From: Thelephora terrestris
Taxonomy: Eukaryota; Basidiomycota; Agaricomycetes; Thelephorales; Thelephoraceae
DNA: 64,000 nucleotides
NCBI GenBank assembly: GCA_015956445.1
Contig: WIUZ02000005.1
Location: forward strand, 496,001 to 560,000
Reading direction: 5' to 3'
Positions 1-64,000 of this stretch are shown here, one piece after another. The notes under the pieces are model-generated. The model was not told where the DNA came from, ran no database searches, and was given only the letters and a program-made list of their open reading frames with translations. The first letter of the stretch is position 1. Each line of letters begins with the position of its first letter. The position numbers and the translations under genes are program-made.

Positions 1-92
1 GGACGCGCCTGGCGGGTTCAGAGAGGAATTGAACGAGATGATTTACGGCTCTGTCCCTCGTGGCCTTTTCTTCGCAAACGTGAGCACACCCG
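1..92 (-). pseudogene. RRP1 exon 2 fragment at window edge
   Basis: The minus strand matches the start of exon 2 of the complete RRP1 gene at 47.7-48.9 kb (KATRD...VKH...SEPA residues), including part of the preceding intron with its GCTCAC branch-like site. The rest of the fragment lies outside the window. A second fragment lies at 44.4 kb in the opposite orientation. Exon 1 is not present upstream, so this is a captured piece and not a second RRP1 gene. Confidence 0.6.
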
Positions 93-179
93 CGAAGACT
101 CTGATGCTTAGGGTTTGTGTGTTTAAGCATCCACCCTCTCCGGCGACCCGCGTTTGTGGGCTTGATCCACCGGCTGTTA

Positions 180-790
180 ACTAATTATCTTCCGCCTTTG
201 TATCAGCGTAGAGCACTTACTGTGCCAGATTGAGCATCGAAAACGCTTGGGAGAGGTCTCTGTGGAGAGAAACAAGCACGGATGTTGAAATCGCGTCCAC
301 CACGTGATGCGAAAGTATTCCACGTGACGGTTGAGATCGGCACCAGAGCCTGTCCGAAGTGATCCTGTAATGGAGGCATCGTCTGTGCCTCGTTGGGGCG
401 TAGTTCGTCTGAGAGAGAGAGCATATTGGAAACACGACAAAGAACGGCTGCAATCAACGCTCTGGCTGGTCCAACGATAACTTGAGACGCAGGTTGAGTC
501 GTGATCGTGTTGAGGATTGGACAAGGGCATAACTGAAGGGGCAGCTCGACGAGTGAGAGAAACTAGAACAATGGGAGTTTAGAAGGGATGGCGCGATGTG
601 GTATCGATGAGCGGGCGCACCACGTTGCAAGATCGGGTGGTCGGGAGGACCTCTGGGCAGGGGCTCGGCGTTGGTCAAGCCACGGATAGCACGCGCAGAA
701 TGCTCAAAGCAACGGCGCCCGTGGGACAGCTAAGCGAGTCCGCATCCAATCCCATACCCGTGGAGATCATCGGCGAAGTAGAAAGGTGGT
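180..790 (-). pseudogene. Relic of the secreted GYIS-type protein gene
   Basis: On the minus strand a stretch near 600-680 encodes a peptide like TNAEPLPRGPPDHPILQRG, which aligns with the TNSERLRRGLPLKSPILRRG part of the intact-looking secreted gene at 15.1-15.6 kb. Further downstream (500-300) the frame changes several times and only patches of similarity remain. No continuous reading frame, signal peptide or credible exon chain survives. The plus-strand region 43.7-44.3 kb is its inverted near-copy. Confidence 0.5.
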
Positions 791-968
791 GAGGGCTCAA
801 GGGAGGATGGCGTTGTGAAATAGAAGGCGAAGCCCGGAAGCCCGTCCGTCGACAGTGTGGACTTATGTTGACTCCATCCCAACACGTACTTTACGATACG
901 AAACGACGCACCGCAAGCGCGCGAAAGAGGTCTCTGGCAGGGGGGGTCAAGTTGGTGATCGTGATCGC

Positions 969-995
969 CACGTGATGCTAAATGTGTTCCACGTG
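969..995. promoter_or_regulatory. Pair of CACGTG E-boxes 21 bp apart
   Basis: CACGTG occurs at 969-974 and 990-995, two helical turns apart. The same pair, with the same spacing, is at 43494-43520 in the inverted copy of this region. CACGTG is the core site of bHLH factors; a role here is inferred only from the repeat and spacing. Confidence 0.35.
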
Positions 996-1332
996 ATCGT
1001 CTACCCCGCGTTTTTCAAAGGTCCTCTCCAGAGAGCGAACGAGGGAGACTGAACAGCTGAAGCTTAGGTGCTTGAGCTGTTGCTGCCCTCAAGGGGTAGG
1101 CGCGCCGGCCCCCCCCAATACCTTTCTGCGATCGCTCCCAAATTTTCACGCTCAACTTGTGCTACGTTCAGCATATTGATTGCGTGGTAGCACGGCTTGT
1201 GAAGATTGCAAGAAAATTTGCTGAGAATGTGATTGCAGTAATGGTACAAGCACAACACGGTAATTTCACATCAAAAACTCGCGATTACTACAACCAGGCA
1301 GGTACCTGAAGGCCTGAAGTGGCGCTCTTGTC

Positions 1333-2005
1333 TCAGATGCTGAGGTGCCCGTGAGTATCAGGCAGTAGAAAATCCATGGCAAGTGGCACTTACGGGAGGG
1401 GGATCAACTTGAGGTCGCCCTTCCAGTGCTTGCCCAAGACACTGACGTCGTAGTGCAACCACAACCATTTGTCCTTGATGTAGAAGGTGAAGGTTCCACT
1501 GATCACCTTAAAGTCGAACTTGAGGGTGATGCCGTCAGTAAGGCTTCCAGTTCCACAGGCAATCTTGAACTCGGGAAGGAAAGGAAGTTTTCCGTAGACA
1601 CAGATGCTGATGGTCCCAGTTGAGAAGTCGATGACGATGACGATCTACAAAAATCGACTGTAAGCAGCGCGGCGCAAAGACTGTTGAAGGATATTATCAG
1701 TTACCCTGATGGTGATGGGACCAAGGTTGAAAGACACTTCATAGGTCTTCTTGTTGTCCGTGGCGTAGACATCACCGTGCTCGATGGCGAAGACGTGGAT
1801 CTCGCCTCCGTCTCTCGTCTCGCTAACGCGATGATGGTTACCGAGCCAGTGGTCGACTGGAAGAGTTCGGACCGTCGCGGTGAGCGAGGCTCACACCTAG
1901 CAGTACAAAATACACACCATCGGGATCTAGTACCAGGGGTTCGTCAATTTAACATACGAATAGATCAAGAGGAAATAACGCACGGGGATCTTGAGCGGAA
2001 CTCAT
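1333..2005 (-). CDS. WLGNHH-family small protein, copy G
   Basis: Unrecognised protein of 146 residues. Exons on the minus strand: 2005-1984 (encodes MSSAQDP), the 9-nt micro-exon 1926-1918 (ATCCCGATG, giving HPD and the first base of V), 1856-1705, 1644-1394 and a 7-nt last exon 1339-1333. Phases close exactly. The product reads HPDVDHWLGNHHR at the first junctions, then alternates polar and hydrophobic residues (FYIKDKWLWLHYDVSVLGKHWKGD near the C-terminus), a pattern expected of beta strands. No signal peptide or membrane segment is seen. The donor of the last intron contains TAA in frame, so unspliced mRNA would stop at 1390, one codon short of the spliced stop. Intron 3 is identical to that of copy C at 36.1 kb, which shows a recent duplication. 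Confidence 0.75.
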
Positions 2006-2097
2006 GTTTTAGAATGAGGTGAGAGCTTGCGAGTGAGAAGAGAGGAGGATTGTGGTCGTTGAGAATGATGGGGAACAGGACCCTCTCGTGCTGGCCC

Positions 2098-2104
2098 TTT
2101 TATA
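2098..2104 (-). promoter_or_regulatory. TATA box of copy G
   Basis: TATAAAAG on the minus strand about 95 bases upstream of the ATG, in the same context (CGTATAAAAGGGCCAGC) as the other family copies, followed by a pyrimidine-rich leader. Confidence 0.65.
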
Positions 2105-2461
2105 CGTTGAGCACTTCGGCACCACTGGCAGGCCATTTCTTGTTTATTTTTGGTGGCCGAGTGGAATTTTGTCGATGCTCAGTGAGAACGGAAGTGAGCG
2201 TGAATGTGAGAGAGCGAACCGAAAATGATCTGGTGATCTCGATCAACCCTGACTCAGAGAAAAAACACGATTTACTTACGTAGATTTGCCGATACGTACA
2301 GTGAGTTTCCTTGACAAAACAAAGAGGCTTCCGGTTTTGGAGCGCTGGTGACCGAGATATATTGACAAACAAAATTTCATGCTGTTCTCTGGTTTGCGGT
2401 TGTGTGGTTGTAAACAAAAGGGTTCCCGTTCGTCCTTCCCCCCACCATGGGTCAGATCCTC

Positions 2462-3560
2462 TTTCTAGCGCAACGCGTCTACATCCAAAGCCAATTCGAG
2501 GGAGAGAGAACCCTCGGCGAAGGCGTAACTGGGTCCCGTGAGCACGATCAGGGTGAGAATCGACCGTAGAAGGCGCGTCGTACCGTATGAATCAACGAAG
2601 ACCATCTTGAGAGCACTCCAGCGGTAAAAGCGGGGTGCGGGAGAGACTCGCAACAACACTCTGTTCGACCCCCAAACCGAGGATCCCAGTTTTTTGTTTT
2701 ACATTTTAGGTGAGACGGGCCTATTGACTTCCGATTTGTCGAGTAGCCAACATCCAGACAGCGGCCAGAGTCCCGACAGTCCCCCATTTCAGCCAGGATA
2801 TCCGGGCATTTGAAAACTCCGGCGGCGGTCACCCATTAAAATGGGGGACATAGATGGAGAATTAGCGATGCTTGTACCTAAACACGGCCACAGCCTCACG
2901 GCCCCATGACCATTTGTTATATACATTCGGCTCTCGAACGAGACCGGTGAAGGCTTGGGAGAGAATGTGACCAAATTCGAATGGGCACGTGTCTCATAAC
3001 ACAGAAGTTTTCTCAATGTGTTGCCAAAAGAGCGGGTGGGTGTTATGTTGGGAGAGCGGCAGATTTCGGGATCAGAATCTCAGATTAAACGTCAACGGCC
3101 AGCGTGTTCTGGATATTAATTTGTGGAGTCGAGGAAGATCTGCCTAGACCACGACGTCTCGGTGGGCATTCCACGTACTCGATCGCGAGCCGAAGCAGGG
3201 AATGGTGATTGATTTCAAATTGGATTGCCAGTGAGGTACATGAGCGGCATCCGTGGAACAACAACGCGGTACCTTGCATTTTGGAAGATACTTTGAACGC
3301 CATGGGTGGTAAACCACACAAGGGCGACGGCGTACGGCTGGTCGATCGATGGTAAAGCCCGGTGGTAAGTAATTGCTGTACAGGAGCTTACAGTGAGGCG
3401 AGACCGAAAGCCTGGGAAAACGACCAGCAGATGCATCACGGAATGGAAATCCTGGGCTTACAATAACCAGGGACCACGAACCGATATTTACGTAGTTAAC
3501 CCCGCGGAAGTCTCCAGTTGCATTGATTGCACTGGATTGATATCTGGTCCGAAAGGCGTT
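2462..3560 (-). repeat. Upstream module X plus S repeat, left-arm copy
   Basis: This stretch repeats, in reverse complement, the sequence found before right-arm copies A, C, D, E and F (28.7-29.8, 34.4-35.4, 37.65-38.5, 41.2-42.0, 45.15-46.3 kb). It contains the S segment with CCCCCAAACCGAGGATCCC and the remains of the hydrophobic upstream ORF (IRS/LRS...LIVL...YAF residues, 2608-2465, stopping after ALDVDALR). No terminal inverted repeats or transposase were recognised. Confidence 0.6.
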
Positions 3561-3599
3561 CATATCAGATCTTTACGTGGCTGACCACGGGTCCGCGAG

Positions 3600-4390
3600 A
3601 CGACTAAGAACGTGCATCCGTCGTGGATGTTCCCAGTGGCGAGATCAAACTTATGATATAAAACCAGGATCTTCGGGAGCATACGGCAAAGCTAAAGACC
3701 GAACATCTTGTGACGGCTCCCCAAACCAGGTGTGATGCGATTCGCCTCGCGAGTGAGAGTTTTTCGAGGATGGAAAAATAGGCCAATAAGCGCACGACGT
3801 CCGGGAATTGCTCTAGCCAAAGCAAGCAGCAAGCCGTTTATCGCTCGTTAGACGCACAGCGACAGACCGTAAATCCAAGCATCTCGGGTAGCTCCTTCGA
3901 ACGAGTTGCAAGGCTGGGTAGACCGGGTGGTTTCGTGGACTTGAAATTAAGGCGGCTGGGCGCGGAATGAGGATCGCCAGAAACTATCGATGTCGTTAAA
4001 AAAGACCACCCTGCGGGCTTTTGGTCGGCACTACATACCGCCTGCGACTTTCGGGTGCGCAGGCAGCGGGGTGTGTGGCTCGAGGTTCTGATAAACGGGA
4101 GTCGTTGGAAGTTTTGTGCCCTGAGCAAGCCCCGAGAGTACTCATCACAGCCACTAGGCTTAGTGTCCAGCCAGACTCTCGGCTCGAAACCCGAACAAAA
4201 CCCGTTGAAAACCGGGCCACCGAGAGCCGCTCTTCGATCGGGGGTAGGGTAAGAAGCTAGAGCTCCGGAGATCGCCATGGCGGCGATTGACTTGCAGGGC
4301 AACGTCGTTCATCAAATTGGCACGAGGATCAATCATACATGTTATCACAGTAGCGTATACAACCAAACACGGTAATTCCACGTTACACAC
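3600..4390 (-). repeat. Module Z, left-arm copy
   Basis: Reverse complement of the 33.5-34.3 kb sequence, sharing blocks such as CATCAAATTGGCACGA and the GTCTGGCTGGACTCTAAGCC-like stretch. Partial copies lie at 10.04-10.34 kb and 30.7-30.92 kb. It contains ORFs of up to 154 codons, but these frames are not kept between copies, so I treat it as non-coding spacer between family genes. Confidence 0.5.
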
Positions 4391-4444
4391 ACGTTCGCGT
4401 TTCGAAGGAGCTCCAATCAGGCAAGATACCTAAGGCCTATTGTT

Positions 4445-5126
4445 TCAGAACCTGGAGTGTCCGTCAGTATCAGGCGGTACAAGATCCATGGCGAGTGGCA
4501 CTTACGGGAGGGGGATCAACTTGATGTCGCCCTTCCAGTGCTTGCCCAAGACACTGACGTCGTAGTGCAACCACAACCATTTGTCCTTGATGTAGAAAGT
4601 GAAGGTTCCACTGATGACCTTGAAGTTGAACTTGAGGGTGATGCCGTCAGTAAGGCTTCCGCTTCCACAGGCAATCTTGAACTCGGGAAGGAAGGGAAGT
4701 TTTCCGTAAACGCAGACGGTGATCGTTTTCTTGGTAAAGTCGATGACAATGACGATCTACCAAAATCGGCTGTGAGCAGGGCGGCACAAAACCCGTCGGA
4801 AGGTATCATCGGTTACCCTGATGGTAATGGGACCGAGACCGAAAGACACTTCGTAGGTCTTGGTGTTGTCCGCCGTGCCGTATAAAGTACCGTGCTCGAT
4901 GGCGAAAACATGGATGGCGTCGCCATCTTTCGCGTCAGAAACTTGATGATGGTTACCGAGCCAATGGTCGACTGGAAGAGTTCGAAGCGTCGCGATGAGC
5001 AAGGCTCGTATATATCAGCACGAAATACACACTATCGGGATCTAGTACAGCCAGTTAATGGTCAGATGGGGACACGGAAGGGTCAAGAGGGAATGACCCA
5101 CGGGGATCTTGTGCTGCGTGAGCCAT
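4445..5126 (-). CDS. WLGNHH-family small protein, copy H
   Basis: 148 residues. Exons: 5126-5102 (MAHAAQDP), a 9-nt micro-exon ATCCCGATA giving HPDI, 4971-4817, 4756-4506 and 4451-4445. This is the second subfamily (with copies I and B): it starts MAHA or MAQA in place of MSxA, has HQV after WLGNH, and carries an extra residue in the GTLYGTADNTK loop. Intron 3 differs from copy B by two substitutions, so H and B are inverted-duplication partners. The unspliced stop would be at 4502-4504; the spliced end is P-F-stop. Function unknown; no signal peptide or membrane segment is visible. Confidence 0.75.
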
Positions 5127-5214
5127 TTTTTAGATTGCGATGAGCTTGCGGGTGAAGTGGGAGTAGGAGTTTGGTCGTTCAGAACGATGGAGAACCTCCT
5201 CGAATGCCTGGTCC

Positions 5215-5221
5215 TTTTATA
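5215..5221 (-). promoter_or_regulatory. TATA box of copy H
   Basis: TATAAAAG on the minus strand in CGTATAAAAGGACCAGGC context, about 90 bases upstream of the ATG. Confidence 0.65.
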
Positions 5222-5259
5222 CGTTGAACATGTCGGCGCCACCAGCAGTTCATCCATTT

Positions 5260-6560
5260 GTTCGCGAAATGCTGGACGTACGCCCAGGCCTTGGGAGTTG
5301 CGAACTATGGCGCAATAGCACCTTGTGACCCCCCAAGCTCGAGGGTTACCATTACCTGTGCCCCTTTTCCAGTGGCTGAATGTAATGTTCTCGGTGGTTA
5401 TTGTAGAACGGATGAACGTGTCAGCGCGGACCGTGAGAAGACCGGAAGATCCCGATCGACCACCGGTTTACGCAGATCAATCAATGAGCACAGTGGTGAC
5501 GCCGAGTGGGCAAACAGTCAAGAGACCTATTCAGTTTCTGGCGGGGCGCCAGCGACCGAGATTTGTTGAAGAAACCTCCGACGCCACTTTGTTTTCTATT
5601 ACGTGGTTTTGTATATTTTGTCCTTCCCTCTCCCATCGACGAGATCCTCTCCCTGGCGCAATAACTCTACATCAAGCACCAGTTCGAGGAAGAGACTACC
5701 AACGGAGAAGGCCTACGAGCACAATCGGCCCGAAAAATCAGTCCCAGAAGGCGCGGTGTGTCGTATAAACCAGCGAAGTCTATGTTGAAAGCTCGCTGGG
5801 GTCAAAGCGGGGTGCGGGGGACATATGCAACAACACCCCGTCCGACCCCCAAACTGGGGACTCCAGTGGAGATCTGAAATCGTTTCAACCCTAAATGAGG
5901 TGAATTCGTCTGGATAACATATAGACCTGTAAAGTGTCGACTTACAAGCGTTAGCTTGAGCCCCAGACAACGGTCGGGTCCAGGCAGTTCCCAGGATATG
6001 TTGCGCGCTGAAAACTTCAACAATGTGGAAAGTCACTCTGTCACTGAGTGAAATGGATCAAGACCTGGAGAATATATCCTACTAGTCCGGCGTAAGTAGT
6101 TACATGAGCCCATGACCATCTTTTATGTACATCCGGCTCTTGGACAGGACCGGTGAGGACCCTGGAGAGAATGTGATCGATTTCTATGCCGCGCACGTGT
6201 TCAAGTCAGCGGGCGCTTCCCATGATATAGAAGTTTTGACAATAGAGTAGCGAAGAAAAGGGGGGAGTGCACTATGCCAGTAAAGCGCTGGGCCCAGGGA
6301 CCAGAACCGCTGACTAAAACCATACTAACAGCGGAGAGGAAGTTCTGGATCAAATTCTGCGCAGTTGCGAGGGTTCTGCGAACGTGGAATATGATGTCGT
6401 GGTAGACAGCTCGTGCACCCATCGGCCAATCGGCGTGATCCAGCCTCGAACGGTGGTTGACCTGAACCGGATTGCGGTACTTTTTCATAGGGGCTATGGA
6501 TGCCCCTGATGAATATTGGAGGGAGAGTGACAAAGTAGGGCCGGTTGATCGATGGCAAAG
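5260..6560 (-). repeat. Module Y, left-arm copy 1
   Basis: Sequence upstream of subfamily-2 copy H. It is repeated in direct orientation before copy I (11.2-12.59 kb) and inverted before copy B (31.1-32.63 kb). It includes a Y-type S segment (5.70-5.86 kb, AAACTGGGGACTCCAG) and the block CAATAGAGTAGC...AGTGCA near 6.24 kb, which marks the inner end of the inverted duplication. ORFs here are not conserved between copies. Confidence 0.55.
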
Positions 6561-6589
6561 TCCGATAGTAAATTAGTCATTGGACTTGA

Positions 6590-6930
6590 GGGAGTTCGCA
6601 GGGAGGTATTTGATCTTCGATCGGATCGGCCGCAGGCCGAAGCTCGCCGAGGGAAGTGGGTTTGGTACGAACCTAGGAGTTCGCAGTGAGGGGCCATCAG
6701 GGCCGCCCGAGGCGTACTTGAACGTCCTGAAAACGGTGGCAGGCAACCGCGCGCCATCCGATCGTCGGGAGAGGGGGACATACCGACGCAGTCGGACTCG
6801 GATTCGGCTCATGGGCGGAAGACCTCTTTGAAGCTGGTCTGCGCTGACCAAACCGCCAGCGGAATGCACGGGTACATGGCGCTCGGTGGCCAATTGTGCG
6901 AGTTTGCACCTGAACAACAACAGCCAACGC
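6590..6930 (-). pseudogene. Relic of the secreted-protein gene family
   Basis: On the minus strand CKLAQLATERHVPVHSAGG and QLQRGLPPMSRIRVRLRR align with CDLAQLTAKRDFLAHDARD and RLRRGLPLKSPILRRG of the gene at 15.6 kb. The signal peptide, the GYIS core and the C-terminal half are absent. A 201-codon ORF spans it by chance, with unrelated sequence on both sides. Confidence 0.5.
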
Positions 6931-8352
6931 TGGAATGAAGGAAGGACCTTTGAGCCTGCCTCATTTTCCGTGGCGAGATAGTTGAAGAAGCGGAGTGGGG
7001 GGCAGTGAACATGCTCAACAAACGAGGTCTTTGTGTCTTTCCTCACCAGCCTGTTTGAAACGGGCTGTGGAATCGCCTTTGCCCGTTTACGCGATTGAGT
7101 ACGTATTGGCAATGGATTTATAGATGGGCGTGCTACACTGCCATACATGCTCGAAGGTCCAAGATACGAAAATACCACTCGTATCGAATGGACTCAGAGG
7201 TCAAGCACACTATTCGGAAATCCCGCGATCACTGCATCAAAAAATGACGGCCTGCCGGGATCATGGCGGACAGAGAGATGAGTGTAGGTCTCGCGCGGGT
7301 AAGGAACGATCGAGCCAAGAGAACCATGTCTTTGAGCGAACGGCGGGAGGTGGCACGTCGCGCTCTTGCGGCAACACACCCATCTCCTCGCCGCCTCGAC
7401 TCTCTCCATGTGATTTATTTCAGAGTTCAAATTTCCTAGTCGCGATACCACGGAGTGAACCACAAAGACGACGACCATGGGCGGGTTGGGACAACTGGAT
7501 CCCCAGCTCAAGACGCAAGAAAATCCCATCGGAAAACTGTGCCATGCCCTATCGAGAGTCGCTGTTATACTGATTAGGGCGTGAAGCGTGAAGACCAATG
7601 CCTGTTGAAATTCCAGAGATCGTCACTGTGGAAACCAGTGTGATCGAAGCTAGACTTGCGGTGCAACGCCTTGTAAAGCCGTTCATCAAATTGGCACGAA
7701 AATCAATTAATTGATCAATTAGCACAGTAATGCACACAGCCGAAGAAGATAACTCGCACATCGACTGGCGTATTAGCATCTTGTGACCCCTCGGGGGACA
7801 ACTATACCTTGCATTCAGTGCCCTCTTTTCAATGAATGAAGAGTCACCGGGGCTGAGTTAGAACGAACAAGCCGCTGGTTAACGTTTGAGAGCGAGCGGT
7901 GAGGCGAGCGAAGTATTATTGGTGCACGAGATACGCAGATCTGAGTACGGTGCAATGGAAGGATAAGTATAAAACTTCGTACCAAACTGTTAGTCCGGTG
8001 CAAACGATTCCGCGGGCCTATGACCACTCATTATGTACGCGCGGCTCCCGAGCCGGACCCATCAAGGCTCCTGATCAAGGCGCACGAGAAATCGAATGTA
8101 ACAGATTTGAGGTGAGCGCGAGTGGCCGAATCCAACCGAGGTTTGTGGTGGAAGAGCGGTAGAAAAGCTTGGGACAGGGAGCGCCGGATAAAAATAGAAA
8201 AATAGCGAAGGGGTTCCGGATTCGAATCTACTATGCAGTTGAAAGGATTTGTGTGCCGCCTCAAAGGTGTTTACATATCTCCACGCATGACCAAAAGAAA
8301 CCAGAAGAGTCTCAGCGAGAGAGGAATCGAGGTGGACGGCGAGGAAATCCCA
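6931..8352. other. Repeat-derived spacer, no gene seen
   Basis: Contains pieces seen elsewhere in the cluster: a 3' flank of the family gene at 7.6-7.75 kb (CATCAAATTGGCACGA) and a block at 7.85-8.2 kb matching 13.7-14.05 kb and, inverted, 31.1-31.5 kb. No reading frame here shows conservation. Confidence 0.4.
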
Positions 8353-9015
8353 GTATTCATGAGCACGGTCTCGGCGATATCGTCAGCGTTATGGCCCGTA
8401 ACGATGTGATCCACGTTCAGCATCGCGGCTCCCCTGTCTAGGGCCTGTTGGCGAAACACACCACAGAAGGTGCAGTTTTTCTTTTTGCCTATTTGAGCAA
8501 CGACTGCATCCATCGTCCAGCCGTAGAGGTCGTTATAGCTTAGAACTTTGAAAGGCATCGAGTATGGCTGTTGGTTCCGTTTCACCGACTGGTGAGAATG
8601 TAGTATATGAGCCGACGGACTGAGCAGTAGTGGGGGTGGAATGTACCTCCAATGAGTCGTCTCTATGGCCTGTAATACCTTCGTCGATAAATAGGAGATA
8701 TAGATGGACGCCGTAGTCGTATCTCTCGTTAAGCGTTTTCATCACGTATGCAAGGACCGTCGAATCTTATCTACCATTGTGAGCAACTGGCCAATATGCC
8801 ATCTGAGTTATCAAAAAGGATGACGAACCTTTACCACCAGAAGCACCTATCGCGACCCTGTCTCCCAGCTTGCAAAGCTGGGATTGGGTGATTGTGTTGT
8901 GGACTTCGGTTTTAAAGACGTGGAAGAAGCATTCTATGCAGATCTATTGGCCTGTTTTCGTTCGTTTGAGAATTACTCGAGATTTTGCGCAGAGGGCTCA
9001 GAGCTTGGAGGCCAT
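8353..9015 (-). pseudogene. CTU1 (Ncs6) 5' portion, broken
   Basis: Clear remains of cytoplasmic tRNA 2-thiolation protein 1, the adenylating enzyme of wobble-uridine thiolation. Recognisable parts in order: LKRTKTGQ near the N-terminus, the PP-loop SGGKDS across an intron, [30 protein letters not shown], the CTFC cysteine pair, and [19 protein letters not shown]. It is broken by TGA at 8998-9000 (at the first zinc-ligand-like Cys position), TAG at 8944-8946, a lost splice donor after LMN, and the absence of the C-terminal half. Introns within the fragment are kept, so it arose by DNA copying and not from mRNA. Confidence 0.85.
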
Positions 9016-9439
9016 TGTGCCCTGGCGGTCGGTGGATTGCTGCAGGAGGCAAAGATGGAGGGTTGGAAGAGTGATCGAGCGGAAGAGGAAAGAATTCGGG
9101 ACATGACTCGGAGCGCCCATAGGACCCGTCGGAGTCTGGTGACTCGTCAATTGACAAATCACCAGAGAGTCAGACGTAGATCGCGTCATCACTCTGAGTG
9201 AATGATTGTACCGTAGGTAGAGCTGGGATGACGATTAGAACGACCTCGGGTTCGCGAGACTGCTAGAAACGTACATCCGTCAGGGTTCACCCAACGCGGG
9301 GACAGAGTCCCATGAGCAGCATCAAAGGTCCACTGTGCGCGCGAGGGTTAGAAAATGGGGCAATGATGGCGTTCATTAGTCATCGAACGCACGATAGCGG
9401 TCTCCGCGGTCATCACAGTTTCGTAACCAGATGAATATG

Positions 9440-10038
9440 AACTGTTGGTTTTCGAAGGGGTGGAACCGGGGGTAGTGCCAGCTAGGGTTCAAAAGATCAG
9501 CGAATTGCCTTCGAAAGCGGAGGAGAGCGATCGTACGTTTTGCGACGCCCGCGAGGACTGCAAACCTTACAATCGATAGAGTCAGTCCAAGCGATATGGG
9601 AAGTGCACCCTGGTGACCTACTGGGAGGATCCTGGGGACAACACTGCGTCCGTGTCCGTATTTCTTCATACAAGGCCCAACAGACGAAAGCCTGTGTCCG
9701 AGTTCTAGGAGTAAGGGTATAAGAGACGCTGAAGCCAATCCAGAACAAACCTTCAAGGTAAGATTGAGGTTGGTGCCGGAGCCCGGCTTATCGATTTTGA
9801 GAGCCACTTTGAGAGCAGAGTCGGTGACAGGTTGGTAGCGGAGCTGGGACCTCCACATCGAGCTATCGGAAATATCATAGCCAAGAACGGCGCCGCTCGC
9901 CGCGTTGATAACCTGGATGATCCCATGGTGACTGATCGTGTTGGGTCGGGTGCAGGCCTACCCGAAGGGTCTGCGCGACTGACGGGGGTACCTGGAACAG
10001 GCGGATATTCTTTAGAAAAGACGGCGCAGTGTACCTGA
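9440..10038 (-). pseudogene. 5'-truncated copy of the secreted-protein gene
   Basis: Near-copy of the middle and 3' part of the gene at 14.9-15.6 kb, including the TFSKEY-like stretch, the SGAVLGY-like region, SGTNLNL, the single intron and NSDTGFRLLGLV. It lacks the signal peptide and N-terminus, since module Z sequence replaces them at 10038. A TGA follows LLGLV where the other copy continues with Q. The same downstream sequence (CGAGGACTGC block) follows both copies. Confidence 0.7.
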
Positions 10039-10404
10039 CGAACCATTCTGACAAACAGGAGTCGTGGAAAGTTTTGTGGCCCGAGAGTACTCGTCACAGC
10101 CACTAGGCTTAGAGTCCAGCCAGACCTTCGGCTCGACAACCGAGCAAAACCCGTTGGAAACCGAGTCAGGTACCGAGAGCCGCTCTTCGATCGGGAGGTG
10201 GGGCAAGAGGCTAGAACTCCGGAGATTGCCATGGTGGCGATTGACTTGCAGCGCAACGTCGTTTATCAAATTGGCACAAAATTCCATCATACATGTTATC
10301 ACAGTAGCGTACACAATCAAACACGGTATTTCCACGTTACACACACACGTTCATGTTTCAAAGGAGCTCCAATCGGGAAAGGCACCCGCAGTACCACTCT
10401 TGTG

Positions 10405-11091
10405 TCAGATCCTGGAGTGTTCGTGAGTATCGGATGGTTCAAAATTCATAGCGAGTGGCACTTACGGGAGGGGGATCAACTTGATGTCTCCCTTCCAGTG
10501 CTTGCCCAGAATGGTGACGTCGTAGTGCAACCACAACCATTTGTCCTTGATGTAGAAAGTGAAGGTTCCACTGATGACCTTGAAGTTGAACTTGAGGGTG
10601 ATACCGTCTTTGAAGCTTCCGGTTGCACAGCCGATCTTGAACTCGGGAAGGAAGGGAAGTTTTGCGTAAACGCAGACGGTGATGGTTTTCTTGGTAAAGT
10701 CGATGACGATGACGATCTACCAAAAGTGGCTGTAAGCAGCGCGGCGCGAAAAAAGCGTCGTAAGGTATTATCAGTTACCCTGATGGTAAGGGGACCAAGA
10801 TGGAAAGACACTTCGTAGGTCTTGGTGTTGTCCGCCGCGCCGTATAAAGTACCGTGCTCGATGGCGAAAACATGGATAGCGTCGCCGCCATCCTTCGCGT
10901 CAGCAACTTGATGATGGTTACCGAGCCAATGGTCGACTGGAAGAGTTCGAAGCGTCGCAATGAGCAAGGCTCGCACATATCAGCACGAAATACACACTAT
11001 CGGGATCTAGTGCGGCCAGTTAATGGTCAGATGGGGACACGGAAGGGTCAAGAAGGAATGACCCACGGGGATCTTGTGTTGCTTGAGCCAT
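10405..11091 (-). CDS. WLGNHH-family small protein, copy I
   Basis: 149 residues, subfamily 2. Starts MAQATQDP at 11091; the micro-exon is ATCCCGATA; exon 3 begins VDHWLGNHHQVADAKDGG; exon 4 has YAKLPFLPEFKIGCATGSF where the other copies have YGKLPFLPEFKIACGSGSL; the 7-nt last exon is 10411-10405. The unspliced stop is at 10462-10464. It sits in a direct repeat with copy H (module Z fragment, gene, TATA, module Y), 6 kb away. All splice signals are intact. Confidence 0.73.
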
Positions 11092-11179
11092 TTTTTAGAT
11101 TGCGATGAGCTTGCGAGTGAGGTGGGAGTAGGAGTTTGGTCGTTCAGAACGATGGGGAACCTCCTCGAATGCCTGGTCC

Positions 11180-11186
11180 TTTTATA
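11180..11186 (-). promoter_or_regulatory. TATA box of copy I
   Basis: TATAAAAG on the minus strand, about 90 bases before the ATG, in the same context as copy H. Confidence 0.65.
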
Positions 11187-11219
11187 CGTTGAACGTGTCG
11201 GCGCTACCGGCAGTTCATC

Positions 11220-12590
11220 CATTTGTTCGCGAAATGCTGGACATACGCCCAGACCTTGGGAGTCGCGAACTATGGCGCAATAGCACCTTGTGACCCCTAA
11301 CGCTCAAGGGTTAGCATTACCTGTGCCCCTTTCCCGGTGGCTGAATGTGATGTTCTCGGTGGTTAGAACGGACGAACGTTCAGCGCGGACCGTGAGAAGG
11401 CTGGAAGGTCCCGATCGACCACCTACTAGCGCGCAGTTTACGCAGATCAATCAATAAGCACAGTGGTGACGCCGAGTGGCTCTCCTTGGCAAACAGGAGA
11501 GCTCCATTCGGCTACTAGGGAGGCGCCAGTGACCGAGATTTTTTGACGAAATCTCGGACGCCTCTTTGTTTCTTATTACTGGCTTTGGATATTTCGCCCT
11601 TCCTTCTACCATTGACGAGATCCTCTCGCTGGCGCGATACCTCTACATCCGGCACCAGTTCGGGGAAGACAATACCAACGGGGAGGCGCAGTAGGGTCCC
11701 GCGAACACGATCAGCTTGAAAATCGGTCTTAGAAGGCGCGTTGTGTCGTGTAAACCAGCAAAATCTATGTTGAAGACTCGCTGGGGGTCAAAGCAGGGTG
11801 CGGGGGACACATACGACAACACCCCGTCCGACCCCCAAACCGGGGACTCCAGTGGGAATCCGAAATTCTTCCATTTCTAAACGATAGGAGCTCGTGCCAA
11901 TAACATATAAACCTCTAAAGCGTTGACTTACAAGTGTTAGCTTGAGCCCCAGGCAACGGTAGGGTCCAGGCAGTTCCCAGGAGACTTGGCGCGTCGAAAA
12001 CTCCACGCTCCTCACCGGCCTTGTTCAAGAGCCGGATGTACATAACAAATGGTCACGAGTTCATGCAACTATTCGCGCTGGACTAGTAGGATACATTTTC
12101 CAGGTCTTCATGATGAACTTCATCCATTCACTGAGTGACCCCGTGACTTTCCACATTGCTGGGGAGAATGTGATCGATTTTAAATGCGCACGTGTTCAGG
12201 CCAAAACCAGCGGGCGCTCCCCATTATATAGAAGTTTTGACAATAGAGTAGCCAGGAAAAAGGGTGAGTGCATTACACCGGTAAAGCGCTGGGGCCAGGG
12301 ACCAGAACCGCTGACTAAAACCACACCGACAGCGGAGGGGAAGTTCTGCATCAAATCCTGCGCAGTCATGAGGGTTCTACGTACGTAGAACATGACGTCG
12401 TGGTAGACAGCCCGCGCATCCATCGGCCAATTGTGATCCAGCTTGACCTGAACCGGATTGCCGTGCATTTTCGAAGGGGTTTTGGATGCCCCGGATGAAT
12501 ACTGGAGGGAAAGCCGGCTAAGAGTGACAAAGTAGGGCCGGTTGACCAATGGCAAAGCCCGAAATTAATTGACCACTGGACCCGAGGGAG
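11220..12590 (-). repeat. Module Y, left-arm copy 2
   Basis: Direct repeat of 5.26-6.56 kb, with the S segment at about 11.69-11.86 kb and the ...CAATAGAGTAGCC... block at 12.24 kb. No conserved ORF. Confidence 0.55.
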
Positions 12591-12599
12591 TTCACAGTG

Positions 12600-12840
12600 A
12601 GACAAACCTGAGCGGCCTCTAAATGGTGGGTGGAACTCGCGCGCCATCCGATCGTCGGGAGAGGATTCCGGACCCACGCGGTCGGACTCGGATGAGGGTT
12701 ATGGGCGGAGGACCCCTATGAAGGTACTCTGCGTTGGGCGAACCGCTAGCGGAATGCGCGGGTGAATGGCTCTCGGTGGTAAATTGTGCGAGTTTGCGCC
12801 TGAACGACGACAGCCAAGGCCGGGATGAAGAACGGACTCA
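12600..12840 (-). pseudogene. Short relic of the secreted-protein gene family
   Basis: On the minus strand RKLAQFTTESHSPAHSASG and YLHRGPPPITLIRVRPR correspond to the AQLTAKR...LRRGLPLKSPILRR segment of the 15.6 kb gene. Only this N-terminal part survives. Confidence 0.4.
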
Positions 12841-13194
12841 TGCTACTAGTTAGAAGAGTAAGACTGGGACAGATCAAAATGCTCAAAAAAACGAGGACCT
12901 TGTGTCTTTCCTTGGTGTATCCCCCTTGGACAGTGGATCTGTAGATGGGCGTGCTACCCTGCCACACAGGGGGAATAACTGAAAGGTTCAAGACACCAAA
13001 ATACTGCATTCGTGACGGCTGACCAGGATCCTGGCGAGCAGAGCGATCGAGGCTAGACTTGCGGTGGAACGCCTTGTAAAGCCGTTCATCAAATTGGCAC
13101 GAATATCAATTGATCTTTCAGCCCAGTGATGCACAAAACCGAAGACGTGGACTTGCACATCGGCGTTTGCGATTCGAACGAGCTCCAGTCAGGA

Positions 13195-13435
13195 GAGGCC
13201 CCTGAAGCGACTATCTGGATTTAGCCGTGTCGGGTGAGTATCGTCGACAGTGGTGGCAATCAAGCTATTTGCCAACGAGAAGAGTTTGAGCCACCGTGGT
13301 GAGCAAGGCCCGTATCTAGCGTTACTAAAACACACCATCGGGTTCCTGTCTCAGTCAGATCAGGACGCAAAAAGACCGAGTCAATTTAATGACTCAGGGA
13401 TCTCGAACCTGTCATTTTCTAGGTCTGAATGAGAC
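13195..13435 (-). pseudogene. WLGNHH-family relic J, internally deleted
   Basis: The leader, an ATG with a drifted exon 1 and the two introns flanking the micro-exon are recognisable. The sequence then jumps from the start of exon 3 (GTTGGCAAAT in place of the TGGCTCGGTAAC stretch) directly to the terminal intron. Most of exons 3 and 4 is missing. The TATA box position reads CGTATGCTG, so the promoter is lost too. Confidence 0.6.
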
Positions 13436-14903
13436 TTGTGGCTTAGGACGGAGTAGGATCTTGGTCGTTCAGAACGATGGCAAACATCCTCCAACGTCTG
13501 ATCCTCTCGTATGCTGAAGATTTCGACGCCACTGGCAAGCCATCTTCATGTTTGCCAAAAGTTTGACATACATCTGGATTTTCAAGTTGCAAATCATGGC
13601 GTATTAGCATCTTGTGACCTCTCGTGGCCTGCGCATCCAGTGCCCTCTTTTGACGACTGAATGTGATGTTCCCAGGGCTCAGTCGGAACGAACAACCCGC
13701 TAGTAGACGTTTTAGAGCGAGCCGTGAGCCGGTTGGAGGATTAACAACGCATGACTTACGCAGATCCGAGTACGGTGCAATGAAAGGATAATCATAAAGC
13801 TCTGTACCAAACTGCTAGTCCGGTGCGAACGATTCCGCGGGCCTATAACCACTCATTATGTACGCGCGGCTCCCGAGCGCCCCGACCCATCGGGGCTACT
13901 GGTCAAGGCGCGCGAGCAAATGTAACACATATGAGGTGAGCACGAGTGGCCGAATTCAATCGAGGATTGTGGTGGAAGAGCGGTAGAAAAGTTTGGGACA
14001 GAGAGCGCCAGATAAAAATAGAAAAATAGCGAAAGGAGTTCCCGATTCTACTCTATGCATTCGAAAGGGTTCTGCGTAGACTATAACGCCGTTGCTGACA
14101 ACCCAACATTTGATTGCACTAGTTGTGGCTTTCGGAGGAAAACTATAGGTTGTTTCAAATCGTATTGCAGCGCATCTTTCTTCACAATGACGGTTAAATA
14201 GGTAAGGAATGTTTGTGAAACAACAAAGCGAACTCTTTGGGTATGTCGGACAACATTTTGAACGCCCCGGGTATAGACCAGAGTGAAAACCGGGCAAGGG
14301 CGATAAGGGTGATGGTACAACTGGTTGATCGATGGCAAAGATCGATGGTAATCAGTCTCTCTCCATGGACCCGGAGGAGCTCATGTCGAGACGAATTTCA
14401 GCGTCTGGGAAAGGAATCAGCGAATGCATCACGCAATGTAAAGCCCAGACTTACAATAACTGTTGGGGTAGATTTGTGTGCGGCCCCAAAGGCGTCTACA
14501 TCACCAGAGACGTAGATCGCGTCATCACTCTGAGTGAATGGTTGTACCGTAGGTAGAGCTGGGATTACAATCATTAGAACGACCTCGGGTTCGCAAGACG
14601 GCTGAAAACGTACATCCGTCAGGGTTAACCCAACGCGGGGACAGAGTCCCATGAACGGCATCGAAGGTCCACTGTACGCGAGAGGGTTAGAAAATGGGGC
14701 ATGGCGTGCATTAGTCATTGAACGCACGATAGCGGTCTCCGCGGTCATCATAGTTTCGTAAACAGATGAATATGAACTGTTGATTTTCGAAGGGGTGGAA
14801 CCGGGGGTAGTGCCAGCTAGGGTTCAAAAGTTCAGCGAATCGCCTTCGAAAGCGGAGGAGAGCGATCGTACGTTTTGCGACACCCGCGAGGACTGCGAAC
14901 CTA
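13436..14903. other. Repeat-derived spacer, no gene seen
   Basis: Upstream flank of relic J, then a block shared with 7.85-8.2 kb, an X-like piece near 14.3 kb (GGTTGATCGATGGCAAAG) and the sequence that also follows the truncated secreted gene at 9.2-9.6 kb. No conserved reading frame. Confidence 0.4.
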
Positions 14904-15603
14904 TCAAACGGTGGCGTCAGTCCAAGCGATATGGGAAATGCACCCTGTGACATACTGAGATGATCCTGAGGACAACACTGCATCTGTGTCCGTATTACCT
15001 TGAACAAGGCCCAACAGACCGAAGCCTGTGTCCGAATTCTAGAAGTTAGGGTGAGAAAAGATTCGCCACTGAAGCTAATCCAGAACAAACCTTCATGACA
15101 AGATTGAGGTTGGTACCGGAGCCCGTCTTATCAGTTTTGAAAGCCACTTTAAGAGCAGAGTCGGTGCCAGGTTGGTAGCGGAGCTGGGCTCTCTTCATCG
15201 AACTATCGGAAATATAGCCAAGAACGGCGCCGCTCGCCGCGTTGATAACCTGGATGATCCCATGGTGACTGATCGTGTTGGGGTCGGGGGCAGGCCTACC
15301 CGAAGGGTCTGCGCGGCTGACGGGGGTACCTGGAACAGCCAGATACTCTTTAGAAAAAGTCGGCGTGGTGTACCGTGCCCACGCAAACTCACCACGTCGC
15401 AGAATCGGACTCTTGAGCGGGAGGCCTCTACGAAGCCGCTCCGAATTGGTCAAATCGCGAGCGTCATGCGCGAGGAAGTCGCGCTTGGCGGTCAATTGAG
15501 CGAGATCGCACCCGATCTCGGACCCACAGTTGCCTGGGAGAGCAGCACCCGCGACGGCAGTGACGACCGCAGCCAGGGCTGAGATGATGGAAAGGACCCT
15601 CAT
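14904..15603 (-). CDS. Secreted GYIS-type protein, 3'-truncated
   Basis: 215 residues in two exons, 15603-15091 and 15038-14904, with a 52-nt intron and exact phase. The N-terminus is a classical signal peptide (MRVLSIISALAAVVTAVAG), so the product should enter the secretory pathway. Conserved-looking blocks are SGAVLGYIS, SGTNLNL, GFGLLGLVQG and SSQY. From memory, similar secreted proteins of unknown function are numerous in Agaricomycetes and continue well past the SSQY block. Here the frame ends at ATV-stop, close to where the sequence changes to a block shared with 9.5, 40.7 and 44.7 kb. The gene has probably lost its C-terminal part through a rearrangement. It is the best-preserved member in the window and could still be expressed. 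Confidence 0.65.
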
Positions 15604-15729
15604 AGTTGGCGGTTGACTAGGAAGGTGGGGGGCTCAAGGGAAGGTGGTTGAGGGCAGCGTGATGATAAAAGAGAGTGGGAGAAGCGATGGAGACCGCTGT
15701 GAAGAGGGGGACCACACAGGGCGTCGTAG

Positions 15730-15736
15730 CTTTATA
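15730..15736 (-). promoter_or_regulatory. TATA box of the secreted-protein gene
   Basis: TATAAAG on the minus strand about 130 bases upstream of the ATG. A CACGTG E-box lies further upstream at 16015-16020. Confidence 0.45.
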
Positions 15737-16912
15737 CCAGACGAGTTCGGCCACTCGTCGTGAGCCCGACTGGGGATCAAGGTCTGTACATTTTAAAGTA
15801 GAAGCCAACCACGTCGGCCGCTCCGCGTTGCCATCGACCCACCTGCTTCATCTTAGTGATCCATCTACTCCCGTTTCCTTGTCTTTTATCAATACAAAAC
15901 CCGCACCCACGTACCATATGGCGAACCCGCGCATCACGCACTAAAGCCGCTGGATAGACGATTTCAGCAGGGGCAAACGAGCTTGAGCGCTCGTGGATTC
16001 GTTGAGTGAACTTCCACGTGATCGCGGGCCCTTGTTGCGTTTTAACCTTATCAACTTTGTTGAGTGATAGACGATGACGGAGGTGAATGAGGAAACCACA
16101 GACCCGCAGTCTGGCGGGAAAAGGCACCGAGTGGTTTCACCGAGTGACCGTTCCCCGCAAGGGATTCGGTGAGCGACGACACCAGTTCACATCCATTCCT
16201 GACGAACACGAGGAACATCCGTCGCTCTCCCTAGGAAGGGGTTTTTTCTGTATTGATGTTCCCCGGGCCCCGAATCCCCATAGCATCGGCTTGTCTTTGC
16301 CGTCGTTGCTTCATCCACTGGCACGGTCTCTAAGTCGTCTCCCAGTGCGCTTCCTCGTCTTGTTGTCACGGCGCCCAACCCCTGCCAGCGCTGTTCCGAA
16401 AGACCATGATTTAAATCCCCAAGTTCATTTCACGAAACCTCAATTTATTCAGCGGTGGGAGATCTTCTCTCTTGGCACCCTCGTTGCGACCTGCCACCCT
16501 CAGTGAGAATCATGTGGGAGGGGGTCAATACAGTTGAGTAAAACTGACGCACTTGTCCCATACAACTCTCAACTTCAAATGAAACAATGAGATCGCCCTT
16601 TGTCAATTGGACTCCACCGGTCGACTTGAAACCCTCATTTGCGCGGTGCGAAACAACGCGTTTTGGGTGAACATCAGACATCCCCGAACGTCCAGAAAGC
16701 GACGAGAGGCCAGCGCGCGCCGCTCGCCGTAATAAATTCAATCGCAAGCGATAAGTGACACCGCAGATGAATAAATAACTAGAGCCCAACACGGGATACA
16801 TAACTTACGTTGCAGCATAAGTAAATTTTCACAGCTCCACCGCCAGAGGCTGCAATGCCGAACAGGACCACGCAGGCGCACTGCGTCGTCGGCAGAGGAA
16901 CCTCTTCGTGAT
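15737..16912. other. Intergenic, nothing recognised
   Basis: Holds the upstream region of the secreted gene and the 3' flank of the acyl-CoA synthetase-like gene. Several ORFs of 100-140 codons lie on both strands but show no motifs, repeats or splice partners that would support a gene. Confidence 0.4.
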
Positions 16913-19641
16913 TACTTTGGTCCCCGTTCCCTGGCTTTGATGACCTTCAGTCGAAGCGATTCCCGGTCCACTTTCCCATCGGCGGTAATAGGGAATGATC
17001 TTTCGATATGGACACCTCCACCTATCCACTTGTAGCTTGGCTTGTTGTCCGCTACGAGCTGAGGGAGTGAGGGAAGATGTCAGCATTCCGTGACACGGGG
17101 CTGCCAAGCAGTTGCGGATCTTGCCTTTAAAATGGAAATGGAGATCCTTTGCGCCTCCTTATCGTCCTTCACCAAGCGCTCCTTTGCCTCGTCCCCGAGA
17201 ACGACTAAAGCAACGGGTACCTCCCCACTGTAAGGGTCTGGGACTCCCAGCACGCAGACTTCGTCCACATCCGGGTGATTCCGAATCAAGACCTCCAATT
17301 CGTCTTCAGAGACCTGGAAACCACGGACTTGAAACACAGACTAAACGATTAAATTAAACAAGCGCCATAAGTCCCCACGCTTTTTTCCGGGGTCCCTTGA
17401 GAGTGGCCGCACCTTCTGCCGAGCTACCAAGTACAAGTCGCCGTCCTCGTTGACGGTGACTTTGTCGCCCGTCCGTACCCATCTAAGAGAATTCCGAGTT
17501 AGCCTTGATTGTAGGACAGGAGAACCGGGAACACGTGTTACCCATCATCAAGAAACACCTGACGAGTACTAGAAGGTGATTTTCCACGTCAATTGAGAGA
17601 CCTAGACACAGCAGAAAGGCCGCGCAACACTCACGCCTGCTTATTATCTAGGTACCCGATCGCCCGGCCCGGCCCGGAAACCAAGAGTTCCCCTGCTTCT
17701 CCAGGCTCCGCAGGCTTCCCATCAGCGGCAATGATCCTATAGTTTATTCCCGGCAGGAACCTCCCGACGCTTGTCGATTTTGGCATCCCCTGTTGGGATG
17801 CCGGGGTTATCGCCACCGCCGTAGACATCTCCAATAGCCCTGAACGCGATGGTAAGTCAGATTGATTGCCCCTGTCATTCAGAGATGTCCCATGACTTGC
17901 CATAGGCCTGACCGAGGGTACAATTGGGGAACACCGTCACGAGATCGCCGAAAAGTTCCATGGGAAATGGCTGTGCTTCGACGAGACAGTATTTTACATG
18001 CTTCATGTCATACTTTTTGGCTAGTGGGTTCTAGGGAATTCAAAGGCAGTCACCAGACTGTGGGGTGATCGATCACAGGGCGGAAAGGGGACGAACCTTG
18101 CTTACGAGAACCACCTGAGAATGGACGAGGCTAGGTACCCATTCAGTTGGAATTGATGCTCTCCTTTCCATCACATTATGTAGAGTCGGGGCAAAGAACT
18201 TACAAAAGATGCGTGATCTGATACTTGACGATAGTTTGGAATAACGAACGAAAGTCGAATTTCTGGACAACTACAGTGGCAAGCTTTAAAAGTCTCGCGT
18301 GAGGCTGTGTTATACCTAAGGCGGCGCGTTGGAAGGCTTACCCCACGATACATAGAGAATAAGATCTATCAGAGCTCTATTAGTGGAACGGAACTCCGAA
18401 GACGAAAACTAGGGTGGCTTACATTGGAAAGCCCGTACACGTCTTGTAGCGGGCGCGATGATCAGCCCTTTGTATCTCACAGGTGAAGGCAATAACGTAC
18501 AGGCTAACGGAAGCACTAGACGGTATGATCAGAACAAGGCTGTGTGGCCTCACGTGGAACGTACTCACCGCCAATCGATACCTCACCAGGGGAAAAGTCT
18601 CCAGATGGGGATGCATTGAAGTGAGTCGATTTTTGAATTATGTTGGCGATTATAGAAGAGTGGCTGAGTGAAAGGATCTTTGGAGACGTGGCGTGAGTTT
18701 GAGGCGTGCAGAGACTACGCCTTGACAGCAACGTTCGTACCTTTGGCATGCCTGAAAGACCGTGTGAGATAACGTAAAAGGCAGGCTTTAACACCGCGGA
18801 TCCATCGGCTAGCTTCCGCTCAATGAAATGTTCGTGGCTGTCTTCGAAATCGGAAACCAAGTCTTGTAGGACAGGATACGGAAGATTGCCGTCAGAAGAC
18901 TTGGGCGTATCCAAGAGCAAAATACGATGAGGTGGTATCCCTGCCGCTTCCGCAACTCCTGAAATCTTGTCGAGAAAGTCTGGATGCACAACGATGAGAT
19001 CCGCATCCGTGTCTCTCAGGTTTTCTACTAGTTCTGGAATTGTGGAGAATGCAGGATCAGCGGAGCTAAAACGGGCTTGTCAGTACCTTGGATTAACAGA
19101 GTGGCTAAGACTAGCAGCTAGACGTCTTAGTATAGACGGACAAGATGATGCCTCCGAGGCGCAATGCAGCCCACATCGCAACGATTGAATTGATGTGATT
19201 CGGGCCGATCAGGGCGACTTGAAAGGAGAGACCGTCAGACAGCGTTAGATCTCGAGCACAGCTGACATGGAGTCAAAGAACCCACCCACGTCCCTTTCAC
19301 CTATAATTCAGTCCAAGTTAGCCCCCCTGATCAACCACATAGAGCAGAAGGAGCGCGAGAATAGAAACGGGTCAACTTACCCGTGTTCCACTTCAAGTGA
19401 ATCGCGTTAGCCAGCCTCGTTGACTGAGACCCGAGCTGATTGACGGCCGTCAATAAAGTAGGCGACTCTACAGAGATGCGCTCACATCCGCGAAAGAAAG
19501 GGTCTTGCCGGATTGCTCGTCTATAAGGCACGGGGAGTCGTTTGGAAAGGAGGGTCGTGAGACATGAGAGCCATTGAAGAACTGGGGAATTGTGAGATTA
19601 TCGGGAATATCCAGAAGGCCTGCTCCGATATACGTGGACAT
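16913..19641 (-). CDS. ANL-superfamily acyl-CoA synthetase / 4-coumarate-CoA ligase-like protein
   Basis: AMP-forming ligases of this family activate carboxylic acids as acyl-adenylates and then thioesters. Reading by homology with 4CL-like enzymes gives a continuous protein over more than ten short introns. Landmarks: TIPQFF near the N-terminus, SFADLGSQSTRLANAI, IGPNHINSIVAMWAALRLGG, ADLIVVHPDF, the A3 position SHGLSGMPK, VVVQKFDFRSLFQ, KKYDMKHVKYC, GQAYGLLEMSTAV, GELLVSGPG, DGWVRTGDK, VRGFQVS, HPDVDEVCVLGVPD, and ADGKVDR with the C-terminal lysine. A 27-nt micro-exon (17568-17542) supplies TRQVFLDDG. Two introns appear to use GC donors (17900-17840 and 17124-17059). The A3 loop lacks the usual SSGTTGxPK, and the YGMTE position reads YGLLE, so activity is doubtful even though the frame is open. 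ATG at 19692 is an alternative start. Confidence 0.7.
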
Positions 19642-19819
19642 GGTGGTGACGAGGGAACCCGAGGCGGTTTGGGCCAACCTGAGGCTGTTCAATGATTTCG
19701 CATCTGGCAGCTGGCATCAGATGAGTGATTTTGCGTGGGAAAATGTTTACCAGCGGAATTTCGGGCGGTTTTTTTGTAGTCGTAGATTCGACCTGATCAC
19801 TATTTGCACGGGCTCCTGT

Positions 19820-20000
19820 TCAGGCCACGGACGAGGCGTCTGTTTGGGGGAGGCGAAGGCGCAGCAGGGTCTACGATCTCCGTAAAATCAAGCATAGAAG
19901 ACGCGTTGTGACGTGTAAACCAGGGGTCTAAGGGTTCCCCTTTCAGCGAGGATACTCGGCGTCTTTGAAACTTCGAACGCCACGGAAAGTTGATCAGATA
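19820..20000 (+). repeat. S repeat upstream of metallothionein 1
   Basis: The stretch GGCGAAGGCGCAGCAGGGT ... AGAAGACGCGTTGTGACGTG matches, in the same order, the S segment of module Y at 11.69-11.76 kb (GAGGCGCAGTAGGGTCCCGC ... AGAAGGCGCGTTGTGTCGTG). A second copy precedes metallothionein 2. It lies 200-380 bp upstream of the gene. Confidence 0.5.
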
Positions 20001-20200
20001 GATATCTTTTTAAATCCTTCGTGGGTTCCGCCACTGCAAGGCGGCTTATTTAAACGTGTGTCCTGATCGGTCCATCAAACAAACGACTCAACACCTGGGC
20101 AGCCCGCTCGGGGATCGCCATAAGTAAAAGCACTTCAGAGACCTCCCAATCTCTTCACAATTCCTTACACACCTCCTCGCGTCTCCTTTCTCCCCTAATA

Positions 20201-20422
20201 ATGGTGTGCACCTCTCGTGCTCCATGCGGTTATTTTGACCGAGATTCTGATCATCCTCTCTGTTATTTGCAATCATCATCTGTCATCCTCGTCAACGCCC
20301 ACTGCGGTGGCACTACCTGCAATTGCTCAAGCAGGTGTGTTGCTTGACCATGTCGCCGTAATTGATGTGTGCTGATACCACTCAACAGCTGCCAATGCGA
20401 TACCAATTGTTGCATGTGCTAA
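20201..20422 (+). CDS. Metallothionein 1, intron-1 acceptor lost
   Basis: Cysteine-rich 55-residue reading in two exons, 20201-20334 and 20389-20422, ending CQCDTNCCMC. By alignment with metallothionein 2, the first intron should begin right after ATG and end at CAG just before the CAA codon, but here that acceptor reads TTG. The retained 66 nt happen to be in frame, stop-free and encode three more cysteines (positions 3, 9 and 21). The TATA box present in copies 2 and 3 is also disrupted (CCATAAGTAAAAGC). It is either a decaying gene or one converted to an intron-retained form. Metallothioneins bind Cu, Zn or Cd ions through thiolates in the cytosol. Confidence 0.5.
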
Positions 20423-20789
20423 ATGCGCATCTGCCGCATCATCAACCATCAGTCGTGTAACAAATTCTTTGCTCTGTCTGTAACAAATAAAAAAGCCTCT
20501 GATTTGCAAGAAACTCACATTGCACAAACGATCGGAGAGAGGAAATCAAAGTCAGTCAGCTCACCGACGGTCCGACTCCTGTTGCGCATTCGATTACATT
20601 GTCTCGTCGACGACGATGCTGAATAGATGATGACGATTCTGTGGTCAGGTTGGAGCTGCGTGTTCGGGAAATATATAGAGTCGAACGGGATATTGAGCAG
20701 CGTGCTGCGATGGGTCCAACTTCGCACCCAGCGTTCGGCTACGGGTGACGGTGTTGGGGGCTGGAGCGGATATTTCAATATCTGAAGGT

Positions 20790-21225
20790 TCGATCAAGTC
20801 CCCCGGTTGCCTCCCAGGCAAATGAATGGAGATATTAGCCTCAAGCCCAAAGTGATCGAAGAACGAGTAGGATTTTCCAGGGACGTGCTCCGCACAGTAA
20901 ATAAGATATCACACTGTGTTGATTCGAAAACGGGGGTCTTGAACGAACGGTGCGCATGTACTGGTCGAAAGAGCTTGGCCAACTCCCATAGATCAACGAG
21001 CTTGCCATGTGCCCTCAGGTATTCGGGCCCGGCCTCTCCGGGCCTCCTGCGAATAACTTGTGGGGGTTATATTAATTTGTCCAGCAGGCGAGGCTGAGGC
21101 TGACACGCCACATACATGCGAGTCGAAGACCTGTAGTTGGCCAAGGACGAGATGCGCCAGTAGTACGCTGACCGCGGCTTTGCCAACGATGCAATCGCTC
21201 CCCAGAAGGCCTAGAGGTGACCCAG
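20790..21225 (-). pseudogene. Rearranged ISC1 fragment
   Basis: Two blocks of the ISC1-like gene are joined here. 20.79-20.96 kb matches the C-terminal part (ESTQCDILFTV and the LPGG region, gene 25.85-26.01 kb), and 20.97-21.22 kb matches an inner part (VGKAAVSVLLAH, GQLQVFDSHV, the intron and EYLRAH, gene 26.37-26.6 kb). About 350 bp between them, holding the GDFNS catalytic block, are missing. Frames are broken. Confidence 0.75.
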
Positions 21226-21460
21226 CCACGGACGAGGCGCCGGTTTGCGTGAGAGGTAACCCGCGGCGAAGGCGTAGCAGGGTTCGCGAGCCCGATCTCC
21301 GTAGAATCGAACGAAGGAGGCATACAGTAACACCCCCAAACCGAGGTTCCCCTGCCTGTGGGGAGCTGAACCAAAAGAGGTGAACTTTGTGCTGGCAGAG
21401 GGTGCCCCTTTCAGCTAGGATATTCGGCGTCTTTAAAACTTGCAATGAAACGCCACGGAA
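21226..21460 (+). repeat. S repeat upstream of metallothionein 2
   Basis: Contains GGCGAAGGCGTAGCAGGGTT, CCCCCAAACCGAGGTTCCC and TTTCAGCTAGGATATTCGGC. Each is recognisable in module X at 2.53-2.82 kb, where the corresponding blocks are CCCCCAAACCGAGGATCCC and TTTCAGCCAGGATATCCGGG. It starts exactly where the ISC1 fragment ends. Confidence 0.55.
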
Positions 21461-21642
21461 AGTTGATCATGTGGATGATCACTGATTCAGCACCACTTTG
21501 ATAGAGGTCCAAGTCTGGTTACATCGATATCCTTCGTGCGTGGGTTCCGCCCGGTTCCGCCACAAGGGAGTCACGCGGCTGAATGGTGTGTCCTGATTGG
21601 TCCATCAAACGACCTAAACATCCGCGCCGGTGGGAATCGCCC

Positions 21643-21650
21643 TATAAAAA
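21643..21650 (+). promoter_or_regulatory. TATA box of metallothionein 2
   Basis: TATAAAAA, 71 bases upstream of the ATG. Confidence 0.6.
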
Positions 21651-21720
21651 CGCTTCAGAGACCTCTCGATCTCTTCACAATTCCTTACACATCTCCCCAC
21701 GTTTCCTTTCTCACCTAACA

Positions 21721-21948
21721 ATGGTATGCGCCTCTTGTGTTCCCTGCATGTCGTTTGGCCGGGATCCTGATCATTCTTCGTCTTATCAGCAACAATCATC
21801 TGTCGTCCTCGTCGATGCCCATGGAGCCTGCGGCAACAATAGCTGCGCTTGCGGATCCAAGTATGTTGCTCGACCTCGTCGTCGTGATTGGCGTGTGCTG
21901 ATACCACGTAACAGCTGCCAATGCAAGCCCGGTGAATGCAAGTGCTAA
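21721..21948 (+). CDS. Metallothionein 2
   Basis: Small cytosolic metal-binding protein for Cu/Zn/Cd buffering. The coding exons are the ATG alone (21721-21723), 21790-21860 and 21915-21948, giving 35 residues with CGNNSCACGSN and the C-terminal motif CQCKPGECKC, which is typical of fungal metallothioneins. Intron 1 (66 nt) begins GTATGC directly after the start codon. Because 66 is divisible by three and the intron is stop-free, retention would add a 22-residue segment containing CASCVPC. The frame, splice signals and TATA box are intact. It lies in tandem with copies 1 and 3 on the same strand. Confidence 0.82.
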   Translation: MVCASCVPCMSFGRDPDHSSSYQQQSSVVLVDAHGACGNNSCACGSKYVARPRRRDWRVLIPRNSCQCKPGECKC

Positions 21949-22786
21949 ACGCACATCTGGTGCATTATCGACCATCAGTCTTTCCCCCGTCGTGTAACAG
22001 ATCTTTGTGCTTTATTTGTACTCAATAAAAAGCCTTTGGTGTCTTATCTCCGTTTGCCTGCGCGATAAGACAAAGTCAGTCAGCTCATCCTGCCTTACGC
22101 CTGATCACTTTGTCATTTTGTCTGGTCGACGACGATGCTGAAATATCCTGCAACATTTGGTCCTTATCAGGCGTCGTCCCCCTAGTAGGTATCGTCCCCT
22201 TCTAAATCGCGTCCTCCTCCCCTCGTGCTTACTCACACGAAAATGAACAGATGATGACGGTACTGTGGTCAGTTTGGGGCTATGTATTCACGGATTCCAA
22301 GGGGACGCGCACGAGATTTGACTGCGCGAGCTCCAGAGGACATGCGATTTTCCAGAGGTCTGATGCACTCTCCCCTCCGATAGACTCAAGGCCAGGTTCC
22401 AACCCAACGGAAGCCTAGCCTTGGTAAGGTTGATCAACCTCGAAAAACCTGTAGAAACGTATCGTGAGCAGGGCGGACGAGAACCTCTATCGGATACTTG
22501 TTGTACGCCTCTGATATCTTAAAACCAAATCACTGGTCAAGATACTGCATCGATTGCTTGACCCAAGGCCCAAGTATTCCACTCGTGCGGTCCACCGGGG
22601 AGTTCATCTAGACCACATCCCGGCAAAGTCGCGACTGACCCGCGACGGATCTCGTTCGGACTCGCGCGCCACGATCTGCCACGATCGAGCGTCTTCAGAC
22701 CTTTGGTCACGGAGGACTCCGGCATCCCTACCGTGACCAACGAGTGAGCTATAAGGCCCCTTAATGACGTCGTGAATCCCTAGACC
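21949..22786. other. Intergenic between metallothioneins 2 and 3
   Basis: Contains an AATAAA at 22024-22029 shortly after metallothionein 2, a plausible polyadenylation signal. The rest shows no gene; the ORFs of 60-70 codons on both strands lack support. Confidence 0.4.
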
Positions 22787-22794
22787 TATAAAAG
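22787..22794 (+). promoter_or_regulatory. TATA box of metallothionein 3
   Basis: CCTATAAAAG, 60-67 bases upstream of the ATG. Confidence 0.6.
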
Positions 22795-22853
22795 TTGGAG
22801 AGGACAACAGGTAACTCTTTCCCCCACCAAAATCGAACCATTAGTCCACGACC

Positions 22854-23075
22854 ATGGTGAGTTATCCTCCTCTGGCTCACTCCAACCTCCGTGCTTACTG
22901 GACTCCGTGGACAGCAACTGAATATCGAAGTCCTCGTCAACCAAACCTGCGATAACCCCAACTGCAAGTGCGACGCCTCGTGAGTTCCTTAGTCACCCCT
23001 ATTCGTGATTCCCCCTTGACACACCGTTGCTTTAGTTGCCAATGCAAGGAGGGCGAATGCAAGTGCCACATGTAA
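22854..23075 (+). CDS. Metallothionein 3
   Basis: 35 residues. Coding exons: ATG alone (22854-22856), 22915-22979 and 23036-23075. The product has CDNPNCKCDAS and CQCKEGECKCHM. Intron 1 is 58 nt with a strong GTGAGT donor; it is not divisible by three, so unlike copies 1 and 2 it must be spliced to make the protein. This proves the one-codon first exon for the family. Length and exon phases match copy 2, but the sequence is more diverged and the S repeat is absent upstream. Confidence 0.85.
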
Positions 23076-23379
23076 ACACGTGAACCATCTCTAATACGTC
23101 GCCCTGTGTAACCTCGTCACATATAATGCTGTGAGATTTTTGAAAACCATTCGTGCGAGCATTGTCGAGAGGTTGCGTGGTTTTACTTGGTGAGAGTTGA
23201 TGTACTCTTGAGAGTTCGACACGAGTATTACAGCTGCTTCAGCAGTAGCGTATGTTATAAAACTTCATACTAGCAGGTAGAAAACCTGAGGAATCGTGTG
23301 GAGGTTAGAACACTCGACCAGTACGAAAATCAGAGCACTCACAAAATACATAAATACTCGAACCCGTAGCAACTGCCCC
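23076..23379. other. Convergent 3' flanks
   Basis: Short region between metallothionein 3 and the convergent acidic-protein gene. Nothing beyond probable 3' untranslated sequence is seen. Confidence 0.4.
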
Positions 23380-24094
23380 TCACTGTACGTCCTGGAAAGG
23401 ATCCCCAGTCTGGTCCATAAGCTCTGCGCCACCTAACAGATCGTCCCCCTCCTGAACCTGGAGTAAACTTCCTGCGTCCTCGAACGGTTCGCCGTCAGGT
23501 CCAAGGCCGGCCATGTCCATGTGCAGAATGTCGTCCGGGTTCAGGTCCTCCGCCTCCACCAACCCCGGATCCAGAGTCGTAGTCGCAATAAGCGCCTCAG
23601 CATCCACCTCTATGCTTTCTTCCTCCGGAGGCGCGGGTGTTGGTGAAGGAGGTTGGAACGAAACAGATAACGGATGTGGTTTCGGTGTGATTGGACGCGA
23701 AAGAATACCATCCTTCGCTTGCGGTAGTTCAGAGACAGCTCGTGAGTTTTCGCCCGTCGGAGCGTCCTCAGCATTTTCGGCATCCTCTTCGTTCGTCTCG
23801 ATCTCTTCGACATCCTGGAGCGGAGCGAGCGGTTGATCGACTTCCTCCTCTTCGAACGCCTGTGTAAAAAGCCATCGAAAAAGTGTGACCTCAGAACGGA
23901 CCATGCGAAAGAGTACGAGAAGGACGCGCCTGCTTTCGGTCTGTTTTCACCCATTTGTACACTTTCCATGACGTGCCTGGGGCAAGGTCTTCCGGCGTGA
24001 CTAGAACGCGCTCCCAACACGGAGTTGGGACCATGAGCTGCCTACGAGCTGCCTCAGATGTGATGGCCCCGAAATTAACCTTGCGTTTCGACAT
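23380..24094 (-). CDS. Small acidic protein with BCL7-like N-terminus
   Basis: 214 residues in two exons, 24094-23930 and 23859-23380. The N-terminal 55 residues are basic (MSKRKVNFG) and contain CWERVLVTPED...SWKVYKWVK, which resembles the WEKKWVTVGDTSLRIFKW block of BCL7 proteins, SWI/SNF-associated factors. The resemblance is short and from memory, so the name is tentative. The remainder is acidic and low-complexity (EEEEVDQP, ETNEEDAENAED), ending in aspartate-rich sequence; it is probably disordered. Frame continuity between exons needs a GC donor (CAG|GCGCGT), which is unusual. It is divergent from MED7, with 116 bp between start codons, so the two share a promoter. Confidence 0.55.
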
Positions 24095-24210
24095 TGCGAA
24101 GATCAGTCAACCTCGGATGCGCGACGAAGATACCGTCTTGTGAAGGATGAGGTTGAACTTTCTCACGGACGCTTCCTCCTTCACTCGACGCTGGCCGCAC
24201 CTCCTACATC

Positions 24211-25277
24211 ATGGACGAAGAAGAGACAGAACTTCGCAACCCGTTCCCCTCGCCCCCTTCTCACTATCAAAACTACACGACTCGCAATCTAAAGCTTTTG
24301 AGCTTGCTTCGCGAGAGGGCAGAGCCGGAGGGGGCCGATCTCTCAAACGTGAACCAACGCTCGGTCCTCTCTGACCAATCTGATGTTCCAGAGTGGCCTT
24401 TGGTGCAGCTAGAGAAACCACGCGTCGATTGGATCTTGGAGGAAGGGCATTACACCGTGTTCGGTGATACATGGCAGGTAAGTCTGCTTCCCCCTCCCTC
24501 TCTCGTTATCTATCTGAACATTAACGGTTGACTCCTGCGTGCGGCAGGTCAAGGAACACATCACGTCGCTGGCGGAACAGGGGAGACACCAAATGTACCC
24601 TTCTGATCCCGCGGTTGGTACGGGGATGGCCAACAAGAGATAACCTCGTCGTTAACCCCGTCTCTTGAAGATAGGCGACCAGCCCTCCTAGCGATCCTTC
24701 GGTCCATGCTAGTCACATACTCGTCTCTCCTCGGTTCTCTATTAGAGCCACCAAACACGAGATCAACAGTCAATCTCCAGCCCGAATGGCAGAGATACGT
24801 CGAATGGATCACAGTGCTCAGTCAGAACCTCATGGCAGCCGCCAATGAACTCAGGCCAATGCAAGTGTGTCCAGCTATCCCTCCACTTGAACGAGATGAC
24901 AACCGCTGAATCTATATTTTTTCCAGGCACGGGTAAATTTGGAGATGATGATGACCCAGCAACTCGAATTACGACGCGAGGAAACCAAGCAGTTGCATTT
25001 GTACGTGGAATGTTCTAATCACCACCGGATGCGAACACGCTTCAGTAATCTGACCGAAACTTTGAACAGAAAATGCGATGAGCTGGAAGTTAAACTCGCG
25101 GAACTGAAGAGTTCCGCTGCCCGTATAAATTCGCATGGCCCAGTGAAAGTGGACGAAAGGGTGAGTCGGAAATACGAGAAGCATAGATTTTACCTACCTC
25201 AGCGCCTCCAGGTTGCCGTTGATAGCCCTACGGTCATCACTGCCAAAGATGTCGCGAAATGGGCAGAAGAAATATAA
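24211..25277 (+). CDS. MED7: Mediator complex subunit 7
   Basis: Middle-module subunit of Mediator, acting in the nucleus between transcription factors and RNA polymerase II. Six exons: 24211-24477, 24548-24617, 24671-24864, 24927-25000, 25070-25160 and 25203-25277, total 256 residues with exact phases. Family landmarks: NPFPSPPSHYQNYT at the N-terminus, WPLVQLEKPRVDWI, GHYTVFGDTWQV, MYPSDP, LLAILRSMLVTYSSLL, then the helical C-terminal region with HVEWI-like YVEWITVLSQNLMAAANELRP and LRREETKQLH. Length and order fit fungal MED7. Convergent with the ISC1-like gene, 193 bp between stops. Confidence 0.93.
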
Positions 25278-25470
25278 CAAGATCATCCGACGCAAAGCAT
25301 ACCGAGAGCAGATGGATGGAAAACGACGAACATTAAATATTAAATTATTGTCGTTAAGAACAGCGATTGTACATGGTAGATAACACGATGCTAGCCTGTC
25401 ATCACTGATAGCAAACGCATGAGCGAATAAGAGAACAAGATTTGAAGATGACCATTGGACGCATCCCATA

Positions 25471-27021
25471 TCAATCTCTTCTGGTAGTTCCTCTGTACAA
25501 CTCCAGCTCTTCTATGATATTATCCAACGTGTTCGCCTCATAATTGCAGTATAGGAACCCGGCGTACAGCATCGTCGTTGCCAACCACGCCAGTGCCGTC
25601 GTCACGAGGAGGAAGATCGGGTTGATCCACGAATAGGATGACCAGGCAGAACCAACAATGAGGGCGATGATGACGAACAAGGAAGAAAAGAATATGGATA
25701 GATAGAGTCGCTTTTTAGAGCGAGAAATTCGATAGGATGACGTTAGAGCTTGTATCAGCGTGGTTATCGACGCGTCGCTCAGCCCTGGGGTGAGGTTGAA
25801 CTGGATGTTGGGTAGCGAGGAGACCTGCTGCGATGGGTCCGACTTCGCACCCCCCGGTTGCCCCCCAGGCAAATGGATGGTGAAAGTACCTTCCAGCCCA
25901 AAGTGATCAGAGAACGAGTAGGATTGTCCGGGGACGTGCTCCGTAAACACGACATCGCACTGCGTTGGTTCCAAAACCGGGGCCTTGGACGAACGGAGCG
26001 CGTGTGCTGGTGGTCGATACAAGACGTAGTCGAGGCGCTTGCCCATGAACTGTTTTGCGTAGCCGTCCAGCGGTTTCCCTGCGGAGTAGGTGTTGGTAGG
26101 AGAATCCGCGGTGACTCCGAATGTGTGGAGGGCCTCTGGAGGTGTCATGCTCGTGGGGAAAACCGAGGGGGTGTCTGGATGGGTATCTGCCCACGCATCC
26201 CGGAAGCCGGAATGGTCTTTGATGATAGAAATGGGGAAGCTCGTCGGTACGCTGTTGAAATCACCGACCTAGCGCAAAACACTTTAGGTCAGTGAAGCGG
26301 ACAGATGCCAGTACCGTAACTTACAGCGATCACGTATCGCCCGCCTTCGGCAGATTGCCGAACGAGTTTGGCCAACTCCCATGAATCGACGAGCCTGTGT
26401 GCCCTCAGGTATTCGGGCCCAGCCTCTCCACCTCCTGCAAATAACTTGTGGGGGTTATATTAATTTGTCCTGCAGGCGAAGGTGAGGTTTACACGCCACA
26501 TACATGCGAGTTGAAGACCTGTAGTTGGCCAAGGATGGGATGCGCCAGCAGGACGCTGACCGCGGCTTTTCCAACGAACCAATCACCCCCCAGAACGTCT
26601 AGAGGTGATCCTGCAAGTGAATAGGGGTGGGACGTTGCGCCTATGATCGGAAAGCGGGAGAAAAAGGCGAGACCCGCCCCAAGAGCTCCCCTAGGAGATT
26701 TGTTAGGCACCTGCGAGGTTTCTAAAAGCCTGGAATGCACATACCCACGGAAGAACTTGGCATACGGAAGCTTGTTCACCAGCTTTGCCTTGACAAGTTC
26801 GTAGTCGGAGTACACCCACAGCTCTTGCAAGGCCACAATATCGTACGATGAATCACTAAGCGCTTGAGCTATGGCGGCGACCCTTTCTTTCCTATGCTTG
26901 GCCACGATGAGCAATCCCCTTGAGCAAAAGAAATGACTTTGTCAGGTCGTTTTGGAACGGGATTTACGTGAGATAATCACCAGCAGTTGAGGGTACAAAT
27001 GCGAAGCTGGGAGTCGGACAT
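25471..27021 (-). CDS. ISC1: ISC1-like inositol phosphosphingolipid phospholipase C / neutral sphingomyelinase
   Basis: Hydrolyses inositol phosphosphingolipids to ceramide species at membranes; member of the endonuclease/exonuclease/phosphatase fold. Exons 27021-26981, 26918-26500, 26431-26325 and 26268-25471 give 454 residues. Seen: LRICTLNCW at the start, the LQELW metal-binding glutamate, the GALGAGLAFFSRFPI block, GDFNSVP, KRLDYVLYRP, the SDHFGLE histidine motif, and two C-terminal membrane segments (around LFVIIALIVGSAW and IFLLVTTALAWLATTML). I chose MSDSQLRI as the start; an ATG at 27255 would overlap the FHIT coding region on the other strand. The exon 2/3 junction is the least certain, because it needs a GTGGCG donor. 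Confidence 0.88.
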
Positions 27022-27208
27022 GGTTGGTGAAGGAGAGTGTTTAGATTTGCTTGGCACTGGGTTGCTCCTTACACGTTCATTGTCCGACCCGTCATCGACA
27101 CCGGTGATCCGCGTCTTGTGCGGCGTATCATTTTGGCTTTGCCATGGTGAAGCTGATGAGGAAGGCGTCTGCCTTAAGTTGACTCTGTCGCGATCACTGT
27201 CGTTGTCA

Positions 27209-27893
27209 ATGTCTGCACCTGCCAAGTTGTTCTTCTCGACCATTGAGGTGACCACACAGGCATTTTATCGTTCCAAACTCTCATATGCCATCGTAAATCT
27301 CAAACCAATCGTACCCGGCCGTGCGTCCTCAGTCACCCCGACTAGCTCCTTCACAAATCGACCGCATACTATTCACTAGATGTGCTCGTGATACCCACTC
27401 GTCCAGTGCCTAGAATAAGTGACCTTACCTCCGATGAGCTTGGATCGCTCATGGAATCCGTGAAGACCGTGGGGACTGCGGTTGAGAAAGCCTACAACGG
27501 GGATGGCCTCACCGTTGCGTGCCAGGTGCGCAAACACTTATTCGAACTACAAGGGCGTCCGAACTTACAATTCGCCTGCAATAGGATGGTCTGGCCGCAG
27601 GTCAATCTATTCCCCACGTCCATTTCCACATTTTACCTCGCAAACTCCAGGGTGACCTCTTCCAATCCAACAGAGAGGCTGTGTACCCCGCCATAGAGGA
27701 AGCTGAATCCGAACTTCACGTTGACCTGGAAAAAGTGACCGAGAGACTGAGGAGACGGAAAGCGGTAGGAGAACCAGTGAAAATGGATGCCGATGTGGAA
27801 AGGGAACCTCGCGAGCTGGAAGAGATGGCGAAGGAAGCGGAATGGCTTCGAGGTTTCTTTGAGGGGGAGAAAACGGTTGATCATGTAGACTGA
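27209..27893 (+). CDS. FHIT-like bis(5'-adenosyl)-triphosphatase (HIT family)
   Basis: Diadenosine triphosphate hydrolase of the histidine-triad superfamily. Three exons, 27209-27320, 27380-27525 and 27585-27893, 188 residues. Landmarks: FYRSKLSYAIVNLKPIVPGHVLVIPTR-type opening (split by intron 1), the SIPHVHFHILPRK catalytic triad block with His-x-His-x-His, and the lysine- and acid-rich C-terminal tail EWLRGFFEG usual for fungal members. Divergent from the ISC1-like gene, 187 bp between start codons, suggesting a shared promoter. Confidence 0.9.
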
Positions 27894-28121
27894 AATATGG
27901 AGGTACCGCGCGTATTCCAGCTTAAACACACTTGCGAAACGGTTGGTACAAGCCCGCGGCAGCCAGTATTGCCTGAGAGGAAACAGGTAACCAATTCGGT
28001 GATCGATTTCGATTGAAAGCTGTTAAAATCCGTCCGCGTCTCGCCGGTGTAGCGCCCGTTACTTCTCTTCAAGTTTTGTCCCTTTCTCACCTGGACTCCT
28101 CATCATTAGCCATGACCAGCC

Positions 28122-28590
28122 ATGTCAGGTCTAGAAGAGATCGTCGAGGCTCTGTAAGTTCTCTGCTTCGTGGTTTGCGTTCAAAACTGACGGTCGCTCG
28201 GATTTGCAGTTGGACGAGTCGAAGCGGCAGCTCAGGGAACGAGGATGAGAGAGACGTCCGGTTCACAGGAACAGCCCTCAACGAAAGACGTGGAAGGGGA
28301 CCAAGAGTGGGAAAAAGAACGTCTCACAAGAGGTGGGCCGGTAAATCCTTTCGGCCCCTACCAAAGTGTCGCCCGGACTCTGTGTCTCCGGAACCAAGAC
28401 TAGCCCCCCCCCCCCCCCCCCCCCCCCAACAGGACCATCAAGCCCGATTTACGGCTAATGACGCAAGGTGGCCGAGGAGTACGGCAAAGAGTTTTTTGAA
28501 GAAGTGTGGCAAGGATTTGAACACCGCCTTGATCTTCGTGAGTTTCGCTTGGTTTTCCATGAACGCGTGCTGACTAGGGCAGTACTAAGG
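28122..28590 (+). pseudogene. Unrecognised gene remnant interrupted by poly-C
   Basis: Starts MSGLEEIVEAL before a good GTAAGT donor. The exon after it reads LDESKRQLRERG in one frame and SGSQEQPSTKDVEGDQEW...GGPVNPFGPYQ in another, so a frameshift or unseen intron separates them. A run of 24 C residues (28404-28427) follows. Then comes VAEEYGKEFFEEVWQGFEHRLDLREF, after which similarity to a protein ends at about 28.59 kb, close to the start of repeat module X. It looks like a host gene cut at its 3' end by the repeat cluster. I do not recognise the family. Confidence 0.4.
28404..28427. repeat. Homopolymer of 24 C
   Basis: Uninterrupted run of 24 cytosines inside the gene remnant; true length is uncertain because such runs are prone to sequencing and assembly error. 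Confidence 0.8.
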
Positions 28591-28689
28591 TTGGTCTGTT
28601 CTCCGTTGTTGCCTCCGCATTCATCATTCAGGTCAACCGTGGACTCCAGCTCGATACCGATGGTTGGAACGAGCCTATGTCGCCTAGTT

Positions 28690-29830
28690 TTCTACCCATA
28701 GAGCTCAACATATCTTCCGCAAATGCACAAGACTCCCTTTTGTTGTTTCGCGGATTCCACTCACCTGCTTCATTGGCAATCCGATTTGAAATCAATCACC
28801 ATTCTCTGCTTCGGCCTCACGATCGAGGATGTATGTGGACTGCACACCGAGACGTTGTGGTCTATGAAGAACTTTCTCGCTCCCAGAACCTCTTCGCCAA
28901 TGATCCTTAGTCTGAAATCACGGTCTCGGGCTCTGCCGCTTTCTCACCGCATCACCCACCCGCTTTTTTGGCAGCAACATTGCCAAAACTTCTGTATTAT
29001 GGGACACATGCACATTTGGATTTGGTCAAATTCTCTGCCAGGTCCGCACCGGTCTCGTTCAAGAGCCCGATGTACACAAACAAACGGTCATGAGCCCGTG
29101 GAGCTATTGGCGCAGGACTCGTTTGGTACAGGTATTGCTGCTTCTCCATCGATGTCACCCATTTCAATGAATGACCGACGCCGGAGTTTCCAGATGCCCG
29201 TATATCCTGGCTGAAATGGGGGACTGTCGGGGCCCCGATCTCTGTGTGGAGCTCGGCTAAACAGACAATTTGGAAGTCAATAGGCTCCTCCCAGCCAGAA
29301 ATTAATCCTCCACTGGAGGCCTCGGTTTGGGGGTCGGACAGGGTGTTGTTGTGTGTGTCTCCCGCACTCCACTTTGACCGCTAGCATGCTTTCAACATGG
29401 GCTTCGTTGATTTACACGACGCGACGCGCCTTCTACGGTCACTTTTCACGCTGATTGTGCTTGCGGGATGCTGTACGCCTTCGCCATGGGTTCACCTTCC
29501 CTCGGACTGACTCTGGATGTAGATGCGTTGCGTTAGAAAGAGGATCCGATCCATGGTGGGGGGAAGGACGAACGGGAACCCGTTTGTCTACGAACACACA
29601 ACCACAAACTAAAGAACCCCTAAAAATTTCGTCAATGAATCTCGGCCACCAGCACCCTAAAACTAACCGAAAGCCTCTGTGGTTTGTCGAGGAAAGTTAC
29701 TGTACTCATTCAGAAACCTACGTAAGTAAATCGCGCGCTTCTCAGGGCTGGTCGAGCTCATCAGATCATTTTACGGCTCGCTCTCAGACATTCGCGTTCA
29801 TCGATTGCCCGTTTTGACCGAGTATCGGGG
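28690..29830 (+). repeat. Module X plus S repeat before copy A
   Basis: Includes CACCGAGACGTTGTGGTCTA, CGCCGGAGTTT.CAGATGCCC and the S segment with CGGTTTGGGGGTCGGACAGG. The upstream ORF (ATG at 29397, MGFVDLHDATRLLRSLF) is frame-shifted after about 25 codons. Confidence 0.6.
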
Positions 29831-29895
29831 AAATTACATTCAACCACCAAAATTGAACAAGAAATTGCTTGCCAGTTGCGCCGACGTGTTCAGCG

Positions 29896-29902
29896 TATAA
29901 AA
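29896..29902 (+). promoter_or_regulatory. TATA box of copy A
   Basis: CGTATAAAAGGCCC, intact although the gene behind it has lost its start codon. Confidence 0.6.
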
Positions 29903-29993
29903 GGCCCAGGGCTCGAAGACAATGTTTCCCATCGTTCTCAACGACTACAATCCTCCTCTCTTCTCACTCGCAAGCTCTCATCTCAATCTGAGT

Positions 29994-30657
29994 AATCGTT
30001 CAAGATCCTCGTGGGTTATTCCCTCTTGATTCTTTGGCGTCCTGATCTGACGACTCGCTGTCACTAGATCCCGACGGTGTGTATTTTGTACCGCTAGTTG
30101 TGAGCCCGGCTCACCGCAACGATTCGAACTCTGCCAGTCGAGAAGTGGCTCGGTAACCATCATCGCGTTAGCGATTTGAAAGACGGAGACGGAATCCACG
30201 TCTTCGCCATCGAGCACGGCAATGTCTACTCGGCGGAAGCCAAGAAGACCTACGAAGTGGTTTTCAGTATTGGTCCCGTGAACATCAGGGTAACTGATGA
30301 TGCCTGTCAACACAAAACCTAGCTGCTTACAACCAACGTTGGTAGATCGTTATCGTTCTCGACCTTGCCCAAAAGACCTTCAGCGTCTGTGCTTTTGGGA
30401 AAATTCCCTTCCTTTCCGAGTTCAGGCTCGGCTGTGGAAGCGGAAGCTTTGATAAAGGTGTCACCCTCAAGTTCGACCTCAAGATCATCAGCGGAACTTT
30501 CACGTTCACCATCAAGGACAAATGGTTGTGGTTGCACTACGACGTCAGTGTCATGGGCAAGCACTGGAAGGGCGACCTTAAGTTGATCCCTATCCCGTAA
30601 GTGCCCCTCGCTATGAATCTTGTACCGTCCGATACTCAAGGGCACTTCAGGATCTAA
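29994..30657 (+). pseudogene. WLGNHH-family copy A, start codon lost
   Basis: Compared with copy C, a small deletion removes the ATG (TCTGAACAATGAGTTACG becomes TCTGAGTAATCG). No other in-frame ATG lies before exon 3. The rest is remarkably whole: micro-exon 30068-30076 (ATCCCGACG), exon 3 30138-30289, exon 4 30346-30596, last exon 30651-30657 ending TAA. Exons 3 and 4 are open and encode VEKWLGNHHRV and FTIKDKWLWLHYDVSVMGKHW. Either it died recently or initiation is elsewhere. Confidence 0.65.
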
Positions 30658-30923
30658 CACATGAGTGGTACTACGGGTGTCTTTCCCAAATGGAGCTCCT
30701 TTGAAACGCGAATCTGTGACATGGAATTACCACGTTTGATTGTGTACGTTCCTGTGATAAAATGTATGATGGATCTTCGTGCCAATTTGATGCACGACGT
30801 TGCGCTGCAAGTCAATCGCCACCATGGCGATCTCTCGGGCTCTAGCCTCTTGCCCCACCCTCGATCGAAGGGCGGCTCTCGGTGACACTGACTCGGTTTC
30901 CAACGGGTTTTGTTCGGTTGTCT

Positions 30924-31062
30924 CGGCCATAACGCTGACGATATTGCTGAGACCGTGCTCATTAATGGTAGGATTTCCTCGCCGTCCACCTCGATTCCTC
31001 TCTCGCTGAGACTCGTCTGGTTTCTTTTAGTCATGCGTGGAGATATTAAACACCTTTGAGGC
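30924..31062 (+). pseudogene. Second CTU1 fragment
   Basis: Encodes [14 protein letters not shown], an intron with an intact GTAGGA donor and TTTTAG acceptor, then MRGDI. It begins abruptly in module Z sequence and ends in the module that leads to copy B. This short piece keeps the splice donor that the larger CTU1 pseudogene at 8.35 kb has lost, so both derive from a working gene elsewhere. Confidence 0.7.
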
Positions 31063-31109
31063 GGCACGAAAATCTTTGCGAACCGCATGCAGATTCGAAT
31101 CCGGAACCC

Positions 31110-32630
31110 CTTCGCTATTTTTCTATTTTTATCCGGTGCTCCCTGTTACAAGCTTTTCTACCGCTCTTTCATCACAAACCTCGGTTGGATTCGACCACTC
31201 CTGCTCACCTCGGATCTGTTACATTCAATTTCTCGTGCGCCTTGATCAGGAGTCTTGATGGGTCCGGCTCGGGAGTCGCGCGCACATAATGAGTGGTCAT
31301 AGGCCCACGGAATCGTTTGCACCGGACTAGCAGTTTGGTACGAAGTTTTATACATATCCTTTCATTGCACCGTACTTATATCTGCGTAGGTCGTGCATCA
31401 ATAATCCTTCGATCACCTCACGGCCCGCTCTCAAACGTTAACCAGCGGCTTGTTCGTTCTAACTCAGCCCTGCCCGGACATTACATTCAGTCATTGAAAA
31501 GAGGGCACTGGATGCACAGGTATGGTTGTCCCCCGAAGGGTCACAAGATGCTAATACACCAGTCGATGTGCGAGTTATCGTCTTGGGCTGTGTGCATTAC
31601 TGTGATAGTGCACTCACCCTTTTTCTTGGCTACTCTATTGTCAAAACTTCAACATCATCGGGAGCGCCCGCTGACTTGAACACGTGAGCATAGAAAATCG
31701 ATCACATTCTCTCCAGGGTTCTAACTTCTCACCGGTCCGGTCCAAGAGGCGGATGTACATGATAAATGGTCATGGGCTCATGCAACTACCTACGCCGGAC
31801 TAGTAGGATACATTCTCCAGGTCTTGATCCATTTCACTGAGCGACGGAGTGACTTTCCACATTGTTGAAGTTTTCAGCGCGCAAAATATCCTGGGAACCG
31901 CCTGGACCCGACCGTTGTCTGGGGCTCAACCTAACGCTTGTAAGTCGACACTTTATAGGTCTATATGTTATCCACACAAATTAGCCTCATTCAGATATGA
32001 CAGAATTTCAGATCCCCACTGGAGTCCCCGGTTTGGGGGTCGAACGGGGTGTCGTTGTATGTGTCCCCCGCACCCTGCTTTGACCCCCAGCATGCTTTCA
32101 ACATGGGCTTCGCTGGTTTCCACGACAAAACGCGCCTTCTAGGACCGATTTCCACGTTGATCGCGCTACTGCGCCTTCGCCGTTGGGACTCTCTTCCTCG
32201 AACTGGTGCTGGGCGTAGAGTTATTGCGCCAGCGAGAGGATCTCGTCAATGGGAGAGGGAAGGACGAAATATCCGAAACCGCGCAATAAAAAACAAAGAG
32301 GCGTCTGAGATTTCGTCAAAAAACCTCGGTCACTGGCGCCTCCCTAGTAGCTGAATGGAGGTCTCCTGTTTGCCAAGGAGAGCCACTCAGCGTCACTGCA
32401 CTGTGCTTGTTGATTGATCTGCGTAAACTGCGCGCTGGTGCTAGGTAGGTGGTCGATCGGGACCTTCCAATCTTCTCACGGTCCGCGCTTAACGTTCGTC
32501 CGTTCTAAACACCGAGAACACCACATTTAGCCACCGGGAAAGGGGCACAGGTAATGCTAACCCTTGAGCGTGAGGGGTCACAAGGTCTGGGCGTATGTCC
32601 AGCGTTGATGAACTGCTGGTGGCGCCGACA
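31110..32630 (+). repeat. Module Y, right-arm copy
   Basis: Inverted partner of 5.26-6.56 kb and 11.22-12.59 kb. Contains the Y-type S segment at 32.02-32.18 kb and a block at 31.1-31.5 kb shared with 7.85-8.2 kb. Confidence 0.55.
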
Positions 32631-32639
32631 TATTCAACG

Positions 32640-32646
32640 TATAAAA
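32640..32646 (+). promoter_or_regulatory. TATA box of copy B
   Basis: CGTATAAAAGGACC, 89 bases upstream of the ATG. Confidence 0.65.
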
Positions 32647-32734
32647 GGACCAGGCATTCGAGGAAGTTCTCCATCGTTCTTAGCGACCAAACTCCTGCTC
32701 CCACTTCACCCGCAAGCTCATCGCGATTCAAACA

Positions 32735-33419
32735 ATGGCTCACGCAGTCGAAGATCCTCGTGGGTCATTCCCTCTTGACCCTTCCGTGTCCCCATCTGAC
32801 CATTAACTGGCTGTACTAGATCCTGACAGTGTGTATTTCGTGCTGATATGTGCGAGCATTGCTCATTACGACGCTTTGAACTCTTCCAGTTGACAAGTGG
32901 CTCGGTAACCATCATCGTGTTGCTGACGCGAAAGATGGCGGCAACGATATCCATGTCTTCGCCATCGAGCACGGTAATTTATACGGCGCGGCTGACAACA
33001 CCAAGACCTACGAAGTGTCTTTCCATCTTGGTCCCATTACCATCAGGGTAACTGATGATACCTTCCGACGGTTTTTGTGCCGCCCTGCTCACAGCCGATT
33101 TTGGTAGATCGTCATCGTCATCGACTTTACCAAGAAAATCATCTACGTCTGCCTTTACGGAAAACTTCCCTTCCTTCCTGAGTTCAACATTACTTGTGGA
33201 AGCGGAAGCTTTACCGGCGGCATCACCCTCAAGTTCAACTTCAAGGTCATCAGTGGAACCTTCACTTTCTACATAAAGGACAAATGGTTGTGGTTGCACT
33301 ACGACGTCACCATCTTGGGCAAGCACTGGAAGGGCGACATCAAGTTGATCCCCCTCCCGTAAGTGCCCCTCGCTATGAATTTTGAACCGTCCGATACTCA
33401 AGGGCACTTCAGGATCTAA
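32735..33419 (+). CDS. WLGNHH-family small protein, copy B
   Basis: 149 residues, subfamily 2. Exons 32735-32759 (MAHAVEDP), micro-exon 32820-32828, 32890-33047, 33108-33358 and 33413-33419. The micro-exon here is ATCCTGACA and exon 3 starts TTGACAAG, so the protein still reads HPDIDKWLGNHH. The synonymous and conservative differences at this junction, with phase kept, are strong evidence that the 9-nt exon is real. Exon 4 has a longer-diverged stretch FTKKIIYVCLYGKLPFLPEF. Inverted-duplication partner of copy H. Confidence 0.78.
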
Positions 33420-33479
33420 CACAAGAGTGGTACTGCGGGTGCCTTTCCCTATTGAAGCTCCTTTGAAACGCGAACGTGT

Positions 33480-34310
33480 GTGTGTAACGTGGAATTACCG
33501 TGTTTGATTGTGCACGCTACTGTGTTAACATGTATGATGGATCCTCGTGCCAATTTGATGAACGACGTTGCCCTGCAAGTCAATCGCCACCATGGCGATC
33601 TCCGGAGCTCTAGCTTCTTACCCCACCCCCGATCGAAGAGCGGCTCTCGGTGGCCCGGTTTCCAACTGGTTTTGTTCGGGTGTCGAGCCGAAGGTCTGGC
33701 TGGACTCTAAGCCTGGTGGCTGTGATGAGTACTCTCGGGGCACGAAACTCTCCACGACTCCTGTTCGTCAGAACCTCAGGCCACATACCCCGCTGTCTGC
33801 GCACCCCCCGAAAGTTGCAGGCGGTATGTAGTGCCAACCAACAAAAGTCCACAGGGAGGACTTGTTTGACGACATCGATAGTTTCTGGCGATCCTCATTC
33901 CGCGCCAAGCCTTGATTTTAGAGTCGACGAAACCACCTGATCTACCAAGCCTTGCAACTCGTTTGAAAGAGCTACCCGAGATGCATGGATTTACGGTCTA
34001 TCGCTGTGCGTCAAACGAGTGATAAACGGCTTGCTGTTTTTCCTTGACCAGAGCGATTCCTGGACACGGTGCGCTTATTGGCGGATTTTTTGATCCTCGA
34101 AAAACTCACAGGCGGGGCGAATTGCATCACACATGGTTGGGACAAGGGTTGGTTTGGGAAGCCGTCCCAAGATGCTCGGTTTCTAGTTTTGCCGTATACT
34201 CACGAAGATCCTGGTTTTATATCTAAGTTTGATCTCGCCACTGGGATAATCCACGGCGGATGCACATTCTTAGCCGTCTCGCGGACCCGTGGTCAGCCAC
34301 GTAACGATCT
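33480..34310 (+). repeat. Module Z, right-arm copy
   Basis: Inverted copy of 3.6-4.39 kb. It separates copy B from the X module of copy C, as in the left arm between copies H and G. Confidence 0.5.
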
Positions 34311-34399
34311 GATGTGAACGCCTTTCAGACCAGATATCAATCCAGCCCAATCAGCGGGGTTAATTAAATATCGGGTGTGACTACGCGCGGGGTTTTCAT

Positions 34400-35180
34400 G
34401 ACCTCTGATTATTGTGAGCCCAGGATTTTCATTCCGTGATGCGGTTGCTGGTTATTTTCCCAGGCTTTCGGATTTGCCTCGCTGTAAACTCCTGTACAGC
34501 AAGTGCTTACCATCGGGCTTTACCATCGATCGACCAACCGTACGCCGTCGCCCTTGTGTGGTTTACCACCCATGGCGTTCAAAGTATCCTGGATGCCGCT
34601 TACGTACCTGACTGGCAATCCAATTTGAAATCAATCACCATTCCCTGCTTCGGCTCACGATCGAGTACGTGGAATGCCCACCGAGACGTCGTGGTCTAGG
34701 CAGATCTTCCTCGACTCCGCAAATTAATATCCAGAACACGCTGGCCGTTGACGTTTAATCTGGGTTTCTGATCCTGGACTCTGCCGCTTTCCCAACAAAA
34801 CACCCCCGCTCTTTTGGCAGCACATTGAGAAAACTTCTGTGTTATGAGACACGTGCCCAATTGAATTTGGTCACATTCTCTCCCAAGGCTTCCCTGGTCT
34901 CGTTCAAGAGCCGAATGTACATAAAAAATGGTCATGGGCCCGTGAGGCTGTGGGCGTGGTTAGGTACAAGCATCGCTAATTCTCCATCGATGTCCCCTAT
35001 TTCAATGAGTGACCGCCGCCGGAGTTTTCAAATGCCCGTACTCGACAGATTAGAAGTCAATAGGCCCGTCCCATCTGGGGTGTAAAAATAAAAACTGAGT
35101 GCTCGGTTTGGGGGTTGAACGGAGTGTTGTTGCGAGTCTCTCCCGCACCCCGCTTTGACCGCTAGAGTGCTCTCGCTCTC
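34400..35180 (+). repeat. Module X plus S repeat before copy C
   Basis: Inverted copy of 2.7-3.56 kb, with TGCTCGGTTTGGGGGTTG at the start of S. Confidence 0.6.
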
Positions 35181-35183
35181 GAC

Positions 35184-35426
35184 ATGGGCTTCGTTGGTTT
35201 ATACGAGACGACGCGCCTTCTACGGTTAATTTTCATTCTGATCGTACTCGTGGAACCCTGTTACGCCTTCTCCGTGGGTCCCCTCTCCTTCGAACTGGCT
35301 TTGGATGTAAACGCGCTGTGTTATAACCAGGATCTGATCCACGGTGGGGGGAAGGACGAACGGGAACCCGTTTGTCTACAACCACGCAACGACAAACCAA
35401 AGAACCGCCTGAGATTTTGTCAATAG
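35184..35426 (+). CDS. Upstream hydrophobic ORF, copy C
   Basis: 80 codons. A hydrophobic N-terminal stretch (LLRLIFILIVLVEPCYAF) is followed by polar sequence with HGGGKDEREPVC. The same peptide, at the same distance before the TATA box, is recognisable before copies F, E, A and G with different degrees of damage. It could be a small secreted or membrane peptide gene, or a non-coding repeat that happens to be open. I lean to the second, given the damage in most copies. Confidence 0.25.
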   Translation: MGFVGLYETTRLLRLIFILIVLVEPCYAFSVGPLSFELALDVNALCYNQDLIHGGGKDEREPVCLQPRNDKPKNRLRFCQ

Positions 35427-35679
35427 ATCTCTGTCACCGGCATCCCAAATCCGGAAACGTCTTTGTTTTGTCAAGGAAAGTCACTGTAGGTATCGGCAAA
35501 TCTACGTAAGTAAATCGTGCGCTTTCTCCGAGGCAGGGTTGATCGAGATCGCCAGATCATTATCGGTTCGCTCCTGACATTCGCGCTCACTCCCGTTCTG
35601 GCCGGGCATCGAGAAAATTACGTTCGGCCACCAAAAATAAATAATAAATGGCTTGCCAGTGGTGCCGAAGTGCTCAACG

Positions 35680-35686
35680 TATAAAA
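35680..35686 (+). promoter_or_regulatory. TATA box of copy C
   Basis: CGTATAAAAGGGCCAGC, 93 bases upstream of the ATG. Confidence 0.65.
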
Positions 35687-35778
35687 GGGCCAGCACGAGA
35701 GGGTCCTGTTCCCCATCGTTCTCAACGACCACAATTCTCCTCTCTTCTCACTCGCAAGCTCTCATCTCAATCTGAACA

Positions 35779-36451
35779 ATGAGTTACGCTCAAGACCCCC
35801 GTACGTTATTTCCTCTTGATCTTTTCGTGACCTAATCTGACGACTCACTGGGACTAGATCCCGATGGTGTGTATTTTGTACTGCTAGGCGTGAGCCTTGC
35901 TCACCGCGACGGCTTGAACCCTTCCAGTCGACCATTGGCTCGGTAACCATCATCGCGTTAGCAGTAGTGAAGACGGAGAAGAGATCCACGTCTTCGCCAT
36001 CGAGCACGGTGATGTCTACGCCACGGACAACAAGAAGACCTACGAAGTGTCTTTCAACCTTGGTCCCATCACCATCAGGGTAACTGATAATATCCTTCAA
36101 CAGTCTTTGCGCCGCGCTGCTTACAGTCGATTTTTGTAGATCGTGATCGTCATCGACTTCTCAACTGGGACCATCAGCATCTGTGTCTACGGAAAACTTC
36201 CTTTCCTTCCCGAGTTCAAGATTGCCTGTGGAACTGGAAGCCTTACTGACGGCATCACCCTCAAGTTCGACTTTAAGGTGATCAGTGGAACCTTCACCTT
36301 CTACATCAAGGACAAATGGTTGTGGTTGCACTACGACGTCAGTGTCTTGGGCAAGCACTGGAAGGGCGACCTCAAGTTGATCCCCCTCCCGTAAGTGCCA
36401 CTTGCCATGGATTTTCTACCACCTGATACTCACGGGCACCTCAGCATCTGA
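35779..36451 (+). CDS. WLGNHH-family small protein, copy C
   Basis: 146 residues, subfamily 1. Starts MSYAQDP; the micro-exon is ATCCCGATG; exon 3 carries VDHWLGNHHRVSSSEDGEE; exon 4 is the consensus form with YGKLPFLPEFKIACGTGSL and KDKWLWLHYDVSVLGKHW. The last exon is 36445-36451 (CATCTGA). The unspliced stop is at 36392-36394. Intron 3 is identical to that of copy G in the left arm. All signals intact. Confidence 0.78.
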
Positions 36452-38480
36452 GACAAGAGCGCCACTTCAGGCCTTCAGGTACCTTGCCTGGTTGTAGTAA
36501 TCGCGAATGTTTGATGTGAAATTACCGTGTTGTGCTTGTACCGTTACTGCAATCACATTAACAACAAATTTTCTTGCAAACTTCACAAGCCGTGCTGCAT
36601 CGCAAATTTGGCGCCTTAGAGGGTGTTTTATTTGGGTCTTCAATATGCTGAACGTGGCACAAGTCGAGCGTAAACTATGGGAGCGATCACAGAAAGGTAT
36701 TGGAAGCACCCGGCGCGCCAACCCCTTGAGGACAGCAACAGCTCAAGCACCTAAGCTTCAGCCGTTCGGTTCCCCTCGTTCTCTCTCTGGCCCGAGAGGA
36801 CCTTTGAAAAACGCGGGGTAGTAGTAGGCGATCACGTGGAACACATTTAGCATCACGCGGCGACTTGACTCGATCACCACTGCGTTTGTTCCCCCTGCCA
36901 GAGACCTCTTTCGAGCGCTTGCGGTGCGTAATTTCCCATCGTGGATTTGACACGAAGCTGTTAGATGACCAGTCGGCAGAACAGGTCGACATAAGCGAGT
37001 CGGCGACAAGGTGGGCGGACGGGCTCCCGTGCTTCTCCTTCTATTTCTCGACGCCCTACTATCTCCGGCCTTGAGCCCTCACCTCCTGCCTACTCCACCT
37101 GATTCACCCAGCCTTGCAACTCGTCCGAAAGGAATACTCGAGATGTATGGATTACGTGCTGCCGCTGTGCGTTTGACCAGCAATAAATAATTCGGTGTTT
37201 TGTTGACTAGTGCGATTCCTGGACCACGTGCGCTCATCACCGTATTTTCGATTCCCGGGAAGCTCAAAGGTAAGGTGAAGTATGTGACGCCTTTTTGGGA
37301 CAAGGGTTGGCCTGACTCGAAGCATAATGGTATCGTCATAGGATGCTCGATTCTCGTAAGGCGTATGGCTGGGATGTAATAAGCAGGGTGCGTCGTTCAT
37401 GGCCCTAGATCATCGTTATCCCACAGGGTAACTTTGATCTCGCCACTGGGATCAACCCCGACGGATGCACGTCCTTAGTCGTCTCGCAAACCCGTTGCCA
37501 GCCGCGGAACCATGCGATGTGAAGCCCTTCAGACCGGATAAAGATCCGCTACAATCAGTGCGACTGGAGACGTCTGCGGGTTTGATTACTAATTGGATAT
37601 GCGCGGGGTTTTCGCGATGGTGATCCCTCATCATTGTGAGCCTAGGATTCCCATTCCGTGATGCATTTGCTGGTTATTTCCCCAGGCTTTCAGGTTCGTC
37701 TCACTGCGAACTTCTGTACTGTAATTGCTTACCATCGGACTTTACCGTCGATCGACCAACCGTACGCCGTCGCCCTTGTGTGGTTTATCACCCATGTCGT
37801 TCAAAATATCCTCCAAATGCACAGAAATCGCGTTTTTGTTTCAAGGATGCCGCTTACGTTCCTCATTGGCATTTGAAATCAATCACCATTCCCTGCTTCG
37901 GCTCACGATCGGGTACGTAGAATGCCCACCGAGACGTCGTGGTCTAGACTGAACTTCCTCGACTACGTAAATTAATATCCAGAACACGTTGGCCGTTGAC
38001 GTTTAGTCTGAAATTCTGATCCCGGGCTCTGTCGCTTTCTCAAGACAACACTCACCCGCTTTTTTGGCAGGACATTGAGAAAACTTCTGTGTTATCGGAC
38101 ACATGCCCATCTCGATTTGGTCACTTTCTCTTCACCGGTTTCATCCAAGAACCGACGTACATAACAAATGGTCATGGGCCCGTGAGGCCATCGGCGTGGT
38201 TACATACAAGCATCGCTGCTTCTCCATTTCAATGAGTGACCGCCGCCGGGGTTTTCGAATGCCCGAATATCCTGGCTGAAATGGGGGACTGTCAGGACCA
38301 TGACCGCTTTATGGGGCTCGGCTAATCGGCAGATTGGAAGTCGATTGGCCCATCCCATCTAAAATGTAAAAAAAACTGGGATCCTGGGTTTGGGGGTCGG
38401 ACGGGGTGTTGTTGCGAATCTCTCCCGCACCCCGCTTTGATCACTAGCATGCCTTCAATGTGGGCTTCATTGCTTCATAC
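36452..38480 (+). repeat. 3' flank, Z-like piece and module X before copy D
   Basis: 36.5-37.0 kb matches 0.86-1.3 kb inverted (the outer end of the inverted duplication). 37.1-37.6 kb is a shortened Z-like piece and 37.65-38.28 kb is module X. The S segment at 38.39-38.48 kb is truncated and the upstream ORF is gone. Confidence 0.5.
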
Positions 38481-38759
38481 GACACAACCGCAAACCAATT
38501 TTTTCAATAGATCTCTGGCACCCCAAAACCGGAATTCTCTTTGTTTTGTCAAGGAAACTCACTGTACGTATCGGCAAATCCACGTAAGTAAATCGTGCGC
38601 TTATCCAAGTCAGGGCTGATCGGGATCGCCAGATCATCTTGCGGAGTTCGCTCTCAGACATTCACGCTCATTGCCGTTCTCACTGAGCATCGAGAACATT
38701 TCATTCGGTCCCTAAAACAAACAAGAAATGGCCTGCCAGCGGTGCCGACGTGCTCAGCG

Positions 38760-38766
38760 TATAAAA
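38760..38766 (+). promoter_or_regulatory. TATA box of copy D
   Basis: CGTATAAAAGGGCGAG, 90 bases upstream of the ATG. Confidence 0.65.
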
Positions 38767-38855
38767 GGGCGAGAACGAGAGGGTCTAGTTCCTCATCGTT
38801 CCCAACGACCACAATCCTCTCTTCTCACTCGCAAGCTCTCATCTCAGTCTAAACA

Positions 38856-39529
38856 ATGAGTTACGCTCAAGACCCCCGTACGTTAATTTCTCTTGACTCT
38901 TTCGACTCTTAATCTGTCGACTCACTGGGACTAGATCCCGATGGTGTGTATTTTCCCCCCGCTAGGTGTGAGCTTTGCTCACCACGACGGCTCGAACTAT
39001 TCCAGTCGACCAGTGGCTCGGTAACCATCATCGCGTTAGCGATGCGAAAGATGGAGATGAGATCCATGTCTTCGCCATCGAGCACGGTGATGTGTACGCC
39101 ACGGACAACAAGAAGACCTATGAAGTGTCTTTCAACCTTGGTCCCATTACCATCAGGGTAACCGATGATATCTTCCAACAGTCTTTGCGCCGCGCTGCTT
39201 ACAGTCGATTTCTGTAGATCGTCATCGTCATCGACTTCTCAACTGGGACCATCAGCATCTGTGTCTACGGAAAACTTCCTTTCCTTCCCGAGTTCAAGAT
39301 TGCCTGTGGAACTGGAAGCCTTACTGACGGCATCACCCTCAAGTTCGACTTTAAGGTCATCAGTGGAACGTTCACCTTCTACATCAAGGACAAATGGTTG
39401 TGGTTGCACTACGACGTCAGTGTCTTGGGCAAGCACTGGAAGGGTGACATCAAGTTGATCCCCCTCCCGTAAGTTCCACTCGCCGTGGATCTTGTACCGC
39501 CTGACACTGACGGGTACTTCAGGATCTGA
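38856..39529 (+). CDS. WLGNHH-family small protein, copy D
   Basis: 146 residues, subfamily 1: MSYAQDP, micro-exon ATCCCGATG, VDQWLGNHHRVSDAKDGDE, then an exon 4 whose protein differs from copy C only in DIKLIP for DLKLIP. Intron 2 carries a local run of C (TTTTCCCCCCGC) replacing TTTTGTACTGC, with the GCTCAC branch site kept. The last exon is 39523-39529 (GATCTGA). The near-identity of exon 4 to copies C and G contrasts with more diverged introns and flanks, as expected from conversion or selection. Confidence 0.78.
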
Positions 39530-40099
39530 AACAAGAGGCCTTCAGGTATCTTGCCTAGTTGTAATCACGAATGTTTGTGAAATTATCGTGTTGTGCTTGT
39601 ACTATCACTGCAATAACATGACCGACCAATTTTCTTGCTAACCTCACGAACCTCGCTACGCCACAAGTCGGGTGCTGTAAAGAGAGTTTCATTTCAACAT
39701 GCTGAGTGTGGCACAAGTCGAGCGCAAAAATGTAAGAGCGATCATCGGAGAATTATTGTAAAAATCCGCCGTGCCAACCCCTTGAGAACAGCAAAATCTC
39801 AAGCGCCTAAGCTTCAGGCGTTCGGTATCTTTCTGAAGAAGTCCTTCCCTTCGAAAAGAAACTTAGAAAGAGTCAAACACGGTGTAGGCGATCACGTGGA
39901 GTACACTCAGCATCACGGACTCGCGAACACGATCACCATCCCCCTGCCAGAGACTCCCTCGTTCGTGCGCGTGCGGTGCGTAATTTCGTATCGTATAGTA
40001 CGTGTTGGGATGGAGGAAACATAAGTTCGCACTGTGGACGAATGAGCTTCTGTGCTTCTCCTTCTATTTCACGACCTCCCTTGAGCCCTCACCTCCTTT

Positions 40100-40660
40100 C
40101 TACTTCCCCGATAATAGCCACGGGTCTGGGATTGAATGCGGACTCGCTTAGCAGCCTCACGGGCAACGCTGCTTTGAGTACAATGCGCGTGCTATCCATG
40201 ACTTGACCAACGCCGAGCTCCTGCCCAGAGGTCCTCCCAGTCACCCAATCTTGCAACGTGGTCCGCCCGCTCATTGATAACACATCGCGCCATCCCTTCC
40301 CAGCTCCCATTATTCTAGTTACTCCCACCCGTCGATTCTGCGCGGGTGGATGACTCCCGTCAGTGTCTCCCCAGCCACTTACACTGTTGTTGCGCTATCC
40401 ACTTGATTGATCTCACGTTGAAAAAAGCGTACGCTGTAAACCATCCCGAGGCCAATCTGACGGGTTCCGGCATCAATCCGAATCCTGCCATGACGGTTTG
40501 CTTCAACTTGAGTTCAGTGTCGAACTCTCCTATACCCCAACCCCTGGGATACGGACAAGGCTTCGTTTCGCCAGGTCCCGTCCAAGGCCTTACATACACG
40601 ACTTCAGCCGTCTCCTCGTCAGGTCATCAAAGTAGCACCCCCATCGCTTGAGCTGATACG
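40100..40660 (+). pseudogene. Relic of the secreted-protein gene family
   Basis: 40.1-40.33 kb carries the TNAELLPRGPPSHPILQRG-type segment, and 40.42-40.64 kb a stretch with TGSGINPNPAMTVCF and SSGHQ that resembles TGSGTNLNLVMK and the SSGSSQ of the 15 kb gene. Stops and frame changes separate the parts. It is followed, as in the other copies, by the block starting CGTTTGATAAGG. Confidence 0.45.
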
Positions 40661-42330
40661 CTCGTTTGATAAGGTCGCAGTTCTCACGGGCGTCACAGCA
40701 AGTACGATAGTTCCCTATGGACTTTGAAGAAGGCTAACGAAGAAGGCTAGCCGAATATTGAACGAGAGTTGGCACTACCCCGGTTCCAACCCTTCGAAAC
40801 TTTGTAATTCGTATCCCCCGTTCTTGGGTTTACGGTCTCCCGCTGTGCGTTCAACGAGCGATGAGCGACTTGACCTATTTTCTGACCGTCATCCCACAGC
40901 AAAATCATGATCTCACCACTGGGATCCCCCTACTCGGAGCGGCTGAAAGATCCGATGCGGACGCCTTTGAGTCTAGATATTAATGCACCGTTACGCAGCG
41001 AAAGGGTCCGGAATTCCGCTCCAGGACGGTCGAGTGAGACATCCCTAGATGCACAATCAATGCAAGTCCAGGGTACCCATTCCGCGATGGACTTGCTTTT
41101 CCTTTCCCAAGCTTCCAGGCTTGTCTCGCGACCCGTGTACAGCGATTCCTTGCTATCAGACTTTAACATCGCCCGACCGACCGAACACTGTCGCCTAATT
41201 TTCTACCCAGGCGTCCAAACCATTTTTTGCAAATTGCACGATACCGCTTCGTTGTTTCACGGTCGTCCCTAGGTACTTCATTGGCAATCCAATTTGAAAT
41301 CAATTACCATTCCCTGCTTCAGGCTCACGATCGAGTACGTGGATTGCACACCGAGACGTCGTGGTCTAGACAGGACTTCCTCGACTCCGCAAATTAATAT
41401 CCAGGTCACGCTGGCCGTTGACGTTTAGTCTGAGATTCCGATCTTGGGCTCTGCCGCTTTCTCAAGACAACGCTCACCCGCTTTTTTGGCAGGACATTGA
41501 GAAAACTTCTGTGTTATGGGACACATGCCCATCTCGTTTAAGAGCCGATGTACATAACAATGGACCTTGGCCATCGGCGTGGTTAGGTAGAAGCATCGCT
41601 GCTTCTTCATCGATGTCACCCATTTCAATGAGTAACCGACGCCGGAGTTTTCGAATGCCCGGATAAGTACCCTCGCTAAATTGGGGGACTGTCGGGACCC
41701 TGACCGCTGTCTGGGACTCGGCTAATCGACAGATTAGAAGTCGATTGGTCCATTCCATCTGAAATGTAAGAAAAAACTGGGATCCTCGGTTTGGGGTCGA
41801 ACGGGGTGTCGTTGCGCGTCTCTCCCGCTCCCCGCTTTGACCGCTAGAGTGCTCTCAACATGGGCTTTGTTGATTTATACGAGACGACGCGCCTTCTACG
41901 GTCAATTTTCATTCTGATCGTACTCGTGGGACCTTCGCCGTTGGTCCCCTCTCCCTCGAACTGGCTTTGGATGTAGACGCGCTGCGTCAGAAGGAGGATC
42001 TGATCCATGGTAGGAGGAAGGGCAAACGAGAACCCGTTCGTTTACAACCACACAACGACAAACCAAAGAACCGCCTGAGATATTTTTCCAATAGATCTTG
42101 GTCACCAGCACCCCAATCCGGAAGCCTCTCCGCTTTGTCAAGGAAAGCCACTGCACGTATTGACAAATCGTAAGTAAATCGTGCGGTTTCTCCGAGTCAG
42201 GGCTGATCGAGTTCGTCAGATCATCTTGCGGTTCGCTCTCGGACATTCACGCTCATGCCCGTTCTGACTGAGGATCGAGAAAATTACATTCGGCCACCAA
42301 AAATAAACAAGAAATGGTCTGCCAGTGGTG
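40661..42330 (+). repeat. Post-relic block, module X and S before copy E
   Basis: 40.66-40.85 kb matches 14.8-14.9 and 44.69-44.88 kb. 41.19-41.67 kb is module X and 41.79-41.93 kb the S segment. The upstream ORF at 41.86 kb has lost about ten bases after LIVLVGP and is frame-shifted. Confidence 0.5.
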
Positions 42331-42345
42331 CCGACGTGCTCAGCG

Positions 42346-42352
42346 TATAAAA
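42346..42352 (+). promoter_or_regulatory. TATA box of copy E
   Basis: CGTATAAAAGGGCCAGC, 93 bases upstream of the ATG. Confidence 0.65.
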
Positions 42353-42444
42353 GGGCCAGCATTAGAGGATCTTGTTCCCCATCGTTCTCAAAGACCACAA
42401 TCCTCCTCTCTTCTCACTCACAAGTTCTTCCCTCAATCTAAACA

Positions 42445-43123
42445 ATGAGTCTCGCTCAAGATCCCCGTGCGTCATTTTCTCTTGATCCTTTCGTATCCTA
42501 ATCTGACGACTCACTGGGACTAGATCCCGATGGTGTGTATTTTGTATCACTAGGTGTGAGCCTTGCTCACCGCGACGGCTCAAACTCTTCCAGTCGAACA
42601 CTGGCTCGGTAACCATCATCGAGTTAGCGAGACGAGAGACGGAGGCGAAATCCACGTCTTCGCCATCGAGCAGGGTAATGTCTACGCCTCGGAAAGCAAG
42701 AAGACCTACGAAGTGGTTATCGCTATTGGTCCCATTTCCCTCAAGGTAACTGATAATACCTTCCGACAGTCTTTGCGCCGCGCTGCTTACAGTCACGGTT
42801 GATTTTGGTAGTTCGTCATCGTCGTCGACTTCGAAAATAAGTCCTTCAGCGTCTCTGCTTACGGAAAATTTCCTTTCCTTCCCATGTTCAAGATCGGCTA
42901 TGGAAGCGGAAGCTTCGATAAAGGTGTCACCTTCAAGTTCGACATGCAGGTCATCAAAGGAACCTTCACCTTCTACATCAAGGACGGATGGTTGTGGTTG
43001 CACTACGATATCAGTGTCTTGGGCAAGCACTTTAAGGGCGACCTCAAGTTGATCCCCCTCCCGTAAGTTTCACTCGCCACGGATCTTGTACCGCCTGATA
43101 CTGACGGGCACTCCAGGGTCTGA
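42445..43123 (+). CDS. WLGNHH-family small protein, copy E
   Basis: 146 residues and the most diverged intact member. MSLAQDP, micro-exon ATCCCGATG, VEHWLGNHHRVSETRDGGE, EQGNVYASESKKTYEVVIAIGPISLK; exon 4 has YGKFPFLPMFKIGYGSGSF and KDGWLWLHYDISVLGKHF. The cysteine of FKIxCG is replaced by tyrosine and the tryptophan of GKHW by phenylalanine, while frame and all splice sites are kept. That pattern looks like divergence under constraint. The last exon GGTCTGA gives V instead of I as the final residue. Confidence 0.76.
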
Positions 43124-43493
43124 AACAAGAGGCCTTCAGGTATCTTGCCTGATTGTAATCGCAAATGTTTGTGAAATTACCGTGTTGTGCTTGTACTATC
43201 ACTGCAATAACATGACCGACAAATTTCCTTCTTAACTTCACGGAACGCGCCACCTGCAAGTCTGGCGCTGTAAAGACAGTTTTATTTGCGCCTCTAATAT
43301 GCTGAATGTGGTACAAGTCAACCGTAAAAATGTAAGAGCGATCACCGAAAAGTATTGCAAAAACCCGCCGTGCCAACCCCTTGAGAACAGCAAAAGCTCA
43401 AGCGCCTAAGCTTCGGGCGTTCGGTTTCCCTGGTTCCCTTTCTGGAGAAGTCCTTCCCTTCGAAAAGAAAGAGTCAAACACGGTGTAGACGAT

Positions 43494-43520
43494 CACGTGG
43501 AGAACATTCAGCATCACGTG
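43494..43520. promoter_or_regulatory. Pair of CACGTG E-boxes 21 bp apart
   Basis: CACGTG at 43494-43499 and 43515-43520, same spacing as at 969-995, about 200 bp upstream of a secreted-family relic. Confidence 0.35.
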
Positions 43521-43689
43521 GCGAACACGATCACCATGCCCCTCCCAGAGACCTCTTTCGTGCGCTTGCAGTGCGTAATTTTGTATCGTATAGTACGTGT
43601 TGGGATGGAGGAAATATAAGTTCACACTGTGGACGGACGCGCTTCCACGCTTCTTCTATTTCGCAACGCCATCCTCCCTTGAGCCCTCA

Positions 43690-44300
43690 CCTCCGATTTC
43701 TACTTCGTCGATAAGATCCACCGGTATGGGATTGGATGCGGACTCGCTTAGCTGTCTCACGGGCATCGCTGCTTTGAGTACGCTGCGCGTGCTATCCACG
43801 GCGTGACCAACGCCGAGCTCCTGCCCAGAGGTCCTCCCGATCACCCAATCTCGCAACGTGGTGCGTCCGCTCATTGATGCCACATCGCGCCATCCCTTCT
43901 GAGCTCCCATTCTAGTTACTCCCACCCGTCGAGCTGCCCCTCCAGTTATGCCCTTGTCCAATCCTCAACCCGATCACGACTCAACCTGCGCCTTAAGTTA
44001 TCGTTGGACCAACCAGAGCGTTGATTGCAGACGTTCTTTGTTATATTTCCAATTTCCTCTCCCTCTCAGACGAACTACGCCTCAACGAGGCACAGACGAT
44101 ACCTCCTTTACAGGATTACTTCCGACAGGCCCTGGTGCCGATCTCAACGTCACGTCGAATATTTTCGCATCACGTGGGGGATGCGATTTCAACATCCGTG
44201 TTTGTTTCTCTCCACCAGAGACCTCTCCCAAGTGTTTTCAATGTTCAATTTGGCACCGTAAGTGCTCTACGTTGATACAAAGGCGGAAGATAAGCAGTTA
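43690..44300 (+). pseudogene. Relic of the secreted-protein gene family
   Basis: Inverted near-copy of 0.18-0.79 kb. Contains HGVTNAELLPRGPPDHPISQRG, then shifted frames with PTGPGADLNV resembling the SGTNLNL block. No continuous frame. Confidence 0.5.
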
Positions 44301-44384
44301 ACAGTCGGTGGATCAAGCCGACAAACGCGGGTCGCCGACGAGGGTGGATGCTCAAACTCACAAACCCTAAGCATCGGATACTTC

Positions 44385-44692
44385 GCGAGTTAAGCGCTCA
44401 CGTTTGCGAAGAAAAGGCCACGAGGGACAAGGCCGTAAAGCATCTCGTCCAATTCCTCTCTGAACCCGCCAGGCACGTCCTATCTGATGATCTAGAACAA
44501 GCCAAGTTATGGAAGGGGGTATTTTACTGTGCGCTCCCCACCAGTAACCTCTCTATCACCAGCAAAAAATGCTAACCGTGCGTTGGAAGAAGGTTTCTGG
44601 ATGTCCGATAAGCTTCTCGTCCAGCAGGCCTTGGCGTCGGGACTCGCAGATATCCTCCTCAAAATCCATGATCGGGCCTCCTTACGTTCTTT
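44385..44692 (+). pseudogene. RRP1 exon 2-3 fragment
   Basis: Matches the RRP1 gene 3.5 kb to the right, in opposite orientation: the end of intron 1, exon 2 (KATRDKAVKHLVQFLSEPA), intron 2 with GTGCGC donor, and exon 3 up to ADILLKI. It then breaks into the block also found at 40.66 kb. Exon 1 and everything after the ILLKI stretch are absent. Introns are kept, so this is a genomic copy. Confidence 0.85.
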
Positions 44693-45149
44693 TGATAAGG
44701 CTGCAGTTCTTGCGGGAGTCGCAGCACGTACGATCGCTTTTTATTTATTTCCAAGATGACTAACCGAATATTGAACGACAGTTGGCATTACCCCGGAAGT
44801 TGCACTCCTTCGGGAATTTGTAGCTTATATACCCCGCTCTTGGGTTTACGGTCTCCCGCTGTGCGTTCAACGAGCGATGATTTGCTTGCCCTATCTCTGA
44901 CCGTCACCCCACAGCGAAACTTTGATCTCGCCACCAGGATCAATCCCGGCGGATGCGCTTTGATCTCTGCTCTCCCTTACGGTGAATTCCTTCACTCGGA
45001 GCGGCAGAACGATCCGATGTGGACGCCTTTGAGACCAGGTTTTTATCACGTTGGACATCCTGGGGCGGAATTCTGAATCCCTTCGCTGCGTAGTGGTGGA
45101 TTGAGCGAGACATCCCTAGATATACAATCGATGCAGGGACATCCGTGGA

Positions 45150-46007
45150 TATAACTATCGGATACCCGCGGGATTTCCGTCACGGTATGATCCCTGGTTA
45201 TTGTGAGTGTACAACGATTCCTTACTATCGGACTTTAGCATCGATCGACCAACCGCACGCAGTCGCCCTTGTCTGGTCTCCTCCCTATGGCCTTCAAAAT
45301 GTCTTCAAAAATGCACAGATACCGCTTTGTTGTTTCACGGACGCCGCTTACTTAATTCATTGGCAATCCAATGTGGAGTCAACCAACATTCCCTGCTTTG
45401 GGCTCACGATCGAGTATGTGGACTGCAAACCGAGACGTTGTGGTCTACGAAGAGCTCCCTCGACCCCGCAAATTAAAATTCAGAACCCCCTCCGCCATTG
45501 ATGTTCAGTCTGACATTCCGATGCCGGGCACTGCCGCTTTCCCACAGCACCACTCACCCGCTTTTTGGCAGCTACATTGCCAAAACTTCTGTATTATGGG
45601 ACACATGCCCATTTACATTTGGTCACATTCTCTCTCAACCCTTGACCGGTCTCGTTCAAAAGCCGGATGTACACATAACAAACGGTCATGGGCCCGGTGG
45701 AGCTCTTGACGCAGGACTCGTTGGGTACGAGTATTGCTGATTCTCCATCTATGTCCTCCGTTTTACTGAGTGACCGACGCCGGAGTTTTCAAATGCCCGA
45801 ATGTCCTGGCTGAAATGGGACTGTCGGAACCCCGACCCTTTCTGGGTGGGGCTCGGCTAAGTCGACAGTTTGGAAGTCGATAGGCCCATCCCATCTAGAA
45901 TGTAAAAAGAAATCAATCCCGCACTGGAGTCCTCAGTTTGGGGGTCGAACGGGGTGTTGTTGCGAGACTCTCCCGCACCCCGCTTTGACCGCCAGCATGC
46001 TCTCAAT
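45150..46007 (+). repeat. Module X plus S repeat before copy F
   Basis: Same order as before copies A and C, ending in TCAGTTTGGGGGTCGAACGG and CCGCTTTGACCGCCAGCATG. Confidence 0.6.
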
Positions 46008-46340
46008 ATGTGCCTCGTTGATTTCTACGACACGACGCCCCTTATACGGTCACTTTTCACGTTGGCCGTACTCATGGGAACCTGTTACGCCTTCGCCGTG
46101 GAATCTCCGTCCCTCGAAATGGCTCTGGATGTAGAAAGGTCGCGCTCGAAAGAGTATCTCGTCCGTGGTGGGGGGAAGGACGAACAGGAACCCGTTTGTA
46201 TTCAGCCACACAACGACAAACTGAAGAACCCCCTGGAATTTTTTCAACAATTCCCGGCCACCAGCACCCCAAAACTAACCGAAAGCCTCTGTGGTTCGTC
46301 GAGGAAAGTTACTGTACTCATCGGGAAGCCACGTAAGTAA
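46008..46340 (+). CDS. Upstream hydrophobic ORF, copy F
   Basis: 110 codons, the longest copy of this ORF. MCLVDFYDTTPLIRSLF is followed by a hydrophobic stretch ending TCYAF, then acidic/basic sequence with RGGGKDEQEPVC. It ends at CCACGTAAGTAA, where GTAAGTAA is also a strong splice-donor match kept in the other copies, so a further exon is possible. Whether it is translated is unclear. Confidence 0.3.
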   Translation: MCLVDFYDTTPLIRSLFTLAVLMGTCYAFAVESPSLEMALDVERSRSKEYLVRGGGKDEQEPVCIQPHNDKLKNPLEFFQQFPATSTPKLTESLCGSSRKVTVLIGKPRK

Positions 46341-46496
46341 ATCGCGCGCTTCTCAGGGCTGATCGAGGTCGTCAGATCAATTCACGGTTCGCTCTCAGAC
46401 ATTCACGTTCATCGATTGCCCGTTCTGACTGAGCATCGAGAACACTACATTCGGCCACCTGAAAATGGTCTGCCAGTGACGCCGACGCGTTCAGCG

Positions 46497-46503
46497 TATA
46501 AAA
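46497..46503 (+). promoter_or_regulatory. TATA box of copy F
   Basis: CGTATAAAAGGGCCAGC, 93 bases upstream of the ATG. Confidence 0.65.
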
Positions 46504-46595
46504 GGGCCAGCACTAGAGGGTCTTGTTCCCCATCGTTCTCAACGACCACAATCCTCCTCTCTTCTCACTCGCAAGCTCTCATCTCAACCTCAACA

Positions 46596-47268
46596 ATGAG
46601 TCTCGTCCAAGATCCCCGTGGGTTATTCCCTCTTGATTCTATCGCATCCTGATCTGACCACCCACGATGACTAGATCCCGATGGTGTGTGGTTTGTCCTT
46701 CTAGGTGTGAGCTTTGCTCACCGCGACGATTCGAACTCTTCCAGTCGAGAAGTGGCTCGGTAACCATCATCGTGTTAGCGACTTGAAGGACGAAAACGGG
46801 ATTCACGTCTTCGCCATCGAGCACGGTAATGTCTACTCAGCGCAAACCAAGAAGACCTACGAAGTGTCTTTCAGTCTTGGTCCCGTCACCATCAGGGTAA
46901 ACCGATGATACCTGCCGACGGTTTTCCGCAGCGCTGCTTACAGTCCATTTTGGTAGATCGTCATCGTTCTCGACCTCGAGGCCAAGTTCTTCAGCGTCTG
47001 CGCTTATGGAAAAGTTCCTTTCCTTCCTGAGTTCAAGATCGGCTGTGGAGAGGGAAGCTTCGATAAAGGCGTCACCTTCAAGTTCGACCTCAAGGTCATC
47101 AGCGGAACCTTCACGTTCACCATCAAGGACAAATGGTTGTGGTTGCACTACGACGTCAGTGTCATTGGCAAGCACTGGAAGGGCGATGTCAAGTTGATCC
47201 CTATCCCGTAAGTACCCCTTGCTATGAATCTTGTACCGTTCTATACTCACGGGCACCTCAGGATCTGA
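46596..47268 (+). CDS. WLGNHH-family small protein, copy F
   Basis: 146 residues: MSLVQDP, micro-exon ATCCCGATG, VEKWLGNHHRVSDLKDENG, then VLDLEAKFFSVCAYGKVPFLPEFKIGCGEGSF and FTIKDKWLWLHYDVSVIGKHW. It shares VEKW, the FTIKDKW variant and IPIP at the end with the start-less copy A, so A and F form a pair. The last exon is 47262-47268. Outermost copy of the right arm, only 450 bp from the end of RRP1. Confidence 0.77.
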
Positions 47269-47716
47269 AACAAGAGTGCCACTTGAGGCCTTCAGGCATC
47301 TTGCCTGATTGGAATCGCGAACGTTTGTGAAATTACCGTGTTTGTGCTCGTGTACTATTACTCCGAAAACATGATCAACGAATTTTCTTGCTAATTCTGC
47401 GAACTGCGCGACACCGCAACTCTGGCGCCATAAAATTTGAGGGGTTTCTTTGAGTCTTCAATATGCTGCTTGCTGTTTGCAAAGGGTCGGCGCGGCGGGT
47501 CTGTCCAATACCTTTCTTTGGAAAGAAAATGTCAAACTAGACGGTCACTAGTTCACTTGTGAGGACACTCATGAGCATCACGCGGCACGCTCGCCGCTCG
47601 ACTAATCGTGGCATCCCCACGTCTGCACTTGCGTACATGTAAGATCCACAACAAATACAACAGGCTGTGTGATTTTAATGGCTTTTTGAGCCCTAGAACG
47701 GAAACATAAGAGCCTT
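47269..47716. other. 3' flanks of copy F and RRP1
   Basis: The first 200 bp match the 3' flanks of copies C-E; the rest is the convergent 3' end of RRP1. No gene seen. Confidence 0.4.
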
Positions 47717-48949
47717 CTAGAGATCGTCATCTTCGTCGATGTACGCCTTGCAAATCGCATACAACTTCCTCCGGTTCGAATCCTTTGTATCCTCCTGACT
47801 CGCCACCTCAAAGATATACTCCAGTATACCCTTCCGCAACTGGCCCTTATCTAGAGATTCATCCGACGGCACGAGAGAGCAATTGGCCAATAAATGGGGA
47901 TAGTCCTCCGCGTGACTCGTCTTTGGTCGCTTCGGTTTTGGCAGCTCGTCCGAATCCGATGGGGGAGAGAGCGCGGAAAGTAAAGGTTCTAAGAGGTTAG
48001 CTTGAATTTGTTGGTAGGTCGCCTTATTGGGGGTCTTAGCGGCCAGCGATGAGAAAGTTTCGAGGACGAGTTTCAGAGGAACAGGCTTTTGGGCGGTGGC
48101 AGCCGCAGAAGCTTTGTCGAGTTCTGCGAGCCATATCTCGGTCAGATGATAAGTTAGACCCTGTGGCATCCTAGGGTCCGAGGGACTGTGTGGCCAAGAC
48201 AGACAATGTAGCCAAGACGGAGGATGTGGCCAAGACGGAGAATGGCCAAGACGGAAAAAAACGCAGAGGTTCGTAAGTTATAGAGTCGCGTTTAGGCTAG
48301 AGTGAATGGAGCTTTGCAGCTTACCATAATGGACCACCCGCAGAACGGAGGATAGCATTGTGCTCTTCACAGAGGGACGGAGACCAACCGTTCGATATCA
48401 AAAGAACGAAGGAGGCGTTGACGAAACGCCGTATCAACATGTAAAACTTGTCCATCCTGCCCCAGGGCGTTAGTCGACATGATGGGTCGGATTTGAGGTT
48501 GTAGCGCTCCATACCTGAGACGGTCGATGCCGTGCCATTCCCGAACGACGGTGTGCCAAAAGCCTTTGAGAAAGAGGAGGGAGGAGGAGGGATCAGAGAT
48601 TTTGAGGAGGATATCTGCGAGTTCTGACGCCAAGGCCTGCTGGACGAGAGGCTTATCGGACATCCAGAAACCTTCTTCCAACGCACGGTTAGCATTTTTT
48701 TGACGGTGATAGAGAGGTTACTGGTGGGAAGCGCACAGTAGAATATCCCCTTCCATAACTTGGCTAGCTCTAGATCGTCAGATAGGACGCGCCCGGCGGG
48801 TTCAGAGAAAAATTGAACGAGATGCTTCACGGCCTGGTCCCTCGTGGCCTTTTCTTCGCAAACGTGAGCGCATAAACACGGAAAAAAGATGACAGCTCAC
48901 CTGAAGACGCGAGGAACTTTCCGAGAGGAGGGCTCTCGCTCTGAGCCAT
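47717..48949 (-). CDS. RRP1: RRP1 / Nop52 ribosomal RNA processing protein
   Basis: Nucleolar protein needed for 27S/28S pre-rRNA maturation and 60S assembly. Five exons: 48949-48901, 48853-48737, 48671-48515, 48456-48325 and 48170-47717; 302 residues with exact phases. Landmarks: [65 protein letters not shown], and the C-terminal GILEYIFEVASQEDTKDSNRRKLY, which matches human RRP1 in order. The N-terminus is short (MAQSESPPLGKF). Exon 2-3 fragments of this gene are found at both outer ends of the repeat cluster. Confidence 0.92.
48180..48256 (-). repeat. Tandem repeat inside RRP1 intron 4
   Basis: About four copies of an 18-nt unit related to TGTGGCCAAGACGGAGGA, partly degenerate. They lengthen this intron to 154 nt, against 47-64 nt for the others. 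Confidence 0.7.
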
Positions 48950-50950
48950 TCCCTTCTTCTCCGATAGGGATGAGGGTCGAGCTTGTGGGAGGCTGGAAGT
49001 TGGAACTGACTAAGGAAGGCGGATCAACGATCGAGATTCTTTTTCCGGCCGCGCGCGGGGGGGCTCGCCCAAATTCCTGCTTCTCAGTATCTCAGTCCGA
49101 GGCCTCTCACGCTTCCATTCTTCTCGTCGGCCTTACAGGGCCTTCGCCGTTCTTTCATTTCTCTCACCCCTAGACATCACCATCACCTCTATAGCCTAAG
49201 TAAACCCTCCGAATGATCTCGGGTTGGCGCATAACCGGCTCTAGTCCAGGACCTCCCGGCGACGAAACGGCCGAGCTCGCTAGGCAGTGGACGGGAGTAT
49301 TTTCAGGCTTCAGTGTTCGCCGCCCCGAGGCGTTGACTTGAATGGCTGGGAAAGCATGGCAAGCGGAACGACGGTTGTGGTTTGGTCTGATTTGCGTGAT
49401 GCCTTGTCCGGGGTTTCGGCGTTGGATGTCACACGTCAGAAAAGAGTGGAAGACAGGCCTAGATAAGGGTGGCGGGCTCCGAAAGCGTCGGCCAGGTTTA
49501 GAGATGGATATGTCGATACCTTGGTTGGTGGAACGGTGCCGCTTGACCCCGAAATCCGGGGAGCGGTGCAACAGTAAATGAATGCAGAGAGGAACGGAAG
49601 ACCGGTTCCGGTTATTGGCCAAAGCGAGGTCCGGCGCTCGACCGTTCGCGGAAAGGAACCGCCTGTGGAGCAATTGTGTTCCTCAATCTATACCAATCAT
49701 CGTTGGTCAGCAGGCTAGAGCAGGCGTTAGCAAATCGCCGAAATACAACCTCCGATGGTTTCCCGTTTCGCGTGATATACGCTACTCACTTCTTTCGTCA
49801 TATATGGTGAAGCTCGTGCTCTTCTGGTACGACCAGCTAGAGACATTCGGAGTTCATCGGTCCAGTTGATATCGACGAGTGAGTGAATTCCCGGGGCAGA
49901 ATGCCCTGGGTCTTGTCGTTTTTTCATTTGCCTCCGTTGCGCAAAAAACACTAAGTTTATCGCAGCACGTGCCTACCCCTTAGATGAGTCATCCTCCCCT
50001 TAAAGCCACCGTGCTTTGTCATCGGCATTTGCCACTGTACCCTTCCCGCACTTTGTTATCTTAATCTAAGTTCCCTTTTGTCTCTTTTCCTGGCCATTTC
50101 CACACCGGACCAGCGCGATAATGTACCCTCCAAGACAGTTTTCAGTGCCGTCTTATGCGATGACAATTCTGAACGGGTGGATCCACCGCATTCCGCAGTC
50201 AAGTGGTGAGGCTCTTGACTCTGGAGGGGAGTCAGGAACACCGCGGAATGCGGGAACTGGCACCTTTCCACGGCAGATACATGTATTTGCTGTCTAACCT
50301 ATTCCTGCGGACAGTCACTCAAGGATCAAAGACTCGTTGGACCAGCTGTCCGATATTTCACCTGGCATTAAATCACCACAACCTCAAATGTGGGCAAACA
50401 TCTTCCGTGTAGCCTATTTTGTACTTGGGGTATCGCCGATGTGAGCTATAGAAAATATATTCGGGGAGGTTTATGCTAGGCCACCCAAAGCATGCAGCGC
50501 TCAGCCCCGGGCTCTGCCGCTTGTCGGCCCTATGCCTTATACGATATAGTGGACACCACAAACAGGACGTAGAGCGGTGATTGATGGCAAACCCACAAGG
50601 ATAGACCCTTCATCCTGGTTTGGCAAGCTTCAACGGAGGATTCAGCGAGTATTTTCCGATGCTCTCATCCCTCATCGCCCTTTGCTTGATGAAACTGAGG
50701 AGAAGACGGAAGCAAATGAAAATTCTGTGATTTACCCGATTGACCAAGTCCATTGCTGTGTGCACCTTGCCTTCGGGAGCGAGGTTCCCGAACCGGCGGG
50801 AACGGATCACTGAATGGAATGTTTTCCGTCAACGCTTCCCGATTACTTGTCACGAGTTTTGACTTCTCAGTTCCCAGCAATGCGAGCTGTCATTCATCCA
50901 CAGTGCCTTATAAGCACCAAGTCCATTCCTTTCTGCCCTCGTTCCCCAAA
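48950..50950. other. Two-kilobase intergenic region, nothing recognised
   Basis: Holds the promoter side of RRP1 and of the DUF2235 gene. ORFs of 60-167 codons occur on both strands (the longest is minus 49673-49170), but none has a motif, signal peptide or paralogue in the window. Confidence 0.4.
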
Positions 50951-53120
50951 ATGACCACCATCCCCCTCCTCGGTCCAACCCCCATCTCCCTTGGAGGTGA
51001 AACCCTCCATCCTGACGGGCACGCTTGCTTCACTTGTAACCCTCCTTATCAGCATCCGCGCGAATGGGCACCAAATCCCCAAACTCCTGGCAGGAAGCGC
51101 ACCCTGGTCCTCTGCTTCGATGGCACTGGCGATTCGTTTGACCAGGATGTGAGCCGCCTCACTACAACCCTCTCTGAGCTAACTTGGCCCTTATCGCGGG
51201 CGCTTACAGAACTCAAACGTCGTGCAATTCTTGGCAATGTTGAAGAAAGACGATCCTACGGAACAGCTCGTCTACTACCAGGTGATTTCTCTCGGTCTAC
51301 GCATTGCACGTCCCTGCCCTCTAACCACTTCTATCAGGCCGGAATTGGAACCTACACCGGCAACGGCGTGCTCGGGACGCCAATAGTCCAGGGCACGTCT
51401 CAATTGTTGGATCAAATGATCGCCTGGAACCTCCCTGCCCACATTAAAGGTTTTCCTTCCCTTTTTCGCCTCCCATCTCATGTCTAACTAACCATTCCAG
51501 ACGGGTATCAGTTCTTGATGCAAAACTGTCAGTCTGCTCCGCACACAGTCTACTCCTCCGCTGGAAAGCTTACTCCATCCAATCAGATCACGTTGGGGAT
51601 CAAATCTGCATTTTCGGTTTCTCTCGCGGTGCCTTCACCGCTCGTGCTCTTGCCGGCATGCTTCAGAAAGTCGGGCTTCTCCCTCAATTCAACATCGAAC
51701 AATTGCCGTTTGCGTACGCTATGTACGCGAGGGATGACGAAGACGGTCTTAAGCTGAGCATGCAGTTCAAACGAACCTTTTCCGTCGACGTTAAGATTCA
51801 GTTCCTCGGTGTGTGGTACGTCATCCCACCTATCGATCAATATCCAGCCTCATGTCTTCTGTAGGGACACTGTTCAGTCCGTCGGGTTGATTCCTAAACA
51901 CTTGCCATTCTCTGGCTCGAACAACGCCATTGTGCATTTCCGCCATGCCTTATCTCTTGACGAGCATCGTGTCAAGTTCATCCCATTCTTTTGCACTGGC
52001 GGGAAACCCAAGCCAAATGCCACAAACACCGTGACTTCCGACGCAGACGAAGCCGCCCGTCGCGTTCATCGTCACGGGTTGAACGGGCGGGAAGGATCTG
52101 GAGCTCTTGAGTACGAAACTCATGTCAACAACTTGACCGGGCCAGAAAGCGACGTCGAAGAGGTATTCTTCTCTGGCGCTCATTGTGGTACGCTTCGACT
52201 CTTCGTTAGTCAGAGTATTCATTATTTAACATCTCCCTTCAAGACATTGGCGGCGGGTCCGTCCAAAACGGCACACGTCACAGTCTCGCCCGCATTCCCC
52301 TTCGGTGGATGATTAGGGAATGTTTCAAGGTCGACACTGGCATAATTTTCGATGCGCACATGCTCAACCATGAGGTTGGATTGGATACCGATTCCATCTT
52401 CAACGCACCAAACCCGCTCTCCCCTGAAACCCACCACTTGGACAAGCCCGCTGCTAATCAAATCCGCGGTTTCACTCTGAGCCGTGTCCCCGTTGCCATC
52501 TTTTCCGGGCTCAGTGCCCCGTTCCGTTGGCTTGGGGGTAAGGTGAAAAACCTTCGCTTACGAAGGCCTCCACGGGTCGTATTTTCCCCTTCTCTCGAAC
52601 TACCGAGATTCAAGTACGAGGGCTCGGAAGCTCTAGAGGAGCTCAGAGATGCGCTCTCTCCCGTCTATGATCAACTCGACCTGCACTGGTATTGGAAGGT
52701 CATGGAATGGATCCCTTGTGAGTGACTCGTGCGGGTTGTCGGCAGTGGACTCACAACACAACACCTCAAGGGATCATGAAAAAGCAGAGCGCTGAGGTAG
52801 CCGATTCAGACGAATTCTGGGCTTACAAGTTTGTGTAAGCCTCCTCTTTCCGTTGCCTACAACAACAGCGAACAGCTTTATTGATCATATCGATTGCCAG
52901 TTGGAACCGTGGAAGAGGCCGCCAGGTGTACGGTCTAGTGATGCGGCGTGGCATGAAGGTCCACAGATCGGTCAAGACTCGCATGCTAGCTCAAACCACG
53001 CAAGGGAATGGCGAGCCGTACGTCCCGAAGATACGTTGCATGGTCAACGGAAAACCACGACGCCTGACGAGAGAGGAATGGCTGGCAGAACCGCCACGAT
53101 ACTTCGAGTGGGTGGACTGA
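50951..53120 (+). CDS. DUF2235 alpha/beta-hydrolase domain protein
   Basis: Nine exons (50951-51148, 51210-51281, 51338-51449, 51501-51527, 51587-51815, 51865-52187, 52244-52717, 52771-52834, 52901-53120) give 572 residues in exact phase. The DUF2235 signature is complete: [29 protein letters not shown] with the putative nucleophile serine, [17 protein letters not shown], and CDIGGG in place of HADVGGG. The family is related to bacterial Tle1 phospholipase effectors but is common and functionally undefined in fungi. The C-terminal 100 residues are basic ([10 protein letters not shown]...[15 protein letters not shown]) and end [10 protein letters not shown]. No signal peptide. Confidence 0.88.
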
Positions 53121-53447
53121 TTGACGTCCTCGTGTCCATGACGAATTCACGAGAGGGCACGAGTTGTGATATGTGGATTGGGGATGATGATGCAGGGGGC
53201 CGGATGGGACCCTGGGCACGCAGTATTAATGTACATACACGCGCAATTGTATTTTTTTTCTCTCCCGGCATTCGTAATTTCCCATTTTCTTTTTTCCCTT
53301 TTGACCCCCTCGGTGATTTGCAGAACTGGATGCGATAGTGTGGGAACAAGATCGGGTCTTCCGCCATGTTCCCGTGCCCCCTTGACCTCACTCCCTTTTC
53401 CCCCCAGGTTAAATGCTTACTTACCGCACCTTTGAATATCCTATATC
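53121..53447. other. Intergenic, nothing recognised
   Basis: Pyrimidine-rich stretch before the next gene; probably its promoter and 5' leader. Confidence 0.4.
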
Positions 53448-55018
53448 ATGTCCGGTACCCTCTCTCATAACAGACTTCCCCTCCCCGCTTCCTCCTCCGC
53501 TTTTGATCTCCCCGCATCGTCCTCCCCATCTTCAATAAACCCAGACGACGGTCTCAGTCCATTCATGCTTCACCAACGTCGACGACCCAGCCTCCTCAAC
53601 CCCAAACTGGGCCACCTTTCCCTAGAGAAACGCCATCACAGTCCACTCTCGAGCTCGTTCAAGCTCAGGTCCTCCCGTCGCAGGAAGAGCACTAGCAACG
53701 GCGAGGATTCAGAGAGCGACCGCGATTCGACCAAGATGTGGATATCGGATCGCTCTGCGAGCACCAGCTCTGAAAGTTCGAGGAACGCCACCCCTCCGCA
53801 GCAACCAGAGTCCACCCTGACCACGGCCACCGCTACCGAGGCCTTGTTCGGGCTGGCGTCTAAGCCCGTTGGGGACATGGTCGGCGCGCGCCCGTCCACT
53901 CCCCCCAGAAGTTCCGGTTTCGACAGTATGGAAATCGTCCACCGTAGAAGACTTTCCCTTCCGGTACGTTTGCAATTACGATTATATGCTACGCGGTGAT
54001 TTCCCCCAGAGCGCTCATTTTTTTCACCCCCTCCCCCATTTCACATTGATTGTTACAGATCAAGTTCCCCCGCGTGTTGAGCCTGCTGTCCGAATCGCGG
54101 CCGGACGAAAACGAGTTGAAGTCCGAGGCACAGTTCCAGAGACTTCTCGCCTCGTACGCCGGCAACCCCCTTACGCCCAAGACCCCACGTGCACCGTCTG
54201 ATCGCGGCAAATACCCTGAGGAAGCAGGGGACGAGGAGGAAGTTGCCGTTCAGAGTGATGATGACGACGAGCTCTGCGATGGTTCCATGTTTGGGTATGG
54301 CACGACGACCACTGAGGCCATCAACATCTCGAGGAGGGGAACTCCCGCGCAGAGCCTCAACGGCGACGATATATATTCGTGGAACCCCGGAAGTCCTGCG
54401 GGGTCGTCATACATGGATGTCGATCCGGTGAGCACTCTACTTCCCCCGAGTGTATGCGTACACAGATTAACCCGTTTTGCCGCTCTCAGGTTTTCTCCTT
54501 TGGTTCTCCGGGCGTCACGCCAACTTCTGGACCCAGCTCGTGGAGATATACTCCTCCCTCGACATCAAGCGCGGTCCGATCGAATAAACGCAAACGTGTG
54601 TGCCTTAGCTTCAACGTTGATCCGGGATATCGTTCTGAACCGCTGACCTTGACCCGGTTTTGCAGATGACGACAGGTATGATCCTTACCCGGCAGCGAAG
54701 AGACGGGCTGTATCACCGTCTATGTCCACCTACCTGCGAGGGTCCCCGCGGATATCTATCCCGGTATCGATACCAATATCTGTCCCCAACTCTTCCTCGA
54801 CGTCGCCGGTTATCACCCAAATGCAATCGTTTGCACATCCGAACTTTGCGTTTTCGAGGCCTATGATTGGTTCGCCTGGAATGTCGAGCCCGACGATGCG
54901 AGCCTCTGTCGGGTTGCTCGCCAGTCCGATCTTGCGGCCCTTGGCAAAGGGGAGGAGGGAAGGAGATGTGAGGGAGGTTGAGAACACCGGAGAGAGTTTG
55001 GGGAGTATATCGTTGTGA
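53448..55018 (+). CDS. Serine/proline-rich, probably nuclear protein
   Basis: Four exons, 53448-53963, 54059-54427, 54490-54595 and 54666-55018, give 447 residues in exact phase. I do not recognise a named family. The protein is rich in Ser, Pro and Thr, with a folded-looking short block IKFPRVLSLLSESRPDENELKSEAQFQRLLASY and several basic clusters (SSRRRKS, NKRKH, AAKRRAV) that look like nuclear localisation signals; YDPYPAAKRRAVSPS is the sharpest motif. An acidic stretch (SDDDDELCD) is present. Probably a regulator with intrinsic disorder; the role is unknown. Confidence 0.7.
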
Positions 55019-55429
55019 TTGCTGTCCTTATCTTGCCCATCGCCTTTGTCCTTCGTTGCTTTCGCTCTTGCTTTCGGCTGCTTCGCTCGTTTGTTTTGGC
55101 CTTCCCTCTTCCTCTGGTTGCTTGCGACTCTCCACCTCTTGATGACTATTATGGCTTGTTTCTAGCTTCTAGCGCTCTAGGTTGACTTGTTGATGTTGTC
55201 CTTTGCCACTCTTCCTCTTCCCCACCCGCATCGCGCTAGTTCTGGAACTTTGTCGCTCTGACCATTACTCTCTAATGTTGTCTGGCATTCCGCATACTGT
55301 GCATTGTATACTAGGCATTGTCATGTACCTATAGCACAACTGTCTACTAAAACCTCGCCTTCGCTGTTCGTTAACAGGATGTTGCTCCTCTGCAATGAAT
55401 TGCTCTCAACAATGACCACATATATGTCC
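55019..55429. other. Convergent 3' flanks, no gene seen
   Basis: T-rich region between two convergent stop codons; likely the two 3' untranslated regions. Confidence 0.4.
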
Positions 55430-56084
55430 TCAACTCCCTCGGTAGGTTGTGTACGAGAACGGGCTAATGAGCAGGGGAACGTGGTAATGTTCGGCAGGAT
55501 TCTCAATTGAGAACGTAATCTTAAAAAGAGAACACAAGTGTCAGATTCAGCTGGAAGAGGGGCGGCCGCAAGGGGAAAGAAAGGTCCATCTCGGGAAGAG
55601 AAAACACGACGCCCACCTGAACGAAAGGGTAAAACGACTTCCTGCCCGTCCTGTCGAAATACTCCTTGGTCTCGAACACGATCTGATAAGTCCCAGGTTG
55701 AAGCGCGGGATCTGGGGAGAGGAGGTCCAAACACCTCCCGTCGGCGTTCGTTGCGGAGGTTCCGATTCCGACCCACGCGCTTCCTCCGTGAGACAACGAC
55801 GGGGCGACCGTGACGGCGTCTTGGACGCTTGGAGCGAGAAGTTGGACTTTGACGCCTTGAGCTGGTTTGCCGATGGATGAATCTAGGACTGTGAGGTGTG
55901 TAGGGTTTGGGTTTGGGCCCCGGAGTCGGTGTGTGGGTTCGTTCCGTACCCCGGTGTGACGGTGGAAGGTCGGGTCATGGTCAGCGTCTCTCCCTCCGTT
56001 TGTTCCGTGTGTCCGAGGGGGTTTGGGGGGTGGAAGTGGAAGGACGTACGCACCGTGACAGGTTATTGGAGATTTCGAAGCCAT
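55430..56084 (-). CDS. 5-hydroxyisourate hydrolase (transthyretin-related)
   Basis: Purine degradation enzyme that opens 5-hydroxyisourate, the product of urate oxidase. Exons 56084-56054, 55888-55617 and 55519-55430 encode 130 residues. Seen: ITCHVLDSS with the catalytic N-terminal histidine across intron 1, [42 protein letters not shown] across intron 2, the [10 protein letters not shown] histidine, and the C-terminal YRGS tetrapeptide diagnostic of the enzyme as opposed to transthyretin. The usual fungal length is kept. Confidence 0.92.
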
Positions 56085-56339
56085 GATCTTGGTCTCTCAC
56101 ACACAGCACGACTTTCCGTTCTCGGTACGGGGTTTTCGCCAGTACTGGTAAGCTACGATCGCACGTAGTTACTCTGTCACACGGAATGGTACACTGGGTG
56201 GATATTGCGGATTGGATCAAGATCGGATTACAGCGCACACTTTCTTGATGGTCAAACGGGGCGCATCTACGGGCAGAGGGCGAATTCGGTGGTAATAATT
56301 AATCAACGACCGTAGTCGTAAAGCTAGCTGAAGAGGTTC

Positions 56340-57400
56340 ACAAGGGACTTGAGATGTGGGCGTCTGCGAGAGAGTGAATAAACTTGGTCCGAAAGGGAAA
56401 CCTTTGGCTCACGATACCGCGATTGGCGGCCCCCGAACAGGCTTCAATTTCACCACTGATGTGAGGTTTTGCGCCAAAGAAGAAGGATACCAGTGAGGTT
56501 GGCTCGCCTGGGGGATAAAGCTCCAGAGGCGATGTCGACGGCCCACTGTGGAGGTGGTGATTACAAAACTGACCATCATCCGTCGAGCGCACCACAGCAG
56601 ACACGCAGGCCCTTGAGTAGACAACTTGGAAGAGGCATCGATTGTTAATGACCACGGTAGTGGCACTGCCAGAGGAAGCGACGGTTCGACACTTTGATTG
56701 ATATTTCGGCACAAGCGGCCACACTTCCTTGGGTGTCAGCGAGATATGCGTACCTGTGAGGAGGGCGTATCAATCAGTCGAATGGATGGGAGGGATCTAC
56801 CGGATGGCTTACTGAATGTCTAGAGAGCGAATGTGCTCCCAAGACCTCGGATGGAGGGGAAGCCTGTGCCCGAGTTCTGGGCCTTAGAGAACGCGACATT
56901 GAAGTAAAGTCGAAGCAGGCCGCCACAGTAAGATTGGGACCGGCACCAGCCTGTCGGATCCGTTACGAAAGTCACAACGGAGGCATCGTCTATGCCTCGC
57001 CGAGGCGTAGTTCGTCTGAGGAGAAAGTGGAAATGTGAAAAGAGGCGTCCGCAATCTCCACTCTGGATGGTCCAACGATAACTGACCGTGCCAGATGCGC
57101 GTCGAGCCGTGATCGGGTTGAGCATTGGACACGGGCATGACCAGAGGATCAGCTCGACCGGTCCCTAGAGCAATCGGAGTTCAGGAGAGATGGTGCGATG
57201 TGCCATCAATGAGCAGACGCACCACGTTGCGAGATTGGGTTATCGGGAGGGCCTCTGAGCAGGAGCTCGGCGTTGGTCAAGCCATAGATGGCACGTACAA
57301 CGTACTCAAAGTAGCGGTGCCCGTGAGACAACCAACCAGAATTACAGCCCATTCCATACCCGTGACTTTTACCGGCGGAGTAGAAAGGAGGTGAGGGCTC
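56340..57400 (-). pseudogene. Diverged relic of the secreted-protein family
   Basis: 57.4-57.2 kb carries YGLTNAELLLRGPPDNPISQRG. 57.1-56.8 kb has ASGTVSYRW-like and DPTGAGPNLTV-like stretches, and 56.74-56.5 kb has YAYLADTQGSV and WAVDIASGALSP, which recall the later part of full-length relatives that the 15 kb gene has lost. Stops and shifts break every frame. It lies outside the main cluster, so the family was dispersed before or independently of the arms. Confidence 0.45.
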
Positions 57401-59092
57401 AAGGGAATATGGCGTCGGAGAAGCGCAGGAGCCCATCCGCCCACAGTGTGATCCCAGCTTGTCGCTGGCACATCTATACTGATAACTGTTCATCCAACAC
57501 CTTCCTTACGCGCTGGAAGCGCTCCAAGGAGATCCTTGGCACTGACAGGGCAAACAAAGTTACAAACGTGGTGTTATACACTCAAGGAAAGCCGAACGAA
57601 GGTTGCAAGAATCCGATCTCGTCGGTTCATGGGGAGATAGGCCTAGATGTGGCCTGCCTTCAAGGGGGCAGCCTGGATATGTGACCTCCAAGTAAATCTA
57701 TGATCCCCTCGGAATGCAATCCTATAAAGAAAAAAGCAGCGTGAACGCCCGAAAGGCGATGTTTCTTCAGCTGGATCGGGGCGTACTTTGCGTGACTCCT
57801 CTGCTTGTAAACCGTGTGGATGATCCCGGCTTGAAGGACTCCCCATAAAAACAGCGACTAGATACCAGGTGATTCGGCGTCAGGGATCACTCTACGACTC
57901 GGCGGAGAGGTAAGAAACACGTACAGGTGCCCTGGCTCTTATGACGCAGTTCCAATAGGACATCATCTCAGATGATTCGGTCGTGTATCAGCGGGAGGGG
58001 GTGGGTGGGAGTCGAGATTGTTGGGTGGATGAACAGAATGGGGGAGGGACTGCGCTTATCCCGCGATTTATACCCAGCTGAGAGACGGCGAGGTGTCCGA
58101 GCACCGAAAGTTTAGTACAAGCCCGTGAAGGTTGGAACGAGTCTCGGTTGTTCATCGAGAGACTGATAACGCCCTACGGTCAACTCGAGACCGAGGTAGT
58201 CTTCGCCTAGATGGCAACGCAGCAAAGATCGAGGGGAATCTTATCGAGCTCGAGGCCTGCCCTGGGTGTGGCTATCAGTGTACCACCCTTCCCTAGCGCT
58301 TGTCTCTCAGTGATCTCACCTCCTAAGCGCTTCACCCTATACGGCTTCACGTGTACGGTACCGTACGGTCGATGCATGCGCGCCCGTATGCCCACCGCTC
58401 TGCGCCACAGCCACAAGATGAATTGGTCGATCGAGAAGATGGTTCGGGCGGAGGAAAGGTGTCCGCAGCGTCTCTCACAGCGCAGATAAGCGATATGGCC
58501 GTGTCAGATACAGTAGATTTCCCCTGGTCTCTGCTATCACCCATAGAGTTCTGCGGGTTCCCACCACGATCAGGGGCGAAAATGGAGTTACCTGCGCCGG
58601 CAAGAGTGATTTTGGAAAGAGTAGCGTTGGTCTACAAGGTTCGCATACCGTTAGATCCTCCAGCGCATGAATCAACATTCCCGCCGTGCTCTAAGGCGCC
58701 AACGTCGGGCTTTGGTTGCGGATATCAACTCGTTGGTCACACTCCCCCGCCATCACCCGTTTTTCTCTCTGATTCGGGTCCGCCCTGCGATATGTAATTG
58801 AGCCTTGAAAGCTTGACCTTCTGTTTCAGTCTGGAGATGGTGTTTTGGAGGGTCATGTAAGCGCCAGATTTATGTTGACGGGCACCGTGATGGGTCGTGT
58901 GAGTTCCTTCCCAAAAAGCGCGCGCTTCAGTTTGAACGGAGGCGTTGTTCCATTGAATCACGGATACCTGGTGAAACGCAATCAAATAAAATCAGACCTC
59001 GAATGTCCTTAATCACTAACGGGCGAGCTCTGGAAAATGGAGCGTTACTACTACATACACGGGGGAACTCACGGCCACAGAACATTCGTACA
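57401..59092. other. Intergenic, nothing recognised
   Basis: Several ORFs of 60-148 codons on both strands (the longest is plus 58351-58797) lack motifs or splice partners. The right end is the 3' flank of the NACHT-WD40 gene. Confidence 0.4.
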
Positions 59093-62000
59093 CTACGCCG
59101 GCGGGTCATTGCACAACTCCAACTTCTTCATAGAAGCGAAATCTAGAATCAACAACTTCTCATCGATCAACAACTTCTCATCGTCATAGATAGCAAACAA
59201 GTATCGACCGTCCCACACGACTTTGCCAGGACGCGCAAATTTCCCAGGAAGCCGAAAGACCTCCGTTTGGGAGGTGGCATCCATAATCTTGCTTTCGCCA
59301 TTTGTGCCCCTCGCCCCATCCACATAAGCCAGGCGGAGCCTGTGCGGTATCTTGGACGAGTCGAGCGTAGGTGACTCCAGGTCCCTCAAATTCCAACCCC
59401 AGGCTTGCGACCTCCCCAAAGCACGAATCCAGATTATGGATCCGTCCAAGTTGACGGAAATTGACGTGCGGGTGCGATCGCGGTGGAATCTTGTGCCTGT
59501 ACTATCCCCTGTCGATATAGACCAGGTTTGGATGTTCACCGAATCAACTACAAAAAACGTGGTCCCGTCCCCTGATATTCCGAGGTCATAGTCGCCGTTA
59601 GGGTTGAGAATACTGAGGTCACCGGATAGGGGTACCGTCTCGAGCATTTTCTGTGCCTCAACATCCCACGTGGATACACCCCAGCCAATGGAGAGTGAGT
59701 CATTGTCATCGCAACGAACAATGAACAATTTGCGGTCGACCAGTCGGGCGCCGATCACACGTTCGTTTTCGCCGGCGTGAAGGAGGATCTCGGGGTGACC
59801 GGTCGAAAGATCCCAGCGTTCGATAGTTCCAACCGAGTCGACAGAAACCGCGATACCCTCCTCCGTTTGCAGAGTGATGCGTACGATCTTGGCCGGTGAC
59901 GGTCCCGTGGATTTCATATTCTCGGGGGTTTGGTCCGGTAGGGAATCATCGTCAATCCGCTGGAATCTGATTTTTCCGTCTCTATGCATTGAGGTAAGGG
60001 AGAGGGGGTATATGAGGGAGTCGATAGTGCTACTGTGGGGAGGGAAGGTCTTGACGAGGTGAGGGTCACCGGTGACGTTCCAAACGTAGATAGTTGAATT
60101 AGCAGCACCAGCCACAAACTGATCAGTGGGGGAGAAACAACAGAGAGTGAAGTGGCGACCAGGGGAAAGAAGGGTGTTGGTGATTTCTCCGGAAGCTGTG
60201 TCATGGACTGTGGGGGGGCCATGGCCACACAAAACAAAGCGTGTTTCATCTGGGGAGAAGGCAATGTGGTGTCCGGAGTTCGTGCATCCGGGTGTAGTGG
60301 ATCCAGTTCCACACCTCCTGACGTCCCACCGCTGGTCGGGATCATTAGCTTTTGGCTCCTCGATGTCCCAATGCTGGACGAGACCATTAGATATGAACAC
60401 GAGGCGTCCGGGGATTGTGGAAAAGAAGTGGAGGTAGGTGACTCCGCCTTGCCCCGAGACGGTATGGATGGGATCACACTTGTCCATCCTGATGCTCCAC
60501 AATTTAACACTGTCGGTAGAGGCTGAAGCGATGATGGTAGCGTCTGACGAAATTGATACAGAGTCGGCAAAGTCGCGGAATGTCTTCACGACCCTGCCGA
60601 TCTGGACATCCCAGAGTTTGATGGTGTGATCTACGCTGCCGGATACGAGCAGCGTTCCATCCTGTGAGAAGGCGAGGGACATCACGCCCTTCTCGTGTCC
60701 GGAAAGGGCCGACCTGGTAGTCCCCGTGATCGCGTCAATGATGTCGATCTTGCCGGATTCCAGTCCGACCGCAATGATGATGTCCTTCCAATGCGCGAGG
60801 GCTTCCGGGGTGCGGCGAAAGGAAACCTCGCGATCGCATGTTCCCCATATGTCTGGGCGCCCCTTGACCACCTTGACCTCTTTGAGGGATTCCGGGGTAT
60901 ATGACTTGTGGAGCCAGGACGAGGAAGGGCAGAACGGAAGAACGTGGCGGTATACATCGGTGGGGAAGTCACGAATACTGTCGAAGCTTGACAAGATCAG
61001 GCGCTGGCTATCAATTGTCCACTTGCACGAGTCCGCTGTCTGCATGCACGTCAATGTATGTTTTGATAGATGTTCTGCACAACTCACCAAAAGGTACCAT
61101 TGATCTATGTCGCGGATGGCGTAAACACCACGGTCGAGTTGTTTCGTGAGGCTGAGGACCTCTATCCAAAACAGTAGACGTGTTTTAAAGAATTCGTCGA
61201 TTGCCACCTTTACTCGTTCGACGTGACGACCGGTGCTGGGAATTTGCAAGAGGTGCCCCGTCCAGTATCGGCATGCATACTCCAGTGCGCTCCCGATGCA
61301 AGTTTTCCTGAGTTCCTCAAACTCACTGAGGGGGGGACAACCATCCAAGCCACAGATATTCTTCTTCAGCTTCTCTTTCATTAGGTTAAGACACGAGAAC
61401 AGGATCTCGATGTGGCGAAGCGGGGGGTCCAGAAAGAACCTTGAGTTTTTGCACCTTTCTTTGGCGGTGAGGAGGTCAGGAAAGGATTTGTGGAAGGCAC
61501 GTATAGGTTCGTCTTCGCTTTCCGGGACAAGGAGAAGAGAATGGAGGTGATCTAGAGTGAGGGTAAAACGGTCTTGTGTAGTGTATCCCCCCAGGAGCTC
61601 CAAAAATGTCTTCCTTGAAAGGGGGTGGAATACAAGCAGTACCGCCCCGACTATCAACTTGAAACGGGATTCAAGTTCCTGTGCATAAGGGTCTTCACCA
61701 GGGAATGCTTGTTCCAGAACCTGGGTGTAAAGAGAATCAACCACTGACTCTTCGTTGTGGGCAGCGCGCTTGGAGAGTGAGATGATCTGGGTGAGCCTGT
61801 CGGCGGGGACATGATGCGGAGATGCGATGAATTTGACTACGGTTGAGGCGTAGATGAAAAGCCCGTCTGACCTCTCGCAGAGAAAGTCGATGTTGTATAA
61901 GCCTGGCCAACCTTCCGCGAAGGTGAAGTTATTTCTGGTTTTGGCAATTTCGGTCAGCCGAGTCTCCAAGAACAGCTTGATATCAGCATCGACCAAGGAG

Positions 62001-64000
62001 CGTTCAACTTCGTGGAGCTCCAACTCTTTCGTGGTGGATTGAAGCAGCTTGAACCCCAGGCGGATCTGAGATTCTGGACGGCCGGTGATGAAGAACTTGA
62101 CCAGCGGGATTCGCTCCACGAACCCGGAGAGGGCAAAAAGAATGGCAGATGTAGATTTTCCATCCTCGCATTCGTCGAGGGCGTCGATGATGATGAGGGT
62201 CTGAATGCCGGTCGACTCGAAAGGGTGGATGATAAGTAGCTCCAGTTGGGTACGAAGAGATTGTTTTCCGATCTCGGGGTTGGCTTTGAGGACCAGGAGC
62301 ACCTTCTTTCGGAACTCTGGGAATCGATAGGCGAGTTGGAAGGCGAGGGTCATGAAGATCTTCTGGATGTTTCTCCTGTCCTCGGAATCTCGCGAGCAGA
62401 AGAAACTCGCACCGAGCTTCCTATCTGCGTAGGCGGTCTTCGCAAACGTTTGAGCGATGGTCGACTTGCCGGTCCCCGCGGGACCTTTCAGCCACAAAAC
62501 ATTCTGGACACTTTCATCCACTACAGGGCCATCAGAAGGCCCTTCGATTATTTCGTGATTATTTGATTTAGGTGGCGGAGACCTGTCACAAATAAGATCA
62601 CATAAGATCAAATAAGTCACAGTGTGAATAAGCAAAATAAGCTGGGCTCACAGCCAAGATTCGATATCCTGCAGCACACCCGTCCTCGTTCCTCTCAGGC
62701 ACACCTCCCTCTCTCCACAGTCGAATGCAGCACCAGCGGCGTAATCCATCTTGCCGAGACGAGTGAGCTCATCCGATCCCTGTCTGCCATTCACTCAACA
62801 AGAACGAGGGCGAAAGCGTGAGACTCACGATGAGTTGGCAACTATTGTAGTATATATCTTGTTGCAATGAAATCTGGCTTGACCATCAAACACCGCGACA
62901 TGACATGGGGTAGTCGAGTGACAGGCGCACCTGATACTCGACAATCGCATCTTGAATCTCCCCCACCAAACTGCCAAGTTTTTTGGCGTTCTCGACACCG
63001 ACGAAGAAGCCCTTGATATTCCCTTGGTTTTCCAGTTTTGCTAGATTCTCACGGACATTTTCCAATATCCTGACCATCTCCGTATGTTAACCTCGGTTCT
63101 TGGCATCAGGGAGTATGTGCTCACTGTCCCAATGTCGTTCTCCTCGATTCCTCCCTCGGATCGTCCTCATAAATAGGCGCGCCAAGCGACATAACTAGCG
63201 ACTTGACCCGGGGCACCAAAGACTCTACTGCCTGCTTGTTGTCCTGTGATTGCTGGGACAATGCTAAGTGCTGTGGTTCGAGTGGCATGTGGGAGTTTAA
63301 CCATACCTCATATTGCCCTAGGATAGAGCTGAGACATTTGACGACAGATCCGAGGGGAGGAAAAGCATCTGCAAACACTCCCACAGTGCGGAAGAGCAAT
63401 TTTGCCGCAGCAGCTGTAGTAGATTTCCATTCCTCTCCGCTATCATCCATCACGTCCTGCGGGCCCTTGCCACGAGGCACTCCAACAAGATCAGGGTTGA
63501 TCGAGTCATCTGCGTTGGCCCAAGTGATTATTGGAGAGGTTAACGTGAGCCTACAATGCTTACATACCGCCGGGTTCTCCATCGCGTGGACTGAGATTAC
63601 CGCTCTGCACGACATGCGGCTTTTTCTCTTTATCTGAATTCGCTGACTCGACTTTCCCTCTACCAACCTCGTTTCTTTCCGATTCCGATGCAGAGGGTTT
63701 CAAGTCCTCTCTACCACTCCTCATAGCGTTTCTCTGGTTCTTGCCACGACGCACACCGCCACGATCTTGGTCGATGGAGTCATCTGGGTCGGCCAATATG
63801 ACTGTTAGAGAGTGGAACATAAACCGATGAGGCCTACATACCTTCGACTTCTCCAGTGACTGGATCAACATTCCTGCCCTCCTCTATGACTCTGGGATAC
63901 GGCTTTGGCTGTAGATGTGAATCTGTTGGTCCGACTCTCCTGCCACCAACCTCACTCCTTCCTGGTTCGGGTCTGTCCCGCGAAAATAGGCCTTTGAGAC
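59093..64000 (-). CDS. NACHT-WD40 NLR-like protein, 5' end outside window
   Basis: Fungal NLR-like STAND ATPase, a class linked to self/non-self recognition and programmed cell death. Identified exons from 5': beyond 64000 to 63842, 63801-63568, 63509-63125, 63077-62931, an exon ending at 62652, and the large exon 62582-59093. The N-terminal region has acidic/basic linkers and a helical segment with FPPLGSVVKCLSSIL. The exon ending at 62652 has YAAGAAFDCGE and CLRGTRTGVLQDIESWL, the classic NACHT entry. Walker A is GPAGTGKST and Walker B LIIIDALDE. A helical region follows, then degenerate WD repeats from about 60.87 kb (best: SGHEKGVMSLAFSQDG...GSVDHTIKLWDV). The start of the exon ending at 62652 is unresolved. 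The C-terminus has a short duplication, DEKLLIDEKLLIL. Confidence 0.85.

Follow-up and report, generated by a model that had tools for sequence, protein, structure and literature searches.

An eleven-copy array of a constrained small beta-protein family in Thelephora terrestris, with a tentative role in defence or non-self recognition

We describe an inverted plus tandem array of 11 paralogous genes in Thelephora terrestris (Agaricomycetes, Thelephorales), 10 of which are intact, and conclude that it almost certainly represents a real, constrained protein family. The family is one of mushroom-forming fungi, and we found neither a name nor a paper for it. Tentatively, and at less than even confidence, we propose that its members are abundant intracellular binding proteins, consisting of a conserved scaffold and an exchanged loop, with a likely place in defence or non-self recognition.

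Architecture of the array

The window (the whole stretch of DNA analysed, 64,000 nt, C45:496001-560000) contains nine copies of the WLGNHH family, three on the minus strand at 1.3-11.2 kb (c1-c3) and six on the plus strand at 29.9-47.3 kb (c4-c9; Table 1). The rebuilt gene models, whose outermost exon ends fall at positions 1333 and 47268, confirmed the nine copies reported in the initial annotation, the presence of ATG, TATA box and four introns in eight of them, and the range given. Over the gene, copies c2-c9 share 79-95% nucleotide identity with c1, and this level of identity marks the window copies as true paralogs rather than chance resemblances. Immediately left of the window, two extra copies, cA and cB, lie on the minus strand of the same contig (C45:488894- and 492360-), bringing the array to 11.

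When the genome (40.6 Mb, 60 contigs) was searched with a 136-aa query, the first residue of which derives from intron sequence, two relatives were found on contig C17, with 46-47% identity. Two more whole-genome searches with distant queries yielded no further loci, and these counts are lower bounds. The NLR-like context near the array is weak, and consists of one NACHT-WD40 open frame at 59.1-62.6 kb.

Table 1. Family copies and upstream G-rich pieces, in window coordinates
Feature	Position	Strand	Details
copy c1	1333..2104	-	TATA 2097-2104; exons 1984-2005, 1918-1926, 1705-1856, 1394-1644, 1333-1339
copy c2	4445..5221	-	TATA 5214-5221; exons 5102-5126, 5033-5041, 4817-4971, 4506-4756, 4445-4451
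copy c3	10405..11186	-	TATA 11179-11186; exons 11067-11091, 10998-11006, 10779-10936, 10466-10716, 10405-10411
copy c4	29896..30657	+	TATA kept; open exons 30068-30076, 30138-30289, 30346-30596, 30651-30657
copy c5	32640..33419	+	exons 32735-32759, 32820-32828, 32890-33047, 33108-33358, 33413-33419; P0003 in nr
copy c6	35680..36451	+	exons 35779-35800, 35858-35866, 35928-36079, 36140-36390, 36445-36451; P0001 in nr
copy c7	38760..39529	+	exons 38856-38877, 38935-38943, 39006-39157, 39218-39468, 39523-39529; P0002 in nr
copy c8	42346..43123	+	exons 42445-42466, 42524-42532, 42594-42745, 42812-43062, 43117-43123; P0004 in nr
copy c9	46497..47268	+	exons 46596-46617, 46675-46683, 46745-46896, 46957-47207, 47262-47268
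G-rich stretch	38356..38490	+	upstream of c7
related G-rich pieces, other copies	2584-2712, 5754-5854, 11788-11853, 29320-29420, 32018-32111, 35086-35165, 41756-41882, 45923-46033	gene's orientation	

Gene structure and upstream elements

The gene consists of five exons, the second only 9 nt long, separated by introns of 57-60, 61-62, 56-66 and 54 nt, and all four introns have GT..AG boundaries in 11/11 copies. At the last intron, the donor GTAAGT overlaps a stop codon, so that retention rather than splicing of this intron alters the protein by one residue only. The ATG is present in 8 of the 9 window copies (10 of 11 with cA and cB), and the copies having it encode 146-149 aa, in agreement with the length of about 146 residues estimated earlier. 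In c4, the homologous ATG is lost (AATC at 29989), and the public annotation of this copy, P0005 (161 aa), employs an alternative upstream start.

In the eight intact window copies, the TATA element TATAAAAG starts 95-99 bp 5′ of the ATG. Further upstream, a G-rich piece of about 66-135 bp lies 366-697 bp ahead of the start place in 9/9 window copies, in the gene's orientation (coordinates and distances derived by hand). A short G-rich stretch was also found twice on contig C12.

Selection on the protein

Is the encoded protein under selection, as had been suggested from the sequence alone? A one-ratio codon model, with kappa held at 2.0, gave an omega of 0.318 for the 11 copies, 0.252 without c8, and 0.199, 0.281 and 0.243 for subgroups; these values are approximate, because the models assume the absence of recombination, which is violated in the array. 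With the same topology, omega = 1 was rejected (lnL -1947.9 vs -1982.1; 2ΔlnL 68.3), at a cost of 34.2 log-likelihood units. The mean pairwise omega by NG86 was 0.44 for the 11 copies. Across the 55 pairs, with up to 139 aligned codons, the mean dN was 0.142 and the mean dS 0.342, and the non-coding divergence was 0.237 in the introns and 0.204 in the about 150 bp upstream. The suggested selection on the protein is thus borne out, with dN/dS below 1 both in the model and in the pairwise mean. The exception is c8, with pairwise omegas of 1.10 versus c1 and 1.06 versus c6, and 0.635 in the set of c1, c6, cB and c8. This copy may be under relaxed constraint.

Apparent exchange of the loop at residues 22-31

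Copies c1 and c6 differ at 0/60 positions of intron 3 and at 1/251 positions of exon 4. Their 7.8 non-synonymous changes all fall in residues about 22-31 (10 codons compared), and the remaining 127 codons carry 0 non-synonymous and 3 synonymous changes. The loop protein is identical between c1 and c8, yet these copies have 50 non-synonymous differences outside the loop. Since every non-synonymous difference between c1 and c6 falls in the loop segment while the c1 and c8 proteins match there, this segment seems to have been passed from copy to copy. For all pairs together, the loop has a pS of 0.66, a pN of 0.25 and a pN/pS of 0.38, and we read the high pS as the exchange of divergent tracts, not as proof of positive selection. 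Such exchange, rather than positive selection, may therefore explain the loop.

Predicted fold and distribution of the family

The predicted structure is almost all-beta, as the initial annotation had proposed, with one short helix and eight predicted strands spanning residues about 46-145. The N-terminal segment, which carries a His-His pair invariant in the array, is poorly predicted. As read directly from the sequence, the N-terminus is polar and has no hydrophobic leader, consistent with the lack of a signal peptide noted previously. In structure searches, no solved fold matched well among the best entries (at most 50) of each VIA-align list, and no sequence relative was found in the PDB. 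A profile search of the spliced protein found no named family, as no Pfam or NCBIfam family scored above its cut-off. The earlier description of the family as unrecognised therefore stands in that neither Pfam, NCBIfam nor the PDB supplies a name, but it requires correction in that relatives are spread over Agaricomycetes.

A single-sequence search recovered only T. terrestris proteins and six environmental proteins (11 matches of 23 candidates). A 14-row profile recovered 31 proteins (of 2387 candidates), including ones from Marasmius, Coprinopsis, Russula, Multifurca and Coniophora. The entries from Marasmius oreades (E1B28_007003/007025), Russula compacta, Multifurca ochricompacta, Coprinopsis marcescibilis and Coniophora puteana are all annotated as ‘hypothetical protein’. 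These homologs are likewise small (Marasmius contributes two entries, Multifurca four), and they share, where covered, the signature H-H ... HV[FY]A ... [KR]xP ... G ... SG ... KLIP. The HH pair is present in 19 of the 20 aligned rows covering the site, the exception being the fusion protein P0012, and P82, G99, L141 and P143 show no variation, each being covered by 26 rows. The Agaricomycete homologs show 25-58% identity.

Codon bias and transcript-like relatives

Relative to a reference of four GAPDH and EF1a pieces from this genome, the codon adaptation index (CAI) is 0.53-0.61 in the 11 copies. Five other gene pieces from the window, open frames possibly containing some intron, reach 0.37-0.42. 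Random recoding gave a null CAI of 0.39-0.40 (sd 0.04), and c1 and c9 lie above all 1000 draws; c4, the copy that lost its ATG, is at the edge of the null and not quite beyond it (0.53 vs a maximum of 0.54). In a leave-one-out calculation, the GAPDH/EF1a pieces scored 0.62-0.69, c1, c4 and c9 0.52-0.62, and the other pieces 0.39-0.45.

Four environmental proteins, P0006-P0009, derive from contigs of 916-1242 bases, in which the frame runs uninterrupted across the intron positions, and are transcript-like. The environmental proteins P0011, P0045, P0049 and P0050 terminate in the apparent intron 3 and are genomic-DNA-like.

A relative fused to an MLKL-like domain

One of the two relatives on C17, x1 (L011 4750-5889), has six exons and five GT-AG introns in a model built by eye, with an open frame of 284 aa. 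Its N-terminal half resembles Pfam MLKL_N at residues 82-162 (E 2.5e-4, 21 bits, below the cut-off of 27). Residues about 1-160 resemble a domain that is very common in this genome, with at least 190 exon matches (150 of 351 candidates scored). Public relatives of this domain extend into NLR-like proteins, with P0018 and P0030 continuing into a GxGGIGKT stretch, which we take to be an NLR-like motif. NACHT and NB-ARC are absent from the Pfam rows of both the window product (E<=10) and x1 (E<=1).

From about residue 185, x1 corresponds to the C-terminal beta domain found in the window family, beginning near the predicted domain start (residue 46). Two introns of the window family are retained in x1, one after TIR and one at the stop codon. 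The HH segment is missing, the conserved positions W123 and G132 are changed, and the CAI is low (0.43). The second relative, x2, lies 28 kb from x1 on the opposite strand. Its homologous frame is interrupted by a stop and its first exon differs from that of x1; the public model of x2, P0012, avoids both. Exons 4 and 5 of x1 and x2 have 14 codon differences, 9 of them synonymous. The x1 protein was not among the public proteins found, and the fusion is represented by a single intact-looking gene.

According to PMC9815663, the MLKL-like domains at the N-termini of basidiomycete NLRs are termed ‘BaMLKL’. The N-terminal half of x1 resembles MLKL_N weakly; as compared to the BaMLKL NLRs described there, x1 has the beta domain and lacks NACHT, and the window genes have no MLKL-like domain.

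Proposed role and alternatives

We infer that a cytosolic binder in defence or recognition best explains the whole set of observations: the amplified and intact copies, their codon bias, the loop exchange, the scattered distribution and the fusion. The conserved beta domain would act as the scaffold, the loop at residues 22-31, swapped among the copies through gene conversion, would provide varied binding, and the copy number would raise the dose. In x1, the beta domain sits behind the MLKL-like domain, where the NLRs of this genome have NACHT-WD40; x1 would accordingly be a membrane-acting cell-death protein in which the beta domain serves as sensor or control part. The initial annotation had guessed at a defence, recognition or lectin-like role. 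The exchanged loop and the MLKL-like fusion are two hints toward a possible role in defence or recognition, and the lectin-like part found no backing in the searches described below.

A possible but doubtful alternative is a direct-acting cytosolic defence protein, stored at a high level and harming animals or microbes that feed on hyphae, with the fusion as an accident. This reading fits a small, beta-fold protein that has no leader peptide and is encoded by amplified genes with a TATA box and biased codons, and it fits the scattered distribution over Agaricomycetes. Cytoplasmic defence lectins and toxins of fungi are, as a class, small and beta-rich. The window product, which is probably cytosolic, is similar in both respects, but has no sequence family in common with them among the Pfam families reported. 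PMC6238071 supports the general idea of abundant cytoplasmic fruiting-body proteins as a defence against nematodes. However, a Pfam search with 30 members reported 11 families at E<=1, none of them galectin, aegerolysin, fruit-body lectin or ricin-B, and the lectin rows in the structure searches are at chance level (3kif, E 0.22; 5o7u, E 0.52). We know of no recognised sugar-binding motif in the family, and direct defence does not predict the MLKL-like fusion.

It is unlikely that the product is a housekeeping or metabolic binder of a small molecule, such as a lipid, haem or pigment precursor, built as a calycin-like up-and-down barrel and amplified for dose. The nitrobindin and OlmO/OssO spirocyclase barrels, with 111-113 residues aligned among the matches listed, share a small antiparallel beta arrangement with the predicted structure of the window product.

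Neutral amplification, in which unequal crossing-over multiplied an orphan gene and gene conversion maintained its intact look, is disfavoured as highly improbable. The conversion-like tracts in intron 3 and exon 4 of c1 and c6, the copy without an ATG and the pairwise omega of about 1 for c8 would suit it; the low omega of the codon model, with or without c8, the mean dN below both intron divergence and dS, and the conserved positions common to several fungal orders argue against it. That a transposable element carries or encodes the gene is scarcely credible and likewise disfavoured: the units are repeated with their flanks and the G-rich stretch recurs on C12, but gene relatives occur at two genomic places only (again a lower bound), the two intergenic pieces searched were nearly confined to C45 (6/6 and 14/16 matches), and the Pfam rows of the product contain no transposon family.

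Amplified families of no known function are common in fungi, and the MLKL-like fusion and loop exchange set this one apart. The locus is well bounded, in an ectomycorrhizal fungus, and the family is marked by a clear signature; its predicted domain is connected by one gene fusion to the basidiomycete MLKL-like cell-death repertoire. The defence or recognition binder has a bolder version, which we regard as improbable: the unnamed Agaricomycete beta domain would be an intracellular recognition module, its loop reshuffled by conversion in the array, that replaces NACHT-WD40 behind an MLKL-like domain. If true, the family would constitute a basidiomycete recognition system outside the NLRs.

Gene structure and array layout

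In all copies (window 1333-47268), exon 2 is a micro-exon of 9 nt, and the last intron has the donor GTAAGT, within which lies the stop codon TAA. The C17 relatives have the same arrangement, with a last-intron donor GTGAGT that contains TGA. The proteins made from the spliced and the retained last intron thus differ by only about one residue. The array itself is an inverted duplication (window 1-15400 versus 28600-47500), in which the gene types follow a partial mirror order from the centre outward, with additional local duplications; this order is interrupted by copy c4.

The fusion gene on contig C17

The gene x1 (L011 4750-5889, on C17) is an intact-looking fusion of an MLKL-like half and a beta domain. 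The 26 public proteins that x1 retrieved include P0012, the model of its damaged relative x2, and lack the x1 sequence itself.

Neighbouring frames and upstream G-rich stretch

At its start, the right-unit frame of the 90% direct repeat has a stretch that is hydrophobic and leader-like; a Pfam scan gave no match for this frame. The 88% repeat adjoins the endonuclease/exonuclease/phosphatase-like frame. Upstream of the NACHT-WD40 frame, another frame, without a Pfam match and reaching 63699, may be part of the same gene.

Features of the window
Feature	Position	Strand	Remarks
Direct repeat, 90%	9172-10035 / 14508-15374		holds two open frames
Open frame, left unit	9379-9957	-
Open frame, right unit	15049-15633	-
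Direct repeat, 88% identical	20966-21220 / 26359-26608
Endonuclease/exonuclease/phosphatase-like frame	25474-26268
G-rich stretch	38356-38490	+	counterparts before all nine copies, 366-697 bp upstream of each
T6SS Tle1-like phospholipase catalytic domain (PF09994) frame	50744-51484	+	E 3.3e-7
T6SS Tle1-like phospholipase catalytic domain (PF09994) frame	52210-52722	+	E 3.3e-4, below cut-off
NACHT-WD40 NLR-type open frame	59096-62647	-	NPHP3_N E 1.8e-26, WD40 repeats

In the searches that showed the G-rich stretch, the larger query gave 16 matches, and two of these lay off the array contig (C12:567228 and C12:1984902). The G-rich stretch before the array copies may be a regulatory element or an old repeat.
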